This document shows positions 1 through 64,000 of a stretch of 64,000 bases of DNA, piece by piece. The stretch is from Carnegiea gigantea (Eukaryota > Streptophyta > Magnoliopsida > Caryophyllales > Cactaceae), in NCBI GenBank assembly GCA_029747015.1, contig JAKOGI010001260.1, positions 62,001 through 126,000 of the forward strand, given 5' to 3'. The position numbers were made by a program, and so were the translations under genes. Numbering within the stretch: position 1 is the stretch's first letter; each line of letters starts with the position of its first letter. The notes below the pieces were generated by a model that had not been told where the DNA came from, did not search any database, and was given only the letters and a program-made list of their open reading frames with translations.

Positions 1-445
1 CTGTTTTGATTACTAAGTCAGAAAAAGTTTCTGTTTTTAGACGACCCTTAAAAACTGGACACCCAAGACACTTGCCAAGATTGACTTGATGCGTAATGTT
101 AAAAATAGACGACACAAGTTGCTTGTCATGAGAAGTGGCATTACTAGAAAATGTTAATGACGATTTATGAAAATTAATGAGTTGGCCCGGGTTTCGATAG
201 AAATTACTCAGAACAGAACTTAACTCATGGCAGGATCCAATATTAGTTCTACAAAAAAGTAGACTATCATCGGCAAAAAGCAAGCATGGGATTTTAGCAG
301 CTCTTGGTGAAAGTTTGAAACCAGTCCCACACTTTTTCCAACCAAGCGCCTTACGGAGGGCTCTGGTTAGAACTTTCATGTATAAGATGAAGAGATAAGG
401 GAAGAGGGGTCCCGCTGCTGAATACCTCTGGTAGGTGTAAAGAAT
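1..445 (-). mobile_element. L1-type LINE reverse transcriptase fragment
   Basis: Read on the minus strand, this stretch gives the middle of a plant L1-type reverse transcriptase. A GDPLSPYLFI-like block is broken by frame changes. It is followed by LLFADDSLLF, the catalytic FADD motif, and then by the conserved region downstream (NLGKCLGCPVFKGR). There is no intact frame, and the element runs off the left edge of the window. It is a dead, truncated copy. Confidence 0.8.
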
Positions 446-3090
446 CCAAATACATTGTCGTTGACAACAATACAACCTATAAATTGTGTAAAATTATATT
501 TTTGTTTGTATTTTTTCACAATAGAAAGTTACACGCATGGTAGGACTTCACGGATATGGTTAATTCGATTAGGATGTCATTTTGTGTCCATTGGCAGAAC
601 TGGGAAATACTAGAGCATTATTGTTCAGAAGTAATTCTAATTGTTAAAAATTTGGTGAGTTTAGATCATTTAATATATTAATTTGTGTTAAAACAAGACA
701 TTTTTAAGCGTCTTGCTACAAGACATATGCCATCACTCTTTTTTCAAATGGAACAATCACGTCAACTATGTGCGTTTGGAGTTAATTCATGAATGCTCTT
801 CTAATTCCTCTCCCTGCGGATATGATAAGCAGCTAGCCATGTATGGTACTCTTGTTTAGCCTTCGTAGATGATCATGAATGGTTTGAAATTCTTAAATTT
901 AAATATGTCTATACTACTAAAATTTCGAGCCAACTTTGATAATATGTTTGCGCTCTTATTAATTGTAACTAATTTGAAAGCCTTGCGATGCACTGGCCTC
1001 AGATTTATTTTTGGCTGATACTAGGATAGTATCATTCGAAGCCGAAAAATCAAACTAAAATTCGGCCCATTTAACATCTGATTCGCGACAAAAATGAATT
1101 TTAGATTGGTATGAGTATTGCGGTTAAAAATGGGTATGGGCATAGGTATGAATTCTTAAAATTCATACCTGATTGTGTACCTAATTCACTAATAAAAGGT
1201 AACAAAAATATGCTAAAATTCAAAAATATTTGTTAGGTATGAAACTCTAATTGTATAGTATGTATTTATTTAGAAATAAAAAAATATTTTTTTTACAATT
1301 TTAACTTCTATGAGTATAATTGGATATGAATTTTGTTAGTATCGTTTGAAATTGCCAATTAAATATAGCTTGTATGCAAATATGGGTTACGCTCTATATG
1401 TGCCCGAATAAAATATGTATTCGAAAGGTCAGATGGGTTTAAATATAGATATAACCATCCAAAACCTAATGTATCTGAATGTGGGTATGAGCATGATTTT
1501 CCGAAATAAATATGAGTGAAGGCACGGCTCACCCGCGCTCCCCGAACCCGCCTTATGCCCACCCTCGCCTGATCACACGTATAACCCAATCACACGCAAC
1601 TGATGCACATGCTTATTGTGGTACGATTGAAACTATTTTATTAGTAAATCATAATATTCTTTGTGCTTGGTTTAAAATTAAATATCGTAAAGAACATTAT
1701 ATCTTAATAAATTGCTCAATAATAGTACAAGTATATGGCTCACAAAATCCTTGAAAAGCAGGCCTTGTTTTTTTCAATTTATTATCATTAGAATTTGGCA
1801 AATTTTAAAACAATTTAGTAATTTTTACCATAGCTCAGCATCATTCATTATAATTCAACACAATTAAGCACTATAAAAGACTTATTGAAATTACCTATTA
1901 TATTTTCTTCAAGAATTCAACATGTTTCATCATGATTTTAATGTTTCAATAATTAATACTAATAAGTACTTCTCATAAATTGAAAAGAACGTACTATTAA
2001 TGTTAATATTTAGAATAATAACAACATCCTCGTTATCTCCAACAAAGATACTAAACTATACAATTAGTGTGATGCTCTTACTTCTGAGTTGTTTGATATT
2101 ATGAAACTCATCATAAATGCAATCCTACAATATTTCAGACGAAAGTAACTTTTAGAAATACGCACAAAACCAACTTTTTAAAAGACACAATGTCTGACTA
2201 ATTCCTTTTTGTAAACCCCTTTAAAAACACTTACAATAAAAAAAATAGCCTGGTGACCTAAATCAATAGAAATGGTCACCATTTGCAGTAAGATAATGTG
2301 CTATTGAATTACTAATGCTGGGGCTTTCACACTGTGAGTCACACTGACGTGGGTTTGTGTTTTTGGATAGCACAATGACGTCGTTTTGCACCGTCAAATG
2401 CGACGTATACTGCTATGACGCGAGCGTCATGCGTATTTTACTTTGAAGTTGCACTCTTCGTTCTTTCTTTTTTGCTCCCCTTGGTAGTTGGGGGGTGAAT
2501 TTTCTTGATGAATTGTCCGCATAGATAGACCCAAGCAAAAAATAGATCTAGCACACTGTTAAATTATTGATTGGTAGGGCATGGGGGAAACAATATACTC
2601 GCAAGGTAATCAGGCACATAAGAGTGTACGTATAATTTTAAAGAAAGTCTTCTAAGTTGTAATTATTGTTTCAAAAACACTTTGAAGATGTATATGGTAA
2701 GGTATTACCATGCAAAAAAAAGAGAAAAAGTATCCAATAATAAAAATTAATTTAAATACTTTAAAACTTAATTTTTTTTAAAGATAATATATTGAATTGG
2801 AGTTCTACAAATAGAGAAAATTTGCAAAGAGTTTTATCTTTTATGAACTGCATTAGCATGACTCTAAGTCTCCAAGTAATGAAGAATTAAGGGGAAAAAA
2901 TGCAAATCATAGAACCACTAAGAAAGAAAACAATATATAAATATATATACTCACTCCATCATACATGCAATGACAATGATAACTAGTTAAGATTATCTGC
3001 AACTCTAGCCTTTTTAATTAATTAGTTCGAACATGCGCTGTAGGAATCTACCGTTCACAACATGCAAAGAAGTTGATGTTCTGCATTGCA
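446..3090. other. AT-rich intergenic DNA, no gene seen
   Basis: No reading frame here resembles a protein I know. Around 1115-1600 there is a run of GGGTATGGGTAT-like sequence ending in CCCGAACCCGCC, which looks like the edges of an old non-autonomous DNA transposon, but I could not fix its ends. The rest is AT-rich with short homopolymers. Confidence 0.5.
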
Positions 3091-3608
3091 GGTGGGCAAA
3101 AAGTTGGATCGAGTCGAGTCCAATTAGGGTCAGTTCATTAGTAAAGTGGGTTGGCCCAATTGAGACCCAGTTTATTGTCCACCCATGCATGACTTCCAAA
3201 AAAAAAGTAAATTTGCACAAACCTGAATATGATAATCATTTTTACAAATAAAATTGTGGCAATAAACTTAACGAATTGTAGTATGTAAATTGGTGTGACC
3301 AAGTTGAACTAACCCGTAAGTATGCTTAAATAAGCTGGGCCATTATTAACCCAATATATTACTGCTCCAACCTTTTATGGGCCCTCTTTTAAATGGATCA
3401 GACTGCTTGGCCCAATTGAGATCCAGTTCATTGCCCACCCTTTTTTGTTTCTTTTTTTTTTTTGAAATGAAAGGTAAGCTTGCCACTTGCAAAGGGAAAA
3501 TGGATAAACAAATCCTTGCAAGTAATAGGGTTTGAATTCCTAACCTCTCATTGAAAGTGAGTACTCCACCGCTTACCCGAGCAAGTTTCTTCATTGCCCA
3601 CCCCTAAT
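3091..3608. repeat. duplicated hAT-like MITE debris
   Basis: A block of about 33 bp reading TTGGCCCAATTGAGA..CCAGTT.ATTG.CCACCC occurs at 3152-3184 and again at 3408-3440. The first copy closes a short segment starting with GGTGGGCAAAAAGTTGG at 3091, so its two ends are roughly inverted. This suggests small hAT-type non-autonomous elements. The second copy is interrupted by the SINE at 3441-3589. The exact element borders are not clear. Confidence 0.4.
3427..3603 (-). mobile_element. tRNA-derived SINE with 14-bp target duplication
   Basis: On the minus strand the 149-bp body (3441-3589) starts with an RNA polymerase III A-box-like stretch (TGCTCGGGTAAGCGGTGGAG). A B-box-like stretch (GGTTAGGAATTCAAACC) follows, and it ends in an A-rich tail, seen as the T-run at 3441-3463. 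The body is bracketed by perfect 14-bp direct repeats, TTCATTGCCCACCC, at 3427-3440 and 3590-3603. These are the target-site duplications of a retroposition event. Confidence 0.85.
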
Positions 3609-4421
3609 TTGTAATTTTGTATATATAAATACGTCACCAGTATATAATATTTTTAAAACCTGTGAACCCGGTGTTTGATCCTCACCCAGAACTCCCCTCC
3701 TTAAATGGGATTGGGTCCATATTCCTGAATCCACAATGTCAGCATTGGTGCATACAGGCGCCATTTTAGCCAGGTAAGTAGCAACCATGAAGGGCTCATG
3801 ACATGTGAATCCCATATTCTTTTCTCTTCACAGTGCAAAAGTATCTGAAGATGGAGGAAATCGTTAGGTCCAAAACATAAATTTAGTTATGAGTGACAGC
3901 TGTCATATGAACCATATTACTCGTCCATATTACTCCTCATATTCTCAATTAATTTTACGTATTCTCAATTGATTTTACGTATTCTCAATTAATTTTAGGA
4001 CGGGAATTTTTCCCTTCCTGAAGTGGTGATAAGTTCATAGCCACTGTCATGCAAGCATGATCAATCAATGATCGGCTAACATCAGATAGCAACTTTAGTC
4101 TTAATTTCCCTTATCTCACATGACCTTGGGCAATTGCATTCAAACATTCTTACCATAATATATAAGCCATCAAAGACATAACATCCCCTTATTCTTTCAA
4201 TGATCACCTATCAGCAACATTTATGTATTTACAATCTGATTTTTCAGGGCAGCTAGGTATGGTCTACTATTACAGAGTGCAGACCCATCCCTCCAGTGTA
4301 TACACAGCATCAAACCACCAGTACCCCCCCCCCCAAAAAAAAAGTGTGAATTCATAGTTTCTCCCTCCCTGAATATTCTTCTCTTAGCTGCTCCAAAGCC
4401 CAGACGAACAATGCAGAGATA
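3609..4421. other. intergenic / 3' flank of the minus-strand gene
   Basis: No gene is seen. Three near-copies of ATTCTCAATTRATTTTACG lie at about 3942-4000. A C-run followed by an A-run (4324-4344) sits just downstream of the 4422-9024 gene; in that gene's sense strand it reads T-run then G-run. Confidence 0.45.
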
Positions 4422-7400
4422 CTACAACTCTTGTTCTTGGGAATAATACACTTCTTGAGGCTCATCATACCTGTAAATCCCTTCACCCTCACTTTGGGTT
4501 TGAGCGAACTGAAGCGAGTATTGAACACCATTCACCACATCATACACCATCAAACCTATCCTCCCTCCAATCCAACTCCCCAAATGGCTGCCCACGAGGT
4601 ACCCAACCCGGCCGAGCCTCTGCTCTCCGAGGAAACCACCTGCATAGGTCCCAAACAATGTGCCTCCACCCCTCAGAAACCCCTCGGTCACTGTGCCCCC
4701 GAAGTAAAGGGCTTCAAAGAAGTCCCACCCGGAAGATATTATAGGTCCGGTGATCCTCCTAGCTTTCCTGGATGCCAACTTTGCTGCCTTCTTCCCTTCC
4801 TTTGCAGCCTCTTTGGCTGCATCTTTAGCATCGATTCCTCGTGAGATGGCGTCATGGAGTGTGTTCTCAATTGCCTCGCTCCTGGCTATCTCGGCATGGG
4901 CAGATTGGAGGTTGTAGACATAGAGCTTAACGCCTTCCTTTGCTACGCATGCCAGGGATCCTGTGCCCATGTCAAAGCAATTGAGAAAAGTGAATTTCCC
5001 ACTCTTGGATGCCACGTCCTCCCCTACCATTTGCCTGCATTTTTCAGCTGCAAGGAGCCAATATGATTGTATGAATCTTTTGATAGAAGGATGAGCAACA
5101 GAGAAGAAAGAGCACTCCATATCAAATATAAATAAAAGATCAACGAAGGGAGGGGGGAGGACGCTAACATCTTCAGGAGTTTCTTAGGTAAAGCAAGTTC
5201 AGTGCTTTCCCTGTTCCCTAATCACACAGCAAGCAAAAGTTTTTTAAGAGCAAGCGAGAGACTAAGCACGAGAAGGAGGAGTATCTATTTCATCCATGAT
5301 CAGATGTCCAGCAATTGCAAAGGATTGTAAGAAACAAGAAAACAATAACATGATGGGTAAAGTTGGTAATTATGTATTAGTCCCTCCAAGCCATAATATC
5401 GGATTGATATGGAATTTGTGATTCACAAACACAGATTTTACAGCGATCACATGTTATGGGATGGGGAAGTACCTAATTAATTAGGTCTGCATATCACTCT
5501 ACACAAAAATGGGGTTGTAAGAAAACAGGAGGAAGAATTGGGAAATAGAACATATGCCTCCTTACACTTTACGCATCTCTCTTCCAAATAGCCAACAAAG
5601 ATAAAGTGTAACTACTATTGTAGCCTCCCCTGTACTTTCTATCCCTCCCAAACAGAATTGTAGTCACAAAAACTCCAACAGAAGCACCTATTTTTTGTGC
5701 ACTTCCAAGCTCCAAGGTTAACAAAAATATAGTTGCCAAGCAACAGACTAATACAAAATGGGATCTTGAGATGCATGAAATGCAAATCAACCACCTGAAT
5801 CACCAAACTTAAACTGTGTACATGGTATTAGCTACTTTGACTCATTCCAAAATAACGGTCCCATGAATGATGATTTTATACAGAAAACTTATATGGCCAA
5901 GTTTCATGCTCAGTGTCAGCCGCCTAAAGCAAGCATCCGAAAGCAAAGGCATGTATTCAAAAGAGAGATGAAAGGAGGTTAAAGGTGCAGACTTAGCAAA
6001 ATCCAAGTAAGAAACGTAAAAGGAGAAGAGTTTTGAGCTCAAAATATAAAAAAACCAATATGGCCAAAATAAAGAATCAACAAGCCTAATTTCATCAGAA
6101 TATTATTCGGCATATTGGAAGAAAAAGGAGAAGAGTTTGACTTTACAGCGATAGATACTCCAGGAAGAATAGGAAATTTAGGAACTTAGGGATTCTTTTT
6201 GAGGATAATAATCATCTTTATTCAAATCTTATATCTTATCTTAGTTTTATCTTTATCTTAAAAATATTTTGTATCCTTTTTTAGCTGTATTGATCCTTAA
6301 ATAAACTCCCTCATACATTGAGGAGAGACAGACTTGAATGAATGAAATCGAATTGAATTTTGATAAATATTTGTGAATGTTCTCTTATTTGTGTGTGAGT
6401 CTCTCAGTATAGGAATTGCTCATCGGGCATCTTACATCAAATTTGCTATCAAGGTGATCCTATTGCCTTTGGTTCTTTTTTCCCCCCTCCCACGTTTCTA
6501 ATTTTTCATTCCAAATCAGCCTCAAAAAAATTAAAAAAATCAGAAAAGAAAAGGTGAAAAACCTGGAGAACCCTAACCTGCTCAGATCCTCGCCAGCACC
6601 CAGCAGCCACCACTCTGCCACCTCCTGGGTCGCCCGGTCACCAAACGCTGCCCACCTAGCACCAGCTGACTACCACCCAGCCACCACCGTCAACAACCAC
6701 CTGCTCACCGGCGTTGACAACCACCGACGGAACCCTAAATTCACGAATTCGCAAACCCTAATTTGCAAATTTCCCTATTTTTTAATCCCTAAATTCCTTA
6801 ATTTCCTATGCTTCCTAGAGTATATATTGCCGCAAAATCGCTTAGGAAATAGTGCATCAATATACCAACATTAATATAGCAGTTTAAAGATGGTCAAATG
6901 TCAGAGAAGTACCAAGGAATAAGAAAATTCCCACTTTTCAATCCTGATTAGCCCACACAGACAAATAGACATCAAGGCTGATGCAGTCTCTGACGGCCTA
7001 TTTGGTTTAATGACAAACATAGACTCACCCCAAATGGATATTTCAGACGTAATATTAAATCATGCTTGGCTTCAACATACGAATTTTTGGATCCTGTAGA
7101 CTGCTATTATTTTCCGAAGGTTTTGGCTCCAGTAAGCTAGTTCCCATACAACCTTACATATTTTCAGCCTCATTCATGGTGTTCAGCCGCCCACAACTTT
7201 CCTGAATGCCTTTCTCTTTTTCCAGCATAAGCCCTCCAGGCCCCTCCTACCCATTAGCTTTCCCTTTCAAGCAATAAAGTTGGATCATCAGTAGATGGAT
7301 AGATCACTGCAACAAGAAGTGAAAAAACCGCTCAAATTTTTCCAGGGCTTCTATCAACTTTATCCAAGGCTCTTCTTCTCATAAATCATCTCAGGTATAT

Positions 7401-9024
7401 CCAAGGCTCCAAAGAGGCACCATTTACTTATCAAAGACTGGTTTATGACAACACTAAAGCTTCCAAAAATCTACCTACAAGGTCATATGTAATGCTTCCA
7501 TTCCTCCATCGAAAAGAAGACCTCACCTTATGTTTAAATAGCAGCAGCATCCCATTTGAATGATGCACATATACCAATTGGTTTTTCCCATGACCAACTC
7601 ATTTGTGATGCTAAGGTTATAGCACTCTTCTGCTTCTCTCTGTGTCCCTCTCCCTTCACCCTTTATCAATCACCTACAATCAAACTCTCTCTCAACGTCT
7701 CCATCCCTCTGTCTACCCGTGCCTCCCCATCCATTGCACCATCAAAATCCACCTTCCACAACACGAACAACATGCACATAATTAGATATATATACCTCAT
7801 TTCTGTCATTTTAGCTTGCGCTTCCCTGTCTCTCCCACATGCACACACGCAGCTAGAATACACCAACTTCCAGCAAGGAAACCTTCCGTCACTTCCTAAT
7901 TCCTAATTAAGATTGGTTCTATCGACACAATAGTGAACGACGTCAATAACTATCACAATCTATAGCCTGTCCTTCACCCTACCACAACAGCAACCCCTTA
8001 TCCCTGCCTGGAAAAAGAAGTTGAAGAAGAAAAGAAAGAAAGAAAGACCTACATCCACAAAGATTCTACACCCCACATAGCAGAACTATATATGAGGACA
8101 TGATAATTGCAGCATCAGTCTTACAATAGTGCTGATTACTTCTTCATAACTCAGGTCAAACCATCAAATCCTTCCGCAACATTATGATAAGGCATAGTTC
8201 TTACTTCGTATGAGTTATGAATCCATAAGCAATTTTACTCATTATACTCAAAGAGCACAAAGGGTCCCCCCCCCCCCCCCCCCCCCCAACCCAAAAAAAA
8301 ACCCAAAGAATCCAAAAGCCACTTGTTCTCAACTAGCCTCCCCCATTGCTAGGTTGTGGTTCCAAATATTTAGGTCTTGCTGAATTCATATTACGCTGTT
8401 TTCGTTGCTACAATACATGTGCCTCAGTCTGCCTTCTGTTAAGCTAAAAAAAAAACCCCCCCGGCCCCCCCCCCCCCCAAAAAAAAGAAAGACAAAAGGG
8501 CCTACCCTACTCTGAATCTATCACAAACCTTAATTATACTTCCAAATTTTCAGATTATACAAAATATTTCAATTCTGATTTGCTATCTGTCCACTAGTAC
8601 GCTAGATCAATAACCCTATAATCGCACAATTATTTTCACAATTATAACAGCACCAGCACACCGACATTTCTTGCAACTCAACCACTAGCAATTTCATGCC
8701 ATAACTCATAAGCCCTTCTCTGCTCAACACCCCCCCCCCAACACATACACACAGCGAGAGAGAGAGAGGAATCAAGAAAAAGGGTTCATTAATCTAACAT
8801 CAGGCGACCTCTCTTTTGAACTGAAACGACCATGAAACAATAATGTGCACAGAAATCAGCAAAATCAATCCCGAATTCAACCGAATACAAATAACATAAA
8901 TTGAACGCTACCAGCAATAAATTGTTCAAAAGAAGAAACGGGAATTACCAGTGATGCTGAGAGCAATGACACCAACAATGAAAAGCAGAAGCTGAATCCT
9001 CTTCCTCTGCAAACTAAGATCCAT
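4422..9024 (-). CDS. plant-specific small membrane protein, two exons
   Basis: Exon 1 is 9024-8949 and exon 2 is 5047-4422, joined across a 3.9-kb GT-AG intron (donor GTAATT, acceptor TTGCAG, phase 1). The spliced protein is 233 residues. Residues 1-25 start basic (RKR) and then form a hydrophobic stretch (about 10-24), which is a signal anchor or membrane segment. Residues about 27-60 (AEKCRQMVGED...) and a lysine/alanine-rich helix (about 95-125) follow. A highly conserved-looking glycine-rich block comes next (SGWDFFEALYFGGT, then GTLFGTYAGGFLGEQR and GSHLGSWIGGRIGLMVYDVV), which may be a second membrane-associated region. The tail is acidic and tyrosine-rich. I recognise it as the type of uncharacterised plant protein found as a single gene in many land plants, but I know no function for it. 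A single long frame opens inside the intron at 5120; the exon-1 start is preferred because it gives the expected N-terminus and clean splice sites. Confidence 0.85.
6100..6880 (+). mobile_element. truncated LTR retrotransposon (copia-like) in intron
   Basis: This lies inside the intron of the 4422-9024 gene, in the opposite orientation. The 3' part of an LTR is recognisable: an AT-rich U3/R, then ACTCCCTCATACATTGAGG-type sequence and a run ending near 6440. A weak primer-binding-site-like stretch (TTTGCTATCAAGG, resembling TTTGGTATCAGAG) follows directly. After that comes proline/histidine-rich leader-like sequence up to about 6880. No gag or pol is preserved. Confidence 0.5.
8266..8487. repeat. 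C-run/A-run homopolymer pairs in intron
   Basis: C-runs of about 20 bases are followed by A-runs at 8266-8300. A second compound tract (A-run, C-run, A-run) lies at 8445-8487. On the sense strand of the surrounding gene these read T-run then G-run, the same arrangement seen repeatedly in the Lon introns. Confidence 0.85.
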
Positions 9025-9298
9025 TGATGGGGCGATCTTTCTGTCAAGAGCACACACAAGATCCCATCAAATGAACCTAACTTTGCAGCATTACAGCTTG
9101 TTAATCCCGGAGATTCAGCAAGCTAACTTGCTATTGGAGGAAGCGTATAGAAGGGTTTTTTTTTGGGGTTGGGGCGGGGGGGGGGGGGGGAGAGAATGGT
9201 CGATTGAGTGGCGAGTGAAGACTCGTCGACGGTTGCTTGACTCCGAAGACACGTTGAGACTTGAGACAAATCAAGGCCCTTCTCTCAGTTTCTTTTCG

Positions 9299-9299
<1 letters not shown>

Positions 9300-9361
<62 letters not shown>
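9300..9361. repeat. (AT)n microsatellite, about 30 units
   Basis: This is an uninterrupted AT dinucleotide run of roughly 60 bp, about 275 bp upstream of the start codon of the minus-strand gene. Confidence 0.98.
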
Positions 9362-9365
<4 letters not shown>

Positions 9366-10990
9366 TATTAACAATAGCGGATCCAGTGTGGTGTCAATGG
9401 TGTAATCCGACACCTCTCTCCAAAAAAAATAGTATGTGGCAGAAATTTAAAAAATTTAAAATCTAATATAAATACATAATAAAGTAGACACTATCATGAC
9501 AGTTGGCCAAGTTGTGGAAGACACAGTTTGGTTTCCTTGGTTGGTTCCCTTAGGTCGCGGGTTCGAATATTCGCAACAATTTTTTTTCAATTTTTTTTTA
9601 GTTTTCCGCCTTAGAACTCTCCCCGTTTGACCTTCGACACGCTCACACACCTTCCGTCTCGAAACTTCAATCCCTCACACACAGAGCCAACCAAGCACCA
9701 AAATCGTAAACACCAATCTGACAACCCTCACTGGCCCCACATACGACTGCTCAATTTAAATATTTTAATTAATTTGAATTTGTTACTTAATTCTGTAATT
9801 TATAGATTAATTTGTTTTTATTGTGTTGATTTGTGAGTTTATTTGCTAATTTTAATTCTAAATTTGTTTAATTTATAGGTTTAGTTTCAATTCTAGGTTA
9901 ATTCTTCGATTTGTAGGCTAATTTATTTTTATTGCTTGATCAATAAGTTTGTTTGCCAAATTTAATTTCAAATTTGTTTAATTTATAGGTTTAATTTCAA
10001 TTCTAGGTTAATTCTACAATTTGCAGGTTAATTTGCTTTTATTGCTTGTGTGTATGTGTGTGTGTGTGTGTGAGTGTGTGTAATACTGTTATTACTTACT
10101 TTGAGGATGATTTGTTTGAAAATATTTTAACTGATGATATCTTATATCGCTTTCTAAATATAAAGTCTCGTCAAGAGTAATTATATTAGATGTAATGTAA
10201 CAGTTGTTTAATTTCAGTTTATGACTATTATTAAATTTTATATTGTGTACTATTAATTCGGACACCCATACTCGAAATCCCAACTTTCGCCACTGTGTGT
10301 GTATATATATACACATACATATATACGTACATATACGTATATATTTATATATATCGTATCCGTTGAAGACTCCCACTTTAAATGAGAATTGAGAACTATT
10401 AATGTTAGTGGATGATTTTTAATCTGATGCTGAAGAATGTGCCATGCCATTCACACGAAACCAACCCCACCCCCATCCCCCCCGCCACCACTATTACTCA
10501 GCAATTGCTCACTGCCTAAGTATCGCCGGTGATGATATGCTAACCAATAGCAACAACCACCAGCCTTGCCGATGGCCAGCGAACGCCAAAAGCAATTCGC
10601 CCACTGGCAACGAACTTGACGGTGGTCGCCGTTGTTCTGTCCCTCACCGCTTCCTCCCACCTCAATTACTAATGACACTGTTCATTTCAATACTGCCCTG
10701 ATTTTGACCATTCTCACTGTTAGCCATTGCCTTGATTTTGAGTTGGAACAAAGCCACCAGAAAATTAACGAAAAGCCTTAGTAAAGTTAGTGAAAGGATG
10801 GGCAGCAGCAACCCCATTGAGGGGAAGCATTGATCTTCGACAAAAATGGTGAACTGTCTGGTAGTTTGTACAGCGGTGGTAGTGGCAGTATATATATGTA
10901 TATAGGTATGTAGTTATGTGTGTGTATACACGCCGCACGTCATACACACACATGTATACGTGTGTATATTTACGTATGTGTGAGGGAAAA
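9362..10990. repeat. intergenic repeat-rich segment with 110-bp tandem duplication
   Basis: The segment between about 9371 and 10295 begins with GCGGATCCAGTGTGG and ends with the roughly complementary CCCAACTTTCGCCACTGTG, so it may be one decayed element. Inside it, an AT-rich unit of about 110 bp containing AAATTTGTTTAATTTATAGG occurs twice (at 9861 and 9971 by that core). A (TG)n run follows at about 10048-10080. At 9495-9560 there are A-box-like and B-box-like stretches (GGCCAAGTTGTGG, GGGTTCGAAT), possibly a SINE head. No gene is seen. Confidence 0.5.
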
Positions 10991-12005
10991 TATCAAGTGA
11001 GAAGTAAGGGTTTAGATGAGAGATAAGAATTCAAAATCTAAATGGCTCATTTCTTTTCCAAGAGCTGATGTTGTGCCACATCAACACTGATCAATTCCTT
11101 CTCAAATATCCACTCCCTCACCCTATTCACAACAGCCGAGGTTGCTGGAAACGCCACCGACGGCCACGATGTGTCCAAGTTGTTGTCACCAGGCTCCACG
11201 GTGGAGGGCAATGCCCTACCAGCATTCACTGTTCACCGTTGAGGTTGGCGGCGGTGCCAGTGTTGTTGTTTGGAGGATAAACCACATATGCGATGGTTAC
11301 TCCCGTGGCAAAAATTAGAAAACCCCTACGGAGTGAAAAATCTAGCAGGGTTAACCCAATTGAGAAAAAGCATGAAATTTTGGCGATTATGTGGCACGGG
11401 TGGTGAAGAGAGGAGGGGGATTGATCATTAGGAAGCTGGCTGGATGATGGCAACCTCCAGCAGGGGTCCGCTGTTAGCCAAAGAGCCTTGTGGCGGCGGC
11501 GTAAGGCTGTACTTTTATGGTGTTGGCGGTTGTTCAAACAAGGCAGCCATGACCCGATCATTGCACAGGGAGTGGCAGGGAAGGGGTTTTACATGATTTG
11601 TGACGTGGCATCATGTGGTCCGTTAGATTGGTTTTTAGCGGCTTAGATTAAAACTTTTCTTCTCTCATTTTAACCCATATTTCTCATTGATATGTTGCCA
11701 TTTTCTACTTCTCTCCACCACACTCCTTCCTCTCTCCACCACTTCTGCCACAGAATCGCCATAATTTCATGCTTTTCTCGATTGGGTTAACCTTGCTAGG
11801 CTTTTCACTCCTTCTTTGAGAGTTTTTGTAAAGGTGGCGGGTGATGGTGTTTCAGACAAATTGGGTTGTTGTGCGTGCAGTAAGGGAGTGGGTGGTTAGA
11901 GAAGGAATAGAACAACGTCGACGTGGGACAATGTCAGCTCATGTATAAGAAATAGACAGTTTAGAGTTTGACTTCCCATCTCCCACCCAAACCCCACTTC
12001 TCAAA
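10990..12005. mobile_element. foldback element with long inverted arms
   Basis: The outer arms (about 10995-11165 and 11835-12003) are inverted copies. For example, TGAGAAGT..GGGTTT and GAGCTGATGTTGTGCCACATC on the left match the right end read backwards. The inner arms are also inverted: GGGTTAACCCAATTGAGAAAAAG at about 11347 mirrors CTTTTCTCGATTGGGTTAACC at about 11772. The left arm carries about 130 extra bases. There is no transposase frame. It looks like a non-autonomous DNA transposon with long terminal inverted repeats (MULE-like or foldback class). Confidence 0.7.
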
Positions 12006-15000
12006 ATACACACACGTATACACACACATATACTTTCTATCTCTGTTTTATTTTTTCAATACGGACTACAAACAAAAAGCCTTATACCCTTTTGTCCATT
12101 TATCGTGTAACAACCTTAGTCGACATTCAAGAGAAGCATTGCAAATACCAAGTCGCCACTACCACAAAGGAAACACATCCTACTATAGAAATTAGAATAC
12201 CAAAACCACAAACTACCTTTTTTGGGGTTGGGGGAGGGAGGGGTTGAGAAGGAGGAAGAGATCACAAACCGACTATCAATTATCCAATTACGTAAGAGTA
12301 AATCTATATATTCACTCATTGATAGGTTTTGGAGCATAATTATTGCGAAATCAAGCTTTTAAGGCTATATTGGAAGACGAGTTTGTCATGCCTTGAGGCA
12401 TGTTGCCTAGGTAACACCTTTTCTTTTCCAAGAGGGCGCATGGGAAATCCCAATACTTCAGCAAAGGTTTCTCTTGCTGATATTATTTATGTTATGTTTA
12501 CTAGAATGGCCTAATAAACATCGACAATTTTTCATTTATTTTTTGTTTGAGGAATTTCCTCACTTACTTTCTCATTTTCTCTTACATAAGGGTTTTTTTT
12601 TTTTTTTTGGGGGGGGGGGGGGCGCTTTTTGTTTGTTTTTGGCATTTGTAGAGCAAGGTGCCTATTTCATTGCGTTTATGTGATACGATGACTCTATGCC
12701 TATGAAAAAGATGCATTTTGGCACCCAGCATAATCCCTTTTAAATAGGATTCACGACATATGTTCTTCGCCAATATTTGAACCCAAAAGGCAAGAGGGGT
12801 TAAGATATCGATTTGCAAATGAACAACAAATTATTCTCTTTTATTATTTGTATCATCTTACGTAGAGTTGGAGTTAAGCAAGTAAATTAGTTGAATTATA
12901 CCTCATCAACACATTCAAGTATAACTCGACTTTAAATATTTATTGAGCTAAGTACAAAACTAATTGTGCTCAGCATTTTTTTTTTTTTTTGGGGGGGTGG
13001 CTCTCAAGCAATTAATGGAGTTCAAATTGATTAGAGTCAGTTAGATTATTTGTAGTAAGAATGAAGCGGACTTGATCAAAGGATGGCTTAGCTTAGTCAA
13101 CTGATCTAAGTTTTCTGACTATGGTCATATCCGACTCTCGTGAGGGTTGGCATAGCCCTAACACTCAATCCGTCCCTATGTATGCCATTTGGGTGGACCC
13201 AATCCTTATACCACTCTACATGCAAAAATTACATTTTCCACAAATTAATTTTGCTTGTCAAATTTAACATTGAATGCCCTTGTTAAATGGGCGCCTAGTG
13301 ACACAAAAAATTCATAGCAATAATTACGTTGATTACTTCATCAATTAAAGCATCTACTTTAGCAATTAGAATACTTGATTCGGTTAAAAAAAAAAAAAAA
13401 GAACGTCGCTAAAAGTTTCAAAGGTGCTAAGAATCAACCAAACTCGTGTGTGTTGCCATTCGGCCTGGGTAGTGGGTAAGGGCCCCAATGAGCCGCTTGG
13501 GTCAGACCATTAAAAAAGGGTCGATACCCACATTAAATGATAAATGGGATGGACTTTTAACATGTCATGTAAGTAGGGCCAAAACTGGGTTGGTTGAGAG
13601 TTGGAACATGGTTGAGGGATTGCGGTGAACGAAAATTCTCCTCGCCTGCAACTTGACTCAAGAACCATTTTGGATTGCTCGGGGAGCCTGGACCTCTACT
13701 CTTCGAAATTTTCTCTCTCTATCTGTGCATGTGAATGGGAAGCCGGCCAAATCTCTCTCTAAGTGTAGCAGCAGCGCAAGGGGCCTAGTTTTGGAGGAAG
13801 CAGATTACAGTTGAAGCATCCAGAGCAATAAGGGTCGTAGCAGTCTTTGTTTTAATTTGCTTGTTTACAGACTTAACCCCCAGTGGGCCTGTATGAATTA
13901 TTAACAGAGTAATTTTTTAAAAATTTAACAGCAATCCAGATTCACTGCCATAGGATAGATAGTGTGCTTTAAACAATGTTAAGCTGGGCTTGAAAATTTC
14001 AACCCAGATAATGCAATCCTAATAACACTGTTAAACTGGGCTGGTTGGGTCGCCTAACCCATGACCTGACCTGATCCATTAAAAGTTTACTGCTGGCCCG
14101 ACCCATTCCTTTTTGCTATTGGGCTTGTCCCGACCTAGCCCGCTGCCTAAGCCTAGTTACCATATTGGTGAGAGAGAGTTTAACTAACAGCTTGAGATCT
14201 AAGAGGCACAATGCACATGAGTGATGTAATCCTAGATTTTCTTTTGTAAAATTTAAAATATTATTATTTTATTTTTATTCCTATGCATTTTAGGAGTTCA
14301 AACAAAACACCTTTAATTGATTTTAATTTCTAGTGTAGATCAAGTTAAATACGTTATAACCCACAATGGAGCCTAACTACGACTCTTATTTTGAGGGGTA
14401 GGCTAGGTTGGGGGGGGGGGACAAAAAACCATGACCCTCAATTTTTGAATGGGGAACATTGACCTTCTAATCAACCGTAGAAGGAAATAGGCCATATATC
14501 ACAGTTTGTGCTTAAACTACATGTTAATTAGGATATATGTAGTTCAATAGGTTTTATATTTATCTTCGATCGTTGTGATTTGAATGTCTTTGTGAATTTG
14601 AGTTGGAAGTGTTTCGTTAAATTTAAAATTTAAAATTTGAAGACAACTTGTTCAAATATGCATGTCATGAAAAAAAAAAAAAAACCCTCAAGTGTTGAGA
14701 CTTGAGTACAACTCAATTAGCATATAATTCTCGCAGTTTTTTTCAACATTTCATAAATACATGTAATAAGCATTCAATGCTGATTAGCACCGATCAACAC
14801 TTATAAACACAATTAATATTCATTAATACCAATTAACATCGATTAACAATAAATTATTCATATGATAATAAAAGTGATCTGTAATTTAAACACGAAAGAA
14901 TCCAGCTTAGCTTCAATTAAACTTAAGTTTGTTGTGTACTAAAATGTTACATCCAAGTTAGTAGTTATACTTATAGGCAAAGAATATACAGTACATAGCA

Positions 15001-15180
15001 AATCGGACAAACAAAAAAGGGAATAAATTGGGCTATTGTGCTTAAAAAAAATGAAAATGTTTGAACAAGAGGGTATTTTGGGAACCCAGTACCCAAACAC
15101 AGTCTGTTCCAGAGGCAAGGGTTTATGGAGGGCTTTGAGACATGCTCCCAAACATTTCGGATCTCTCTTCTTCTCCATCT
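12006..15180. other. intergenic DNA upstream of Lon
   Basis: No gene is seen. It contains T-run/G-run pairs at 12592-12622 and 12977-12998. At about 13990-14160 there is a GGGCTGGGTTG..CCCGACCC-rich stretch of the kind found at the ends of plant hAT-type MITEs. A (G)n run lies at about 14411-14420. The remainder is AT-rich. Confidence 0.5.
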
Positions 15181-15250
15181 TCCCCGGCTGTCTTCCACAA
15201 TGTTCTGTTCAAATTTCTTCCAACAATAACAGAGAAACTCCGGACAAACG

Positions 15251-15266
15251 AACCCTAACCCTAATT
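15251..15266 (+). promoter_or_regulatory. telo-box in Lon 5' leader
   Basis: Two AACCCTAA-type repeats (AACCCTAACCCTAATT) lie about 32-47 bp before the Lon start codon. Telo-boxes are established promoter/leader motifs of plant housekeeping, ribosomal and organelle-related genes. A regulatory role here is inferred from position only. Confidence 0.6.
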
Positions 15267-15297
15267 CTACAATCCAATCCCTCATTGAATTCCCCAA

Positions 15298-18200
15298 ATG
15301 TTGAAAGTCCTCTCTAATTCATGTCGATTCTACAATGCTATCGTTTCCCATTCTCTCTCCTCCGCCGTTGCTCGGAATCGCTCCGAGTCAAGCACGCCAT
15401 TGCACCGAGTCATCAGCTCGCTTCCAGGGCTAACTCGCCCTAATCCTAATTTATACCATCGAGCTTTCTTCTGCTCTGATTCCTCCTCTTCCTCTTCTTC
15501 CGATGGGTCTGATTCTGAAACCGGGAAGTCAGCTGTTGCAGAAGCTGAGGACGCCGAGTCTCGGTCGTCGAATGCCATTCTTCCTACTGTTTTTCGTCCC
15601 GAGGATTGTTTCACGGTTGGTTTCTCTTTCCGTTTTGTTTTCTACCGAATGCATTTATGGATGTGGTTATGTGATACTGTTGTGAATGATTCTGATTTTG
15701 TTAATTGGGCATTGGTGAATCAAAAAGCTGGTTCGCTTTGAAGAGTCAGTGATGAGAATTATGAATGTGGATGCTTAAGGATGTCGAATTTTAGAAGGAA
15801 GCTAAAATTTATGGGATGAACTGTGTTTTTCTTTAAGGGAAACAGGCAGGATAATTGAGAATTTTTGTCTTTGCATTTGTGCATGTTTCTCATTTGGAAT
15901 TTTCTTTTATATTTGCGTGCTTTCCCCCTCACAGGGAATTATGGTTTGCGTGGACATTGTAGAGAGGGGAAAAAAATAGTAAACTTAATGAAGTGGAGAT
16001 TGAAAGCAAAGGAAATGGACGTAATATTCATCCATTGCCCTTATATTTAATAGCAGGGCTAACTGCGGTTAAGACTTAGGAGGTGTTTAAAACTAAATTT
16101 TCTGTGAGTCGTCCCATCATCTGCATCACCCATTATCTTGAAGGTCAATGAAAAATCAAGTGTGGCTGTGGATGAGTATGAAATCCTTTCAGGAAAGGCT
16201 TCCTGTGAAATCGGATATGTTGGATCATGTGGCAATTGCAAGAAATCTTGGTTTTTATATTTTGTGTGTGCTTAGTGGATCTGTTAGTTTGACTTGTAAA
16301 ATCATTTTTTGTTCATTTTTTATTGATATGTCACTAAGAGGTTGTGGAGTGAAAATTTAGAGTTCAACACATGAGCAAACTTTCCGTAGGCTTTATTTTG
16401 AGGTTATATCACACACTTTCTCCTGATGATTAAGTGATGCGCGTGCTTTTTTCTCTTGTGCAAATGATAGTTTGGATTGGAAATTATAAATTTCGTACTT
16501 TCCCCCTGTTTTCTTGGTAAGAATTGGCTAAGACTGCTGGGTGTTGTCCATATCTACTGATAACAGTAGATGGAGAAAACATTTTCACAGCCACACAACA
16601 GGAAGAAGCAGAAGAATCAGAGACAACAAAAGACTTGTGGAAAGCCCAGGTGTCACAAATGTCAATGGGTAGTTGACCTGTGACTTCATTGATTTCAGCT
16701 TTAAACCTAGCCGGATCAAACGAAGCACCTTCAAAAGGGGGACAAGAATCCGACTGAGCATGGAGGATCGAAGCAAGGAGAGAATCTGAAGTCCCTTTCA
16801 TCCAATCCTGCCAAAATTCTCATTACCTAAGTGATCTATGCTTGTAACCCTTACACTTAAGCCAATGGAGCTACTCAGGCAAACATAAACCTCAGTGCTC
16901 ATAGGATTTGAGGCACACCCATGGCAGCCTGAGTTTACCATTTGATTCCCATTCGACAACCCACTCACCTGCAACCCTAACAGCGAAGCGTCCTACTTGA
17001 AAGCTTGACCCTTATCACTTGCCGCCTTACTACTCAAAACTGTAGAAGAAACAGTTTCAGCTAAGGACTGGACCGGACCTGAGAAAGTTGGTTGGTTCTC
17101 CAATAAATCCACACTTGGGGTGACACCCAGGTGGAGGACTGGCGTAGCTGCGAAGGAGTTGGGCGGTTGAGAAGAAGACTTATCCGGTTGGGGCAGAGGC
17201 TCCTTGGAACAAAGGCCAACAATGTCGGCGATGAAAACATTTTTGTGCACCCCTATTCATTCCATCCCACTGGGAAAATGATGAAGGACCTGTTGCCTTC
17301 GTAAATTTTAGAAGAGTCGTAAGAATTTACCGGCGTGATTACTCTTGGACTCCAACATATAAGTTATCGAGCTTGTATGCATTTGATTCCACCAATTGGC
17401 AGACTTAGATTGTAGAAATCTACCCGAAGCCCTCAGCAATCACATTGACACTTGCTTAGACAAGTGAATAGAAAACCTCCTTCCCCTACCTTTTTAGGAA
17501 ATTTCAAAGTATCCCCTCTATTCTCAACTACATTCAAATCAGATGACTTACTTTCAATAGGTAGGAACTTCTTAGAGTTTCCTCTCATGCTCCTGAAAAC
17601 CCCAACAACTGCTCAGAAAAAGCTCTAGATGGAAGATAGAGCTAAGACAACAAAAAGCCTAGCAATGGACCTCCAACTAGGCAAACAAAGCTCATAGGAC
17701 CCCCTCTTCGCCTGTCCTAAGGCTAAAATAGTAGAAAACAAAATTTCCGGTGACTTTCAATCATCGGAAAAGTCAGGAAAAGTCGCCCGTCATCAACAGA
17801 AAAAGCCGTGTCCCCTAAGGCAGAGGAAACTGAAAGAGCAGACGAATGAGTAGGAGCAAATCTAACAATTAAGACAAGCAAGTGCCAAGATCTCGCAGAA
17901 CATTGTCAGCTACGGCAAGTTGAATAGACCAACTAAGGCTCTCAGAGACCCAAGGTCCATGGGACCTCAGGTTTTAGTCTGACGACCTCGGAGCCCACTC
18001 CCACTCTCTCATTCTCTACCCCGAAGTCTACTTCCATTTCTTCTTCCCCCTTGATCTTAACATCTTCGCTGAATCTTCCGTTGCTCAGGGATCATGTTGA
18101 GCAGCTCATTTCGCCTTCTTTTTTCCCTGTGGGAAATTTAGCACAATAGGGATTAGGGCTGTACGGAAGTGTTTCCTGTGATTTGCCTCCAGAAGCTGTG

Positions 18201-21200
18201 CGGAATACACTTGCCATGAGTGTTGGTTCCTTTAGTTTGGCCTCTTTCTCTATGGTTAATGTGGACAATTTGGAGCCTTTGCGGCAAGATTGGCCTTTGA
18301 TCTTTGTTGGGTCCTCTTGAGGTTTTGTTTTTTCTTCGTAACTCGGGTAACTCATTTCTATTGAAGATGTATGCGATGGTACAAATGTTTTTTCTTTGGA
18401 TAGGAAAAATGTAATATATTAATATACGAAGATCGAAAGATTAAATGCGTAAAAAGCATCATACAAGAGAGTATACATCCAAAATACAAGCTATCTACAA
18501 AATCGGCCACATCAAAGGAGGTAGGTCTCAACTTTCCTTTGTCCCAAAAGTAGAGCGTCTTGATGAAATTATCTTTCAAGTGCTGAAAAGGAGTTTCTAT
18601 ATTCTCAAAAACTCTCCTGTTTCTCTTTTTCTCTCTCTAGAAACTTCGGAAAATGACTTGAGGAAGAACTAAATCAGCCGTCTTCTTCCATTTGACCTTC
18701 CTACCAAAGAAACCCTCCCAAGCTACAAGATGATTCTTAATAGAATCCAAAGCAACCCACAGAATGCCCAAGCAACCGAATTGACAATGGAGCTGTAAAT
18801 GATTGGAATCCCCTTTGCACATGAAGCATATGTTAACCAAGATCTTCCCGCTTTTTTTGCAAGTTATCACAAGTTAGTATCTTCCCATGTATAGCTTCCC
18901 ACAAAGAAAGAATTCTTTATGGGGACCAAAGGCTTCCATATGAGCTTGCAAGGAAAACCACCTTTAAAATGAGCCTCCGATGATGAATAATTCAACTGTA
19001 GGCGTTTCAAACAAAAAGATCTAACTGCGAAGCCCCCTTAATATAAAAATCCCATCTCATCTTGTCAAGCGAAGAATCCATAGATTGGCCTCATTAAGCT
19101 TATCAAAAAAGCTTATCAGAGTGTCATCATCAATAAAGCCATCTCGGACAAAAATGAGCGCCCAAACATAACCATTAACCATTCGGCAGATGCTCCCCAT
19201 AATCGGCAACGGACGCATTTCTATCCATGCTAGCACATCAAGACTACGGAGAAGCTCGTTTAAGGGCACTTCTCCACACCAACGATCGTGCCAAGACAAG
19301 ATGGTAGAACCATCACCGGCCTCAAAGGAAAAGTGTGGAAAGAATCTATCTCAACCTTTGGTTGGATATATATCTCCAAAGGCTAAACCTATAAGAGCTC
19401 TTTGGCGAAGAGGGAAACCAATCAAATCCCGCATCACCATATTAAATAGTAGCCACTTTTCTCCACGTATTACCCTTCTCATCCATAAATCTCCAAAACC
19501 ACTTGCCAAGAAGTGCCTCGTTAAAGATGCGCAGGTCCCTCATGCCTAACCCTCCTGGAAACTGTGGTTGCTTCACAGCATTCCACCTCACTAGATGATA
19601 TTTAAAATATTAATGCAGGGAATGTTTCTAAATTCAAGGAATGTTTAAATGTTAATTTGGGGAACGTTTTAAATGGGTAGCTTCATTGGAGCATGTATCG
19701 TTGTGGCCTTTTCTAGGTATGGAAATGAGGTTATTCAACTTTTTTCAAGAATTAAAAAAACTATACTGAGCGCAAGCCAAATGACACCACCCACAACCAG
19801 AAGGCAAAGGGAGTTACAGAGCCTTGAGTTTGGTGTGAACTATGATAGAGCCAGTGTCTCTACTAGTGGGATGTTAGTGCCATATGTTTAGATTACTGTT
19901 GGGGAATGTGAGGGGTATCAACGATCGCCGCAAGAGAGTTTAGCTAAATTTTTTTTTAAGAGATTGGGAATGTGTAATCATTTATCTTCAAGAAACACAA
20001 TTGGAGGAAGTCTTACCTTCTGACACTCTTAGTAGTTTTTGGGGTTACCACTTTATCGATTTTGCTGCTCTTAAGCTTGGATCTTCTAGGGGCGTTCTTT
20101 TTATGTGGACAAGAGTACGTTCTATTTGATCTCCTCTTTTTGTGGTGATTTTTCGATCACTTGCATTGGTGGTTTTGCATGGGTTTTTATTGGAGCGTAT
20201 GGTCCTCATATGAGGGTTGCTAGGATGAGATTCTGGGAGGAGCTTTGTCAAATTAGAAATGGTTGGCATAGGCATTGGTGCGTAGGAGGGATTTCAATGA
20301 CATCTTGTATTCTCAAGAAAAGGAGTTTGGTTGCATGTCCTTCTAACAGTATGGAGGAGTTCCACTACGTCATCAATTATTGTGCTTTAAGGGATCTTCC
20401 CTTAGATGGGGGAGACTACTTGGTCTAGGAGTAGAGATGGTTCAATTTGTTTTAGATTGGACCTTTTTCTCATTCTGGGACCTACGTTACTTAGCACTTG
20501 GCCATACCTATGTCAAAGTGTCGAGTGTCCGACACATATGTCGTGTCGGACTTGGCAGTTTCATGGATTATTTTTTGCATTTTTGGTCTAAAAGGAAGGG
20601 CTGATTGTCCATACCCATGTCCGAGTAACATAGCGTTGGACCGGGAGGAACACTTCTCGGACGGGATTTAGAAGAGGCTGCCTAGAAGGCTAGAATCTTT
20701 CAGATTATTTCTCTATTTGTTTAGAGAATGGCTAGGCGGAGAGGGGGAGAACCTTTTTCAAATTCAAAAATATGTGGCTAGAAGTTGATGGAATTCGTGA
20801 TCTTATTAAAAGGTGTTGGGAAAGGTTCATGTTGAAGGCTTTGCTAGTTATGTGGTTTCGAGGAAATTGAAGTTGGTTAAAGAAGAAATAAAGAAGTGGA
20901 ACAAAGAAGTCTTTTAGGATATCAAGATCCGGAAATACAACTTGTTGGATTTCATTAATCAACTTAATGTGAAGGAAGAAACTTTGTCTTTGCAATGATG
21001 AAATAGAGGAAAATTGCTAGAGATGAGCATGTGAAAATTATTCTTATGTGGATGAGATCTCTTGGAGGCAAAAATCGAGGGCCTTTTGGTTTAAAGCAGG
21101 CAATCGCAACACTAGCCCCCCCCTCCCGAGCCGCTAATTTTCGAAGGAAGTTCAACTTTATGTCTTCGGTGATTATGAAGGGGAATTGTTTCGGTAAACT

Positions 21201-24200
21201 TGAACTGATGCGGTCTTCTATTTTTAGGTTATATAAAACTCTTTTTATGGAACCTGAAGCTTGGAGACTAAAAGTTGATGCCCTCCTTATCAGAATTGGT
21301 CAGGTTGGGGATTGAGGTGGATTTTATAGAAGAGAAGTTACTAAAGCTCTCTTTTACTGCTGTGGTGATAAATCTGTTGGTCCAGATGGAATGACTATGA
21401 CTTTCTTATAAGCTAATTGAGACACCATCAAGGGTGATGCCATGAGATTGTTCTTTGATTTTTTACTCCACGAGGAAGTTTGTGGCGATTGGTTTGATCC
21501 CTAAGAAAGCAAATGCTGAAAATGGTAGTAGTCGACTAGTGTCCAATTCGTTAGGTAAGGTTTATTTATAAGTTGGTTTCGAAAGTCTTGGCCGAAAGAT
21601 TAAGAGGTGTTATTGGGGGTCTTATCTCGGAAAATCAAAATGTCTTTGTTGGGGGCGCCAAATTCTAGAGGTTGTGCTTGTTGCAAGTGGGCTTATTGAT
21701 TCTAGAATTAAATCGGGGAATCCAGGAGTTGTTGTAAGTTGGACATTAAGAAGACCTGTGATCATGTTAATTTGGGAGTTCCTTATTTATGCATTGAGAA
21801 GGATGGCATTTGGAGGGAGGTGGATTTCATGGATTCATCAATGTATCTTTTCGACTTCCTTTGCAGTACTAGTTAATGGTTCCCCTACAATTTTCCTTAG
21901 CTTCTAAGGGGTTGTCAAGCGGACCCAATTTCCCCACTTTTGTTTTTGCTGGTTATGGAGGTCTCTTATCTAGGTTTTCAGTGGGTCGAAGGAATGCGGT
22001 TAGTATTAATGTCCCTCATCTCCCCTTTGCCAAAGATACCATCATCTTTTTTGACAATTACTGTGAGCAAATGGTTGACCTTCGGTGTGTGCTAAATGGT
22101 TTGAGGCGGTGTCTGGTTTAAGAGTCACAAAAGCTCTATTTTGCCAGTTGGTCTGGTTGATAATATCCATTTGCTAGAGGGTGTTTTGGTTGCACTATTG
22201 ATTCTTTACTTATTTCCTATCTTGGTCTCCCTCTCGGAGTAAAATTAAATGAAAAGTCCATTTGGGACCTAGCTGTCGAAAGGTTTGAGAAAAGACTTTG
22301 GGGTGGAGAGCGAAATATCTTTCCAGGGGGGAAGATTGACTTTCATTAAAAGTGTTTTGTTGAGCATTCCCACTTACCTCCTTTCTCTTTTTTATACCGT
22401 CGTTAGTGGCCACCAAGTTAGAATCTATTCAAAGGAAATTCCTTTGGGGTCATTCGGTAGTGATTTTGAGTATCATTTAATGAGGTGGAATATTGTTAAG
22501 CTTCCTATTCTTGGTGGAGCGTTAGGTGTTAGAGACTTGAAGATCTCTAATGAGGCTTTGCTTGGCAAATGGTTATGGAGATTCATGAATGAGAAGGCAA
22601 ACCTTTGGAGGAGGGGGATTTGCACTAAGTATGGTGAAGAGGGGTTAGGATGGTATCCTTCCAAACGTACTGGCCTGTATGGGCTTAGCCTATAGAAGTT
22701 CATTTGTAAACGGGGGGGGGGGGGGGAAGATTTTATCCCCACTTTTCTTTTGGCGTTGAAGTTAGGTCTACCATCTATTTTTGGCATGATCGTTGGTGCG
22801 ATGATGCTCCTTTGAAAGATCTTTCCCCTCTCTTTTGTGTTTGGTCCCATGTTTTTATTTGAAATGCCTTTCTTGATGAGGCCGCTCTTGTAGCTTTCTC
22901 ACTAAGATTAACGGCATTTCTGGCGGGGGATCTTATTTTGATTGAGTTAGATGGGATCTCAATGCTTAGAGGATGTTCTCCGTCAAGTCTTACTACATGA
23001 AGCTCTTGGCTTTGCCTTCTTCACCTTTGTAGCCACATTCGGGGATCGTTTCCCATCAAAGCTTATTTGGAAATCAGTGACTCCATTAAGGTCTCTTTTT
23101 ATTTGTGTGTTTGGGAAGCTTCACGTGGAAGTATTTTGGCTTGCAATCATTTGCTATAAAGGGGTATGGTTTTGGTGAATAGGTGCTTTTTGTGCAAAGA
23201 GGAAGGGGAATCACTGGATCACCGGATCACTTGCTACTTCATTGTCCTTTTGCAAGAGTTATTTGGGAGCTAGCCTTTAGTTGTTTAGGGATCTCTTCGG
23301 TTTCATCTTGCTCGAGTAGGAGGGTTTCTCTGGTAGGAAACCTGAAAGGAAGAATGCTTTTTTAATCTCACATGCTTTTTTTTTTTTTTTTTTGGTTGGA
23401 GATTTGGCGTGAAAGATGTAGGAAAGTCTGAGGGTGTGGAGATGTCTCCTTAGCGCTTCAAGGATAATTTGATGAACACTCTATTTTTGGGATAAGTGGA
23501 ACTTTTGTTGTTCTTCTTTTGATTTTGTTGATTTTGTAGATAGTTTCCATATTGGATGTATGTAGCCTTTGTAGGATGCTAGCTTTGTGTCCAACCATTT
23601 ACTCTTGATTTATATAATTTATTCTTCTTTTCCTTGTCAAAAAACCAAAAAATAGTCTAATAGGATCGACACTGGTTGATGTCGTGTATTCTTTTCTTCC
23701 TATTCTTTTGATGAGCTTACGTTTTTCTCTAGCACGGACTCAAATGTGGCTGTTGGGAATGAAACGACCACATCAGAAAGGTTTTGAAAAGAAAACTGTG
23801 TTGTCACCCCATGGCAGCTGCAATATGCAATGCGGTGTGGCATTAGAGCGATTATGCGGTACCGCGATTGGAGCCGCAGTTGTGACTTAAACTATATTTT
23901 GATTCCGTGGTCTCTAGAAATGTGTTATTGATTGTTATAGACCTAAATTAATTTCGACAAAGTACTGTTTCTCGCCCAGTTTCAGTTTGGGGCAGATGAC
24001 AAGTAACTCGCTTTGAATTGATAACATATATGACTATGAGAATCGCAAGCCATTAGGGTACCAATAGTTGCCAAAATGAATGTACGTCTTTGAAGTGGTC
24101 ATCCGTTTATATGTTGTTTGTGGTTCCTTGGCATTCCAATATGCTTGGACTCATTGTTACATTAGGAAATGGGAAAGTAGCTGCATGCTTGAGGTTGTTA

Positions 24201-27200
24201 TTTTTTTTAGTTTATCTGTGAGATTTGTCGGTACAGTTTGAATATTTGTTGAGGCCTACAAGTTAATGGGACTCGACTGTCTAAATTGTCTTGCAGAATT
24301 AACTGGAATACTGGATGATCTGCACGTTTTGATTTTTGAATTCAATTGTTTTGTATCCCTGCCTTTTTTTTTTTTTTTTTTTGGGGGGGGGGGGGCTTTG
24401 TGAAGTTTCTTAGTTTGCTTCCTGTTTCCTTGGTGCTTCTGCTTCTGCTTCTGCTATGTCCTCCAAGATCTATTCTTTCTATGGAATAGAGCAATATATG
24501 ATTACTGAATCAGCTGTTTTCTGGGAGAGCTGATGATCAGAGTAGTGTGATGTTCTCTTGTTTGTTCGAAGCACTTTCTTGTGTTCTCAACGCTTTATTT
24601 GCTTTATCCCGCATGTGAGCTGAAGACTTACGTTTTTGGCAGGTTTTAGCATTACCACTTCTTCACAGACCACTTTTTCCTGGATTCTTCATGCCAATAT
24701 ATGTAAAGGTAAGAAACACATGTAGTGTAGTGATTAACGTGCAATTAGGAGTTCTATATTAAACTGCTTATTCAATCATTGTATAGTTAACATTAATTAT
24801 TGTACAGTTGTTTATGTTTGTTTGAGTTGCAATTGCTGCAAGTTTTCTACTTATTTCTGTCCACTAGGACAATTGTAAAGAGGCCTTTATTCCTTGGGTA
24901 GTTACATTGCAACATGTTTGTTGTCTGTGTTTAAAATTCTTTAGGATCCCAAATTGTTAGCAGCTTTGCAAGAAAGTATGAAAAGGCAAGCTCCTTATGC
25001 TGGTGCCTTTCTTGTCAAAGATGAACCAGATTCAGAGCCCGATAACATTTATAAGCTTAAAGGGAAAGAATTACTAAATCGTTTGCATCAAGTTGGAACA
25101 CTGGCCCAGGTACCCTAATTTAACCATTCAAGTTAGTAACCGAGAATTAATGTCAATTGTTTATAAACTGTTTTACATTGATACCTGTGTTTTGCAGATT
25201 ACAAGCATTCAGGGGGAGCAGGTTGTTCTTATGGGTCATCGGAGACTCCGAATAACGGAAATGGTAAGGCTGCTGAGAGTTAAAATTGGTTTGAGAATTT
25301 CATGTGCTTCTAAATGATCCTGGCTTTTATTCCAATGGTGCCCTGCTTGGTAATGGTGTTTGCATACTTTTCATTGTGTTGGAGTATTTATTGTATTACT
25401 TCATCCAAATTATCTGCGGAGAGGCTGTCTGTTGGACCCTAGTTGAATATTCGTCACTTTTGTGGCGCTGAAAAATAAATTCTTTTCAATCGTTTGTTCC
25501 CTGATCACTGCTAATTCTGTGGTCCCAACTGCATGGCCGCATGGTAATATCTTTGTCTCTGTGGCAGGTCAATGACGATCCTCTTACGGTTAAAGTTGAT
25601 CACCTCAAGGCAAGAAATTCAGAGCTGTTTTGCAGCTTGCATCTCTATTGTACCTCATAGTTGTAAATTACAGGGTTGAAGTATCTGACCTAATGAGGCC
25701 TCTCTTTCCGTTGCAGGAGTTACCATATGATAAGGATGACGACGTCATCAAAGCAACATCTTTTGAGGTTATTTCAACTTTGAGGGATGTTCTACAGAGA
25801 AGCTCCCTTTGGAGGGATCATGTACAGACATATACTAAGGTATACATTTGAGTGTCGAAAGAGTTGATATGGAATATGGTTAATGACTAGATCTCGATTC
25901 CTATGAATATGCACACTTGTATGTGATGTGGCCTAACCTTCATGGAATTGAACTCATGCTGCCTCATATGATTTTGCCTGTTATTAATATCACCTTACAT
26001 CATATAACAGCAACCAAGATGATTTAGGTAAATAGGACTCTTGAACCCTTTGAAACATTCTACTTGCATTGTATGGTTAATGTTCAGTTTGTATTCCTAT
26101 TCTATACAATGTCATATTTTATATGAGACATTAGTTTTGTTAACAACTCCTTATAGAATGCGTCCTGCTCAATGTGGGATATTTGCTATATTGTTATTAG
26201 TAACTGTCAATGATATAGTGCTTGCCTGGCAGTTTGAGTTTGCCTTATTGTGTGTGCTACTATGCCATTTTCATTATGGCATGATAACCATGATTTTAGC
26301 CTTTTATGAATATAAAGCTGGTTTTGTAATGAACTGATTGTATAATTTCTTTCTACTGTGGCAATCATATATTAGTTGTTTTACTTGACTCTGAGTTTGC
26401 ATTGATAATGAGTCCTTTCCTGCTGTTCTTGTTTTCCTCTCCTTTTCTCTGTTTCTGCAAGTATGCTATAAGCTGTTAATAGCTGACCTTCCTGCTTTGT
26501 GGTTGGTTGATCAATGATCATGCTCCTATGGGCCTCTTTTTGTACTTGCAGCATATTGGTGATTTCAATTACCCAAGGCTGGCAGATTTTGGGGCGGCTA
26601 TATCTGGTGCAAATAAGTTGCAATGCCAGCAAGTGTTGGAAGAGCTCGATGTACGTTTAATTAGATTTTTTAATTCATAAATGCAAAAAAAGATCTCTCC
26701 TTTTCTTTTTCCCCTCCCTGACCCCTCACATATAGTGGACATGATACTACAGGTGCTCAAGCGTTTACAACTTACCTTGGAATTGGTGAAGAAGGAAATG
26801 GAGATTAGCAAGATTCAGGTATTTGTTTTATGCTTCTTTATCATCATTCTTTGAACTTCTGATTTTTTTAGGCTCTTATACATTATGCTTGTATAAAGGA
26901 AACCATAGCAAAAGCAATTGAAGAGAAAATCAGTGGGGAGCAGCGCCGTTATCTGTTGAATGAGCAGCTTAAGGCTATAAAAAAGGTTCGTATCTCCATT
27001 TTCATGTATCTTGTGGAGTAGTTCTTTGATGACTACTTCCTTCTATGTTAGTAGATAATTTGCCTGATTTTATTGATGATTCTCATGGTCCATACGGGAC
27101 TATATATGCATAGCTTCTGCCTGATTAATTGACTTCTCCAAGTTTTCTATTTGCAGATTTTGTATGACTAAGTTGAACATTGAAAATCCAATGGTATAAT

Positions 27201-30200
27201 TTCAAACTATATTTCTGATCCTTGTCTCTTCTTGTCTCTCTGTCTTGTAGGAGTTGGGACTAGAAACTGACGATAAAACAGCACTTAGTGGTAAGTTCTG
27301 TTGCTGCATTTCCATTTTTTCTGCCCAGCAATAGATTTCCATGCGATCCTCTTGAAAACTGGTTGCGGTGCATAATTGTCCTATTTCCATTTGATGGTGC
27401 GATGTATTTTTTGTCTTTAGCTTGCTAGTAGTGGTGGGTTGCCTTTTCGTGGTTGCCAAGTTGTCATTCATCAAATTTAGTACATTGCTCACGTCCATTT
27501 TTGATGTGCATTTACTTTCATGGTGGGGACCATATTCCTAAGGCATTTTTCTTTCTTCCAGCAAAGTTTAGGGAAAGAATTGAACCAAACAAAGAAAAGA
27601 TTCCACAACATGTCTTACAAGTCATAGAAGAAGAGCTCACAAAACTACAACTATTGGAGGCCAGCTCAAGTGAGTTCAATGTCACCCGCAATTATCTTGA
27701 TTGGTTGACAGCGCTTCCTTGGGGAAATTACAGGTTTGCCGTGATATTCTCAGCTAGCGAGTCCAATTCATTTTCAGCTTAATGCTGTGATATTGAACAA
27801 TTGCTTTCTCTTGGAAAATGTGGATTGCCATTGCTCTTTTTTTTTTTTGGAGGGGGGGTCCTTTTAAACTTGCATGGCTTTGCCCTTATTGTACATTTGT
27901 GCAAATAGCTTGTTTGGGACCATACTTTAATGTTGCATAAATTAAAAGGACGTGTGTTTTGATTCTAGGTAACTGTGAGGAAGAGTACTTATGGAGAAAA
28001 AGTTGATATAATTGCTGTTTGTCTCTCTTTTCTTCAGAATTCTCCAAAGTAGACTCTATTCAAGCAGATTCTAATTGAATGAGTTCATTCAAGAAGAATC
28101 TACTTGAATGTATAATTGTATATACCTAGATCTCCTGGACTTGCTTCAGCGAAGAGATGTCAAGATGCACACTGCGGCTGGTGCATTCTCATTGAATGAT
28201 TGCTGAGTCGCAATTACACTTAGAAATGAAAGGCAGCTAAAGCTTTTACGAATATTCAGCGGGATGCTCAGATCCATACTGCGATTGTCGCATCTCGTCG
28301 AATAATTGCTGAGTCGCAATTACGCTTAGAAATGCAAGCAATTAAAGCTTTAGCTAATCCTTTGCTAGTACTTTTTAAGGCGACCCAAAGCTAAAGAGAA
28401 TGCATTACAAAGAATTACCAAATTAAAGGAACACACATACCCATATGTGCGTGCACGCGCACATAGAGATGAGAGAGGGAGGGAGAGGGAAGGAGGGTCT
28501 GAACTCTGAAGGCTGAAAACTTGTTGCATGTAGAACATTTAAGGGGAATAAGACCACCCGTATTGTATTTGCTATCTTTCATTTTTGCATGTGAAGACAC
28601 CACCAACCACTACCAACACCCACTGTGGATCCATGTGATTAGGTGTTTGGGAGACCTAGTGAGGAACTGGGCTGTTTGCAGGAGACCCTCAGAGAATGTT
28701 CTCTGAGCTAAGATTCAAAGTGAGAAACATTTTTTTTGTAATACTAAACAGGAGTGAAATGAAGGGCAATAGCAGATGCAAATGTGTATAAATTGTTCCA
28801 TGGGAATCTTTTTCTTAATCTTAAGTTACTGGCTTACGGCCAAGGTCAACTCACTGGCTCTCAGCTTGCAGAGGATACTGCCTGTTTTCCATTTGTTTTC
28901 TTTCTTTCTTTTCTTTTGGGGGTTTTCTTTTTGGGGGGGGGGGGGCATCAAGCTGCATGTGACTTGCTCAAGTAAGCTCTCATCACCTGTTTAAGTGTGT
29001 CTTGAGGAGGAAAAGATGGTGGACCACCTCCTTATTCACTGTAGTTGGGTTTCTTCATTTTGGCATTTGTCTATTTCGTTAATGGGTGTTGGATGGGTGC
29101 AACCTTTCTTTGTGGAAGACGTCTTGGTGGCGTGGAGAAGAGGAATGAAGAAGAGTTTTGTTGGTGGTATTTGGAAGATGATTCTTTTGGCACTTCGGTG
29201 GTGTACATGGAAGGAAAGATGTAGTTGGATTTTTGAGGGCAAAGCTTTTTCCTCGCAAGATTTCAAGCTCTGCTTTTTGAGAATAGAACATAATTGGAAT
29301 CATGCATTTAATGGGGAAGAAACATGTTTCTTGGATTTTGTAGATAATATTGTGCATGAGAGCTTGAGGGCATGATGTTTTTGTTTTTGCCCATTTTTTA
29401 CATGGGTGGCATCCAAGGATTCAAAATGCGGTTTCAGTCATAGTACGGCAAAATCGCTCTAATACGGCAATCGCGTTCCATATTATGGCTATCGCGGCAT
29501 GAAAATGCGGTTCGCCCAACTCCAAAACCTTTCTAATGCGGCCGTTTCGTCGTGGTTCGGCCACATTTTGAATCCATGGTGGCATCCCCATGATGTTTTT
29601 CTAATACAACCTTTTGATTACTCATAAAAAAAAGCTTATCATCTAGTTGAATAGATCTATGTGATGATTGACATGCCGATGCCCCATTTTTTTAAATTTT
29701 ATTTACGATTTAGCTTTTATTGCTTATGGAGAAGGCTCGTATTTTTTAGCTTTTTGGTATTTTGCTTCTGATGGATTGTGGCACATTGTCAATTCTCTTG
29801 TTTGTTTCCGCTGGTTGACCTTTTCTACATGACAGCCCAGTTCCTCAGTCCTTTTTCTTTTGCATCTGATGCTCGCAAGTTGTAAGTTGTAACCTGTCTC
29901 CTGGAGATGTAAACTGTGTCATGTATTCACGCTAATAACTTAATCTGCACTACTCTTGCCTGCTGTTAGTATTTTCTTTCTGCATTATGATTTCTTGCAG
30001 GATTTCTTTTTGGGTGATGATATCTTGTTAAATGCACAATGTATTTTCTTTTTATGTATAATAGTTGATCTTGTGCCTATTGTTTTGATGCAGTGATGAG
30101 AATTTTGATGTTGTACGGGCACAAAAGATTCTTGACGAGGACCATTATGGTTTATCTGATGTGAAAGAGAGGATATTAGAATTCATTGCGGTTGGAAAGC

Positions 30201-33200
30201 TCAGAGGATCATCTCAAGGTTTTCTGAAATTCTTCTTCTCCATTTTGGCATTCTTTTATTCTGTTTATGCAACTTTTTTGTGATTGATGCTGCTTGCGCA
30301 TTTTCCGTATTACCTTGCCCCAGGCCCTCCATTGATCTAGTTTGATATTTGAATGGTTGTTGTGACCGTAATTTTCTTCAAGGATGAGAACTGCTAATGC
30401 TTTCTTTTGTCAAAACTATATAGTCCTGTATCCTTCTTTTGTGGAAACATGGTTAAGTCTTTGCTTATCAAGTAAATAGACAGAACCAGTGTTTGCTGTT
30501 TTAGCAATATTTTGGTTGATGCTTGAATAGAGTAAACTCACCACTCTGCTTGCCTTGTCCTTTGCTTGCAAGCTATCTGTAGTCGTGTGTACACTCTATT
30601 GTCATGTAGGTTACAAGTTAGAATTGTTTGTCTTTTCGTTCACTTTGACTTCATTGACTGATGGTGGTTGTTTTTCATGGAAGAGATATGATTCAACATA
30701 GATAGATGACATCTGATGCTTGCGTGTAGAAGTGGTAATTCTTAGAAACGTTTGTTCATGAGATTAGCAATTTAGAGATTGTGTATTCTGTATTTCTGAC
30801 TGATTTGCGTCCTCCCTTTATATTGCATCCTGATGTTTTATGGTTGTAAGTTTAATAGATTAGGAATGCGGTATGCTGTTAGGACTTTTTCTGCTCTTTT
30901 TTTTTTTTTGGGGAAATGTCTGCATTATAACAGCATTGCATTCATAGATATTGAGTGGGTGTCTTGCTCTCTGTCCCCTTTTTTTGGTAGGAAAAATTGT
31001 TTGCCTATCAGGCCCTCCTGGTGTGGGGAAAACTAGCATTGGTCGTTCCATTGCACGTGCTTTGAATCGCAAGTTCTACAGATTTTCGGTTGGAGGACTG
31101 TCTGATGTTGCTGAGATAAAGGTAGAGATAGGCTTTTCCTGTTGTCTGATGTTATATCAAATCTGATACATGCTTATTTAATTAAATTGGCTGCAGGGAC
31201 ATCGTCGTACATATATTGGGGCCATGCCCGGAAAGATGGTTCAGTGTCTGAAAAGCGTGGGAACAGTTAATCCTCTTGTGTTAATAGATGAAATTGACAA
31301 GGTATTATTGGATGGTGTGTCATTTTATTACTGTTTATTTACCGTGCGTTTAGCCTCTTGCCTCTGGGGTTCTTCCAAATAGCAGATGGAAATCATGTGC
31401 CAAAAGAAAATCGAGATGTCTATCTTATTGTAACTGTGGCTCAATTTCAATGTTGCTTTATTTGTTCTGACACCCCCTCTCTTTCAGAAGGATGAATCTT
31501 AGTCACATTCTTTTTTGCTTTTTTTGGGGAGGGGGGGTGGTTAATAAATTTTTTCTTTTTGTGTGGATAGCTCTATTTCTTCATTCTTTCCTTTATCATG
31601 CTTTTATGGGTGTCTCTAGTAGATCTAGTTGCTAATCTATAGTTGCAATTTCTTATCTGAAACTCTATACAGTATTTGTTTTGTGGACATCTTGAACCAT
31701 TTTTTGTTCATGATTGCAGTTGGGAAGGGGACATGCCGGTGATCCAGCTAGTGCTATGTTAGAGCTTCTTGACCCGGAGCAAAATGCTAATTTTCTTGAC
31801 CACTATCTTGATGTCCCCATCGATCTATCAAAGGTTAGTTTCTGGGGGGCCTTTTTTTTGGGTTTTCTTGTGTGCTGATGGTGTGTTGATTGTTGGATGA
31901 GAACCCGTCTTGTCCTTCTTCAATTTCTTTGATATTTGGTGGGGAATTGTGTCTAAGCACATTGAAAAATGTAGTTTTGTGGCAGCTTAGCTCTTTCGTT
32001 TTCTGAAGGATGCTGATTGTTTTTGTTGGCTTCATGATTAAATCATGATAGATGAATAGAAATTACTTAAATGAATGACTTAGATGATGATTTTCCTTCT
32101 TTCTTGTACCCTTGGGCAAAATAATCATGGTTTTGTTGTATAAGCAGATAACTAAGTGTTTGGAAATCTGGAACAAGGGTGATCTATGATCCTCTCAATG
32201 CTGACCTCATATAATTGGAGTCATCCAGGTTTTTTTTTCGCTTCGCTATTTGAATACCGAAAGCAACCTTTGCCTCCACCCTCCCCTCAACACCACCAGA
32301 ACCAAAGCAGTGATGCGAAGGGGGGCTATCAGCCCTTCTTGTGAACCTAAGCTCTTCTTTTCTCTTGTGAGCAGTAGGCAGTCAACGCTTTTTAAATCTT
32401 TAATTCATGGGGCACAATCTCGGTGCAATTCAAGGGTGAGATTGATTGCATATGACCTTCCAAACCCTACCTTGGTGGGCAGGTGAATTCTTCTGATTTG
32501 ATTTAAGTTGACTGATATCATGCAGAAAAAAATGAGTTCACTGATTACTCTTTCAGTCAGATTTGTTTCTCTGTGCAGTAATTTTGGCTTATTCCTTCAT
32601 GGCTCATTGAGGCTTGATGTCTTATGCGTAATTCTGTAGGTTCTATTTGTTTGCACAGCTAATGTCATCGAAACGATTCCCAACCCTCTCTTGGACCGAA
32701 TGGAAGTGATCTCAATTGCAGGCTACATTACTGATGAGAAGATGCATATTGCTCGTGACTACTTGGAAAAGGCTACTCGTGACACGTGTGGTATTAAGCC
32801 TGAGCAGGTAGTAAACAATTGATATCATTAGTTTAGACCTGGTTGTCTTGCCTTGACTTCTGCATCAGAATCATGCCGATAAAAAAGTGCTTTATTTGCT
32901 ATTGTTTATCTTTCACCTCACTGAACAAATGATGCATGTTGCAAGCTGATCCCTGTGTTGATTTCAGGTTGAATTAACTGATGCGGCGCTTCTTGCTCTG
33001 ATAGAGAATTACTGTAGAGAAGCAGGGGTCCGTAACCTTCAGAAGCAGATTGAGAAGATTTACCGCAAGGTGATGAATTATGTTGGCTAATTCACAGCGT
33101 GATTATGTCTTGTGTAAAACAACATCAAAGTATGTATGCTTACTGAAGACCAATGTAAATGTCTCAGATTGCTCTGAAACTTGTGCGGGAAGGTGCAGCT

Positions 33201-36200
33201 AGTGAATCCTCGGCACCTGCCTTGGAGTCAAATGAGTCTAAAGTTGATTGTTTTGTTGATTCAAGCGGATCCATGATTGGAGCAGAAAACCAAGATAAAT
33301 GTGAAATTGTAGAAAAAGAGCACAATGGAACCAGCTCCAGTGCCAAAGCCGTGGAGGTAGATCTTGGAAATGAACATACTCAGAGCTCTGATGATAAACC
33401 TAATGGCTTCAAGGTATTCTTCAGGCATTAAGTTCCTTTTCATCCCGTTGGAAATGAGAGGAAATTTTTTTATTTTTCTTCTAGGTTCTCTGCTTCACAA
33501 ATTTACAATCTGCTTTACCACTTTGTCTTTATGAAGAATTAGTTGTTTTTGTCTGGTCTTTCCTACAAAATGTTTTTGTTCTTCTCGATGACGCACATCC
33601 TTGCATTGAGCGCAGTAGTTTGATGGACCTGGTAAATAACTGCTGCCTACTTGTGTTGTTACTTTTTATTTTATTTTGATTTTGTTTGGTGGAGGGGTTG
33701 ATTGATAGGAGGGGATATTTCTTGGTAGAGCCTAGCAACTATAAAGAATTATAAAAGGTCTGATATATCTTAATAGTATATAACCTCCCACCGATGCGGC
33801 CCTGGTCCTAGGCCCAAAGTTCCAATTCCATCCGTTTGGAGTATATCCTTGCATTCCTGCATAGCTATGTACATCACAGGACTGGGGATAAACCTTTGTG
33901 CCGCAGAATCTTCTTGTCCTTACTGGGTTATTTGTCATCAAAATTTATCTTTTTTGTGGCTCTGTGATCTGTACATGTGATGATCTTCACCTTGAGGTTG
34001 TGGACTTTGGGTGTGAAGGTCAATTTTAAAGAAATGTAGGCCTGATCTCGCTGAGGAACTGTGGACATTTAACCTGCATTCCTTAGCCTATTCAGTAAAA
34101 GGGCTACCAGAATCTGTTCCATGGCTATTAAAAATGGGCTCAAGCTGTTGAAATGAAAAGAGAATAACCAACAAATTAAACGCCTCATTTATGGATATGC
34201 CATTAGGAGTATTAAAGCAAGACACTTTTTTTTTTTGGGGGGTGGGGGGGTGAAAGCTTATAATGTGTTGTAAATATCTCGTGGATTCCTCTTCTCAACG
34301 AAGCACTTTCGAGCTAATGTGGAGACAAAACCCGCTAAACATGGAACTGTACTTGACATACTTAGCATAAGTAAATGCTCATGTCCACAATTCTAAGGAA
34401 AAGCGACTTTCTGGAATAAAACACAAATGGTGTTTTAAGCTGCTATGTTAAAATTTTTTAATTGCTCCCTGAATTTCAACATCATTGTGCCGAGTACTCT
34501 CAGACTCCATCACTTACTTCTAATGATCTAGCTAGTCGTGGGATGAATAATAATTACTGTCAGGAAGTATATTTGAGGCAAAAGCTGTGAATATATGTTG
34601 CTGAAATTCTGAGGAGAAGATGTGAATTAGAAGTACTTGCAAGCGGAAAAACAAAAGACTTCTAATGATCTAGCTATTTGTGGGATGTATAATAAGTACT
34701 GTCAGGAAGTATATTTGAGGCAAAAGCTGTGAATATATGTTGCTGAAAGTCTGAGGAGAAGATATGAATTAGAAGTAATTGCAAGCGGAAAAACAAAAGA
34801 AAAGCTGTGAGTGTAAGTTTTGCTTAAATATCTAAACCGTGATCTTCTGAAAGTGTCCGGAACTATGCAAGTTTCCTGTATTAAGGTTGGTTTTTTTTGT
34901 TTTTTTTTTTTAAACAAAAAAATTTCAGTGCTATTTCCAACATATGAAGTTGCTAAGTCATGCTGTTTTTCTTCATAGGATGTGACCGCAATTGACAAAC
35001 CTCAGGAACAAGCCATGGTGGTGGAGAAAGTTGTGGTAGATGAATCAAACCTGTCTGATTATGTTGGGAAACCTGTATTCCATGCAGAACGTATTTATGA
35101 TCAGACTCCTGTCGGAGTAGTGATGGGTCTCGCTTGGACTTCAATGGGAGGTTCAACGCTTTACATAGAGACATCTCTGGTTGAACAAGGAGAGGGTAAA
35201 GCAGGCCTTAACCTGACTGGACAACTTGGAGATGTCATGAAGGAGAGTGCACAAATTGCCCTTACAGTTGCGCGGGCAATTCTACATGAAAAGGAACCAG
35301 GGAACAGCTTCTTTGCCAATTCAAAGCTTCATCTCCATGTTCCGGCTGGGGCTACCCCCAAGGATGGGCCTAGTGCTGGGTGCACCATGATTACTTCGCT
35401 GCTATCTCTAGCCATGAATAAACCAGTCAAGAAGGACTTGGCAATGACCGGGGAGGTGACACTAACGAGGAAGATACTTCCAATTGGCGGGGTAAGTGAA
35501 ACTCTTAAGTATTCTGTTCTGTTTCATGCTGTTATCCTTTGTTGATTTTTGGTGTGTGGTGGCCGGTGGGTGAGTACTTATACCAAAGTCCAGGGAGAAA
35601 TGTGTCTTTAAGACAGTTGTTAAGATGGGTGGGAAGAGGTTGCCTCCAACTTCTGACTTCTGAACACCTAAAAATATTCCCCAACATTTTGAGAATGAGA
35701 CTCCCATGAAAGTTTGTCATCCTTTGTTGCTTTTTGGTGTGTGTGTATTTTGTTGTTTTTTGTTTTTTTTTTTGGGGGGGGGGGGGGCACAGGTGTTTCT
35801 GCTGGAGGGGACTCCACTGCGCCAGAAGTACTGACCTTGTTGAGCTGGTTGAACTGTTAATGCGAATGCTTAGTCATTAATAATTTGCAGCATTTTAAAT
35901 TCTTAGGAAGGAATAGTATAGCCAGGATAAAGGAGCCAGATGTAGCTACCAAAATGAGACTTTCTCATGGTTTAGATGTGGGTTGTCCAAATGTCATTTA
36001 AAGTTTTGTGGAAGGATGTTTCCTTAGTGTGGGGAGAAGAATGCCGCACAAGTTAGAGTTTACCGATGCTGATTTGCTTTAATCTTGTATTCAAGGATTC
36101 AAAATGCGGTTTCGGTCTCGATTTCGGTTTCGTTTGCGGTACGGCAAAATCGCTCTAATACGGCAATCGCGTTCCATATCGCGGCTATCGCGGCATGAAA

Positions 36201-37006
36201 ACGTGGATCGCCCAACTCCAAAACCTTTCCAACGCGGCCGTTTCGTCACGGTTCAGTCACATTTTGAATCCATGCTTGTATTTATTGTCACATTTTGCAG
36301 AGAATGCCATCTTTGTGTGCATTTAAATTTGTGTGAATGGCTTTGTCTTCTATGTGACCTGTTGCTTGTGATGTTTTGTCCATCTTTTGACATGTAAGTT
36401 ATGTGGCCAACGGATATAATGAAGCTAAAATAGATTGCCTCTAAAATAGATTGATAGATTTTTTGTTGTATTGTTTATAAACTTAATATTCTGGACTGAA
36501 ACTTCTTAGCTCCCTCTGAAGGGCGAGTTTCCCGATTGCAGGACTTTTGTTATTGCCTTTTTCTTTTCCTTTTCTTTTTTTGCCTGTTGTGTTAAATATG
36601 TACCATTTTGATACTGCGGACCTCTTCCATTACCACTAAGAAATACAGAAGTTAAAAAAAAAATAAAAATTGCAGGTCTCGTCGGTCTTAACTAGTGTAT
36701 ATAGATGGACTATGTTCTTCTGGAATCCATTCACTTTCATCATTTTGGACCTCTGCCTTCTTTTGTCTGTGTCTTGATTTTCTCAAAAAGTGAACACTTT
36801 GGTGATTCCTTGAAAACCAGGTGAAGGAGAAGACAATTGCAGCCAAGAGGAGCGCTGTCAAGACCATAATCTTCCCTGCTGCCAACCGAAGAGACTTTGA
36901 TGAACTCAACCGGAATGTAAAGGAAGACCTTGATGTACATTTTGTGGAAGACTACAGCCAAATATATGATTTGGCATTTGGCGATGACAAAACTGAAGAA
37001 AAATAG
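15298..37006 (+). CDS. LON1: mitochondrial ATP-dependent Lon protease, 20 exons
   Basis: AAA+ serine protease that degrades damaged proteins in the mitochondrial matrix. Exons: 15298-15615, 24643-24708, 24945-25109, 25198-25263, 25568-25609, 25717-25839, 26552-26650, 26753-26818, 26899-26985, 27251-27290, 27562-27733, 30094-30218, 30991-31121, 31197-31301, 31720-31833, 32640-32807, 32968-33069, 33168-33413, 34979-35491, 36821-37006. All phases agree and give 977 residues. Residues 1-65 are Ser/Arg-rich with few acids, fitting a mitochondrial presequence. A LON substrate-binding domain starts near 107 ([13 protein letters not shown]). Walker A is GPPGVGKT (464-471) and Walker B is VLIDE (about 528-532). 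An acidic, poorly conserved linker is encoded by exon 18. The protease domain has PKDGPSAG with Ser877, and VKEK with Lys920; the 43-residue spacing matches the E. coli Ser679/Lys722 dyad. Every intron is GT-AG except intron 5 (GC-AG). The N-terminus argues for the mitochondrial rather than the peroxisomal (LON2) type. Confidence 0.95.
16480..18360 (-). mobile_element. LINE ORF1-like debris in Lon intron 1
   Basis: Minus-strand pieces read like the N-terminal, nucleic-acid-binding ORF1 of plant L1 elements: a start near 17600 ([14 protein letters not shown]), then [20 protein letters not shown] near 17250-17380, then a Ser/Pro-rich stretch. Several frameshifts and stops separate them. The part from 18000 to 18360 can also be read on the plus strand ([13 protein letters not shown]) as ORF1-like, so the boundary between two elements is unsure. 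Confidence 0.45.
18388..19605 (-). mobile_element. 5'-truncated L1-type LINE, C-terminal part
   Basis: The minus strand encodes the end of an L1 ORF2: [19 protein letters not shown] near 19550, a W..DRW.G block near 19290, and a zinc-finger-like [16 protein letters not shown] near 18800 typical of the zf-RVT tail. An A-rich 3' end is seen as the T-run near 18389. It has several stops. It lies opposite to the neighbouring plus-strand LINE and to Lon. Confidence 0.8.
19620..23655 (+). mobile_element. decayed L1-type LINE in Lon intron 1
   Basis: Read on the plus strand, an ORF1 end ([16 protein letters not shown], near 19800-19840) is followed by the ORF2 endonuclease start ([15 protein letters not shown], near 19895). 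Reverse transcriptase pieces follow, then [19 protein letters not shown] near 22320, [20 protein letters not shown] near 22515 and a zf-RVT tail ([10 protein letters not shown], near 23210). An A-rich end lies at 23640-23652. Many frameshifts and stops show it is inactive. It accounts for nearly half of the 9-kb first intron of Lon. Confidence 0.85.
24366..24396 (+). repeat. T-run/G-run tract in Lon intron 1
   Basis: About 18 T are followed by about 12 G on the Lon sense strand. Similar pairs occur at 27837-27858, 28917-28947, 31517-31540, 34227-34250 and 35764-35789 in other Lon introns. Confidence 0.9.
25610..25716 (+). other. GC-AG intron 5 of Lon
   Basis: The exon 5 end reads CTCAAG|GCAAGA and the next exon starts TTGCAG|GAGTTACC. 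Splicing here restores the conserved VDHLK-(E)-LPYDKDDD run of plant Lon. No GT donor nearby keeps both frame and conserved residues. AG|GCAAG is the usual consensus of the rare GC-AG class. Confidence 0.85.
28150..28362. repeat. 106-bp imperfect tandem duplication in Lon intron 11
   Basis: The core TGCTGAGTCGCAATTAC.CTTAGAAATG recurs at 28201 and 28307 with similar flanking sequence, giving a period of 106 bp. Confidence 0.8.
28990..29634 (+). mobile_element. LINE 3' fragment with zf-RVT tail in Lon intron 11
   Basis: An open frame of 126 residues (28995-29375) gives the C-terminal zinc-finger-like tail of a plant L1 ORF2: [15 protein letters not shown], then [17 protein letters not shown] 3' UTR follows, ending in an A-run at 29627-29634. 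The UTR is interrupted by a MITE at 29415-29578. The 5' end is truncated. Confidence 0.85.
29415..29578 (+). mobile_element. MULE-type MITE, copy 1
   Basis: The ends are inverted: AAGGATTCAAAATGCGG on the left, and CATGGATTCAAAATGTGG when the right end is read backwards. An exact 9-bp direct repeat, GTGGCATCC, flanks it (29406-29414 and 29579-29587). A 9-bp duplication is the hallmark of Mutator-like elements. It sits in the 3' UTR of a LINE inside Lon intron 11. Confidence 0.85.
34516..34799 (+). repeat. 142-bp tandem duplication in Lon intron 18
   Basis: Units 34516-34657 and 34658-34799 are each exactly 142 bp and differ by only a few substitutions (for example ATCTAGCTAGTCGTGGG versus ATCTAGCTATTTGTGGG). 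They abut with no spacer. Confidence 0.95.
36093..36274 (+). mobile_element. MULE-type MITE, copy 2
   Basis: Same family as 29415-29578, with the same inverted ends. It lies in Lon intron 19. The flanking 9-bp repeats are CTTGTATTC (36084-36092) and CTTGTATTT (36275-36283), one mismatch. Confidence 0.85.
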
Positions 37007-38600
37007 AGCGATCTTTCTCAAGAAATGTATTTTACTTTACTGAACGTTCATTACTGGAAACCATACATCGAATGCCCCCATGCTGGGGCTAGGAGAAAGA
37101 GGGGAAATAGAATTAAGATTGCCATTTCTACGTATGATCTTTGAAATTCATCCACTGCTAGTCGTTTCCTAGTTCTTCAGGCCTTATCACGGCGCCGTTA
37201 CATAGGTTTGTAATCATTTTTTTATGTGGATCATAGCAACAGTAGGAATGGGGAATTTTTGGTCAAAATATAAGAACAAAGAAATGGTACAGATGGATTT
37301 CTATTTATCTGGTTGGTTTAATCCAGCACTATTCGACATCTTCTCTGCTTCTTGTGAGTGATTTGCCTTGCTGGGGTTGTTTGACCGCTCGGATGAAATG
37401 AAAATTACCAGTTATGTCAGTTGTAACTTTCTCATTGCATTTCTTGTAATTTGGAGGAGACCATATTTGCGTAGACAATTGATACAGTATTTCAAATATA
37501 CATGTTTTGGACATTTGTTTTGTTTTGGTGAAAGACTCTTAGAAACTGGGGCATCAATCAAGAGACTAAGCTTGTTTAGAACCGTGCTCCAGAACGAACT
37601 TGGATTTGATTGTCTGAATGTCGCTTAACTTGGATCCAGGTTTTTGTCAGCACTAGTCATGGACGACATTTTGCGCATGTGTAGATTGACCCAAGAATTC
37701 TCCTAAATATTGAGTCATGGTTGATGGGTTGCGAGCCAGGGATTCAATAAGTTTGTGGTTGCTGAAACATTGTAGTTCGGATATCATACCGTATGGCGAA
37801 TTGTGTGAAAAGATGAAGGTGGCTGCGGAAATTCAATCTAAATGTCCATAAATTCAATCTAAATGTCCATACTTGTCCTAGGAGAGATGTATAACCTAAA
37901 ACCGGTGTTAGAACCGGTAAGATTGGCCCTATATAAAATTTGAAAGGTCGTAAATGCATTTCAAATGGATCAATGATGAATTATTAAAAAATGGGTATGA
38001 TTGTGGATACAGTGTTTTTTTTTTTTTTTTTTTTGGGGGGGGTTTTTGGGGGGGTTTTTTGGGGGGGGGGGGTATGGAAGTGGATTCCGGGTGTGTGTTC
38101 ACCCAATTAGATCTTGCAAAAATTTTTTTAGGAGTTTTGGATTTCTATTAAATTCTTATGGACTGCGGCTATGTAATTAGGATTATGTTGATAGTTTATT
38201 TGTCTTGGTTAAAGTAAACTTAGGTATTCGTAAAGACATGTATTTATTATAAGCCAAACGTTGAGCAAAGTTCAATCCTAGAAGGCTAGGCTATGTACTC
38301 TTTGGGTCAGTTCTTTTCGTAGGCAAATTGGGGTGGGTGAAAGGATGAAATAGGTTGAAGTAAACTGCGGTGGGTTGAATTTTTTTTATGTAATAAATTG
38401 AACTTGGTTAAAATAGTGGAAGTGAGTTGAAATGAGTTGAAGTAGGTTGAACTGGGTTGAGATTGGTATTTTAGAGTTGACCCACAAAAAAAAACACGGC
38501 CTTTATAAGCGGTCTGGTTCAAATGTAAGGAAATTTTATGCCGATTGACCGGTCGAAGCAATCTGACTCGATGTAAATGAACTTTTACTCATGCTTGAAG
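37007..38600. other. Lon 3' flank and intergenic DNA
   Basis: This holds the presumed Lon 3' UTR, then no gene. A 21-bp unit (AAATTCAATCTAAATGTCCAT) is repeated twice at about 37829-37870. A compound T-run/G-run tract lies at 38013-38073. At 38330-38470 a GTTGAA-rich stretch repeats irregularly. Confidence 0.5.
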
Positions 38601-38606
38601 TGAACT

Positions 38607-39005
38607 TTAAGGTTTCGTTTAGTCCTTAGAAAATTTGGTGGAAAGAAAAGTTGAAGGAAAAAAAATGTGAAGGAAAAAAAAGTAGGGAGAAAATGAGTTT
38701 TTTTCTCTTGTTTGGATCAAGGAAAAAATACAAGAATTTGGATGAGAAGTTTGAATGTTGATGAACTACTTAAATCATTTTGATGCCATCTAAACAATAG
38801 AAGGTTGGAAAAGCTTGGGAATTTTTCTCAAACTTTCCTCACAATTTTATGAGGAAAATTTTGTCACTTGTTTCTAACAATTTTTCCATCAAACTTTCTT
38901 CCATATTTTTTTTCGTTGTGATTTTCTCTAAACCAAATACAAGAAAAAAATTAACTTTTCTAAATTTTTTTCTTTCCACCAAATTTTTCAAGGTAACTTT
39001 TTTCT
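38607..39005. mobile_element. probable MITE, about 400 bp
   Basis: The left part carries GAAAATTTGGTGGAAAGAAAA (38629 onward) and the right part carries its inverted match (TTTCTTTCCACCAAATTTTTC, about 38968-38990). The interior is AT-rich, with further purine/pyrimidine mirror matches. The exact ends and target duplication were not resolved. Confidence 0.5.
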
Positions 39006-39329
39006 TTTTTTGGGGTGTAGACGAGAGGAAAGGGACAAAATTGTACAGTTTGACTTTTAAAGTTTGAACGTTGACCCCCTTGTTTGAAATGAATGGTCGC
39101 ATGACAGTTTGAGATCGGAGCATAAGAGAGATCGGAAGAGTAGCGTGACATTGTTCCTAAATAATTGTCATATAGTTAGGTTTTGATATGTATTTGTTTA
39201 TGTAATTTGTAGGCATAAAAATAAAGGATATTTATTAAAACAAGTCACTTGACATTCTGTATTTATGTGCATTCCTTACAGGCAAGTTTTAATGTGCATT
39301 TACGTGACTTGTAAAAGTATGATATTAAG

Positions 39330-39480
39330 CGCCAAGAGCTCTTAGCTCAAGTGGAATTGACGTCGCCTTTTAGGCTGAAGGTCAGAGATCGAATTCCATG
39401 ACCTGAAATTCTCCTAATGTGGAGATACGCAAAGCTACCACCTGAAATTCTTCTTCAAATTTGTTCGAAATATTTGTGAG
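39330..39480 (+). mobile_element. SINE-like tRNA-derived sequence
   Basis: An A-box-like TAGCTCAAGTGG (about 39351) is followed about 40 bp later by a B-box-like AGATCGAATTCC (about 39386). This is the arrangement of a polymerase III promoter in a tRNA-derived SINE. No cloverleaf and no clear target duplication were seen. Confidence 0.5.
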
Positions 39481-41225
39481 AAAACTTCAAAAAAATCAGT
39501 GGAGAACTTTTCTGCTAATTTGAGATTACAAGACATTGAAAAACAAGATCATGCACTGACCTAAAAATACAATAAGAATGTCTAAAACATACCAAGATTA
39601 CATATAAAATAGGACATTAGAATTAGAATATGATAGATATATAAAGGAGATAGAGTTTAGGAGATATGTAGGGATTAAAAGTAGCCTAGGTCGAAGCACG
39701 CCAAATCATTTTCTTTGGAGAAGAAACGCCCCAACTGCAGTGGTAAATTTATTGATAAATGTGACATCCTCCCAAAATTTGACAACCTATTGATCCTATT
39801 CGGATGCAAAAAGTAAGACCCAAAATCAACCTCTCACCCAATGTTCATAAAATAAAGTTGTAAAACATCAATACTTCATCAATTACCCCTCTGGATTGCA
39901 AATTAAATTCCTTGCAAGCTGTACGTTTCGTTAATACTATGACATGTAAACATATTTTGCAATCCCACCTCTTCAACACCACACCCCTTAGTGCTATTAT
40001 ATATCTAAAGCAAAAGAGCCGTTGAAAGGTAGTAAAGAAGATTAGGCAAACCTTCCAATTGCCAACGGAGTTGATTTAATAAAAGCACATAAATGTAGTT
40101 GAGATATCTTACATAAAATTTTTTGATCTTGTGACACAGAATTGATAAATTAATCTTGATGCGTCAAGAGGTTGATTGCATATTCAATGAGTGCATGCAT
40201 GCTATGATGAGGCTAAATGGGCGTAAAACAGAGAGTGACATCAAGCCAACTATATCATTAAGATGCCTTACATATATAAAAAGATTGACGTTAAGCTGAT
40301 CATATCATCGACAGGAATGAGATTACAGCCTATAAAAGTAAATCACCATAGTAGACACCGCCTTCATGCAATGGAGATCCCATTCATGAAATTCAACGGG
40401 TAATAACGGACGTGTTCAATATAAGTGACCTGGGAGAGCACAGTTATTTTACAAGTACTCATAATTAAGTTGGGAAATCCCGCGCCCTATCAAAAAGTTA
40501 CAAGGAGAATAAATTAGGCAAGTAATTAAAAACAATTAAACACTAGTGCACCCAGCTCTTTTGGTTTCAAAACAAAGTCTATAAAATATAGCTAATATAG
40601 AACAATCTTGCTGGATCTGGCTCTTGGATCCTTCTATTCGAGGATAATCAACATTACCAAAAGCAGCAAAAGTTCTTAGAAACGTATAAGGTTATTGTAA
40701 AATATGAAAAAAGAAGCTTAAAAATAATTAAGCTAGCTCAAATATGAAATAGATCATAATGCTTGAAAGAGTTGTTCAAAATCATGAGTAATTAATCTAT
40801 ATGTGATCAGATGGATGCATATTAGATCGATAGTTAACCTAGGGGCCCAAGTGGTTGGTGTAGAGAATGACATAATAAAGCACGCAAGATTTTCGAACTC
40901 TTAGCGCTAACAACACTCAGCATGAATCCCATTTTAGCCGGATCTAGGAGGATTTAGATATAGGTAACCTTACTCCCATAAACATTTCTTCTAACAGAAA
41001 GGCTGATTTCTAAAGAAAAATGGAAAAGAGAGAAATTTTGTAAACGTTTGCGTTAAGTGAAATCTTCCATAATTATTACCATAGAATATATACAAATAAT
41101 CAATAGGTATCACTCAAGTTGCAATCCAAACATCATTAACGTTTTATTGGACTAAAAGATGAGGTGGGTGAATAAAGCATTAGCTACATAAGATTTGTAA
41201 TGTTGTTTCTAAATCTCCTGACACT
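39481..41225. other. AT-rich intergenic DNA with one SINE-like head
   Basis: No gene is seen. At about 40840-40905, an A-box-like GCCCAAGTGGTTGG and a B-box-like GATTTTCGAACTC suggest another SINE. It is followed by a tail (GGTAACCTTACTCCC) that resembles the 3' region of the RTE elements further right. Confidence 0.4.
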
Positions 41226-41229
41226 CCTA

Positions 41230-42095
41230 TTTTGAGCCCTATGCTTTGAAAGTTGCTGATGTCGATATTAGCCGAGCTTTGTGTGATTTTGAGGCCAGTG
41301 TGAGCCTCATGCCTTATTTGATATGCAAAAAGCTCCAAGTGCGGGATTTGAAACCTACCACAATCTCCATTCAACTAGCGGACTGTTTGATGAAATATCC
41401 CATGGGAATCCTTGAAGATATCCCTTTGTAGTACGGGAAATTCTTCATCCTTGTCACTAAGGGTGATTAAAATCGGTTAACTGAAAATTCGATTAACCGA
41501 AAATCTGTTAACCGGAAAGTCGGTTTGCAAAAATTGTGAACTGAAAACCGAACCGAAATTTTCGGTTAACTGATTTTTCGGTTCGGCAAAAATGTGAACA
41601 GTGACCGAACCGAAAAACTCCATTAACCGGATTTTCGGTTTGGTTACCAGTTAACCGTTAATTTCAATTGTTAATTTTCAATTTTCACTCCTTTTTTAAT
41701 TAATTTAACCATTTAAAACACCAAATATTAATTTACACATTATTGTATGTTTAGTCTTATCTTTTAATAATTATAAAATCTACACTTGACTAATATAAAA
41801 TTTAGTTTTTTTTAAATAAAAGTGTTGTAAGCCTTGGTTTCAGTTAACCATACGGTTAACCGAATCTCAAATGGCCGAACTAAAACCGAAACTGAAATCA
41901 CAAAATTTTTTCGGTTTGGTTGAATTTTTAAAAAAAATCAAACCGGTTCACCAGCTTTTCAGTTCGATTTTTCGGTTTTCAGGTTCGATTTTTCGATTTC
42001 GGTTTTTTTTTTTTTTTTGCTTACCTCTACTTGTCACTTCGAGGTAATGGAGACGGAAGAGGACGCTCAAATTCCCATCAATCTTGGGACGGCCA
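41230..42095 (+). mobile_element. Ty3/gypsy protease fragment split by a MITE
   Basis: Plus-strand translation gives the retroviral-type aspartic protease region of a plant gypsy element: ALCDFEASVSLMPYLICKKL (the LCDxGAS motif with Gly replaced by Glu), then TTISIQLADCLMKYPMGI. It continues to KFFILVT at about 41455, where a hAT-type MITE intervenes. It resumes at about 42038 with VMETEEDAQIPINLG, the usual next block of this protease family. It is an inactive fragment. Confidence 0.8.
41458..42029. mobile_element. hAT-type MITE with 8-bp target duplication
   Basis: The left end is TAAGGGTGATTAAAATCGG. The right end read backwards is TAGAGGTAAGCAAA, resembling the common plant hAT terminus TAGGGGTGAGCA. 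The interior is rich in GGTTAACCGAAAA-type motifs. Exact 8-bp repeats, CTTGTCAC, flank it (41450-41457 and 42030-42037). Removing the element and one repeat rejoins the gypsy protease. Confidence 0.85.
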
Positions 42096-42164
42096 TTCCG
42101 TGGCCATGATTGATGTGCAAATGTAAATACGGCCCAATCTTTCACTTCATGGTCCTGCTCATAC

Positions 42165-42345
42165 CATGGATTCAAAATGTGGCCGAACCGCGACGAAACG
42201 GATGCATGGGAAGGGTTTGGGGTTGAGCGAATCGCGTTTTCATGCCGCAATAGCCATAATATGAAACGCAATTACAATATTAGAGCGATTTTGCCGTATC
42301 ACGACTGAAACCGAGATCGCAATCGAAACCGCATTTTGAATCCTT
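42165..42345 (-). mobile_element. MULE-type MITE, copy 3
   Basis: Same family as 29415-29578 and 36093-36274, inserted in the opposite orientation (CATGGATTCAAAATGTGG at the left, CATTTTGAATCCTT at the right). The flanking 9-mers TGCTCATAC and GACTCATGC match at 6 of 9 positions, consistent with an aged target duplication. Confidence 0.75.
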
Positions 42346-42759
42346 GACTCATGCGACTAACATTTCGTCTCTAACTTTCCTTTTTCTTTTTATCTATCCA
42401 GCCTCTATCCCATCTAATTTCCTTTCTCCTCCATAACTCTTTTTCACTCTCATCAATCATAATCAATTCCGTTATTATTATGATCATCTTAGCTGTTTCT
42501 TCACATCCTCTCTCACAAAAAGGATCCATTGAAGGCAGAATTCAGCAGTTACAAACTTTAGCCTAAAGACTGATGTCAAGGGCTATGGAATCGTCTTTAA
42601 ATAGCACTAGGCAAGTCAAGTAAAAGCATACCGAAGCCTAGGTCTCCTTTTTTTTTTTTTAATTTATTAACTTGATGCATGTTGGTGTTTCTTTTCCCTT
42701 ATAATAATCCATAGCGTTTTCAATAAGTAAATTATCTTATGTTATAACACTACTTATAA

Positions 42760-42761
<2 letters not shown>

Positions 42762-42822
<61 letters not shown>
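42762..42822. repeat. (AT)n microsatellite, about 30 units
   Basis: An uninterrupted AT run in the 3' flank of array copy A. The equivalent position in the other copies has only a short CTACATATATAAAG. Confidence 0.97.
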
Positions 42823-42825
<3 letters not shown>

Positions 42826-42959
42826 ACATATAGCTTTCCCAAATATCGTTTTCATTATTGGTTAAGCATTTCATACAAAAGTTCCACTTAATGTCAAAAG
42901 CTAGCACAACACACAAGGAGAAGAAACAAGCCTCAAACCCCACTCTGGCCTTGATACTT

Positions 42960-43650
42960 AAAACACATGGTTATTCTTAATGGCAACACGACTAATAACA
43001 GCTTGTTCAATCCCCTCTTTCAAGTGGTTTGTTTTTGTTCGTAGCGTCATAACTAATAAACTTGTTCAACAACTTTTCTCCAGCGGGCAAGGCTATATTT
43101 TTCTTCAAAGCATTGTAGTCGATGAACTTGTTCAGCAACGTTCTTCCAGTCGAAAAGGCTGTGCTTTTCTTCATAGCATCGTAACTGACGAACTTGCTCA
43201 AGAGCTTCGTGCCAGTAGGGAGGGCTCTATTTTTCTTCATTGTCATAACAGATGAACTCATTCAAGAGTATCCTTCAAGTAGAGAATGCTCTATTTTTCT
43301 TCAAAGCATTGTAACTAATGAACTTATTTAAGCGGTGCCTTCAAATGGAGAAGGCTCTATTGTTCTTCAAAGTAGCATAACTAATGAATTTGTTCAACGG
43401 GTGCCTTCCAATGGCTATGTTATTCTTCATAGCACCGTAACTGATGAACTTCAAGAGCTTCCTTCCAGAGGCTTTGTTTTTCTTCATGGTATCGTAACTA
43501 ATGAACTTGCCCAACAATTCCTTCAAGTGGCCCTATCATTACCGATAATATTTATTAATCACATTATGCGGGGCTCTACAAACTGTTTCCTTCATAGTAG
43601 CATCACTAATGAACTTGTTCCGAATATCATCACTAATATCGCCATGAAAG
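42960..43650 (-). pseudogene. array copy A: broken FxxYD-repeat gene
   Basis: The minus strand holds about nine degenerate repeat units recognisable as KFISYD, KFVSYD, KFIDYN and similar, but in at least three frames. Long fragments are 43007-43261 and 43341-43526. The first block (NKFISDATMKE, about 43625) joins directly to sequence that lies far upstream of the start codon in copies B-D (TTACTTTCATGGCGATATT). The signal peptide, start codon and TATA region are therefore missing, through a deletion of about 950 bp relative to copy B. One unit near its 3' end (KLLNKFISYDATNKN) is still in frame with the preceding unit, unlike in copies B-E. It is the oldest and most decayed member. Confidence 0.85.
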
Positions 43651-43659
43651 TAAGGGTTT

Positions 43660-45575
43660 TTAAATGGTAAAAATGGTTGTGATCCAATCATAATATGTCA
43701 ATGTAATATTAGTGCATTTTTTGTTTGTGAAATATAATTTCTTATATGATGAAATAGATGTGTGTTAATCAGACAATCAACTAGGAGGTCATGAAAGTAA
43801 AAGAGACAATAAATGTTACATGATTTTCTCTACCGTTTTAGGATTTAATACAATTTATTTTAATTGAACAAAGGTTAGATTACTAAAGGAAATTGTTAGA
43901 TTTCGTACCAAAGTAGCAAGTAATTGTAATTGAGGGCAACTTTTAGGTGCTCTATGATATTGTCCCATGTAAGGGCATTGCAAATACCAATCTTCAAATT
44001 CTTCTCCCGAGTAGGGACAAGTTTTTAGATGTTATCATGCCCAATGACACTTACCAAGGTCTGGGTAAGAAGCAAAGCCCACCAAGCTGTTTTTGTTAGC
44101 CTACCATTCAGGCATGAACACCTTTTCCTCGAGGGAGACCTGAGTCATATTATCCCACACCCTTAGATTCGAAATATTGCTTATTTTTCTTCAAACGCTA
44201 TGTAATATTCTACTCATCTATAATAGAGGAGATTTTCCCCATGTTTTATGAACACTATTCAATAGGCCCCCTTGGATAAACCACCCTTTTCCCTACCATC
44301 AATATCTCGCTTCTTTGAAGTTTCCAGCAGAAAATCTGCAAAACTCTTTTTTCTTGGAAAAAAAAAAACAAAAACCCTTGAAGAACTGTAATCGGCAGTT
44401 TTACATTACTGAGGCTAAGTGGGTTCTAAGAATGTAGTAAAGCCAATAATACATCAATATTCGTTATTTTTGTTCATTTTTTTCATGAATTCCTTTGACC
44501 TGCTGTGATTAATGCATGCTTGTGCACGCTCATGCGTGTCTTGAATTTAGGCGCCGCTACTTCATGGTACTTTGCGGGGAACAAACACTTTGCATACAAA
44601 GATGGTAAATGATGCTGTAGCTCAGAGTTGCACCTAGAAGAGAGTGTGGATTAGAGAGTCAATTTATAGTGAATGTAAGATTTTTACAAGCGTCTCTTGG
44701 TGGTCGCTGGGCACCTTCCTTAATGTCTTTCACGCAAAGGAGAGCTGCTGACTTGGTTTGGAAAGAACTTAGATATATGAGACAATTGGGATGTCATACA
44801 TGCCTAGATTTCCTAATTGGGAGACTTCGATCTGCATGACAGTGACAAAACCCTAATGGATCACTTTTCTTGTAAGATGTGAAAAGGAAAAGAAATTGCC
44901 CTATTCAAGGCAACTAAATCCTCTCTTTCGTTCAAGATATCCCACATTACTTAAGGCAACCAAAACATTGCATGCAACGATGGTAAATGATGCTGTAGCT
45001 CAGAGGTGCACCTAGAAGAGAGTGTGGGAGGGAGACTCGACTTACAGTGAAATATGAAATATGTGCCAGAAGTTATTGCCCACATCTGGTGGTTGCTAGG
45101 CAGCTTCGTTAAGGTCTTTCACACAAAGTGGAGGACATGGACTTGGTTTGGAAAGAACTCAGACAAATGAGATTATTGGGATGTCATATATGAGTAGATT
45201 TCCTAATTGGGGGACTTGGATCAGCACGACAATGACAAAACCCTAGTGAATCACTTTTCTTATAGGCAATTGGTTTAAGAATGGAACATCTCTTGATTCT
45301 GGTGTCATGGCTTTTGCCCAAGAAAATTCCCTTCTTGTATCTCGATCTGAAAGGGACAAGAAGTTGCCCTATCTCAAGCAAGCAAATCCTCTCTTTTGTG
45401 CAAGACAGCCCAGATATTATTGATCCTGTAACAGCTCTGTGGCAATTACCACTATGACTAACAAATTTTGCGGTAGAATCGAGAAACTTATAGTAACTTG
45501 ATGTTGGTAGATATTTAGTTTCTCTTATCAAAAATCTGTGTGATATTACGTTATAGAATAACACCAATATATGCT
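43660..45575. other. array spacer A-B
   Basis: This is homologous to the spacers between the other copies but more diverged, and it lacks the RTE insertion. It contains a direct duplication of about 370 bp: GATGGTAAATGATGCTGTAGCTCAGAG.TGCACC at about 44600 and again at about 44970, with similar sequence following. The block near 45190-45420 reads as a partly open, conserved frame (SLDSGVMAFAQE.SLLGSRSERDKK in the best copy) that I do not recognise. Confidence 0.7.
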
Positions 45576-45826
45576 AACTACAAATATAAAGATCTATAGT
45601 TTTCCCAGATATCATTTTCATTATTGGTGAAGCGTTTCATATAAAAGTTCCGCTCAATGTCAAAAGCTAGCGCAGCGTACAAGGAGAAGAAATAAGCTAC
45701 ATACCCCACTCTGACCTTGATACTTAATCCACATTGTTCTTCTCAACCGCATCACCACTAATAAAACTGGCTCAGTTGCTCTATACCTTATTTCAAGTGG
45801 CGTTATTTTTCTTTATAGCGTCATAA

Positions 45827-46747
45827 CTAATAAGTTTGATCACCAGGTTTCTGCACGTACAAGGCTCTATTTTTCTCCAAAGCATCGTAATTGATGAACT
45901 TTTTCAACAACTTTCTTCCAGTGGGCAAGGCTCTGTTTTTCTTCATCGCATCATAACTGACGAACTTGTTCATGAGCTTCCTACCAGTGGGGAGGGCCCT
46001 ATTTTTCTTCATTGCATCGTAACTGATGAATTCGTTCATGAGCTTTCTTCCAGTGGGCAAGGCTCTATTTTTCTTCAAAGCATCGTAACCGATGAACTTG
46101 TTCAAGAGGTGCCTTCCAGTGGCGAAGGCTCTATTTTCCTTCAAAGTGTCATAACTGATGAACTTGTTCAACAGGTGCCTTCCAATGGCTCTGTTATTCT
46201 TCATAGCATCGTAACTGACGAACTTGTTCATGAGCTTCCTACCGGTGGGGAGGGCTTTATTTTTCTTCATTGCATCGTAACTGATGAATTCGTTCATGAG
46301 CTTCCTTCCAGTGGGCAAGGCTCTATTTTTCTTCAAAGCGTCGTAACCGATGAACTTATTCAAGAGGTGCCTTCCAATGGCGAAGGCTCTATTTTCCTTC
46401 AAAGTGTCATAACCGATGAACTTGTTCAACAAGTGCCTTTCAATGGCTCTGTCATTCTTTACGGCATCGTAACTAATGAACTTGTTTGAGAGCTTCCTTC
46501 CGGTGGCTCTGCTTTTCTCCATGGCGTCGTAGCTAATGAACTTGCCCAACAAATTCCTGCTAGCGGCCCCAGCATCACTGATAATATTAATCTCTTTATG
46601 AGGGCTGTGCAAATTGTTTTCCTTCATAGCAGCATCACTAATGAACTTTTTCCCACTGGTCTCTGCAGCTTTTGCGTCGAGGAAGGAGGAAACAAAGAGT
46701 AAACCAATTAGCACAGCTACAACTTTCTCTCTCCAATTGCGCGCCAT
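45827..46747 (-). CDS. array copy B: secreted FxxYD-repeat peptide precursor
   Basis: Single-exon frame of 306 residues. Residues 1-28 form a signal peptide: basic start, hydrophobic core VVAVLIGLLFVSSFL, likely cut after DAKA. A degenerate first block (KKFISDAAMKEN) follows, then eleven units of 19-22 residues from about 70 to the end. Each has F-[IV]-[SGN]-Y-D followed by a basic linker such as AMKKNRALPTGRK. The tetrads are FISY five times, FIGY three, FVSY two and FINY one. Nine of eleven units have Asn two residues before the Phe, and all have Asp after the Tyr. Units 4-7 and 8-11 are near copies. There are no cysteines and no known domain. I do not recognise the family. The layout fits a secretory precursor cut into many small peptides; a structural repeat protein is the alternative. 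TATA-like TATAAATA lies 160 bp upstream. Confidence 0.8.
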   Translation of the reverse strand: MARNWREKVVAVLIGLLFVSSFLDAKAAETSGKKFISDAAMKENNLHSPHKEINIISDAGAASRNLLGKFISYDAMEKSRATGRKLSNKFISYDAVKNDRAIERHLLNKFIGYDTLKENRAFAIGRHLLNKFIGYDALKKNRALPTGRKLMNEFISYDAMKKNKALPTGRKLMNKFVSYDAMKNNRAIGRHLLNKFISYDTLKENRAFATGRHLLNKFIGYDALKKNRALPTGRKLMNEFISYDAMKKNRALPTGRKLMNKFVSYDAMKKNRALPTGRKLLKKFINYDALEKNRALYVQKPGDQTY

Positions 46748-46906
46748 GCTAGCTAACTTATATTATAGGAACCTTTAATTAGGGAGGGGGTTCAAAGGAA
46801 CAAAAAAAAAAAAAAAGAGGAAAAATAGTCTTTTTGTTCCTTTTTGCCCCCTAATTTGGAGATCAAAAGAGTGAAGCGCTTGGTTGGAAATGTCCAGGAT
46901 GGAGAA

Positions 46907-46914
46907 TATTTATA
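46907..46914 (-). promoter_or_regulatory. TATA box of array copy B
   Basis: TATAAATA on the minus strand, about 160 bp before the start codon. It is kept in copies B, C, D and E within a conserved stretch. Confidence 0.55.
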
Positions 46915-47849
46915 TTGTTCGGATCATGTACAATTATGGCACATAGAGAAGAATTTAGGGTAATACATCTTTGTCGCCGAAATACCTTGGTTTCAAGCAA
47001 CAAAAATAGACAATGTGAGTTTTCCATGGGAAACCATTAGGTAGATAAATAAGGATTGTCTAATTTAAGAGAAACCGTTCTTGATTGTTAGCATACATTT
47101 CGACCATATTGGCAAGATTTTTTCTTTCTCGCTCTTCGATTGTATTTGTTCGGCATTGGGCCCAAGTGACCAGCACAAATTTTGTAACTGCACTTCAGTC
47201 CTCCTCAATAAGCAGCTATTAGTTACTTTAACAATCCTAATTCTTTTCACCAGTTATGAAATAAAGTATAGCCGGGAAAACGACTCCATGAGTGCATATG
47301 AATTTAATTCTTGATATCATGTGTTCCGCTCTACAAAATAAATTAGTCAAGCGGTAGTAGAAGGAGTAGTAGCAACGACGGCAGCATCAATAGTAGTTAT
47401 CAAATCATAGTGATAGTAATAATAATCAGAATTAAGTTCAAAAAAGAAAATAGATTAGTGTTTAAAAACTTTATTAGAAGGGATGAACAAGTGAACTTAA
47501 TATATATGTATATATGATCAAACATTTCAAATACATTGACATAATGAATATCAAATTTATCGCAGCATGGTGTACCCTGAACAGGTCGGAAATATCACCA
47601 TGAAAGTAAGGGTATTTTAATGATGAAAATGATTGTGATCCAATCATAATATGCCAATATAGTATTAGTACACTCTTTGTTTGTGTAAATATAATTTCTC
47701 GTATTATGAGATATATGTGTATTAATCGAATAACTGACTAGGAGTCGTGAAAAGAAAGGAGACGATAAATGTTATATGATTCTCTACACTGTATTAGGAT
47801 TTAATAAAGCTTATTTCAATAGGACAAAGGTTAGATTACGAAGAACATA
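46915..47849. other. upstream region of copy B up to RTE insertion
   Basis: This is the conserved 5' flank of the array genes. It contains short AGTAGTAG/AATAATAAT runs near 47350-47440 and a TATATATGTATATATG stretch near 47500. No gene is seen. It is nearly identical to 53331-54265. Confidence 0.7.
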
Positions 47850-50670
47850 CAACAACAACAACAACTCCCAGTGTGGGTTCCGCTTTTGCGGGGTCTGGGG
47901 AGATCCAGCTGTGGGCAACCTTACCCCTACCGGTATTCCTACCCATAGAGAGGTTGATTCCTTAAGACCCACAAAACTTTTTTTTTTTTTTTTGAAAAAG
48001 GTTTATAGAGAAAACGATTGCAAACCAAAAACCCAGGAGGAGAAAATGGGCCGGAGAGCAAAATAAACAAGGAGCAGAGACATATCTTAACCAACCAGGG
48101 GCGCTAGATGCCGTCACATCCCAGAAAAACACGACCTGCAAACAAGTACACCAAAACCCTACCCGCCCCACCCCACCGACGCTACTACCACCTACGGGGC
48201 CGGTCCCCTGCAATCAGAGACCTTAATCCTATCCCGCCACAACCTCCTATCCTGAGCTATGTCCTCCGTCAGACCGGCAACTCTCAGGTCCTCTCTAACC
48301 ACTTCCTCTAAGCTCTTCTTCGGTCTACCCCTCCCTCTCTTTCCACCGGGGGGACGATCATCTCGCACCTCCGCATTGGGGCGGCCACACTTCTCCTCTT
48401 TACGTGGACGAACCATTTGAGCCTCGATTCCCTCATCTTCTCCTCTATGGGGGCCACTTTAGCTAAGCTCCTGGTTACTCCATTCCTAATTCTGTCCAAT
48501 CTCGTAAAACCACACATCCACCTGATCATTCTCATCTCAGCTACCATCAACCTTTGGGCCTGCGTCTTCTTTAGAGGCCAACACTCCGATCCATAGAGAA
48601 CAGCCGGTCTAACTACCATCCGCTAGACTTTGCCTTTCAATCCTAGGGGCACTCTCTTATCACACAGTACCGCTGACGCTGACTTCCACTTTTGCCAATC
48701 TACTCTTATCCGCTGGCCAATATCCTCGTTAATGTCCCCATTTTGCTGGATGATCGAGCCCAGATACTTAAATTTAGCGACCTTTGGTATCACCCTCCCA
48801 TCCAGTGTGATTTCTCCCCCCTCTTCTATCCTACCACTGAAATAGCAATGGAGGTATTCCGTTTTTGATCTACTTAACCGAAAACCCCTAGCTTCCAGCA
48901 TATGCCTCCAACTCTCCAACCTGTCATTCACCCCCTGCCTGGTCACATCGATAAGAATGATGTCATCTGCAAATAACATGCACCAAGGCACCTCGTCCTG
49001 GATTCCTCTAGTGAGTTCATCCAAAACTAAAGTGAAAAGAAACGGGCTTAGGGCGGAGCCCTGATGTAGGCCCATATTAACAGCAAAGTCGTTAGAGACC
49101 CCTCCCGGTGTCCTAACACGCGTCTGCCCTCCCTTGTACATATCCTTGATTACACGGATGTACGCGGACGACACCCTTTTCTCTTCCAAAAACCTCCACA
49201 ATACCTCCCTTGGGACTCGATCATACGCTTTCTCTAGGTCAATGAACACCATATGAATATCCACCTTTCTATCCCTGAACAAGCCCATGAGCCCTCTGAG
49301 GAGGTGGATCGCCGAGGTGGTCGACCTGCCTGGTATGAAACCAAATTGGTTCTCTGAAATATCTACAACCTCTCGTAACCTTCTCTCAATCACCCTCTCC
49401 CATAGCTTCATACTGTGACTGAGCAGCTTGATGCCCCTAAAGTTATTACAAACTTGAATATCCCCTTTGTTTTTGTACAGTGGGATGACTGTGCTGGCCC
49501 TCAACAGTGGGTTGACTGTGCTGGCCCTCCACTCTCTGGGCATCTTGGCGGTCCTGTAAATAATATTAAACAGTTCCGTGAGCCACTCTAGCCCTACCTC
49601 CCCCATAAACTTCCAAACTTCCACTGGTATCTAGTCTGGGCCCACTGCCTTCCCATTCACCATCTTCTTCAAGGCCTCCCTAATCTCCTCCTTTGCTATA
49701 TGGTCGCCCGCTCGCTGATCGCTACACTCTCCGCCCGTACTACAGTCGTCTCGCACTCCTTCCCCATTTAGAAGTTTAGCAAAGAACCTTTGCCATCTCT
49801 CTCTAATATCATCATTCTCAGTCAGCACCTTACCTTCTTCGTCCTTGATGCATCTTACCACTCCCAAATCCCTAGTCTTCCTTTCCCTCGCCCTAGCCAG
49901 TTTGAAAACCTCCTTCTCCCCTTCCTTCGTCCCCAATCTATGGTACAGTCTATCAGAAGCCTGACTCTTTGCTATTGCCACCGCCTTTCTGGCTACCTTC
50001 TTGGCCGCCTTGTATCCAATCTTCTTTTGCTCCCTCTCTTCCTCTGAACTGCTGCTCATGAGCTCTGCGAAAGCCTCTTTTTTAGCCTTGACTTTCTCCT
50101 TTACCTCTCCGTTCCACCACCAGGCGCCCTCCATCCTGTTCCCGCCTCCCCTGGAAAGACTTAGGGTTTCCTTAGCCAACCTTCGGATGCAATCCGCCAC
50201 AGTCTCCTACATTGAATCGGCGTCTTCTGCCCTCCTCCAAGCTCCCTTCTCGGCTATTCTTTCTGCCATTAACCCCGCCTTCTCCTTCGTGAGGGTTCAC
50301 CACTTAATTCTGGGTTCTCCGACTCTCCTTTTCGTCCTCCTAGGATACTTGAACTCTGCATCTAAAACCAGCAACCTGTGTTGAGTTCCCAGAAACTCGC
50401 TAGGAATCACTTTGCAGTCCTTACACGATCTCCTATTTTTCTTTCTCGTGAGGAAGTAGTCAATCTGGGTCTTGCAAAAGCTGCTCTTGAAGGTCACTAG
50501 GTGATCCTCCTTCTTCTTGAAAAAAGAGTTGGCCACCAACAAATCAAAGGCCACCGTAAAGTCCAACACAGAGGCCCCTCCCGCGTTTCTCTCTCCGAAA
50601 CCGAAACCCCCGTGGACCCCATTATAACCCGCTGCCGCCGCGCCGATATGGCCGTTAAAGTCTCCTCCTA
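47850..50670 (-). mobile_element. RTE-type LINE, 5'-truncated, copy 1
   Basis: Minus-strand order from the 5' end: the end of an APE-type endonuclease (GGDFNGHIG, then NSFFKKKEDHLVTF, QIDYFLTRK; 50297-50680). A linker follows (49631-50200). The reverse transcriptase (48623-49624) has YRGIK-like [46 protein letters not shown] and the catalytic FADDI. The C-terminal tail (48192-48619) has SRLKWFVHVKRR and GRGRPKKS. The 3' end is a (TTG)n tail on the minus strand at 47850-47865. In-frame stops (for example after VGPD and after LKGKV) make it inactive. A 27-bp in-frame duplication ([18 protein letters not shown]) lies before the RT fingers. It belongs to the plant RTE clade. The insertion is absent from the D-E spacer. 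Confidence 0.93.
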
Positions 50671-51990
50671 AATTACGGACGAAAGTGCGAAGTAATTGCA
50701 ATTAGGGACATCATCTATGTCCCTATGACATTGTCCCCTACGAGGGCATTGCAACCACCAATCATTAAATTCTTCCCTCAAGTTGACACAGGTTTTTAAA
50801 TGTTGTCATGCTCAGTGACAGTCACTGAGATATGGGAAATAAGCAAAGCCCACCTAACATTTTTTGTTCGGCTACTATTTGGCAGCAATGCCTTTTCCTC
50901 GTGGATACCTCGAGTTATGTTATTCCTTGCCTACTAGATTCAAGGTATTGCTTAGTTTTCTTTGAACTCTATGCGATATTCTACCACCCCTACTAGTGTA
51001 ATAAAGGAGCTTTTCCTCATATTTGAGGCACACTATTTAACTGTCCCCTCTTGGAGAAAATACCCTTCTCTCTAGCATCAATATCTCCCTTCTTTCAAGT
51101 TTCTAGGGGGCACTCTCTAAAAATCTTTTCTTTTCCCTGGAAAGAAAAAATCTTTAAAGAAGTGTAATTCATCATTTTTCATAACTGAGGTTAAGTAAGC
51201 TCCTAGAATTCAGTGAAATTGACAATATCGTAAAATTCGTTACTTTTGTTCATTTTAATCATGAATTCCTTGGACCTGCTGTGGCTAATGTGTGCTTGTG
51301 CATGCTCTTGTGTGTCTTGAACAACATACGTACGCGCTACTATTTTAGGGTACTTTAATTTAAGGGGGGGAAAACATTGCATTCAATGGTGGCAAATGAT
51401 GTTGTAGTTCAGAGGTGCACCTAGAAGAGAGGGTGGCATGGAGACTTAATTTACAGTGAAATATAAAATATGTGGGGAAGATTTCGCAAGCATCTCTTGG
51501 TGGTTGCTAGGCAGCTTCTTTGAGCTCTTTCACACAAAGTGGGGGACGTGGACTTGGTTTGAAAAGAACTCAAACAATTGAGATTATTGGGATGTCACAC
51601 ATGAGTAGATTTCCTAATTGGGGGAATTCGATCAGCACGGCAATGACAAAACCGTAGTGGATCACTTTTCTTATAGGCAATTGGTTTAAGAATGAAACGT
51701 CTCTTGATGCTGGTGTCATGGCCTTTGCCCAAGAAAATTCCCTCCTTGGATCTCGATCTGAAAGGGACAAAAAATTACCCTATCTCAAGCAACCAAATCC
51801 TCTCTTTTGTGCAAGACAGCCCAGATATTATTGATCCTGTAACAGCTCTGTGGCAATTACCACTATGACTTACGAATTTCGAGGTAGAATAGAGAAACTT
51901 ATAGTAACTTGATGTCGGTAGATATTTAGTTTCTCATATCAAAAATCTGTGTGATATTACGTTATAGAATAATCAAACACCAATATATGC
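50671..51990. other. array spacer B-C
   Basis: Spacer homologous to 43660-45575 and 60720-62200 and nearly identical to 57087-58406. It holds the conserved but partly closed frame near 51600-51790 (AFAQENSLLGSRSERDKK) and no recognisable gene. Confidence 0.7.
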
Positions 51991-52242
51991 TAACTACATA
52001 TATAAAGATCTATAGTTTTCCCAGATATCATTTTCATTATTGGTGAAGCGTTTCATATAAAAGTTCCGCTCAATGTCAAAAGCTAGCGCAGCGTACAAGG
52101 AGAAGAAATAAGCTACATACCCCACTCTGACCTTGATACTTAATCCACATTGTTCTTCTCAACCGCATCACCACTAATAAAACTTGCTCAGTTGCTCTAT
52201 ACCTTATTTCAAGTGGCGTTATTTTTCTTTATAGCGTCATAA

Positions 52243-53163
52243 CTAATAAGTTTGATCACCAGGTTTCTGCACGTACAAGGCTCTATTTTTCTCCAAAGCG
52301 TCGTAATTGATGAACTTTTTCAACAACTTTCTTCCAGTGGGCAAGGCTCTGTTTTTCTTCATCGCATCATAACTGACGAACTTGTTCATGAGCTTCCTAC
52401 CAGTGGGGAGGGCCCTATTTTTCTTCATTGCATCGTAACTGATGAATTCGTTCATGAGCTTTCTTCCAGTGGGCAAGGCTCTATTTTTCTTCAAAGCATC
52501 GTAACCGATGAACTTGTTCAAGAGGTGCCTTCCAGTGGCGAAGGCTCTATTTTCCTTCAAAGTGTCATAACTGATGAACTTGTTCAACAGGTGCCTTCCA
52601 ATGGCTCTGTTATTCTTCATAGCATCGTAACTGACGAACTTGTTCATGAGCTTCCTACCGGTGGGGAGGGCTTTATTTTTCTTCATTGCATCGTAACTGA
52701 TGAATTCGTTCATGAGCTTCCTTCCAGTGGGCAAGACTCTATTTTTCTTCAAAGCGTCGTAACCGATGAACTTGTTCAAGAGGTGCCTTCCAATGGCGAA
52801 GGCTCTATTTTCCTTCAAAGTGTCATAACCGATGAACTTGTTCAACAAGTGCCTTTCAATGGCTCTGTCATTCTTTACGGCATCGTAACTAATGAACTTG
52901 TTTGAGAGCTTCCTTCCGGTGGCTCTGCTTTTCTCCATGGCGTCGTAGCTAATGAACTTGCCCAACAAATTCCTGCTAGCGGCCCCAGCATCACTGATAA
53001 TATTAATCTCTTTATGAGGGCTGTGCAAATTGTTTTCCTTCATAGCAGCATCACTAATGAACTTTTTCCCACTGGTCTCTGCAGCTTTTGCGTCGAGGAA
53101 GGAGGAAACAAAGAGTAAACCAATTAGCACAGCTACAACTTTCTCTCTCCAATTGCGCGCCAT
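52243..53163 (-). CDS. array copy C: secreted FxxYD-repeat peptide precursor
   Basis: 306 residues, differing from copy B in the protein by a single residue that I can see (KKNRVLPTG for KKNRALPTG in unit 5). Signal peptide, eleven repeats and the KPGDQTY tail are the same. Its start lies exactly 6,416 bp from that of copy B. The 3' flank has a TCAAA insertion shared with copy D but not B, while the coding part is B-like. It therefore looks like the hybrid product of an unequal crossover. Function is unknown, as for copy B. Confidence 0.8.
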   Translation of the reverse strand: MARNWREKVVAVLIGLLFVSSFLDAKAAETSGKKFISDAAMKENNLHSPHKEINIISDAGAASRNLLGKFISYDAMEKSRATGRKLSNKFISYDAVKNDRAIERHLLNKFIGYDTLKENRAFAIGRHLLNKFIGYDALKKNRVLPTGRKLMNEFISYDAMKKNKALPTGRKLMNKFVSYDAMKNNRAIGRHLLNKFISYDTLKENRAFATGRHLLNKFIGYDALKKNRALPTGRKLMNEFISYDAMKKNRALPTGRKLMNKFVSYDAMKKNRALPTGRKLLKKFINYDALEKNRALYVQKPGDQTY

Positions 53164-53322
53164 GCTAGCTAACTTATATTATAGGAACCTTTAATTAGGG
53201 AGGGGGTTCAAAGGAACAAAAAAAAAAAAAAAGAGGAAAAATAGTCTTTTTGTTCCTTTTTGCCCCCTAATTTGGAGATCAAAAGAGTGAAGCGCTTGGT
53301 TGGAAATGTCCAGGATGGAGAA

Positions 53323-53330
53323 TATTTATA
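53323..53330 (-). promoter_or_regulatory. TATA box of array copy C
   Basis: TATAAATA at the same distance from the start codon as in copy B. Confidence 0.55.
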
Positions 53331-54265
53331 TTGTTCGGATCATGTACAATTATGGCACATAGAGAAGAATTTAGGGTAATACATCTTTGTCGCCGAAATA
53401 CCTTGGTTTCAAGCAACAAAAATAGACAATGTGAGTTTTCCATGGGAAACCATTAGGTAGATAAATAAGGATTGTCTAATTTAAGAGAAACCGTTCTTGA
53501 TTGTTAGCATACATTTCGACCATATTGGCAAGATTTTTTCTTTCTCGCTCTTCGATTGTATTTGTTCGGCATTGGGCCCAAGTGACCAGCACAAATTTTG
53601 TAACTGCACTTCAGTCCTCCTCAATAAGCAGCTATTAGTTACTTTAACAATCCTAATTCTTTTCACCAGTTATGAAATAAAGTATAGCCGGGAAAACGAC
53701 TCCATGAGTGCATATGAATTTAATTCTTGATATCATGTGTTCCGCTCTACAAAATAAATTAGTCAAGCGGTAGTAGAAGGAGTAGTGGCAACAACGGCAG
53801 CATCAATAGTAGTTATCAAATCATAGTGATAGTAATAATAATCAGAATTAAGTTCAAAAAAGAAAATAGATTAGTGTTTAAAAACTTTATTAGAAGGGAT
53901 GAACAAGTGAACTTAATATATATGTATATATGATCAAACATTTCAAATACATTGACATAATGAATATCAAATTTATCGCAGCATGGTGTACCCTGAACAG
54001 GTCGGAAATATCACCATGAAAGTAAGGGTATTTTAATGATGAAAATGATTGTGATCCAATCATAATATGCCAATATAGTATTAGTACACTCTTTGTTTGT
54101 GTAAATATAATTTCTCGTATTATGAGATATATGTGTATTAATCGAATAACTGACTAGGAGTCGTGAAAAGAAAGGAGACGATAAATGTTATATGATTCTC
54201 TACACTGTATTAGGATTTAATAAAGCTTATTTCAATAGGACAAAGGTTAGATTACGAAGAACATA
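53331..54265. other. upstream region of copy C up to RTE insertion
   Basis: Near-identical duplicate of 46915-47849; only isolated substitutions were noticed (for example near 53788-53796). No gene is seen. Confidence 0.7.
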
Positions 54266-57086
54266 CAACAACAACAACAACTCCCAGTGTGGGTTCCGCT
54301 TTTGCGGGGTCTGGGGAGATCCAGCTGTGGGCAACCTTACCCCTACCGGTATTCCTACCCATAGAGAGGTTGATTCCTTAAGACCCACAAAACTTTTTTT
54401 TTTTTTTTTGAAAAAGGTTTATAGAGAAAACGATTGCAAACCAAAAACCCAGGAGGAGAAAATGGGCCGGAGAGCAAAATAAACAAGGAGCAGAGACATA
54501 TCTTAACCAACCAGGGGCGCTAGATGCCGTCACATCCCAGAAAAACACGACCTGCAAACAAGTACACCAAAACCCTACCCGCCCCACCCCACCGACGCTA
54601 CTACCACCTACGGGGCCGGTCCCCTGCAATCAGAGACCTTAATCCTATCCCGCCACAACCTCCTATCCTGAGCTATGTCCTCCGTCAGACCGGCAACTCT
54701 CAGGTCCTCTCTAACCACTTCCTCTAAGCTCTTCTTCGGTCTACCCCTCCCTCTCTTTCCACCGGGGGGACGATCATCTCGCACCTCCGCATTGGGGCGG
54801 CCACACTTCTCCTCTTTACGTGGACGAACCATTTGAGCCTCGATTCCCTCATCTTCTCCTCTATGGGGGCCACTTTAGCTAAGCTCCTGGTTACTCCATT
54901 CCTAATTCTGTCCAATCTCGTAAAACCACACATCCACCTGATCATTCTCATCTCAGCTACCATCAACCTTTGGGCCTGCGTCTTCTTTAGAGGCCAACAC
55001 TCCGATCCATAGAGAACAGCCGGTCTAACTACCATCCGCTAGACTTTGCCTTTCAATCCTAGGGGCACTCTCTTATCACACAGTACCGCTGACGCTGACT
55101 TCCACTTTTGCCAATCTACTCTTATCCGCTGGCCAATATCCTCGTTAATGTCCCCATTTTGCTGGATGATCGAGCCCAGATACTTAAATTTAGCGACCTT
55201 TGGTATCACCCTCCCATCCAGTGTGATTTCTCCCCCTTCTTCTATCCTACCACTGAAACAGCAATGGAGGTATTCCGTTTTTGATCTACTTAACCGAAAA
55301 CCTCTAGCTTTCAGCGTATGCCTCCAACTCTCCAACCTGTCATTCACCCCCTGCCTGGTCACATCGATAAGAATGATGTCATCTGCAAATAACATGCACC
55401 AAGGCACCTCGTCCTGGATTCCTCTAGTGAGTTCATCCAAAACTAAAGTGAAAAGAAACGGGCTTAGGGCGGAGCCCTGATGTAGGCCCATATTAACAGC
55501 AAAGTCGTTAGAGACCCCTCCCGGTGTCCTAACACGCGTCTGCCCTCCCTTGTACATATCCTTGATTACACGGATGTACGCGGACGACACCCTTTTCTCT
55601 TCCAAAAACCTCCACAATACCTCCCTTGGGACTCGATCATACGCTTTCTCTAGGTCAATGAACACCATATGAATATCCACCTTTCTATCCCTGAACAAGC
55701 CCATGAGCCCTCTGAGGAGGTGGATCGCCGAGGTGGTCGACCTGCCTGGTATGAAACCAAATTGGTTCTCTGAAATATCTACAACCTCTCGTAACCTTCT
55801 CTCAATCACCCTCTCCCATAGCTTCATACTGTGACTGAGCAGCTTGATGCCCCTAAAGTTATTACAAACTTGAATATCCCCTTTGTTTTTGTACAGTGGG
55901 ATGACTGTGCTGGCCCTCAACAGTGGGTTGACTGTGCTGGCCCTCCACTCTCTGGGCATCTTGGCGGTCCTGTAAATAATATTAAACAGTTCCGTGAGCC
56001 ACTCTAGCCCTACCTCCCCCATAAACTTCCAAACTTCCACTGGTATCTAGTCTGGGCCCACTGCCTTCCCATTCACCATCTTCTTCAAGGCCTCCCTAAT
56101 CTCCTCCTTTGCTATATGGTCGCCCGCTCGCTGATCGCTACACTCTCCGCCCGTACTACAGTCGTCTCGCACTCCTTCCCCATTTAGAAGTTTAGCAAAG
56201 AACCTTTGCCATCTCTCTCTAATATCATCATTCTCAGTCAGCACCTTACCTTCTTCGTCCTTGATGCATCTTACCACTCCCAAATCCCTAGTCTTCCTTT
56301 CCCTCGCCCTAGCCAGTTTGAAAACCTCCTTCTCCCCTTCCTTCGTCCCCAATCTATGGTACAGTCTATCAGAAGCCTGACTCTTTGCTATTGCCACCGC
56401 CTTTCTGGCTACCTTCTTGGCCGCCTTGTATCCAATCTTCTTTTGCTCCCTCTCTTCCTCTGAACTGCTGCTCATGAGCTCTGCGAAAGCCTCTTTTTTA
56501 GCCTTGACTTTCTCCTTTACCTCTCCGTTCCACCACCAGGCGCCCTCCATCCTGTTCCCGCCTCCCCTGGAAAGACTTAGGGTTTCCTTAGCCAACCTTC
56601 GGATGCAATCCGCCACAGTCTCCTACATTGAATCGGCGTCTTCTGCCCTCCTCCAAGCTCCCTTCTCGGCTATTCTTTCTGCCATTAACCCCGCCTTCTC
56701 CTTCGTGAGGGTTCACCACTTAATTCTGGGTTCTCCGACTCTCCTTTTCGTCCTCCTAGGATACTTGAACTCTGCATCTAAAACCAGCAACCTGTGTTGA
56801 GTTCCCAGAAACTCGCTAGGAATCACTTTGCAGTCCTTACACGATCTCCTATTTTTCTTCCTCGTGAGGAAGTAGTCAATCTGGGTCTTGCAAAAGCTGC
56901 TCTTGAAGGTCACTAGGTGATCCTCCTTCTTCTTGAAAAAAGAGTTGGCCACCAACAAATCAAAGGCCACCGTAAAGTCCAACACAGAGGCCCCTCCCGC
57001 GTTTCTCTCTCCGAAACCGAAACCCCCGTGGACCCCATTATAACCCGCTGCCGCCGCGCCGATATGGCCGTTAAAGTCTCCTCCTA
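54266..57086 (-). mobile_element. RTE-type LINE, 5'-truncated, copy 2
   Basis: Duplicate of 47850-50670, shifted by 6,416 bp. It has the same truncation point, the same stops and the same 27-bp internal duplication. The RT frame (55039-56040) differs at only a few residues ([16 protein letters not shown] versus [16 protein letters not shown]). It arose by segmental duplication, not by a second retrotransposition. Confidence 0.93.
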
Positions 57087-58406
57087 AATTACGGACGAAA
57101 GTGCGAAGTAATTGCAATTAGGGACATCATCTATGTCCCTATGACATTGTCCCCTACGAGGGCATTGCAACCACCAATCATTAAATTCTTCCCTCAAGTT
57201 GACACAGGTTTTTAAATGTTGTCATGCTCAGTGACAGTCACTGAGATATGGGAAATAAGCAAAGCCCACCTAACATTTTTTGTTCGGCTACTATTTGGCA
57301 GCAATGCCTTTTCCTCGTGGATACCTCGAGTTATGTTATTCCTTGCCTACTAGATTCAAGGTATTGCTTAGTTTTCTTTGAACTCTATGCGATATTCTAC
57401 CACCCCTACTAGTGTAATAAAGGAGCTTTTCCTCATATTTGAGGCACACTATTTAACTGTCCCCTCTTGGAGAAAATACCCTTCTCTCTAGCATCAATAT
57501 CTCCCTTCTTTCAAGTTTCTAGGGGGCACTCTCTAAAAATCTTTTCTTTTCCCTGGAAAGAAAAAATCTTTAAAGAAGTGTAATTCATCATTTTTCATAA
57601 CTGAGGTTAAGTAAGCTCCTAGAATTCAGTGAAATTGACAATATCGTAAAATTCGTTACTTTTGTTCATTTTAATCATGAATTCCTTGGACCTGCTGTGG
57701 CTAATGTGTGCTTGTGCATGCTCTTGTGTGTCTTGAACAACATACGTACGCGCTACTATTTTAGGGTACTTTAATTTAAGGGGGGGAAAACATTGCATGC
57801 AATGGTGGCAAATGGTGTTGTAGTTCAGAGGTGCACCTAGAAGAGAGGGTGGCATGGAGACTTAATTTACAGTGAAATATAAAATATGTGGGGAAGATTT
57901 CACAAGCATCTCTTGGTGGTTGCTAGGCAGCTTCTTTGAGCTCTTTCACACAAAGTGGGGGACGTGGACTTGGTTTGAAAAGAACTCAAACAATTGAGAT
58001 TATTGGGATGTCACACATGAGTAGATTTCCTAATTGGGGGACTTCGATCAGCACGGCAATGACAAAACCGTAGTGGATCACTTTTCTTATAGGCAATTGG
58101 TTTAAGAATGAAACGTCTCTTGATGCTGGTGTCATGGCCTTTGCCCAAGAAAATTCCCTCCTTGGATCTCGATCTGAAAGGGACAAAAAATTACCCTATC
58201 TCAAGCAACCAAATCCTCTCTTTTGTGCAAGACAGCCCAGATATTATTGATCCTGTAACAGCTCTGTGGCAATTACCACTATGACTTACGAATTTCGAGG
58301 TAGAATAGAGAAACTTATAGTAACTTGATGTCGGTAGATATTTAGTTTCTCATATCAAAAATCTGTGTGATATTACGTTATAGAATAATCAAACACCAAT
58401 ATATGC
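57087..58406. other. array spacer C-D
   Basis: Near-identical to the B-C spacer (50671-51990). No recognisable gene. Confidence 0.7.
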
Positions 58407-58658
58407 TAACTACATATATAAAGATCTATAGTTTTCCCAGATATCATTTTCATTATTGGTGAAGCGTTTCATATAAAAGTTCCGCTCAATGTCAAAAGCT
58501 AGCGCAACGTACAAGGAGAAGAAATAAGCTATATACCCCACTCTGACCTTGATACTTAATCCACATTGTTCTTCTCAACCGCATCACCACTAATAAAACT
58601 TGCTCAGTTGCTCTATGCCTTATTTCAAGTGGCGTTATTTTTCTTTATAGCGTCATAA

Positions 58659-59582
58659 CTAATAAGTTTGATCACCAGGTTTCTGCACGTACAAGGCTCT
58701 ATTTTTCTCCAAAGCATCGTAATTGATGAACTTTTTCAACAACTTTCTTCCAGTGGGCAAGGCTCTGTTTTTCTTCATCGCATCATAACTGACGAACTTG
58801 TTCATGAGCTTCCTACCAGTGGGGAGGGCCCTATTTTTCTTCATTGCATCGTAACTGATGAATTCGTTCATGAGCTTTCTTCCAGTGGGCAAGGCTCTAT
58901 TTTTCTTCAAAGCATCGTAACCGATGAACTTGTTCAAGAGGTGCCTTCCAGTGGCGAAGGCTCTATTTTCCTTCAAAGTGTCATAACTGATGAACTTGTT
59001 CAACAGGTGCCTTCCAATGGCTCTGTTATTCTTCATAGCATCGTGACTGACGAACTTGTTCATGAGCTTCCTACCAGTGGGGAGGGCTTTATTTTTCTTC
59101 ATTGCATCGTAACTGATGAATTCGTTCATGAGCTTCCTTCCAGTGGGCAAGGCTCTATTTTTCTTCAAAGCGTCATAACCGATGAACTTGTTCAAGAGGT
59201 GCCTTCCAATGGCGAAGGTTCTATTTTCCTTCAAAGTGTCATAACCGATGAACTTGTTCAACAAGTGCCTTTCGATGGCTCTGTCATTCTTTACGGCATC
59301 GTAACTAATGAACTTGTTTGAGAGCTTCCTTCCGGTGGCTCTGCTTTTCTCCATGGCGTCGTAGCTAATGAACTTGCCCAACAAATTCCTGCTAGCGGCC
59401 CCAGCATCACTGATAATGTTAATCTCTTTATGAAGGCTGTGCAAATTGTTTTCCTTCATAGCAGCATCACTAATGAACTTTTTCCCACTGGTCTCTGCAG
59501 CTTCTGCGTCGACGAAGGAGGAGGAAACAAAGTGTAAACCAATTAGCACAGCTACAACTTTCTCTCTCCAATCGCGCGCCAT
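58659..59582 (-). CDS. array copy D: secreted FxxYD-repeat peptide precursor
   Basis: 307 residues: the same signal peptide layout (LHFVSSSFVDAEA, one residue longer), eleven repeats and the same C-terminal tail. It has several private changes. One is in unit 7, where FVSY is FVSH, so one repeat has lost its tyrosine. Coding and upstream DNA are a little more diverged than between B and C, so D predates their split. It has a TATA-like box and no RTE insertion upstream. Confidence 0.8.
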   Translation of the reverse strand: MARDWREKVVAVLIGLHFVSSSFVDAEAAETSGKKFISDAAMKENNLHSLHKEINIISDAGAASRNLLGKFISYDAMEKSRATGRKLSNKFISYDAVKNDRAIERHLLNKFIGYDTLKENRTFAIGRHLLNKFIGYDALKKNRALPTGRKLMNEFISYDAMKKNKALPTGRKLMNKFVSHDAMKNNRAIGRHLLNKFISYDTLKENRAFATGRHLLNKFIGYDALKKNRALPTGRKLMNEFISYDAMKKNRALPTGRKLMNKFVSYDAMKKNRALPTGRKLLKKFINYDALEKNRALYVQKPGDQTY

Positions 59583-59741
59583 GCTAGCTAACTTATATTA
59601 TAGGAACCTTTAATTAGGGAGGGGGTTCAAAGGAACCAAAAAAAAAAAATAGAGGAAAAATAGTCTTTTTGTTCCTTTTTGCCCCCTAATTTGGAGATTA
59701 AAAGAGTGAAACGCTTGGCTTGAAATGTCCAGGATGGAGAA

Positions 59742-59749
59742 TATTTATA
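59742..59749 (-). promoter_or_regulatory. TATA box of array copy D
   Basis: TATAAATA, about 160 bp before the start codon, as in copies B and C. Confidence 0.55.
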
Positions 59750-62200
59750 TTGTTCGGATCATGCACAATTATGGCATGTAGAGAAGAATTTAGGGTAATA
59801 CGTCTTTGTCGCCGAAATAGCTTGCTTTCAAGCAACAAAAATAGACAATGTGAGCTTTTCATGGGAAACATTCTGTTTCCTTTGGGATATCGAAAACCAT
59901 TAGGTAGATACATAAGGATTGTCTAATTTAAGAGAAACCCGTTCTTAATTGTTAGCATATATTTCGACAATATTGGGAAGATTTTTTCTTTCTCGCCTTT
60001 CGATTGTATTTGTTTGGCGTTGGGCGTAAGTGACCAGCACAAATTTTGCAATTGCACTTTAGTCCTCCTCAATAAGCAGCTATTAGTTACTTTAACAGTC
60101 CTAATTCTTTTCACTAGTTATGAAATAAAGTATAATCGGAAAAATGGCTCCGTGAGTGCATATTAATTTAATTCTTGGTAACATGTGTTCCGCTCAACAA
60201 AATAAATTAGTCAAGCGGTAGTAGAAGCAGTAGTAGCAATGATGGCAGCATCAATAGTAGTTATCAAATCATAATGATAGTAATAATAATCAGAATTAAG
60301 TTCAAAAAAGAAAATAGATTAGTGTTTAAAAACTTTATTAGAAGGACTGAACAAGTGAACTTCATATATATGTATATATGTTCAACCATTTTAAATACAT
60401 TGACATAATGAATATAGAATTTATCACAGCATGATGTGCCCTGGACAGGTGAGAAATATCACCATGAAAGTAAGGGTATTTTAATGGTAAAAACGATTGC
60501 GATCCAATCATAATATGCCAATATAACATTGGTAAACTCTTTGTTTGTGTAAATGTAATTTTTTGTATTATGAGATATATGTGTATTAATTGAATAATTG
60601 ACTAGGAGGTCATGAAAGAAAAAGATAATAAATGTTATATGATTCTCTTCACTATTTTAGGATTTAATAAAACTTACTTCAATTAGACAAAGGTTAGATT
60701 ACGAAGAACATATATCGTTAAATTTCGGAAGAAAGTGGGAAGTAATTGCAATTAAGGACATCGTGTAGGTCCCTTTGACATTGTCCCCTACAAGAGCATT
60801 GCAATCTCCAATCTACAAATTCTTCTCTCAAGTTGGCACAGGTTTTTAAATGTTGTCATGCTCAATGACAGTCACTAAGATTTGGGTGGCAAGCAAAGCC
60901 CACCTAATATTTTTTGTTCGGCTACTATTTAGGCAGCAACGCCTTTCCCTCATGGATAACCCAAGTTATATTATTCCTTACCTACTAGATTCAAGGTATT
61001 GCTTAGTTTTCTTTAAACTCTATACGATATTCTACTACTCCTGCTAGTGTAATAAGGGAGAATTTCCGCTTATTTGATGCACACCATTTAATTGTCCCCT
61101 CTTGGAGAAACTACCCTTCTCTCTATCATCAATATCTCCCTTCTTTCAAGTTTCTAGGGGCACTTTCTAAAAATAGTTTCTTTTTCCTGGAAAGTAAAAA
61201 TCTTTAAAGAAGTGTAATATATCATTTTGCATAACTGAGGTTCAGTTAGCTCCTAGAATTTAGTGAAATTGACAATACAGTAATATTCATTACTTTTGTT
61301 CATTTTAATCATGAATTCCTTGGACTTGCTGTGATTAATGTGTGCTTGTGGATGCTCTTGTGTGTCTTAAATAGCTGAAGTACGCGCTACACTTTCAAGG
61401 AACTTTAATTTGAGGGGGAAAAAACCTTGCATGCAACGGCGACAAATGAAGTTCTAGCTAAGAGGTGCACCTAGAAGAGAGTGTGGCATGGAGACTCGAT
61501 CTAAAGTGAAATATAAAATATGTGACAGAAGATTTTGTAAGCATCTCTTGATGTTGCTAGGTAGCTTCTTTAAGGTCTTTACACAAAGTAAGGGGCATGG
61601 ACTTGGTTTGGAAAGAACTCAGACAAATGAGATTGTTGGGATGTCATACATGAGTAGATTTCCTAATTGGGGGACTTCGATCAACACGACAATGACAAAA
61701 CCCTTGTGGATCAGTTTTCTTATAGGTAATTGGTTTAAGAATGAAGCGTCTCTTGATTCTGGTGTCATGGCCTTTGCCCAAGAAGATTCCCTCCTTGGAT
61801 CTCGATCTGAAAGAGATAAGAAATTGCCCTATATCAAGCAACCAAATCCTCTCTTTTGTACAAGATAGCCCACATATTATTGATCATATGACAGCTCTGG
61901 AGTAATTACCCCTATGACTTATGAATTTTAAGGTAGAATCGAGAAACTTATAGTAACTTGATGTTGGTAGATATTTCTTTTCCCTTATCAAAAATCTATG
62001 TGATATTATGTTATAAAAGAATCAAACACGAAATATATGCTAACTACATATATAAAGACATAGTTTTCCCAAATATCATTTTCATTATTGGTGTCCACTC
62101 AATGTCAAAAGCTAGCGCAACGTACAAGGAGAAGAAATAAGCTATATACCCACTCTAACCTTGTTATTTAACGCAGATTGTTCTTCTCAACCATGTCACA
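59750..62200. other. upstream of copy D and spacer D-E (no RTE)
   Basis: The 5' flank of copy D runs straight into spacer near 60715-60740 (AAGAACATATATCGTTAAATT), showing the empty site of the RTE insertion. It carries about 28 bp (TCTGTTTCCTTTGGGATATC region, 59872-59899) that copies B and C lack. The spacer frame at 61650-61868 (SLDSGVMAFAQEDSLLGSRS) is the most open version of the unrecognised conserved block. Confidence 0.75.
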
Positions 62201-62262
62201 ACTAATAAAATTTGCTCAATACCATATTTTAAGTGGTGTTATTTTTCTTTATGGCGTTATAA

Positions 62263-62919
62263 CTAATAAGTTTGATCACCAGGTTTCTGCATGCGTAAGA
62301 CTCTATTTTTCTCCAAAGCGTCGTAATTGATGAACTTGTTCAATAACTTTCTTCCAGTAGGCGAGGCTCTGTTTTTCTTCATCGCATCGTAACTGACGAA
62401 CTTGTTCATGTGCTTCCCACCAGTGGGGAGGGGTCTATTTTTCTTCATTGCATTGTAACTGATGAATTCGTTCATGAGCTTCCTTCCAGTAGGCAAGGCT
62501 CTATTTTTCTTTAAAGCGTCATAACCAATGAATTTGTTTAGGAGGTGCCTTCCAGTGGCAAAGGCTCTATTTTCCTTCAATGTGTCATAGCTGATGAACT
62601 TGTTCAACAAGTGCTTTCCAATGGCTCTGTCATTCTTCACAGCATCGTAACTAATGAACTTGTTCAAGAGCTTCCTTCTGTTGGCTCTGCTTTTCTCCAT
62701 GGTATCGTAGCTAATGAACTTGCCCAACAAATTCCTTCTAGCGGCCCTAGAATCACCGATGATATTAATCTCTTTATGCAGGCTCTGCAAATTGTTTTCC
62801 TTCATAGCAGCTTCACTAATGAACTTTTTCCCACTGACATCATAGTCATTGTTAGTTTCAGTCTCTGCAACTTTTGCACTAAGTAAGGAGGAGGAAACAA
62901 AGAGCAAATCAATTAGCAT
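62263..62919 (-). CDS. array copy E: shorter FxxYD-repeat precursor, shifted start
   Basis: The ancestral start (62950-62952) is followed by a TAG at codon 5 (62938-62940), where B-D have a Trp codon. An ATG at 62917-62919, where B has Val12, opens a 218-residue frame. It still begins with a hydrophobic stretch (MLIDLLFVSSSLLSAKVAE) that could act as a signal peptide. There are only seven repeats; the second set of four seen in B-D is absent. Tetrads are FISY four times, FIGY, FVSY and FINY. One unit has YN for YD, and Gly-Lys replaces Gly-Arg-Lys in one linker. It ends in the same QKPGDQTY tail. It may be functional or early in decay. Confidence 0.65.
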   Translation of the reverse strand: MLIDLLFVSSSLLSAKVAETETNNDYDVSGKKFISEAAMKENNLQSLHKEINIIGDSRAARRNLLGKFISYDTMEKSRANRRKLLNKFISYDAVKNDRAIGKHLLNKFISYDTLKENRAFATGRHLLNKFIGYDALKKNRALPTGRKLMNEFISYNAMKKNRPLPTGGKHMNKFVSYDAMKKNRASPTGRKLLNKFINYDALEKNRVLRMQKPGDQTY

Positions 62920-63105
62920 AACTACAACTTTCTCTCTCTAATTGCGCGCCATGCTAGCTAACTTATATTATAGGAACCTTTGACGAGGAAGGGGGTTCCA
63001 GGGAACAAAAAGGAAAATAGAGGAAAAATTTTTTGTTCCTTTTTGGCCCCTAATTTGGAGATCAAAAGAGTGAAACGCTTAGTTTGAAATGTCTAGGATG
63101 GAGAA

Positions 63106-63113
63106 TATTTATA
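63106..63113 (-). promoter_or_regulatory. TATA box of array copy E
   Basis: TATAAATA in the conserved upstream block. About 75 bp further out the homology to the other copies stops at an LTR-like boundary. Confidence 0.5.
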
Positions 63114-63189
63114 TTGTTGGGATCATGTACAAATTATGGCACATAAAGGAGAATTCACGGTAATACGTTTTTATCATCGAAATACCTTG

Positions 63190-64000
63190 TGTTGACCCAA
63201 TTAATGTGTAAGGTTTTGATGATAACAATCCAAATAGACTAGCCAATATGCTGTGCTTGAATTGTGTGTTGAGATAAGATTCGAAAATACTTGGAATAGT
63301 TCGAATAAGCATGCAGCATCAAAGGCGATACATGCACACTGAGCCTAGCTGATAACAAAAGTCTGAGAACATTTCCTCAAAACAGTTCTTAGCACAGAGC
63401 ACGGAGCATAGCATGGAACATCAAAATCATATGCAAGGAGTTCAGCTGATAACAAGAGTCTTAGACTTAGTATTGGTTTTATTTTTTATATTCTTGTTAA
63501 TATGCTAATTAGAAGGTCTTGACTTAGCGTTTGCTTTGAAAGTTTTTTTTTAAGTACTTCAGAATACTGCCTCAGAATAGTTCTGAGAAGTCAGGTTTGT
63601 GGTGTTCTGACGTCAAAGACAAAAACGAATTTCAAGATTTTAGAATGATTTTTTTACTGACGATTTTCTTGAAATAGTTATGATTAATTTCCCTGTATCA
63701 GTAGAGTCTAAAAAGATTTTTTCTTTAAAGATAATGTTGAGAGATTTTAGTTTCTTTCCTTAAAAATAATTTTGAAAGATCCTTGAAAGATTTTATCCTA
63801 TCCTTTAAGGAAAGAATATCAAGTGGAGAGATTGTGAGGAGCTTGACTGCTAAGTTGCTATGTGGGCGTGGAATTCTCTTTACCCTACTCGTGCGCCATA
63901 TGGCCCAAACTATTTAAGTCTCCTCCTTCTCTAGTTTTTCTTAAGGTTTTGCAAGGGTTTAAAATTGTCTTTGTGAGTCTGAATTTTCTGAGAGAAAACC
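63190..64000 (+). mobile_element. partial LTR retrotransposon end, runs off window
   Basis: Homology with the 5' flank of copies B-D stops at AATACCTTG, and TGTTGACCCAATTAATG begins. This starts with TG and is soon followed by GGTTTTGATGATAACAA, typical of the start of many plant copia LTRs. Near 63905-64000 there is CTATTTAAG, CT-rich sequence and AGAGAAAACC, resembling the TATA/R part of an LTR. The right end is beyond the window. Confidence 0.6.

Follow-up and report, generated by a model that had tools for sequence, protein, structure and literature searches.

A tandem array of RALF-related, cysteine-free genes with multiplied YISY-type units in Carnegiea gigantea

The gene array and its copies

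The window, i.e. the whole stretch of 64,000 nucleotides of Carnegiea gigantea DNA analysed here (contig C1260), contains five paralogous genes, all of them on the minus strand, at the place where a previous sequence-only reading had described a five-gene array with one broken member. The array and the broken copy, here designated A, were found as described, but copy E is not plainly intact, the original ATG at window position 62952 leading to a TAG at codon 5. The features of the locus, in positions of the window, are as follows:

43022..43652, minus strand: copy A, a broken paralogue with stops and a frameshift, signal peptide not recognised
44962..59872, no strand: tandem segmental duplication carrying copies B, C and D, with a period of 6416 bp (44962-53454 versus 51371-59872)
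45827..46747, minus strand: copy B, an intact precursor of 306 amino acids with a signal-peptide-like start, one degenerate first module and 11 R-x-L-x / F-[IV]-x-Y-D units, no cysteine
45920..46183, minus strand: units 7-10 of copy B, second instance of an internal four-unit block
46184..46441, minus strand: units 3-6 of copy B, first instance of the same block, 258 bp
46907..46914, minus strand: TATAAATA box (TATA box), 167 bases upstream of the ATG of copy B
48623..50701, minus strand: LINE-like element that carries a reverse transcriptase and lies within the duplicated segment (again at 55039-57117)
52243..53163, minus strand: copy C, intact, 306 amino acids, 11 units
58659..59582, minus strand: copy D, intact, 307 amino acids, 11 units
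62263..62919, minus strand: copy E, an open frame of 218 amino acids, 7 units

The range of 7-11 units per precursor given previously thus agrees with the counts in B, C, D (11 each) and E (7), the internal units of B-E having 20 or 22 residues. What separates B, C and D from E is a single copying of the internal four-unit block (units 3-6 = 7-10). Because of the stop in its original start frame, the open frame of E begins at a later methionine, and its putative signal peptide retains the hydrophobic core but lacks the basic beginning. The recent duplication proposed earlier is evident from the duplicated segments, with 98.7% identity across 8506 columns; copies B, C and D are therefore young, and their near-identity can be explained by recent segmental duplication.

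Four more copies of the gene are located on contig C920: L026 and L027 are broken, L025 is cut short and L028 has, like B, C and D, an open frame of 304-307 codons. Besides copy A, two or three of the four copies on C920 are in decay. The open frames fit a single-exon structure. In protein searches covering 5.8 billion predicted proteins, the intact proteins of the window were not among the matches listed and therefore seem absent from annotated proteomes.

Sequence of the unit and its relation to RALF

In each unit, the sequence F-[IV]-x-Y-D-A-[ML]-K-K-N comes after an R-x-L-x site. Judged by homology to RALF genes of the same genome, the unit corresponds to the beginning of mature RALF, i.e. 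the S1P site—the RXLX form of which is named in PMC10442051—together with the YISY motif; it thus belongs to a described family, whereas the sequence-only reading knew of none with this unit. The R-x-L-x site precedes all 11 units of B. Among the 30 units taken from B, E and L028, collected with a search pattern that demands R/K/G, L/H and F/V and so favours the core counts, R is present in 28 and L in 29 (with five Leu codons), the residue between them being K, H or N; concerning the YISY-type motif, I or V occupies its position in 26 units and the final Y is found in 27, the first Tyr being replaced by Phe in 29. The lack of cysteines noted earlier holds for B to E and extends to L028. Cut and trimmed, the units would measure 16-18 residues; the computed monoisotopic masses are 2005.111 for NKFIGYDALKKNRALPTG and 2054.025 for NEFISYDAMKKNRALPTG, both being R-x-L-x-cut units of B, and 2533.431 for the untrimmed 22-mer NKFIGYDALKKNRALPTGRKLM from the same copy.

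The sequence-only reading had seen no known domain. Pfam RALF (PF05498) is, however, the sole family above its cut-off (22 bits) in each of the four open copies of the window (72.4, 74.1, 69.4 and 58.6 bits). The best stretches run from profile positions 9-12 to 31-39 of 65, ending at position 31 in B, C and D and at 39 in E; the C-terminal basic half, which in RALF binds LRX and pectin, is absent from the window copies. The cut-off was exceeded also by L028, P0001, P0003 and P0002 (40, 29, 26 and 24.9 bits, respectively), in which the units are fewer or diverged. It should be noted that these bit scores are inflated by repetition. Among the controls—reversed B, scanned at E up to 10, and five column-shuffled versions, scanned at E up to 0.01—RALF was matched by none of the six, yet reversed B matched PF11663 (36.7 bits) and one shuffled version PF14615 (46.1 bits), both above their own cut-offs. 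Since unrelated families were thus matched with up to 46 bits, the Pfam E-value was not taken at face value. One unit alone gave no match in Pfam, and none of the 17 places listed by a six-frame RALF search of the genome, in which just the best candidates are scored, lies on C1260 or C920.

A search of the PDB (177,635 distinct sequences, E up to 10) with copy B retrieved two sequences, both RALF4 (KFIGYDALKKNR / RYIGYDALKKNN) and both weakly (best E 0.32); a single 23-residue unit, searched in the same way, also gave two sequences, again both RALF4 and weak (best E 0.05). With a profile of six of the poly-unit proteins, an unrelated receptor (E 0.31) ranked above RALF4 (E 0.67). The AlphaFold model of B, built from 6 sequences, was uninformative (mean pLDDT 34.7). 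A structural protein of a known family, strong similarity to which would by its own account have spoken against the sequence-only reading, was rejected, as nothing of this kind appeared over the cut-off in Pfam or below E 0.3 in the PDB.

The same reading had suggested cyclic or otherwise modified cores, recognisable by a 2-Da or water loss. Short cores repeated in a secreted-looking precursor do recall the multi-core precursors of plant RiPPs (burpitides, orbitides and cyclotides; PMC11253845), but the Pfam matches (E up to 10) include no BURP domain, the poly-unit proteins bear no sign of cyclisation in their sequence, and the RALF homology explains the repeats. A precursor of cyclic or cross-linked peptides of the burpitide or orbitide type is thus extremely improbable.

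Descent from two-cysteine RALF genes

The same genome contains single-unit RALF genes with two cysteines, located at no fewer than five places on contig C463. In a comparison of seven proteins, one of them, R463b, aligned with the L028 frame (taken from the codon after the ATG to one codon before the end, 302 of 304 codons) with 42% identity over 62 residues (60.5 bits, E 5e-16) and with copy B of the window with 34% over 58 residues (32 bits, E 4e-6); another, R463a, scored 55.8 bits against L028. The promoter and leader DNA of the two-cysteine genes is 64-72% identical to that of B, D, E and L028 over 196-421 bp (98 bits at best; E from 4e-10 to 1e-22 in that small comparison). This common stretch includes the TATAAATA box, positioned in C and D at the same place as in B and in E at -161 from the original ATG.

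The hydrophobic start of the poly-unit proteins aligns, as far as an alignment alone can tell, with that of RALF. Homology to RALF genes of the same genome extends over the putative signal peptide, the pro-region, the first module and also the promoter. The sequence comparisons thereby show that the poly-unit genes descend from RALF, such common descent being better evidence than the Pfam scores. The two-cysteine RALFs (C463; P0006-P0008) share with the poly-unit proteins a similar signal-peptide-like start and a GRRLLNSYIGYGAIKEGN-type module, those on C463 also the promoter, but they have only a single module, and the short tail behind it keeps just the last cysteine pair. They look like an intermediate in a presumed order of 4 to 2 to 0 cysteines.

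Concerning the RALF family as a whole (PF05498, clades I-III), its nearest solved relative being RALF4, the common plan comprises a signal-peptide-like start, a pro-region, the R-x-L-x/RRXL site and then [YF]I[SG]Y-x-A-[LM]-[KR]-[KR]-N. The poly-unit proteins differ in having 0 cysteines instead of four in two disulfides, 7-11 modules where RALF has 1, and Phe for the first Tyr of YISY; the folded C-terminal half is missing.

Selection acting on the units

All 7 units of E are at the DNA level closest to their positional counterpart(s) in B (88-95%), the other B-E pairs being 65-88% identical. The repeats are thus not homogenised, contrary to the earlier description, and homogenisation by gene conversion was rejected, the unit positions being orthologous between B and E.

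The dN/dS between B and E is 0.20; this value, the clearest obtained, partly reflects the past, because E has a damaged start. The codons with a single change comprise 24 synonymous and 22 nonsynonymous ones (kappa 1, P 2e-6; kappa 4, P 5e-4). These figures support purifying selection between the two copies. The signal is weaker between B and L028 (dN/dS 0.45, P 0.001 to 0.09), and the pairs B-C and B-D offer too few changes (3 and 12, respectively). Within the unit, pN/pS reaches 0.11-0.21 at the core positions versus 0.40-0.56 elsewhere, as calculated without the four block-copy units of B and 5 of the 12 units of L028 (FSSYFKEK-type or V-type), and R, L, F, I and Y are the residues with the least amino-acid change. 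Sets of five columns with pN at or below that of the core number 28 of 11,628, which is not a clean P value, because the unit pattern itself favours the core.

These values bear on the view that the family is a relic, i.e. a drifting RALF pseudogene lineage whose functionless units were multiplied by slippage and segmental duplication. Such a view would account for the broken A, L026 and L027, the shortened L025 and the early stop of E, as well as for the duplication of B, C and D along with a LINE; it is nevertheless unlikely, given the low B-E dN/dS, a core motif retained with varied codons, four long open frames (B, C, D and L028) and the conserved position of the TATA box.

Proposed mode of action

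RALF peptides have two jobs—signalling through LLG and FERONIA via the N-terminal YISY part, and wall building through LRX and pectin via the cysteine-folded part. It appears from sequence comparison that the poly-unit genes form a natural family that keeps only the signalling part, and multiplies it.

Based on the above results, the claim of a secreted precursor of many peptides stands as the best reading, secretion itself being presumed from the putative signal peptide. We consider it somewhat probable that the genes encode multicopy precursors of linear, cysteine-free, YISY-type peptides of 16-22 residues, derived from RALF and predicted to be LLG ligands. The RALF module, i.e. the S1P-type site with the YISY-like motif, would have been amplified to 7-11 copies with loss of the cysteine domain; the secreted poly-unit protein would be cut by a site-1-type subtilase at R-x-L-x, and the released units trimmed to about NKFIGYDALKKNRALPTG. 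The trimmed length fits residues 1-17 of RALF23, co-crystallised with LLG2 and FERONIA, and the peptides may, by analogy with that structure (PMC12034098), bind LLG1/2/3. LLG2 is bound by RALF23(1-17), which also promotes FER-LLG1 binding, less efficiently than full RALF23 does (PMC12034098). Because the disulfide-folded half that binds LRX and pectin is absent, the peptides would be soluble, wall-independent partial ligands, competing with full RALFs for LLG and tuning CrRLK1L signalling, and many units would mean a greater yield per transcript. It should be pointed out here that mutation of the first and third cysteines compromises the activity of RALF22 (PMC12807370), and cysteine-free peptides may therefore not signal.

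A broader proposal, which we put forward tentatively and regard as rather doubtful, is a second mode of RALF signalling in cacti, in which poly-YISY precursors would flood the apoplast with wall-independent, cysteine-free N-terminal RALF peptides, capture LLG co-receptors in bulk and part receptor signalling from the wall-structural function.

Alternatively, the protein may stay uncut and serve in full length as a cationic, multivalent scaffold of poly-YISY type, on which LLG-CrRLK1L receptors would cluster and which would also bind pectin, as a built-in counterpart of the RALF-pectin condensate. The 11 receptor-type motifs per basic chain (59 K+R and 25 D+E beyond residue 26 of B) and the lack of a confidently predicted fold agree with this, as do the clustering of FER-LLG1 by RALF1 via YISY and the charge-driven RALF-pectin condensates described in PMC11240277. 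A scaffold would have no need of the R-x-L-x site, however, and the R (28/30) and L (29/30) of this site are conserved to the same degree as the receptor motif, so that we hold the scaffold to be rather unlikely. A polyprotein of short cationic defence (antimicrobial) peptides, not acting as receptor ligands, is very unlikely: many basic units of 16-22 residues after a signal-peptide-like start resemble the six-core IbAMP precursor of Impatiens, but that precursor is classed among cysteine-rich peptides (PMC11253845), the present proteins have no cysteines, and the constrained positions are those of the RALF motif and do not look like a merely amphipathic pattern.

Comparison with other multi-peptide precursors

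If the cleaved peptides of the favoured reading are made, they would offer a ready-made test of the YISY half alone, whether it acts as an agonist or as a competitor, and would also supply RALF-type peptides that do not fold. In the open-licence PMC literature searched, published RALFs have a single domain, except for two strawberry genes with two each, and no poly-YISY, cysteine-free RALF was found. The strawberry genes, FanRALF15 and FanRALF4-1, each annotated as a single gene with two tandem RALF domains (PMC7098601), are the nearest case; they share with the cactus genes the presence of more than one RALF domain per annotated gene, but their two domains are conserved ones and not 7-11 cysteine-free, YISY-only modules. 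Multi-domain CLE, CEP and PIP precursors (PMC9532867), in which one secreted precursor likewise holds several similar signalling peptides, belong to unrelated families. If the favoured reading is true, a cysteine-rich hormone would have become a linear multi-copy one, with a layout as in some CLE and CEP precursors.

Gene copies and their repeat units

The window covers 62001-126000 of contig C1260. Five paralogues lie on its minus strand between 43022 and 62952, and the main part of the sequence-only reading, which had proposed an array of five such genes, thus holds, as do its 7-11 units and its absence of cysteines.

Precursor gene copies and accompanying elements
Copy A, minus strand: broken by a frameshift and stops
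Copy B, minus strand: 306 codons, 11 units, without cysteine
Copy C, minus strand: 306 codons, 11 units, without cysteine
Copy D, minus strand: 307 codons, 11 units, without cysteine
Copy E, minus strand: 218 codons, 7 units, without cysteine
48623-50701 and 55039-57117, minus strand: near-identical pair of LINE-like elements, copied with the precursor genes in a 6416-bp segment

That one copy is broken is right for A, but the start of E is damaged as well: counted from its original ATG at 62952, codon 5 is a stop, and the present frame therefore begins at a later Met. Contig C920 carries four more copies, namely L028, with an open frame of 304 codons from ATG (302 codons used in the analyses), L025, truncated at 136 codons, and the broken L026 and L027. 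The C920 copies (L028:3775-4686 and others) contain, mixed with the FISYD unit, units of another, diverged type (GRHLLNRFSSYFKEKN) that may represent a distinct peptide. The database protein P0002 from Carnegiea gigantea (saguaro, Cactaceae) is identical to C920 in three stretches, 31, 49 and 94 residues long, which makes saguaro, or a plant very closely related to it, the likely source of the genome.

The units follow the pattern R, K/H/N, L, L/M/S, two residues, F, I/V, S/G/N/T, Y; among the 30 units of B, E and L028, R is present in 28, L in 29, F in 29, I or V in 26 and Y in 27, the Leu of the site being encoded by five different Leu codons. The first part of this pattern corresponds to the S1P site in its RXLX form, which has been described together with RRXL for RALF precursors (PMC10442051); the YIXY motif comes next, Phe replacing its first Tyr.

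Selection and growth of the array

The main sceptical rival to the reading as peptide precursors is that the family is dying and drifting. Between the open frames of B and E, dN/dS is 0.20 (dS 0.28, dN 0.058), a value that partly reflects the past because the start of E is damaged. The codons with a single change comprise 24 synonymous and 22 nonsynonymous ones, fewer of the latter than the 33-37 expected; P is 2e-6 with kappa set to 1 and 5e-4 with kappa set to 4. The comparison of B with L028 is weaker (dN/dS 0.45, P 0.001 to 0.09), and B differs from C by 3 changes and from D by 12, which leaves these two comparisons without power. When units are compared with one another, pN/pS lies at 0.11-0.21 for the five core positions and at 0.40-0.56 for the other fourteen, the unit pattern itself favouring the core.

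The tandem segment (period 6416 bp, 98.7% identity over 8506 columns in BLASTN) bears B, C and D plus a LINE-like reverse transcriptase, the domain PF00078 being found in the first element (48623-50701). A four-unit block is doubled within B, C and D (258-bp period) and single in E. At the DNA level, units E1-E7 match best B1, B2, B3/7, B4/8, B5/9, B6/10 and B11, respectively, with 88-95% identity versus 65-88% for the remaining B-E pairs, which indicates that the units retain their identity by position. The proposed homogenisation of the repeats is therefore not borne out, and selection explains the likeness of the units at the protein level better than a recent homogenisation would.

Relationship to RALF

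All four open frames (B, C, D and E) match the Pfam family RALF with 59-74 bits (cut-off 22), the matches covering the N-terminal part of the profile, and no other Pfam family exceeds its own cut-off in them. Reversed B and five shuffled versions, with the unit columns permuted identically in every unit, gave no RALF match; they did match unrelated families with up to 46 bits, some above the cut-offs. Repetition thus inflates the Pfam scores of these proteins. A single unit searched alone against Pfam gave no match, and a six-frame search of the 1.13-Gb genome (5575 contigs) with the RALF family, in which the best candidates alone were scored, listed 17 places, none in the array or on C920. 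The case for RALF therefore rests on other evidence. The less repetitive relatives also exceed the RALF cut-off (L028 40, P0001 29, P0003 26 and P0002 24.9 bits). Among 177,635 distinct PDB sequences, both B and a 23-residue single unit retrieved two, in each case both RALF4 and weak (best E 0.32 and 0.05, respectively), and a profile of six multi-unit proteins placed RALF4 (E 0.67) behind an unrelated receptor (E 0.31).

The most important line of evidence comes from another contig of this genome, C463, where five places (L030-L033, L038) carry single-unit RALFs retaining the last cysteine pair only. In these the first pair is lost; four stand in tandem with a spacing of about 7.7 kb, L030 among them having a frameshift ahead of the mature part. 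The start of the multi-unit genes aligns with the signal peptide, pro-region and GRRLLNSYIGYGAIKEGN module of the C463 RALFs, R463b, one of the latter, matching L028 with 42% identity across 62 aa (60.5 bits, E 5e-16) and B with 32 bits (E 4e-6) when seven proteins are compared. Similarity also extends to the DNA ahead of the start codon, with 64-72% identity over 196-421 bp between C463 RALFs and B, D, E and L028 (E between 4e-10 and 1e-22, likewise in a small comparison), and the TATAAATA box falls within the R463b-D promoter alignment. Both the multi-unit and the two-cysteine genes therefore descend from one RALF ancestor gene, and the earlier claim of no known domain or described family does not stand. 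The simplest order of change would lead from four cysteines to two and to none, with the module amplified.

Since the four cysteines and the C-terminal part of RALFs are lacking, these genes are not RALFs strictly speaking, and we refer to them as RALF-derived precursors. Clade IV RALFs, in a survey of 51 species, are mostly without RRXL and YISY (PMC5258720), whereas the present genes have lost the reverse. Single plant precursors may contain several CLE, CEP or PIP domains (PMC9532867), and the annotation of two strawberry genes shows two RALF domains in tandem in each (PMC7098601); a cysteine-free RALF with multiple YISY was not found in the portions of the open-licence PMC literature searched. 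Against 5.8 billion proteins, the relatives of the multi-unit proteins among the matches listed were five (P0001-P0005), one of them with a named species, saguaro, and those of the two-cysteine RALFs three (P0006-P0008). In the former searches, scoring covered the roughly 8,000 candidates with the most shared words, and the distribution may be wider than the matches listed.

Likely product and action

Residues 1-17 of RALF23 have been crystallised in complex with LLG2 and FERONIA. The LLG groove accommodates the YISY region, and this fragment raises FER-LLG1 binding, less efficiently than full RALF23 (PMC12034098). Tight LRX binding comes from the other, disulfide-folded half of RALF (PMC10442051), and separate mutations of the YISY and the LRX-binding part of RALF23 have been used to test each (PMC13373830). 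If B is cut in silico behind every R-x-L-x and the following site is trimmed off, ten peptides of 16-18 residues result, along with a C-terminal one of 25, the former near in size to the crystallised fragment. A batch of linear, predicted LLG ligands lacking the wall anchor is therefore the most likely product, from a precursor that would be expressed, secreted and cleaved at R-x-L-x. The main functional rival is that the uncut protein would act as a multivalent scaffold (compare the RALF-pectin condensates, PMC11240277). As to the predicted peptides, we lean to partial, competing ligands over partial agonists, since mutating cysteines of RALF22 compromises its activity (PMC12807370).

Other features of the window

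An open frame of 232 aa at 4422-5120 (minus strand) has no Pfam match at E 0.001. The neighbour of the array is likely a Lon protease gene, because PF05362, the C-terminal domain of Lon protease, matches an exon-like frame at 34982-35545 (plus strand) with 200 bits; directly ahead of this frame lies a 142-bp tandem duplication (34516-34800).
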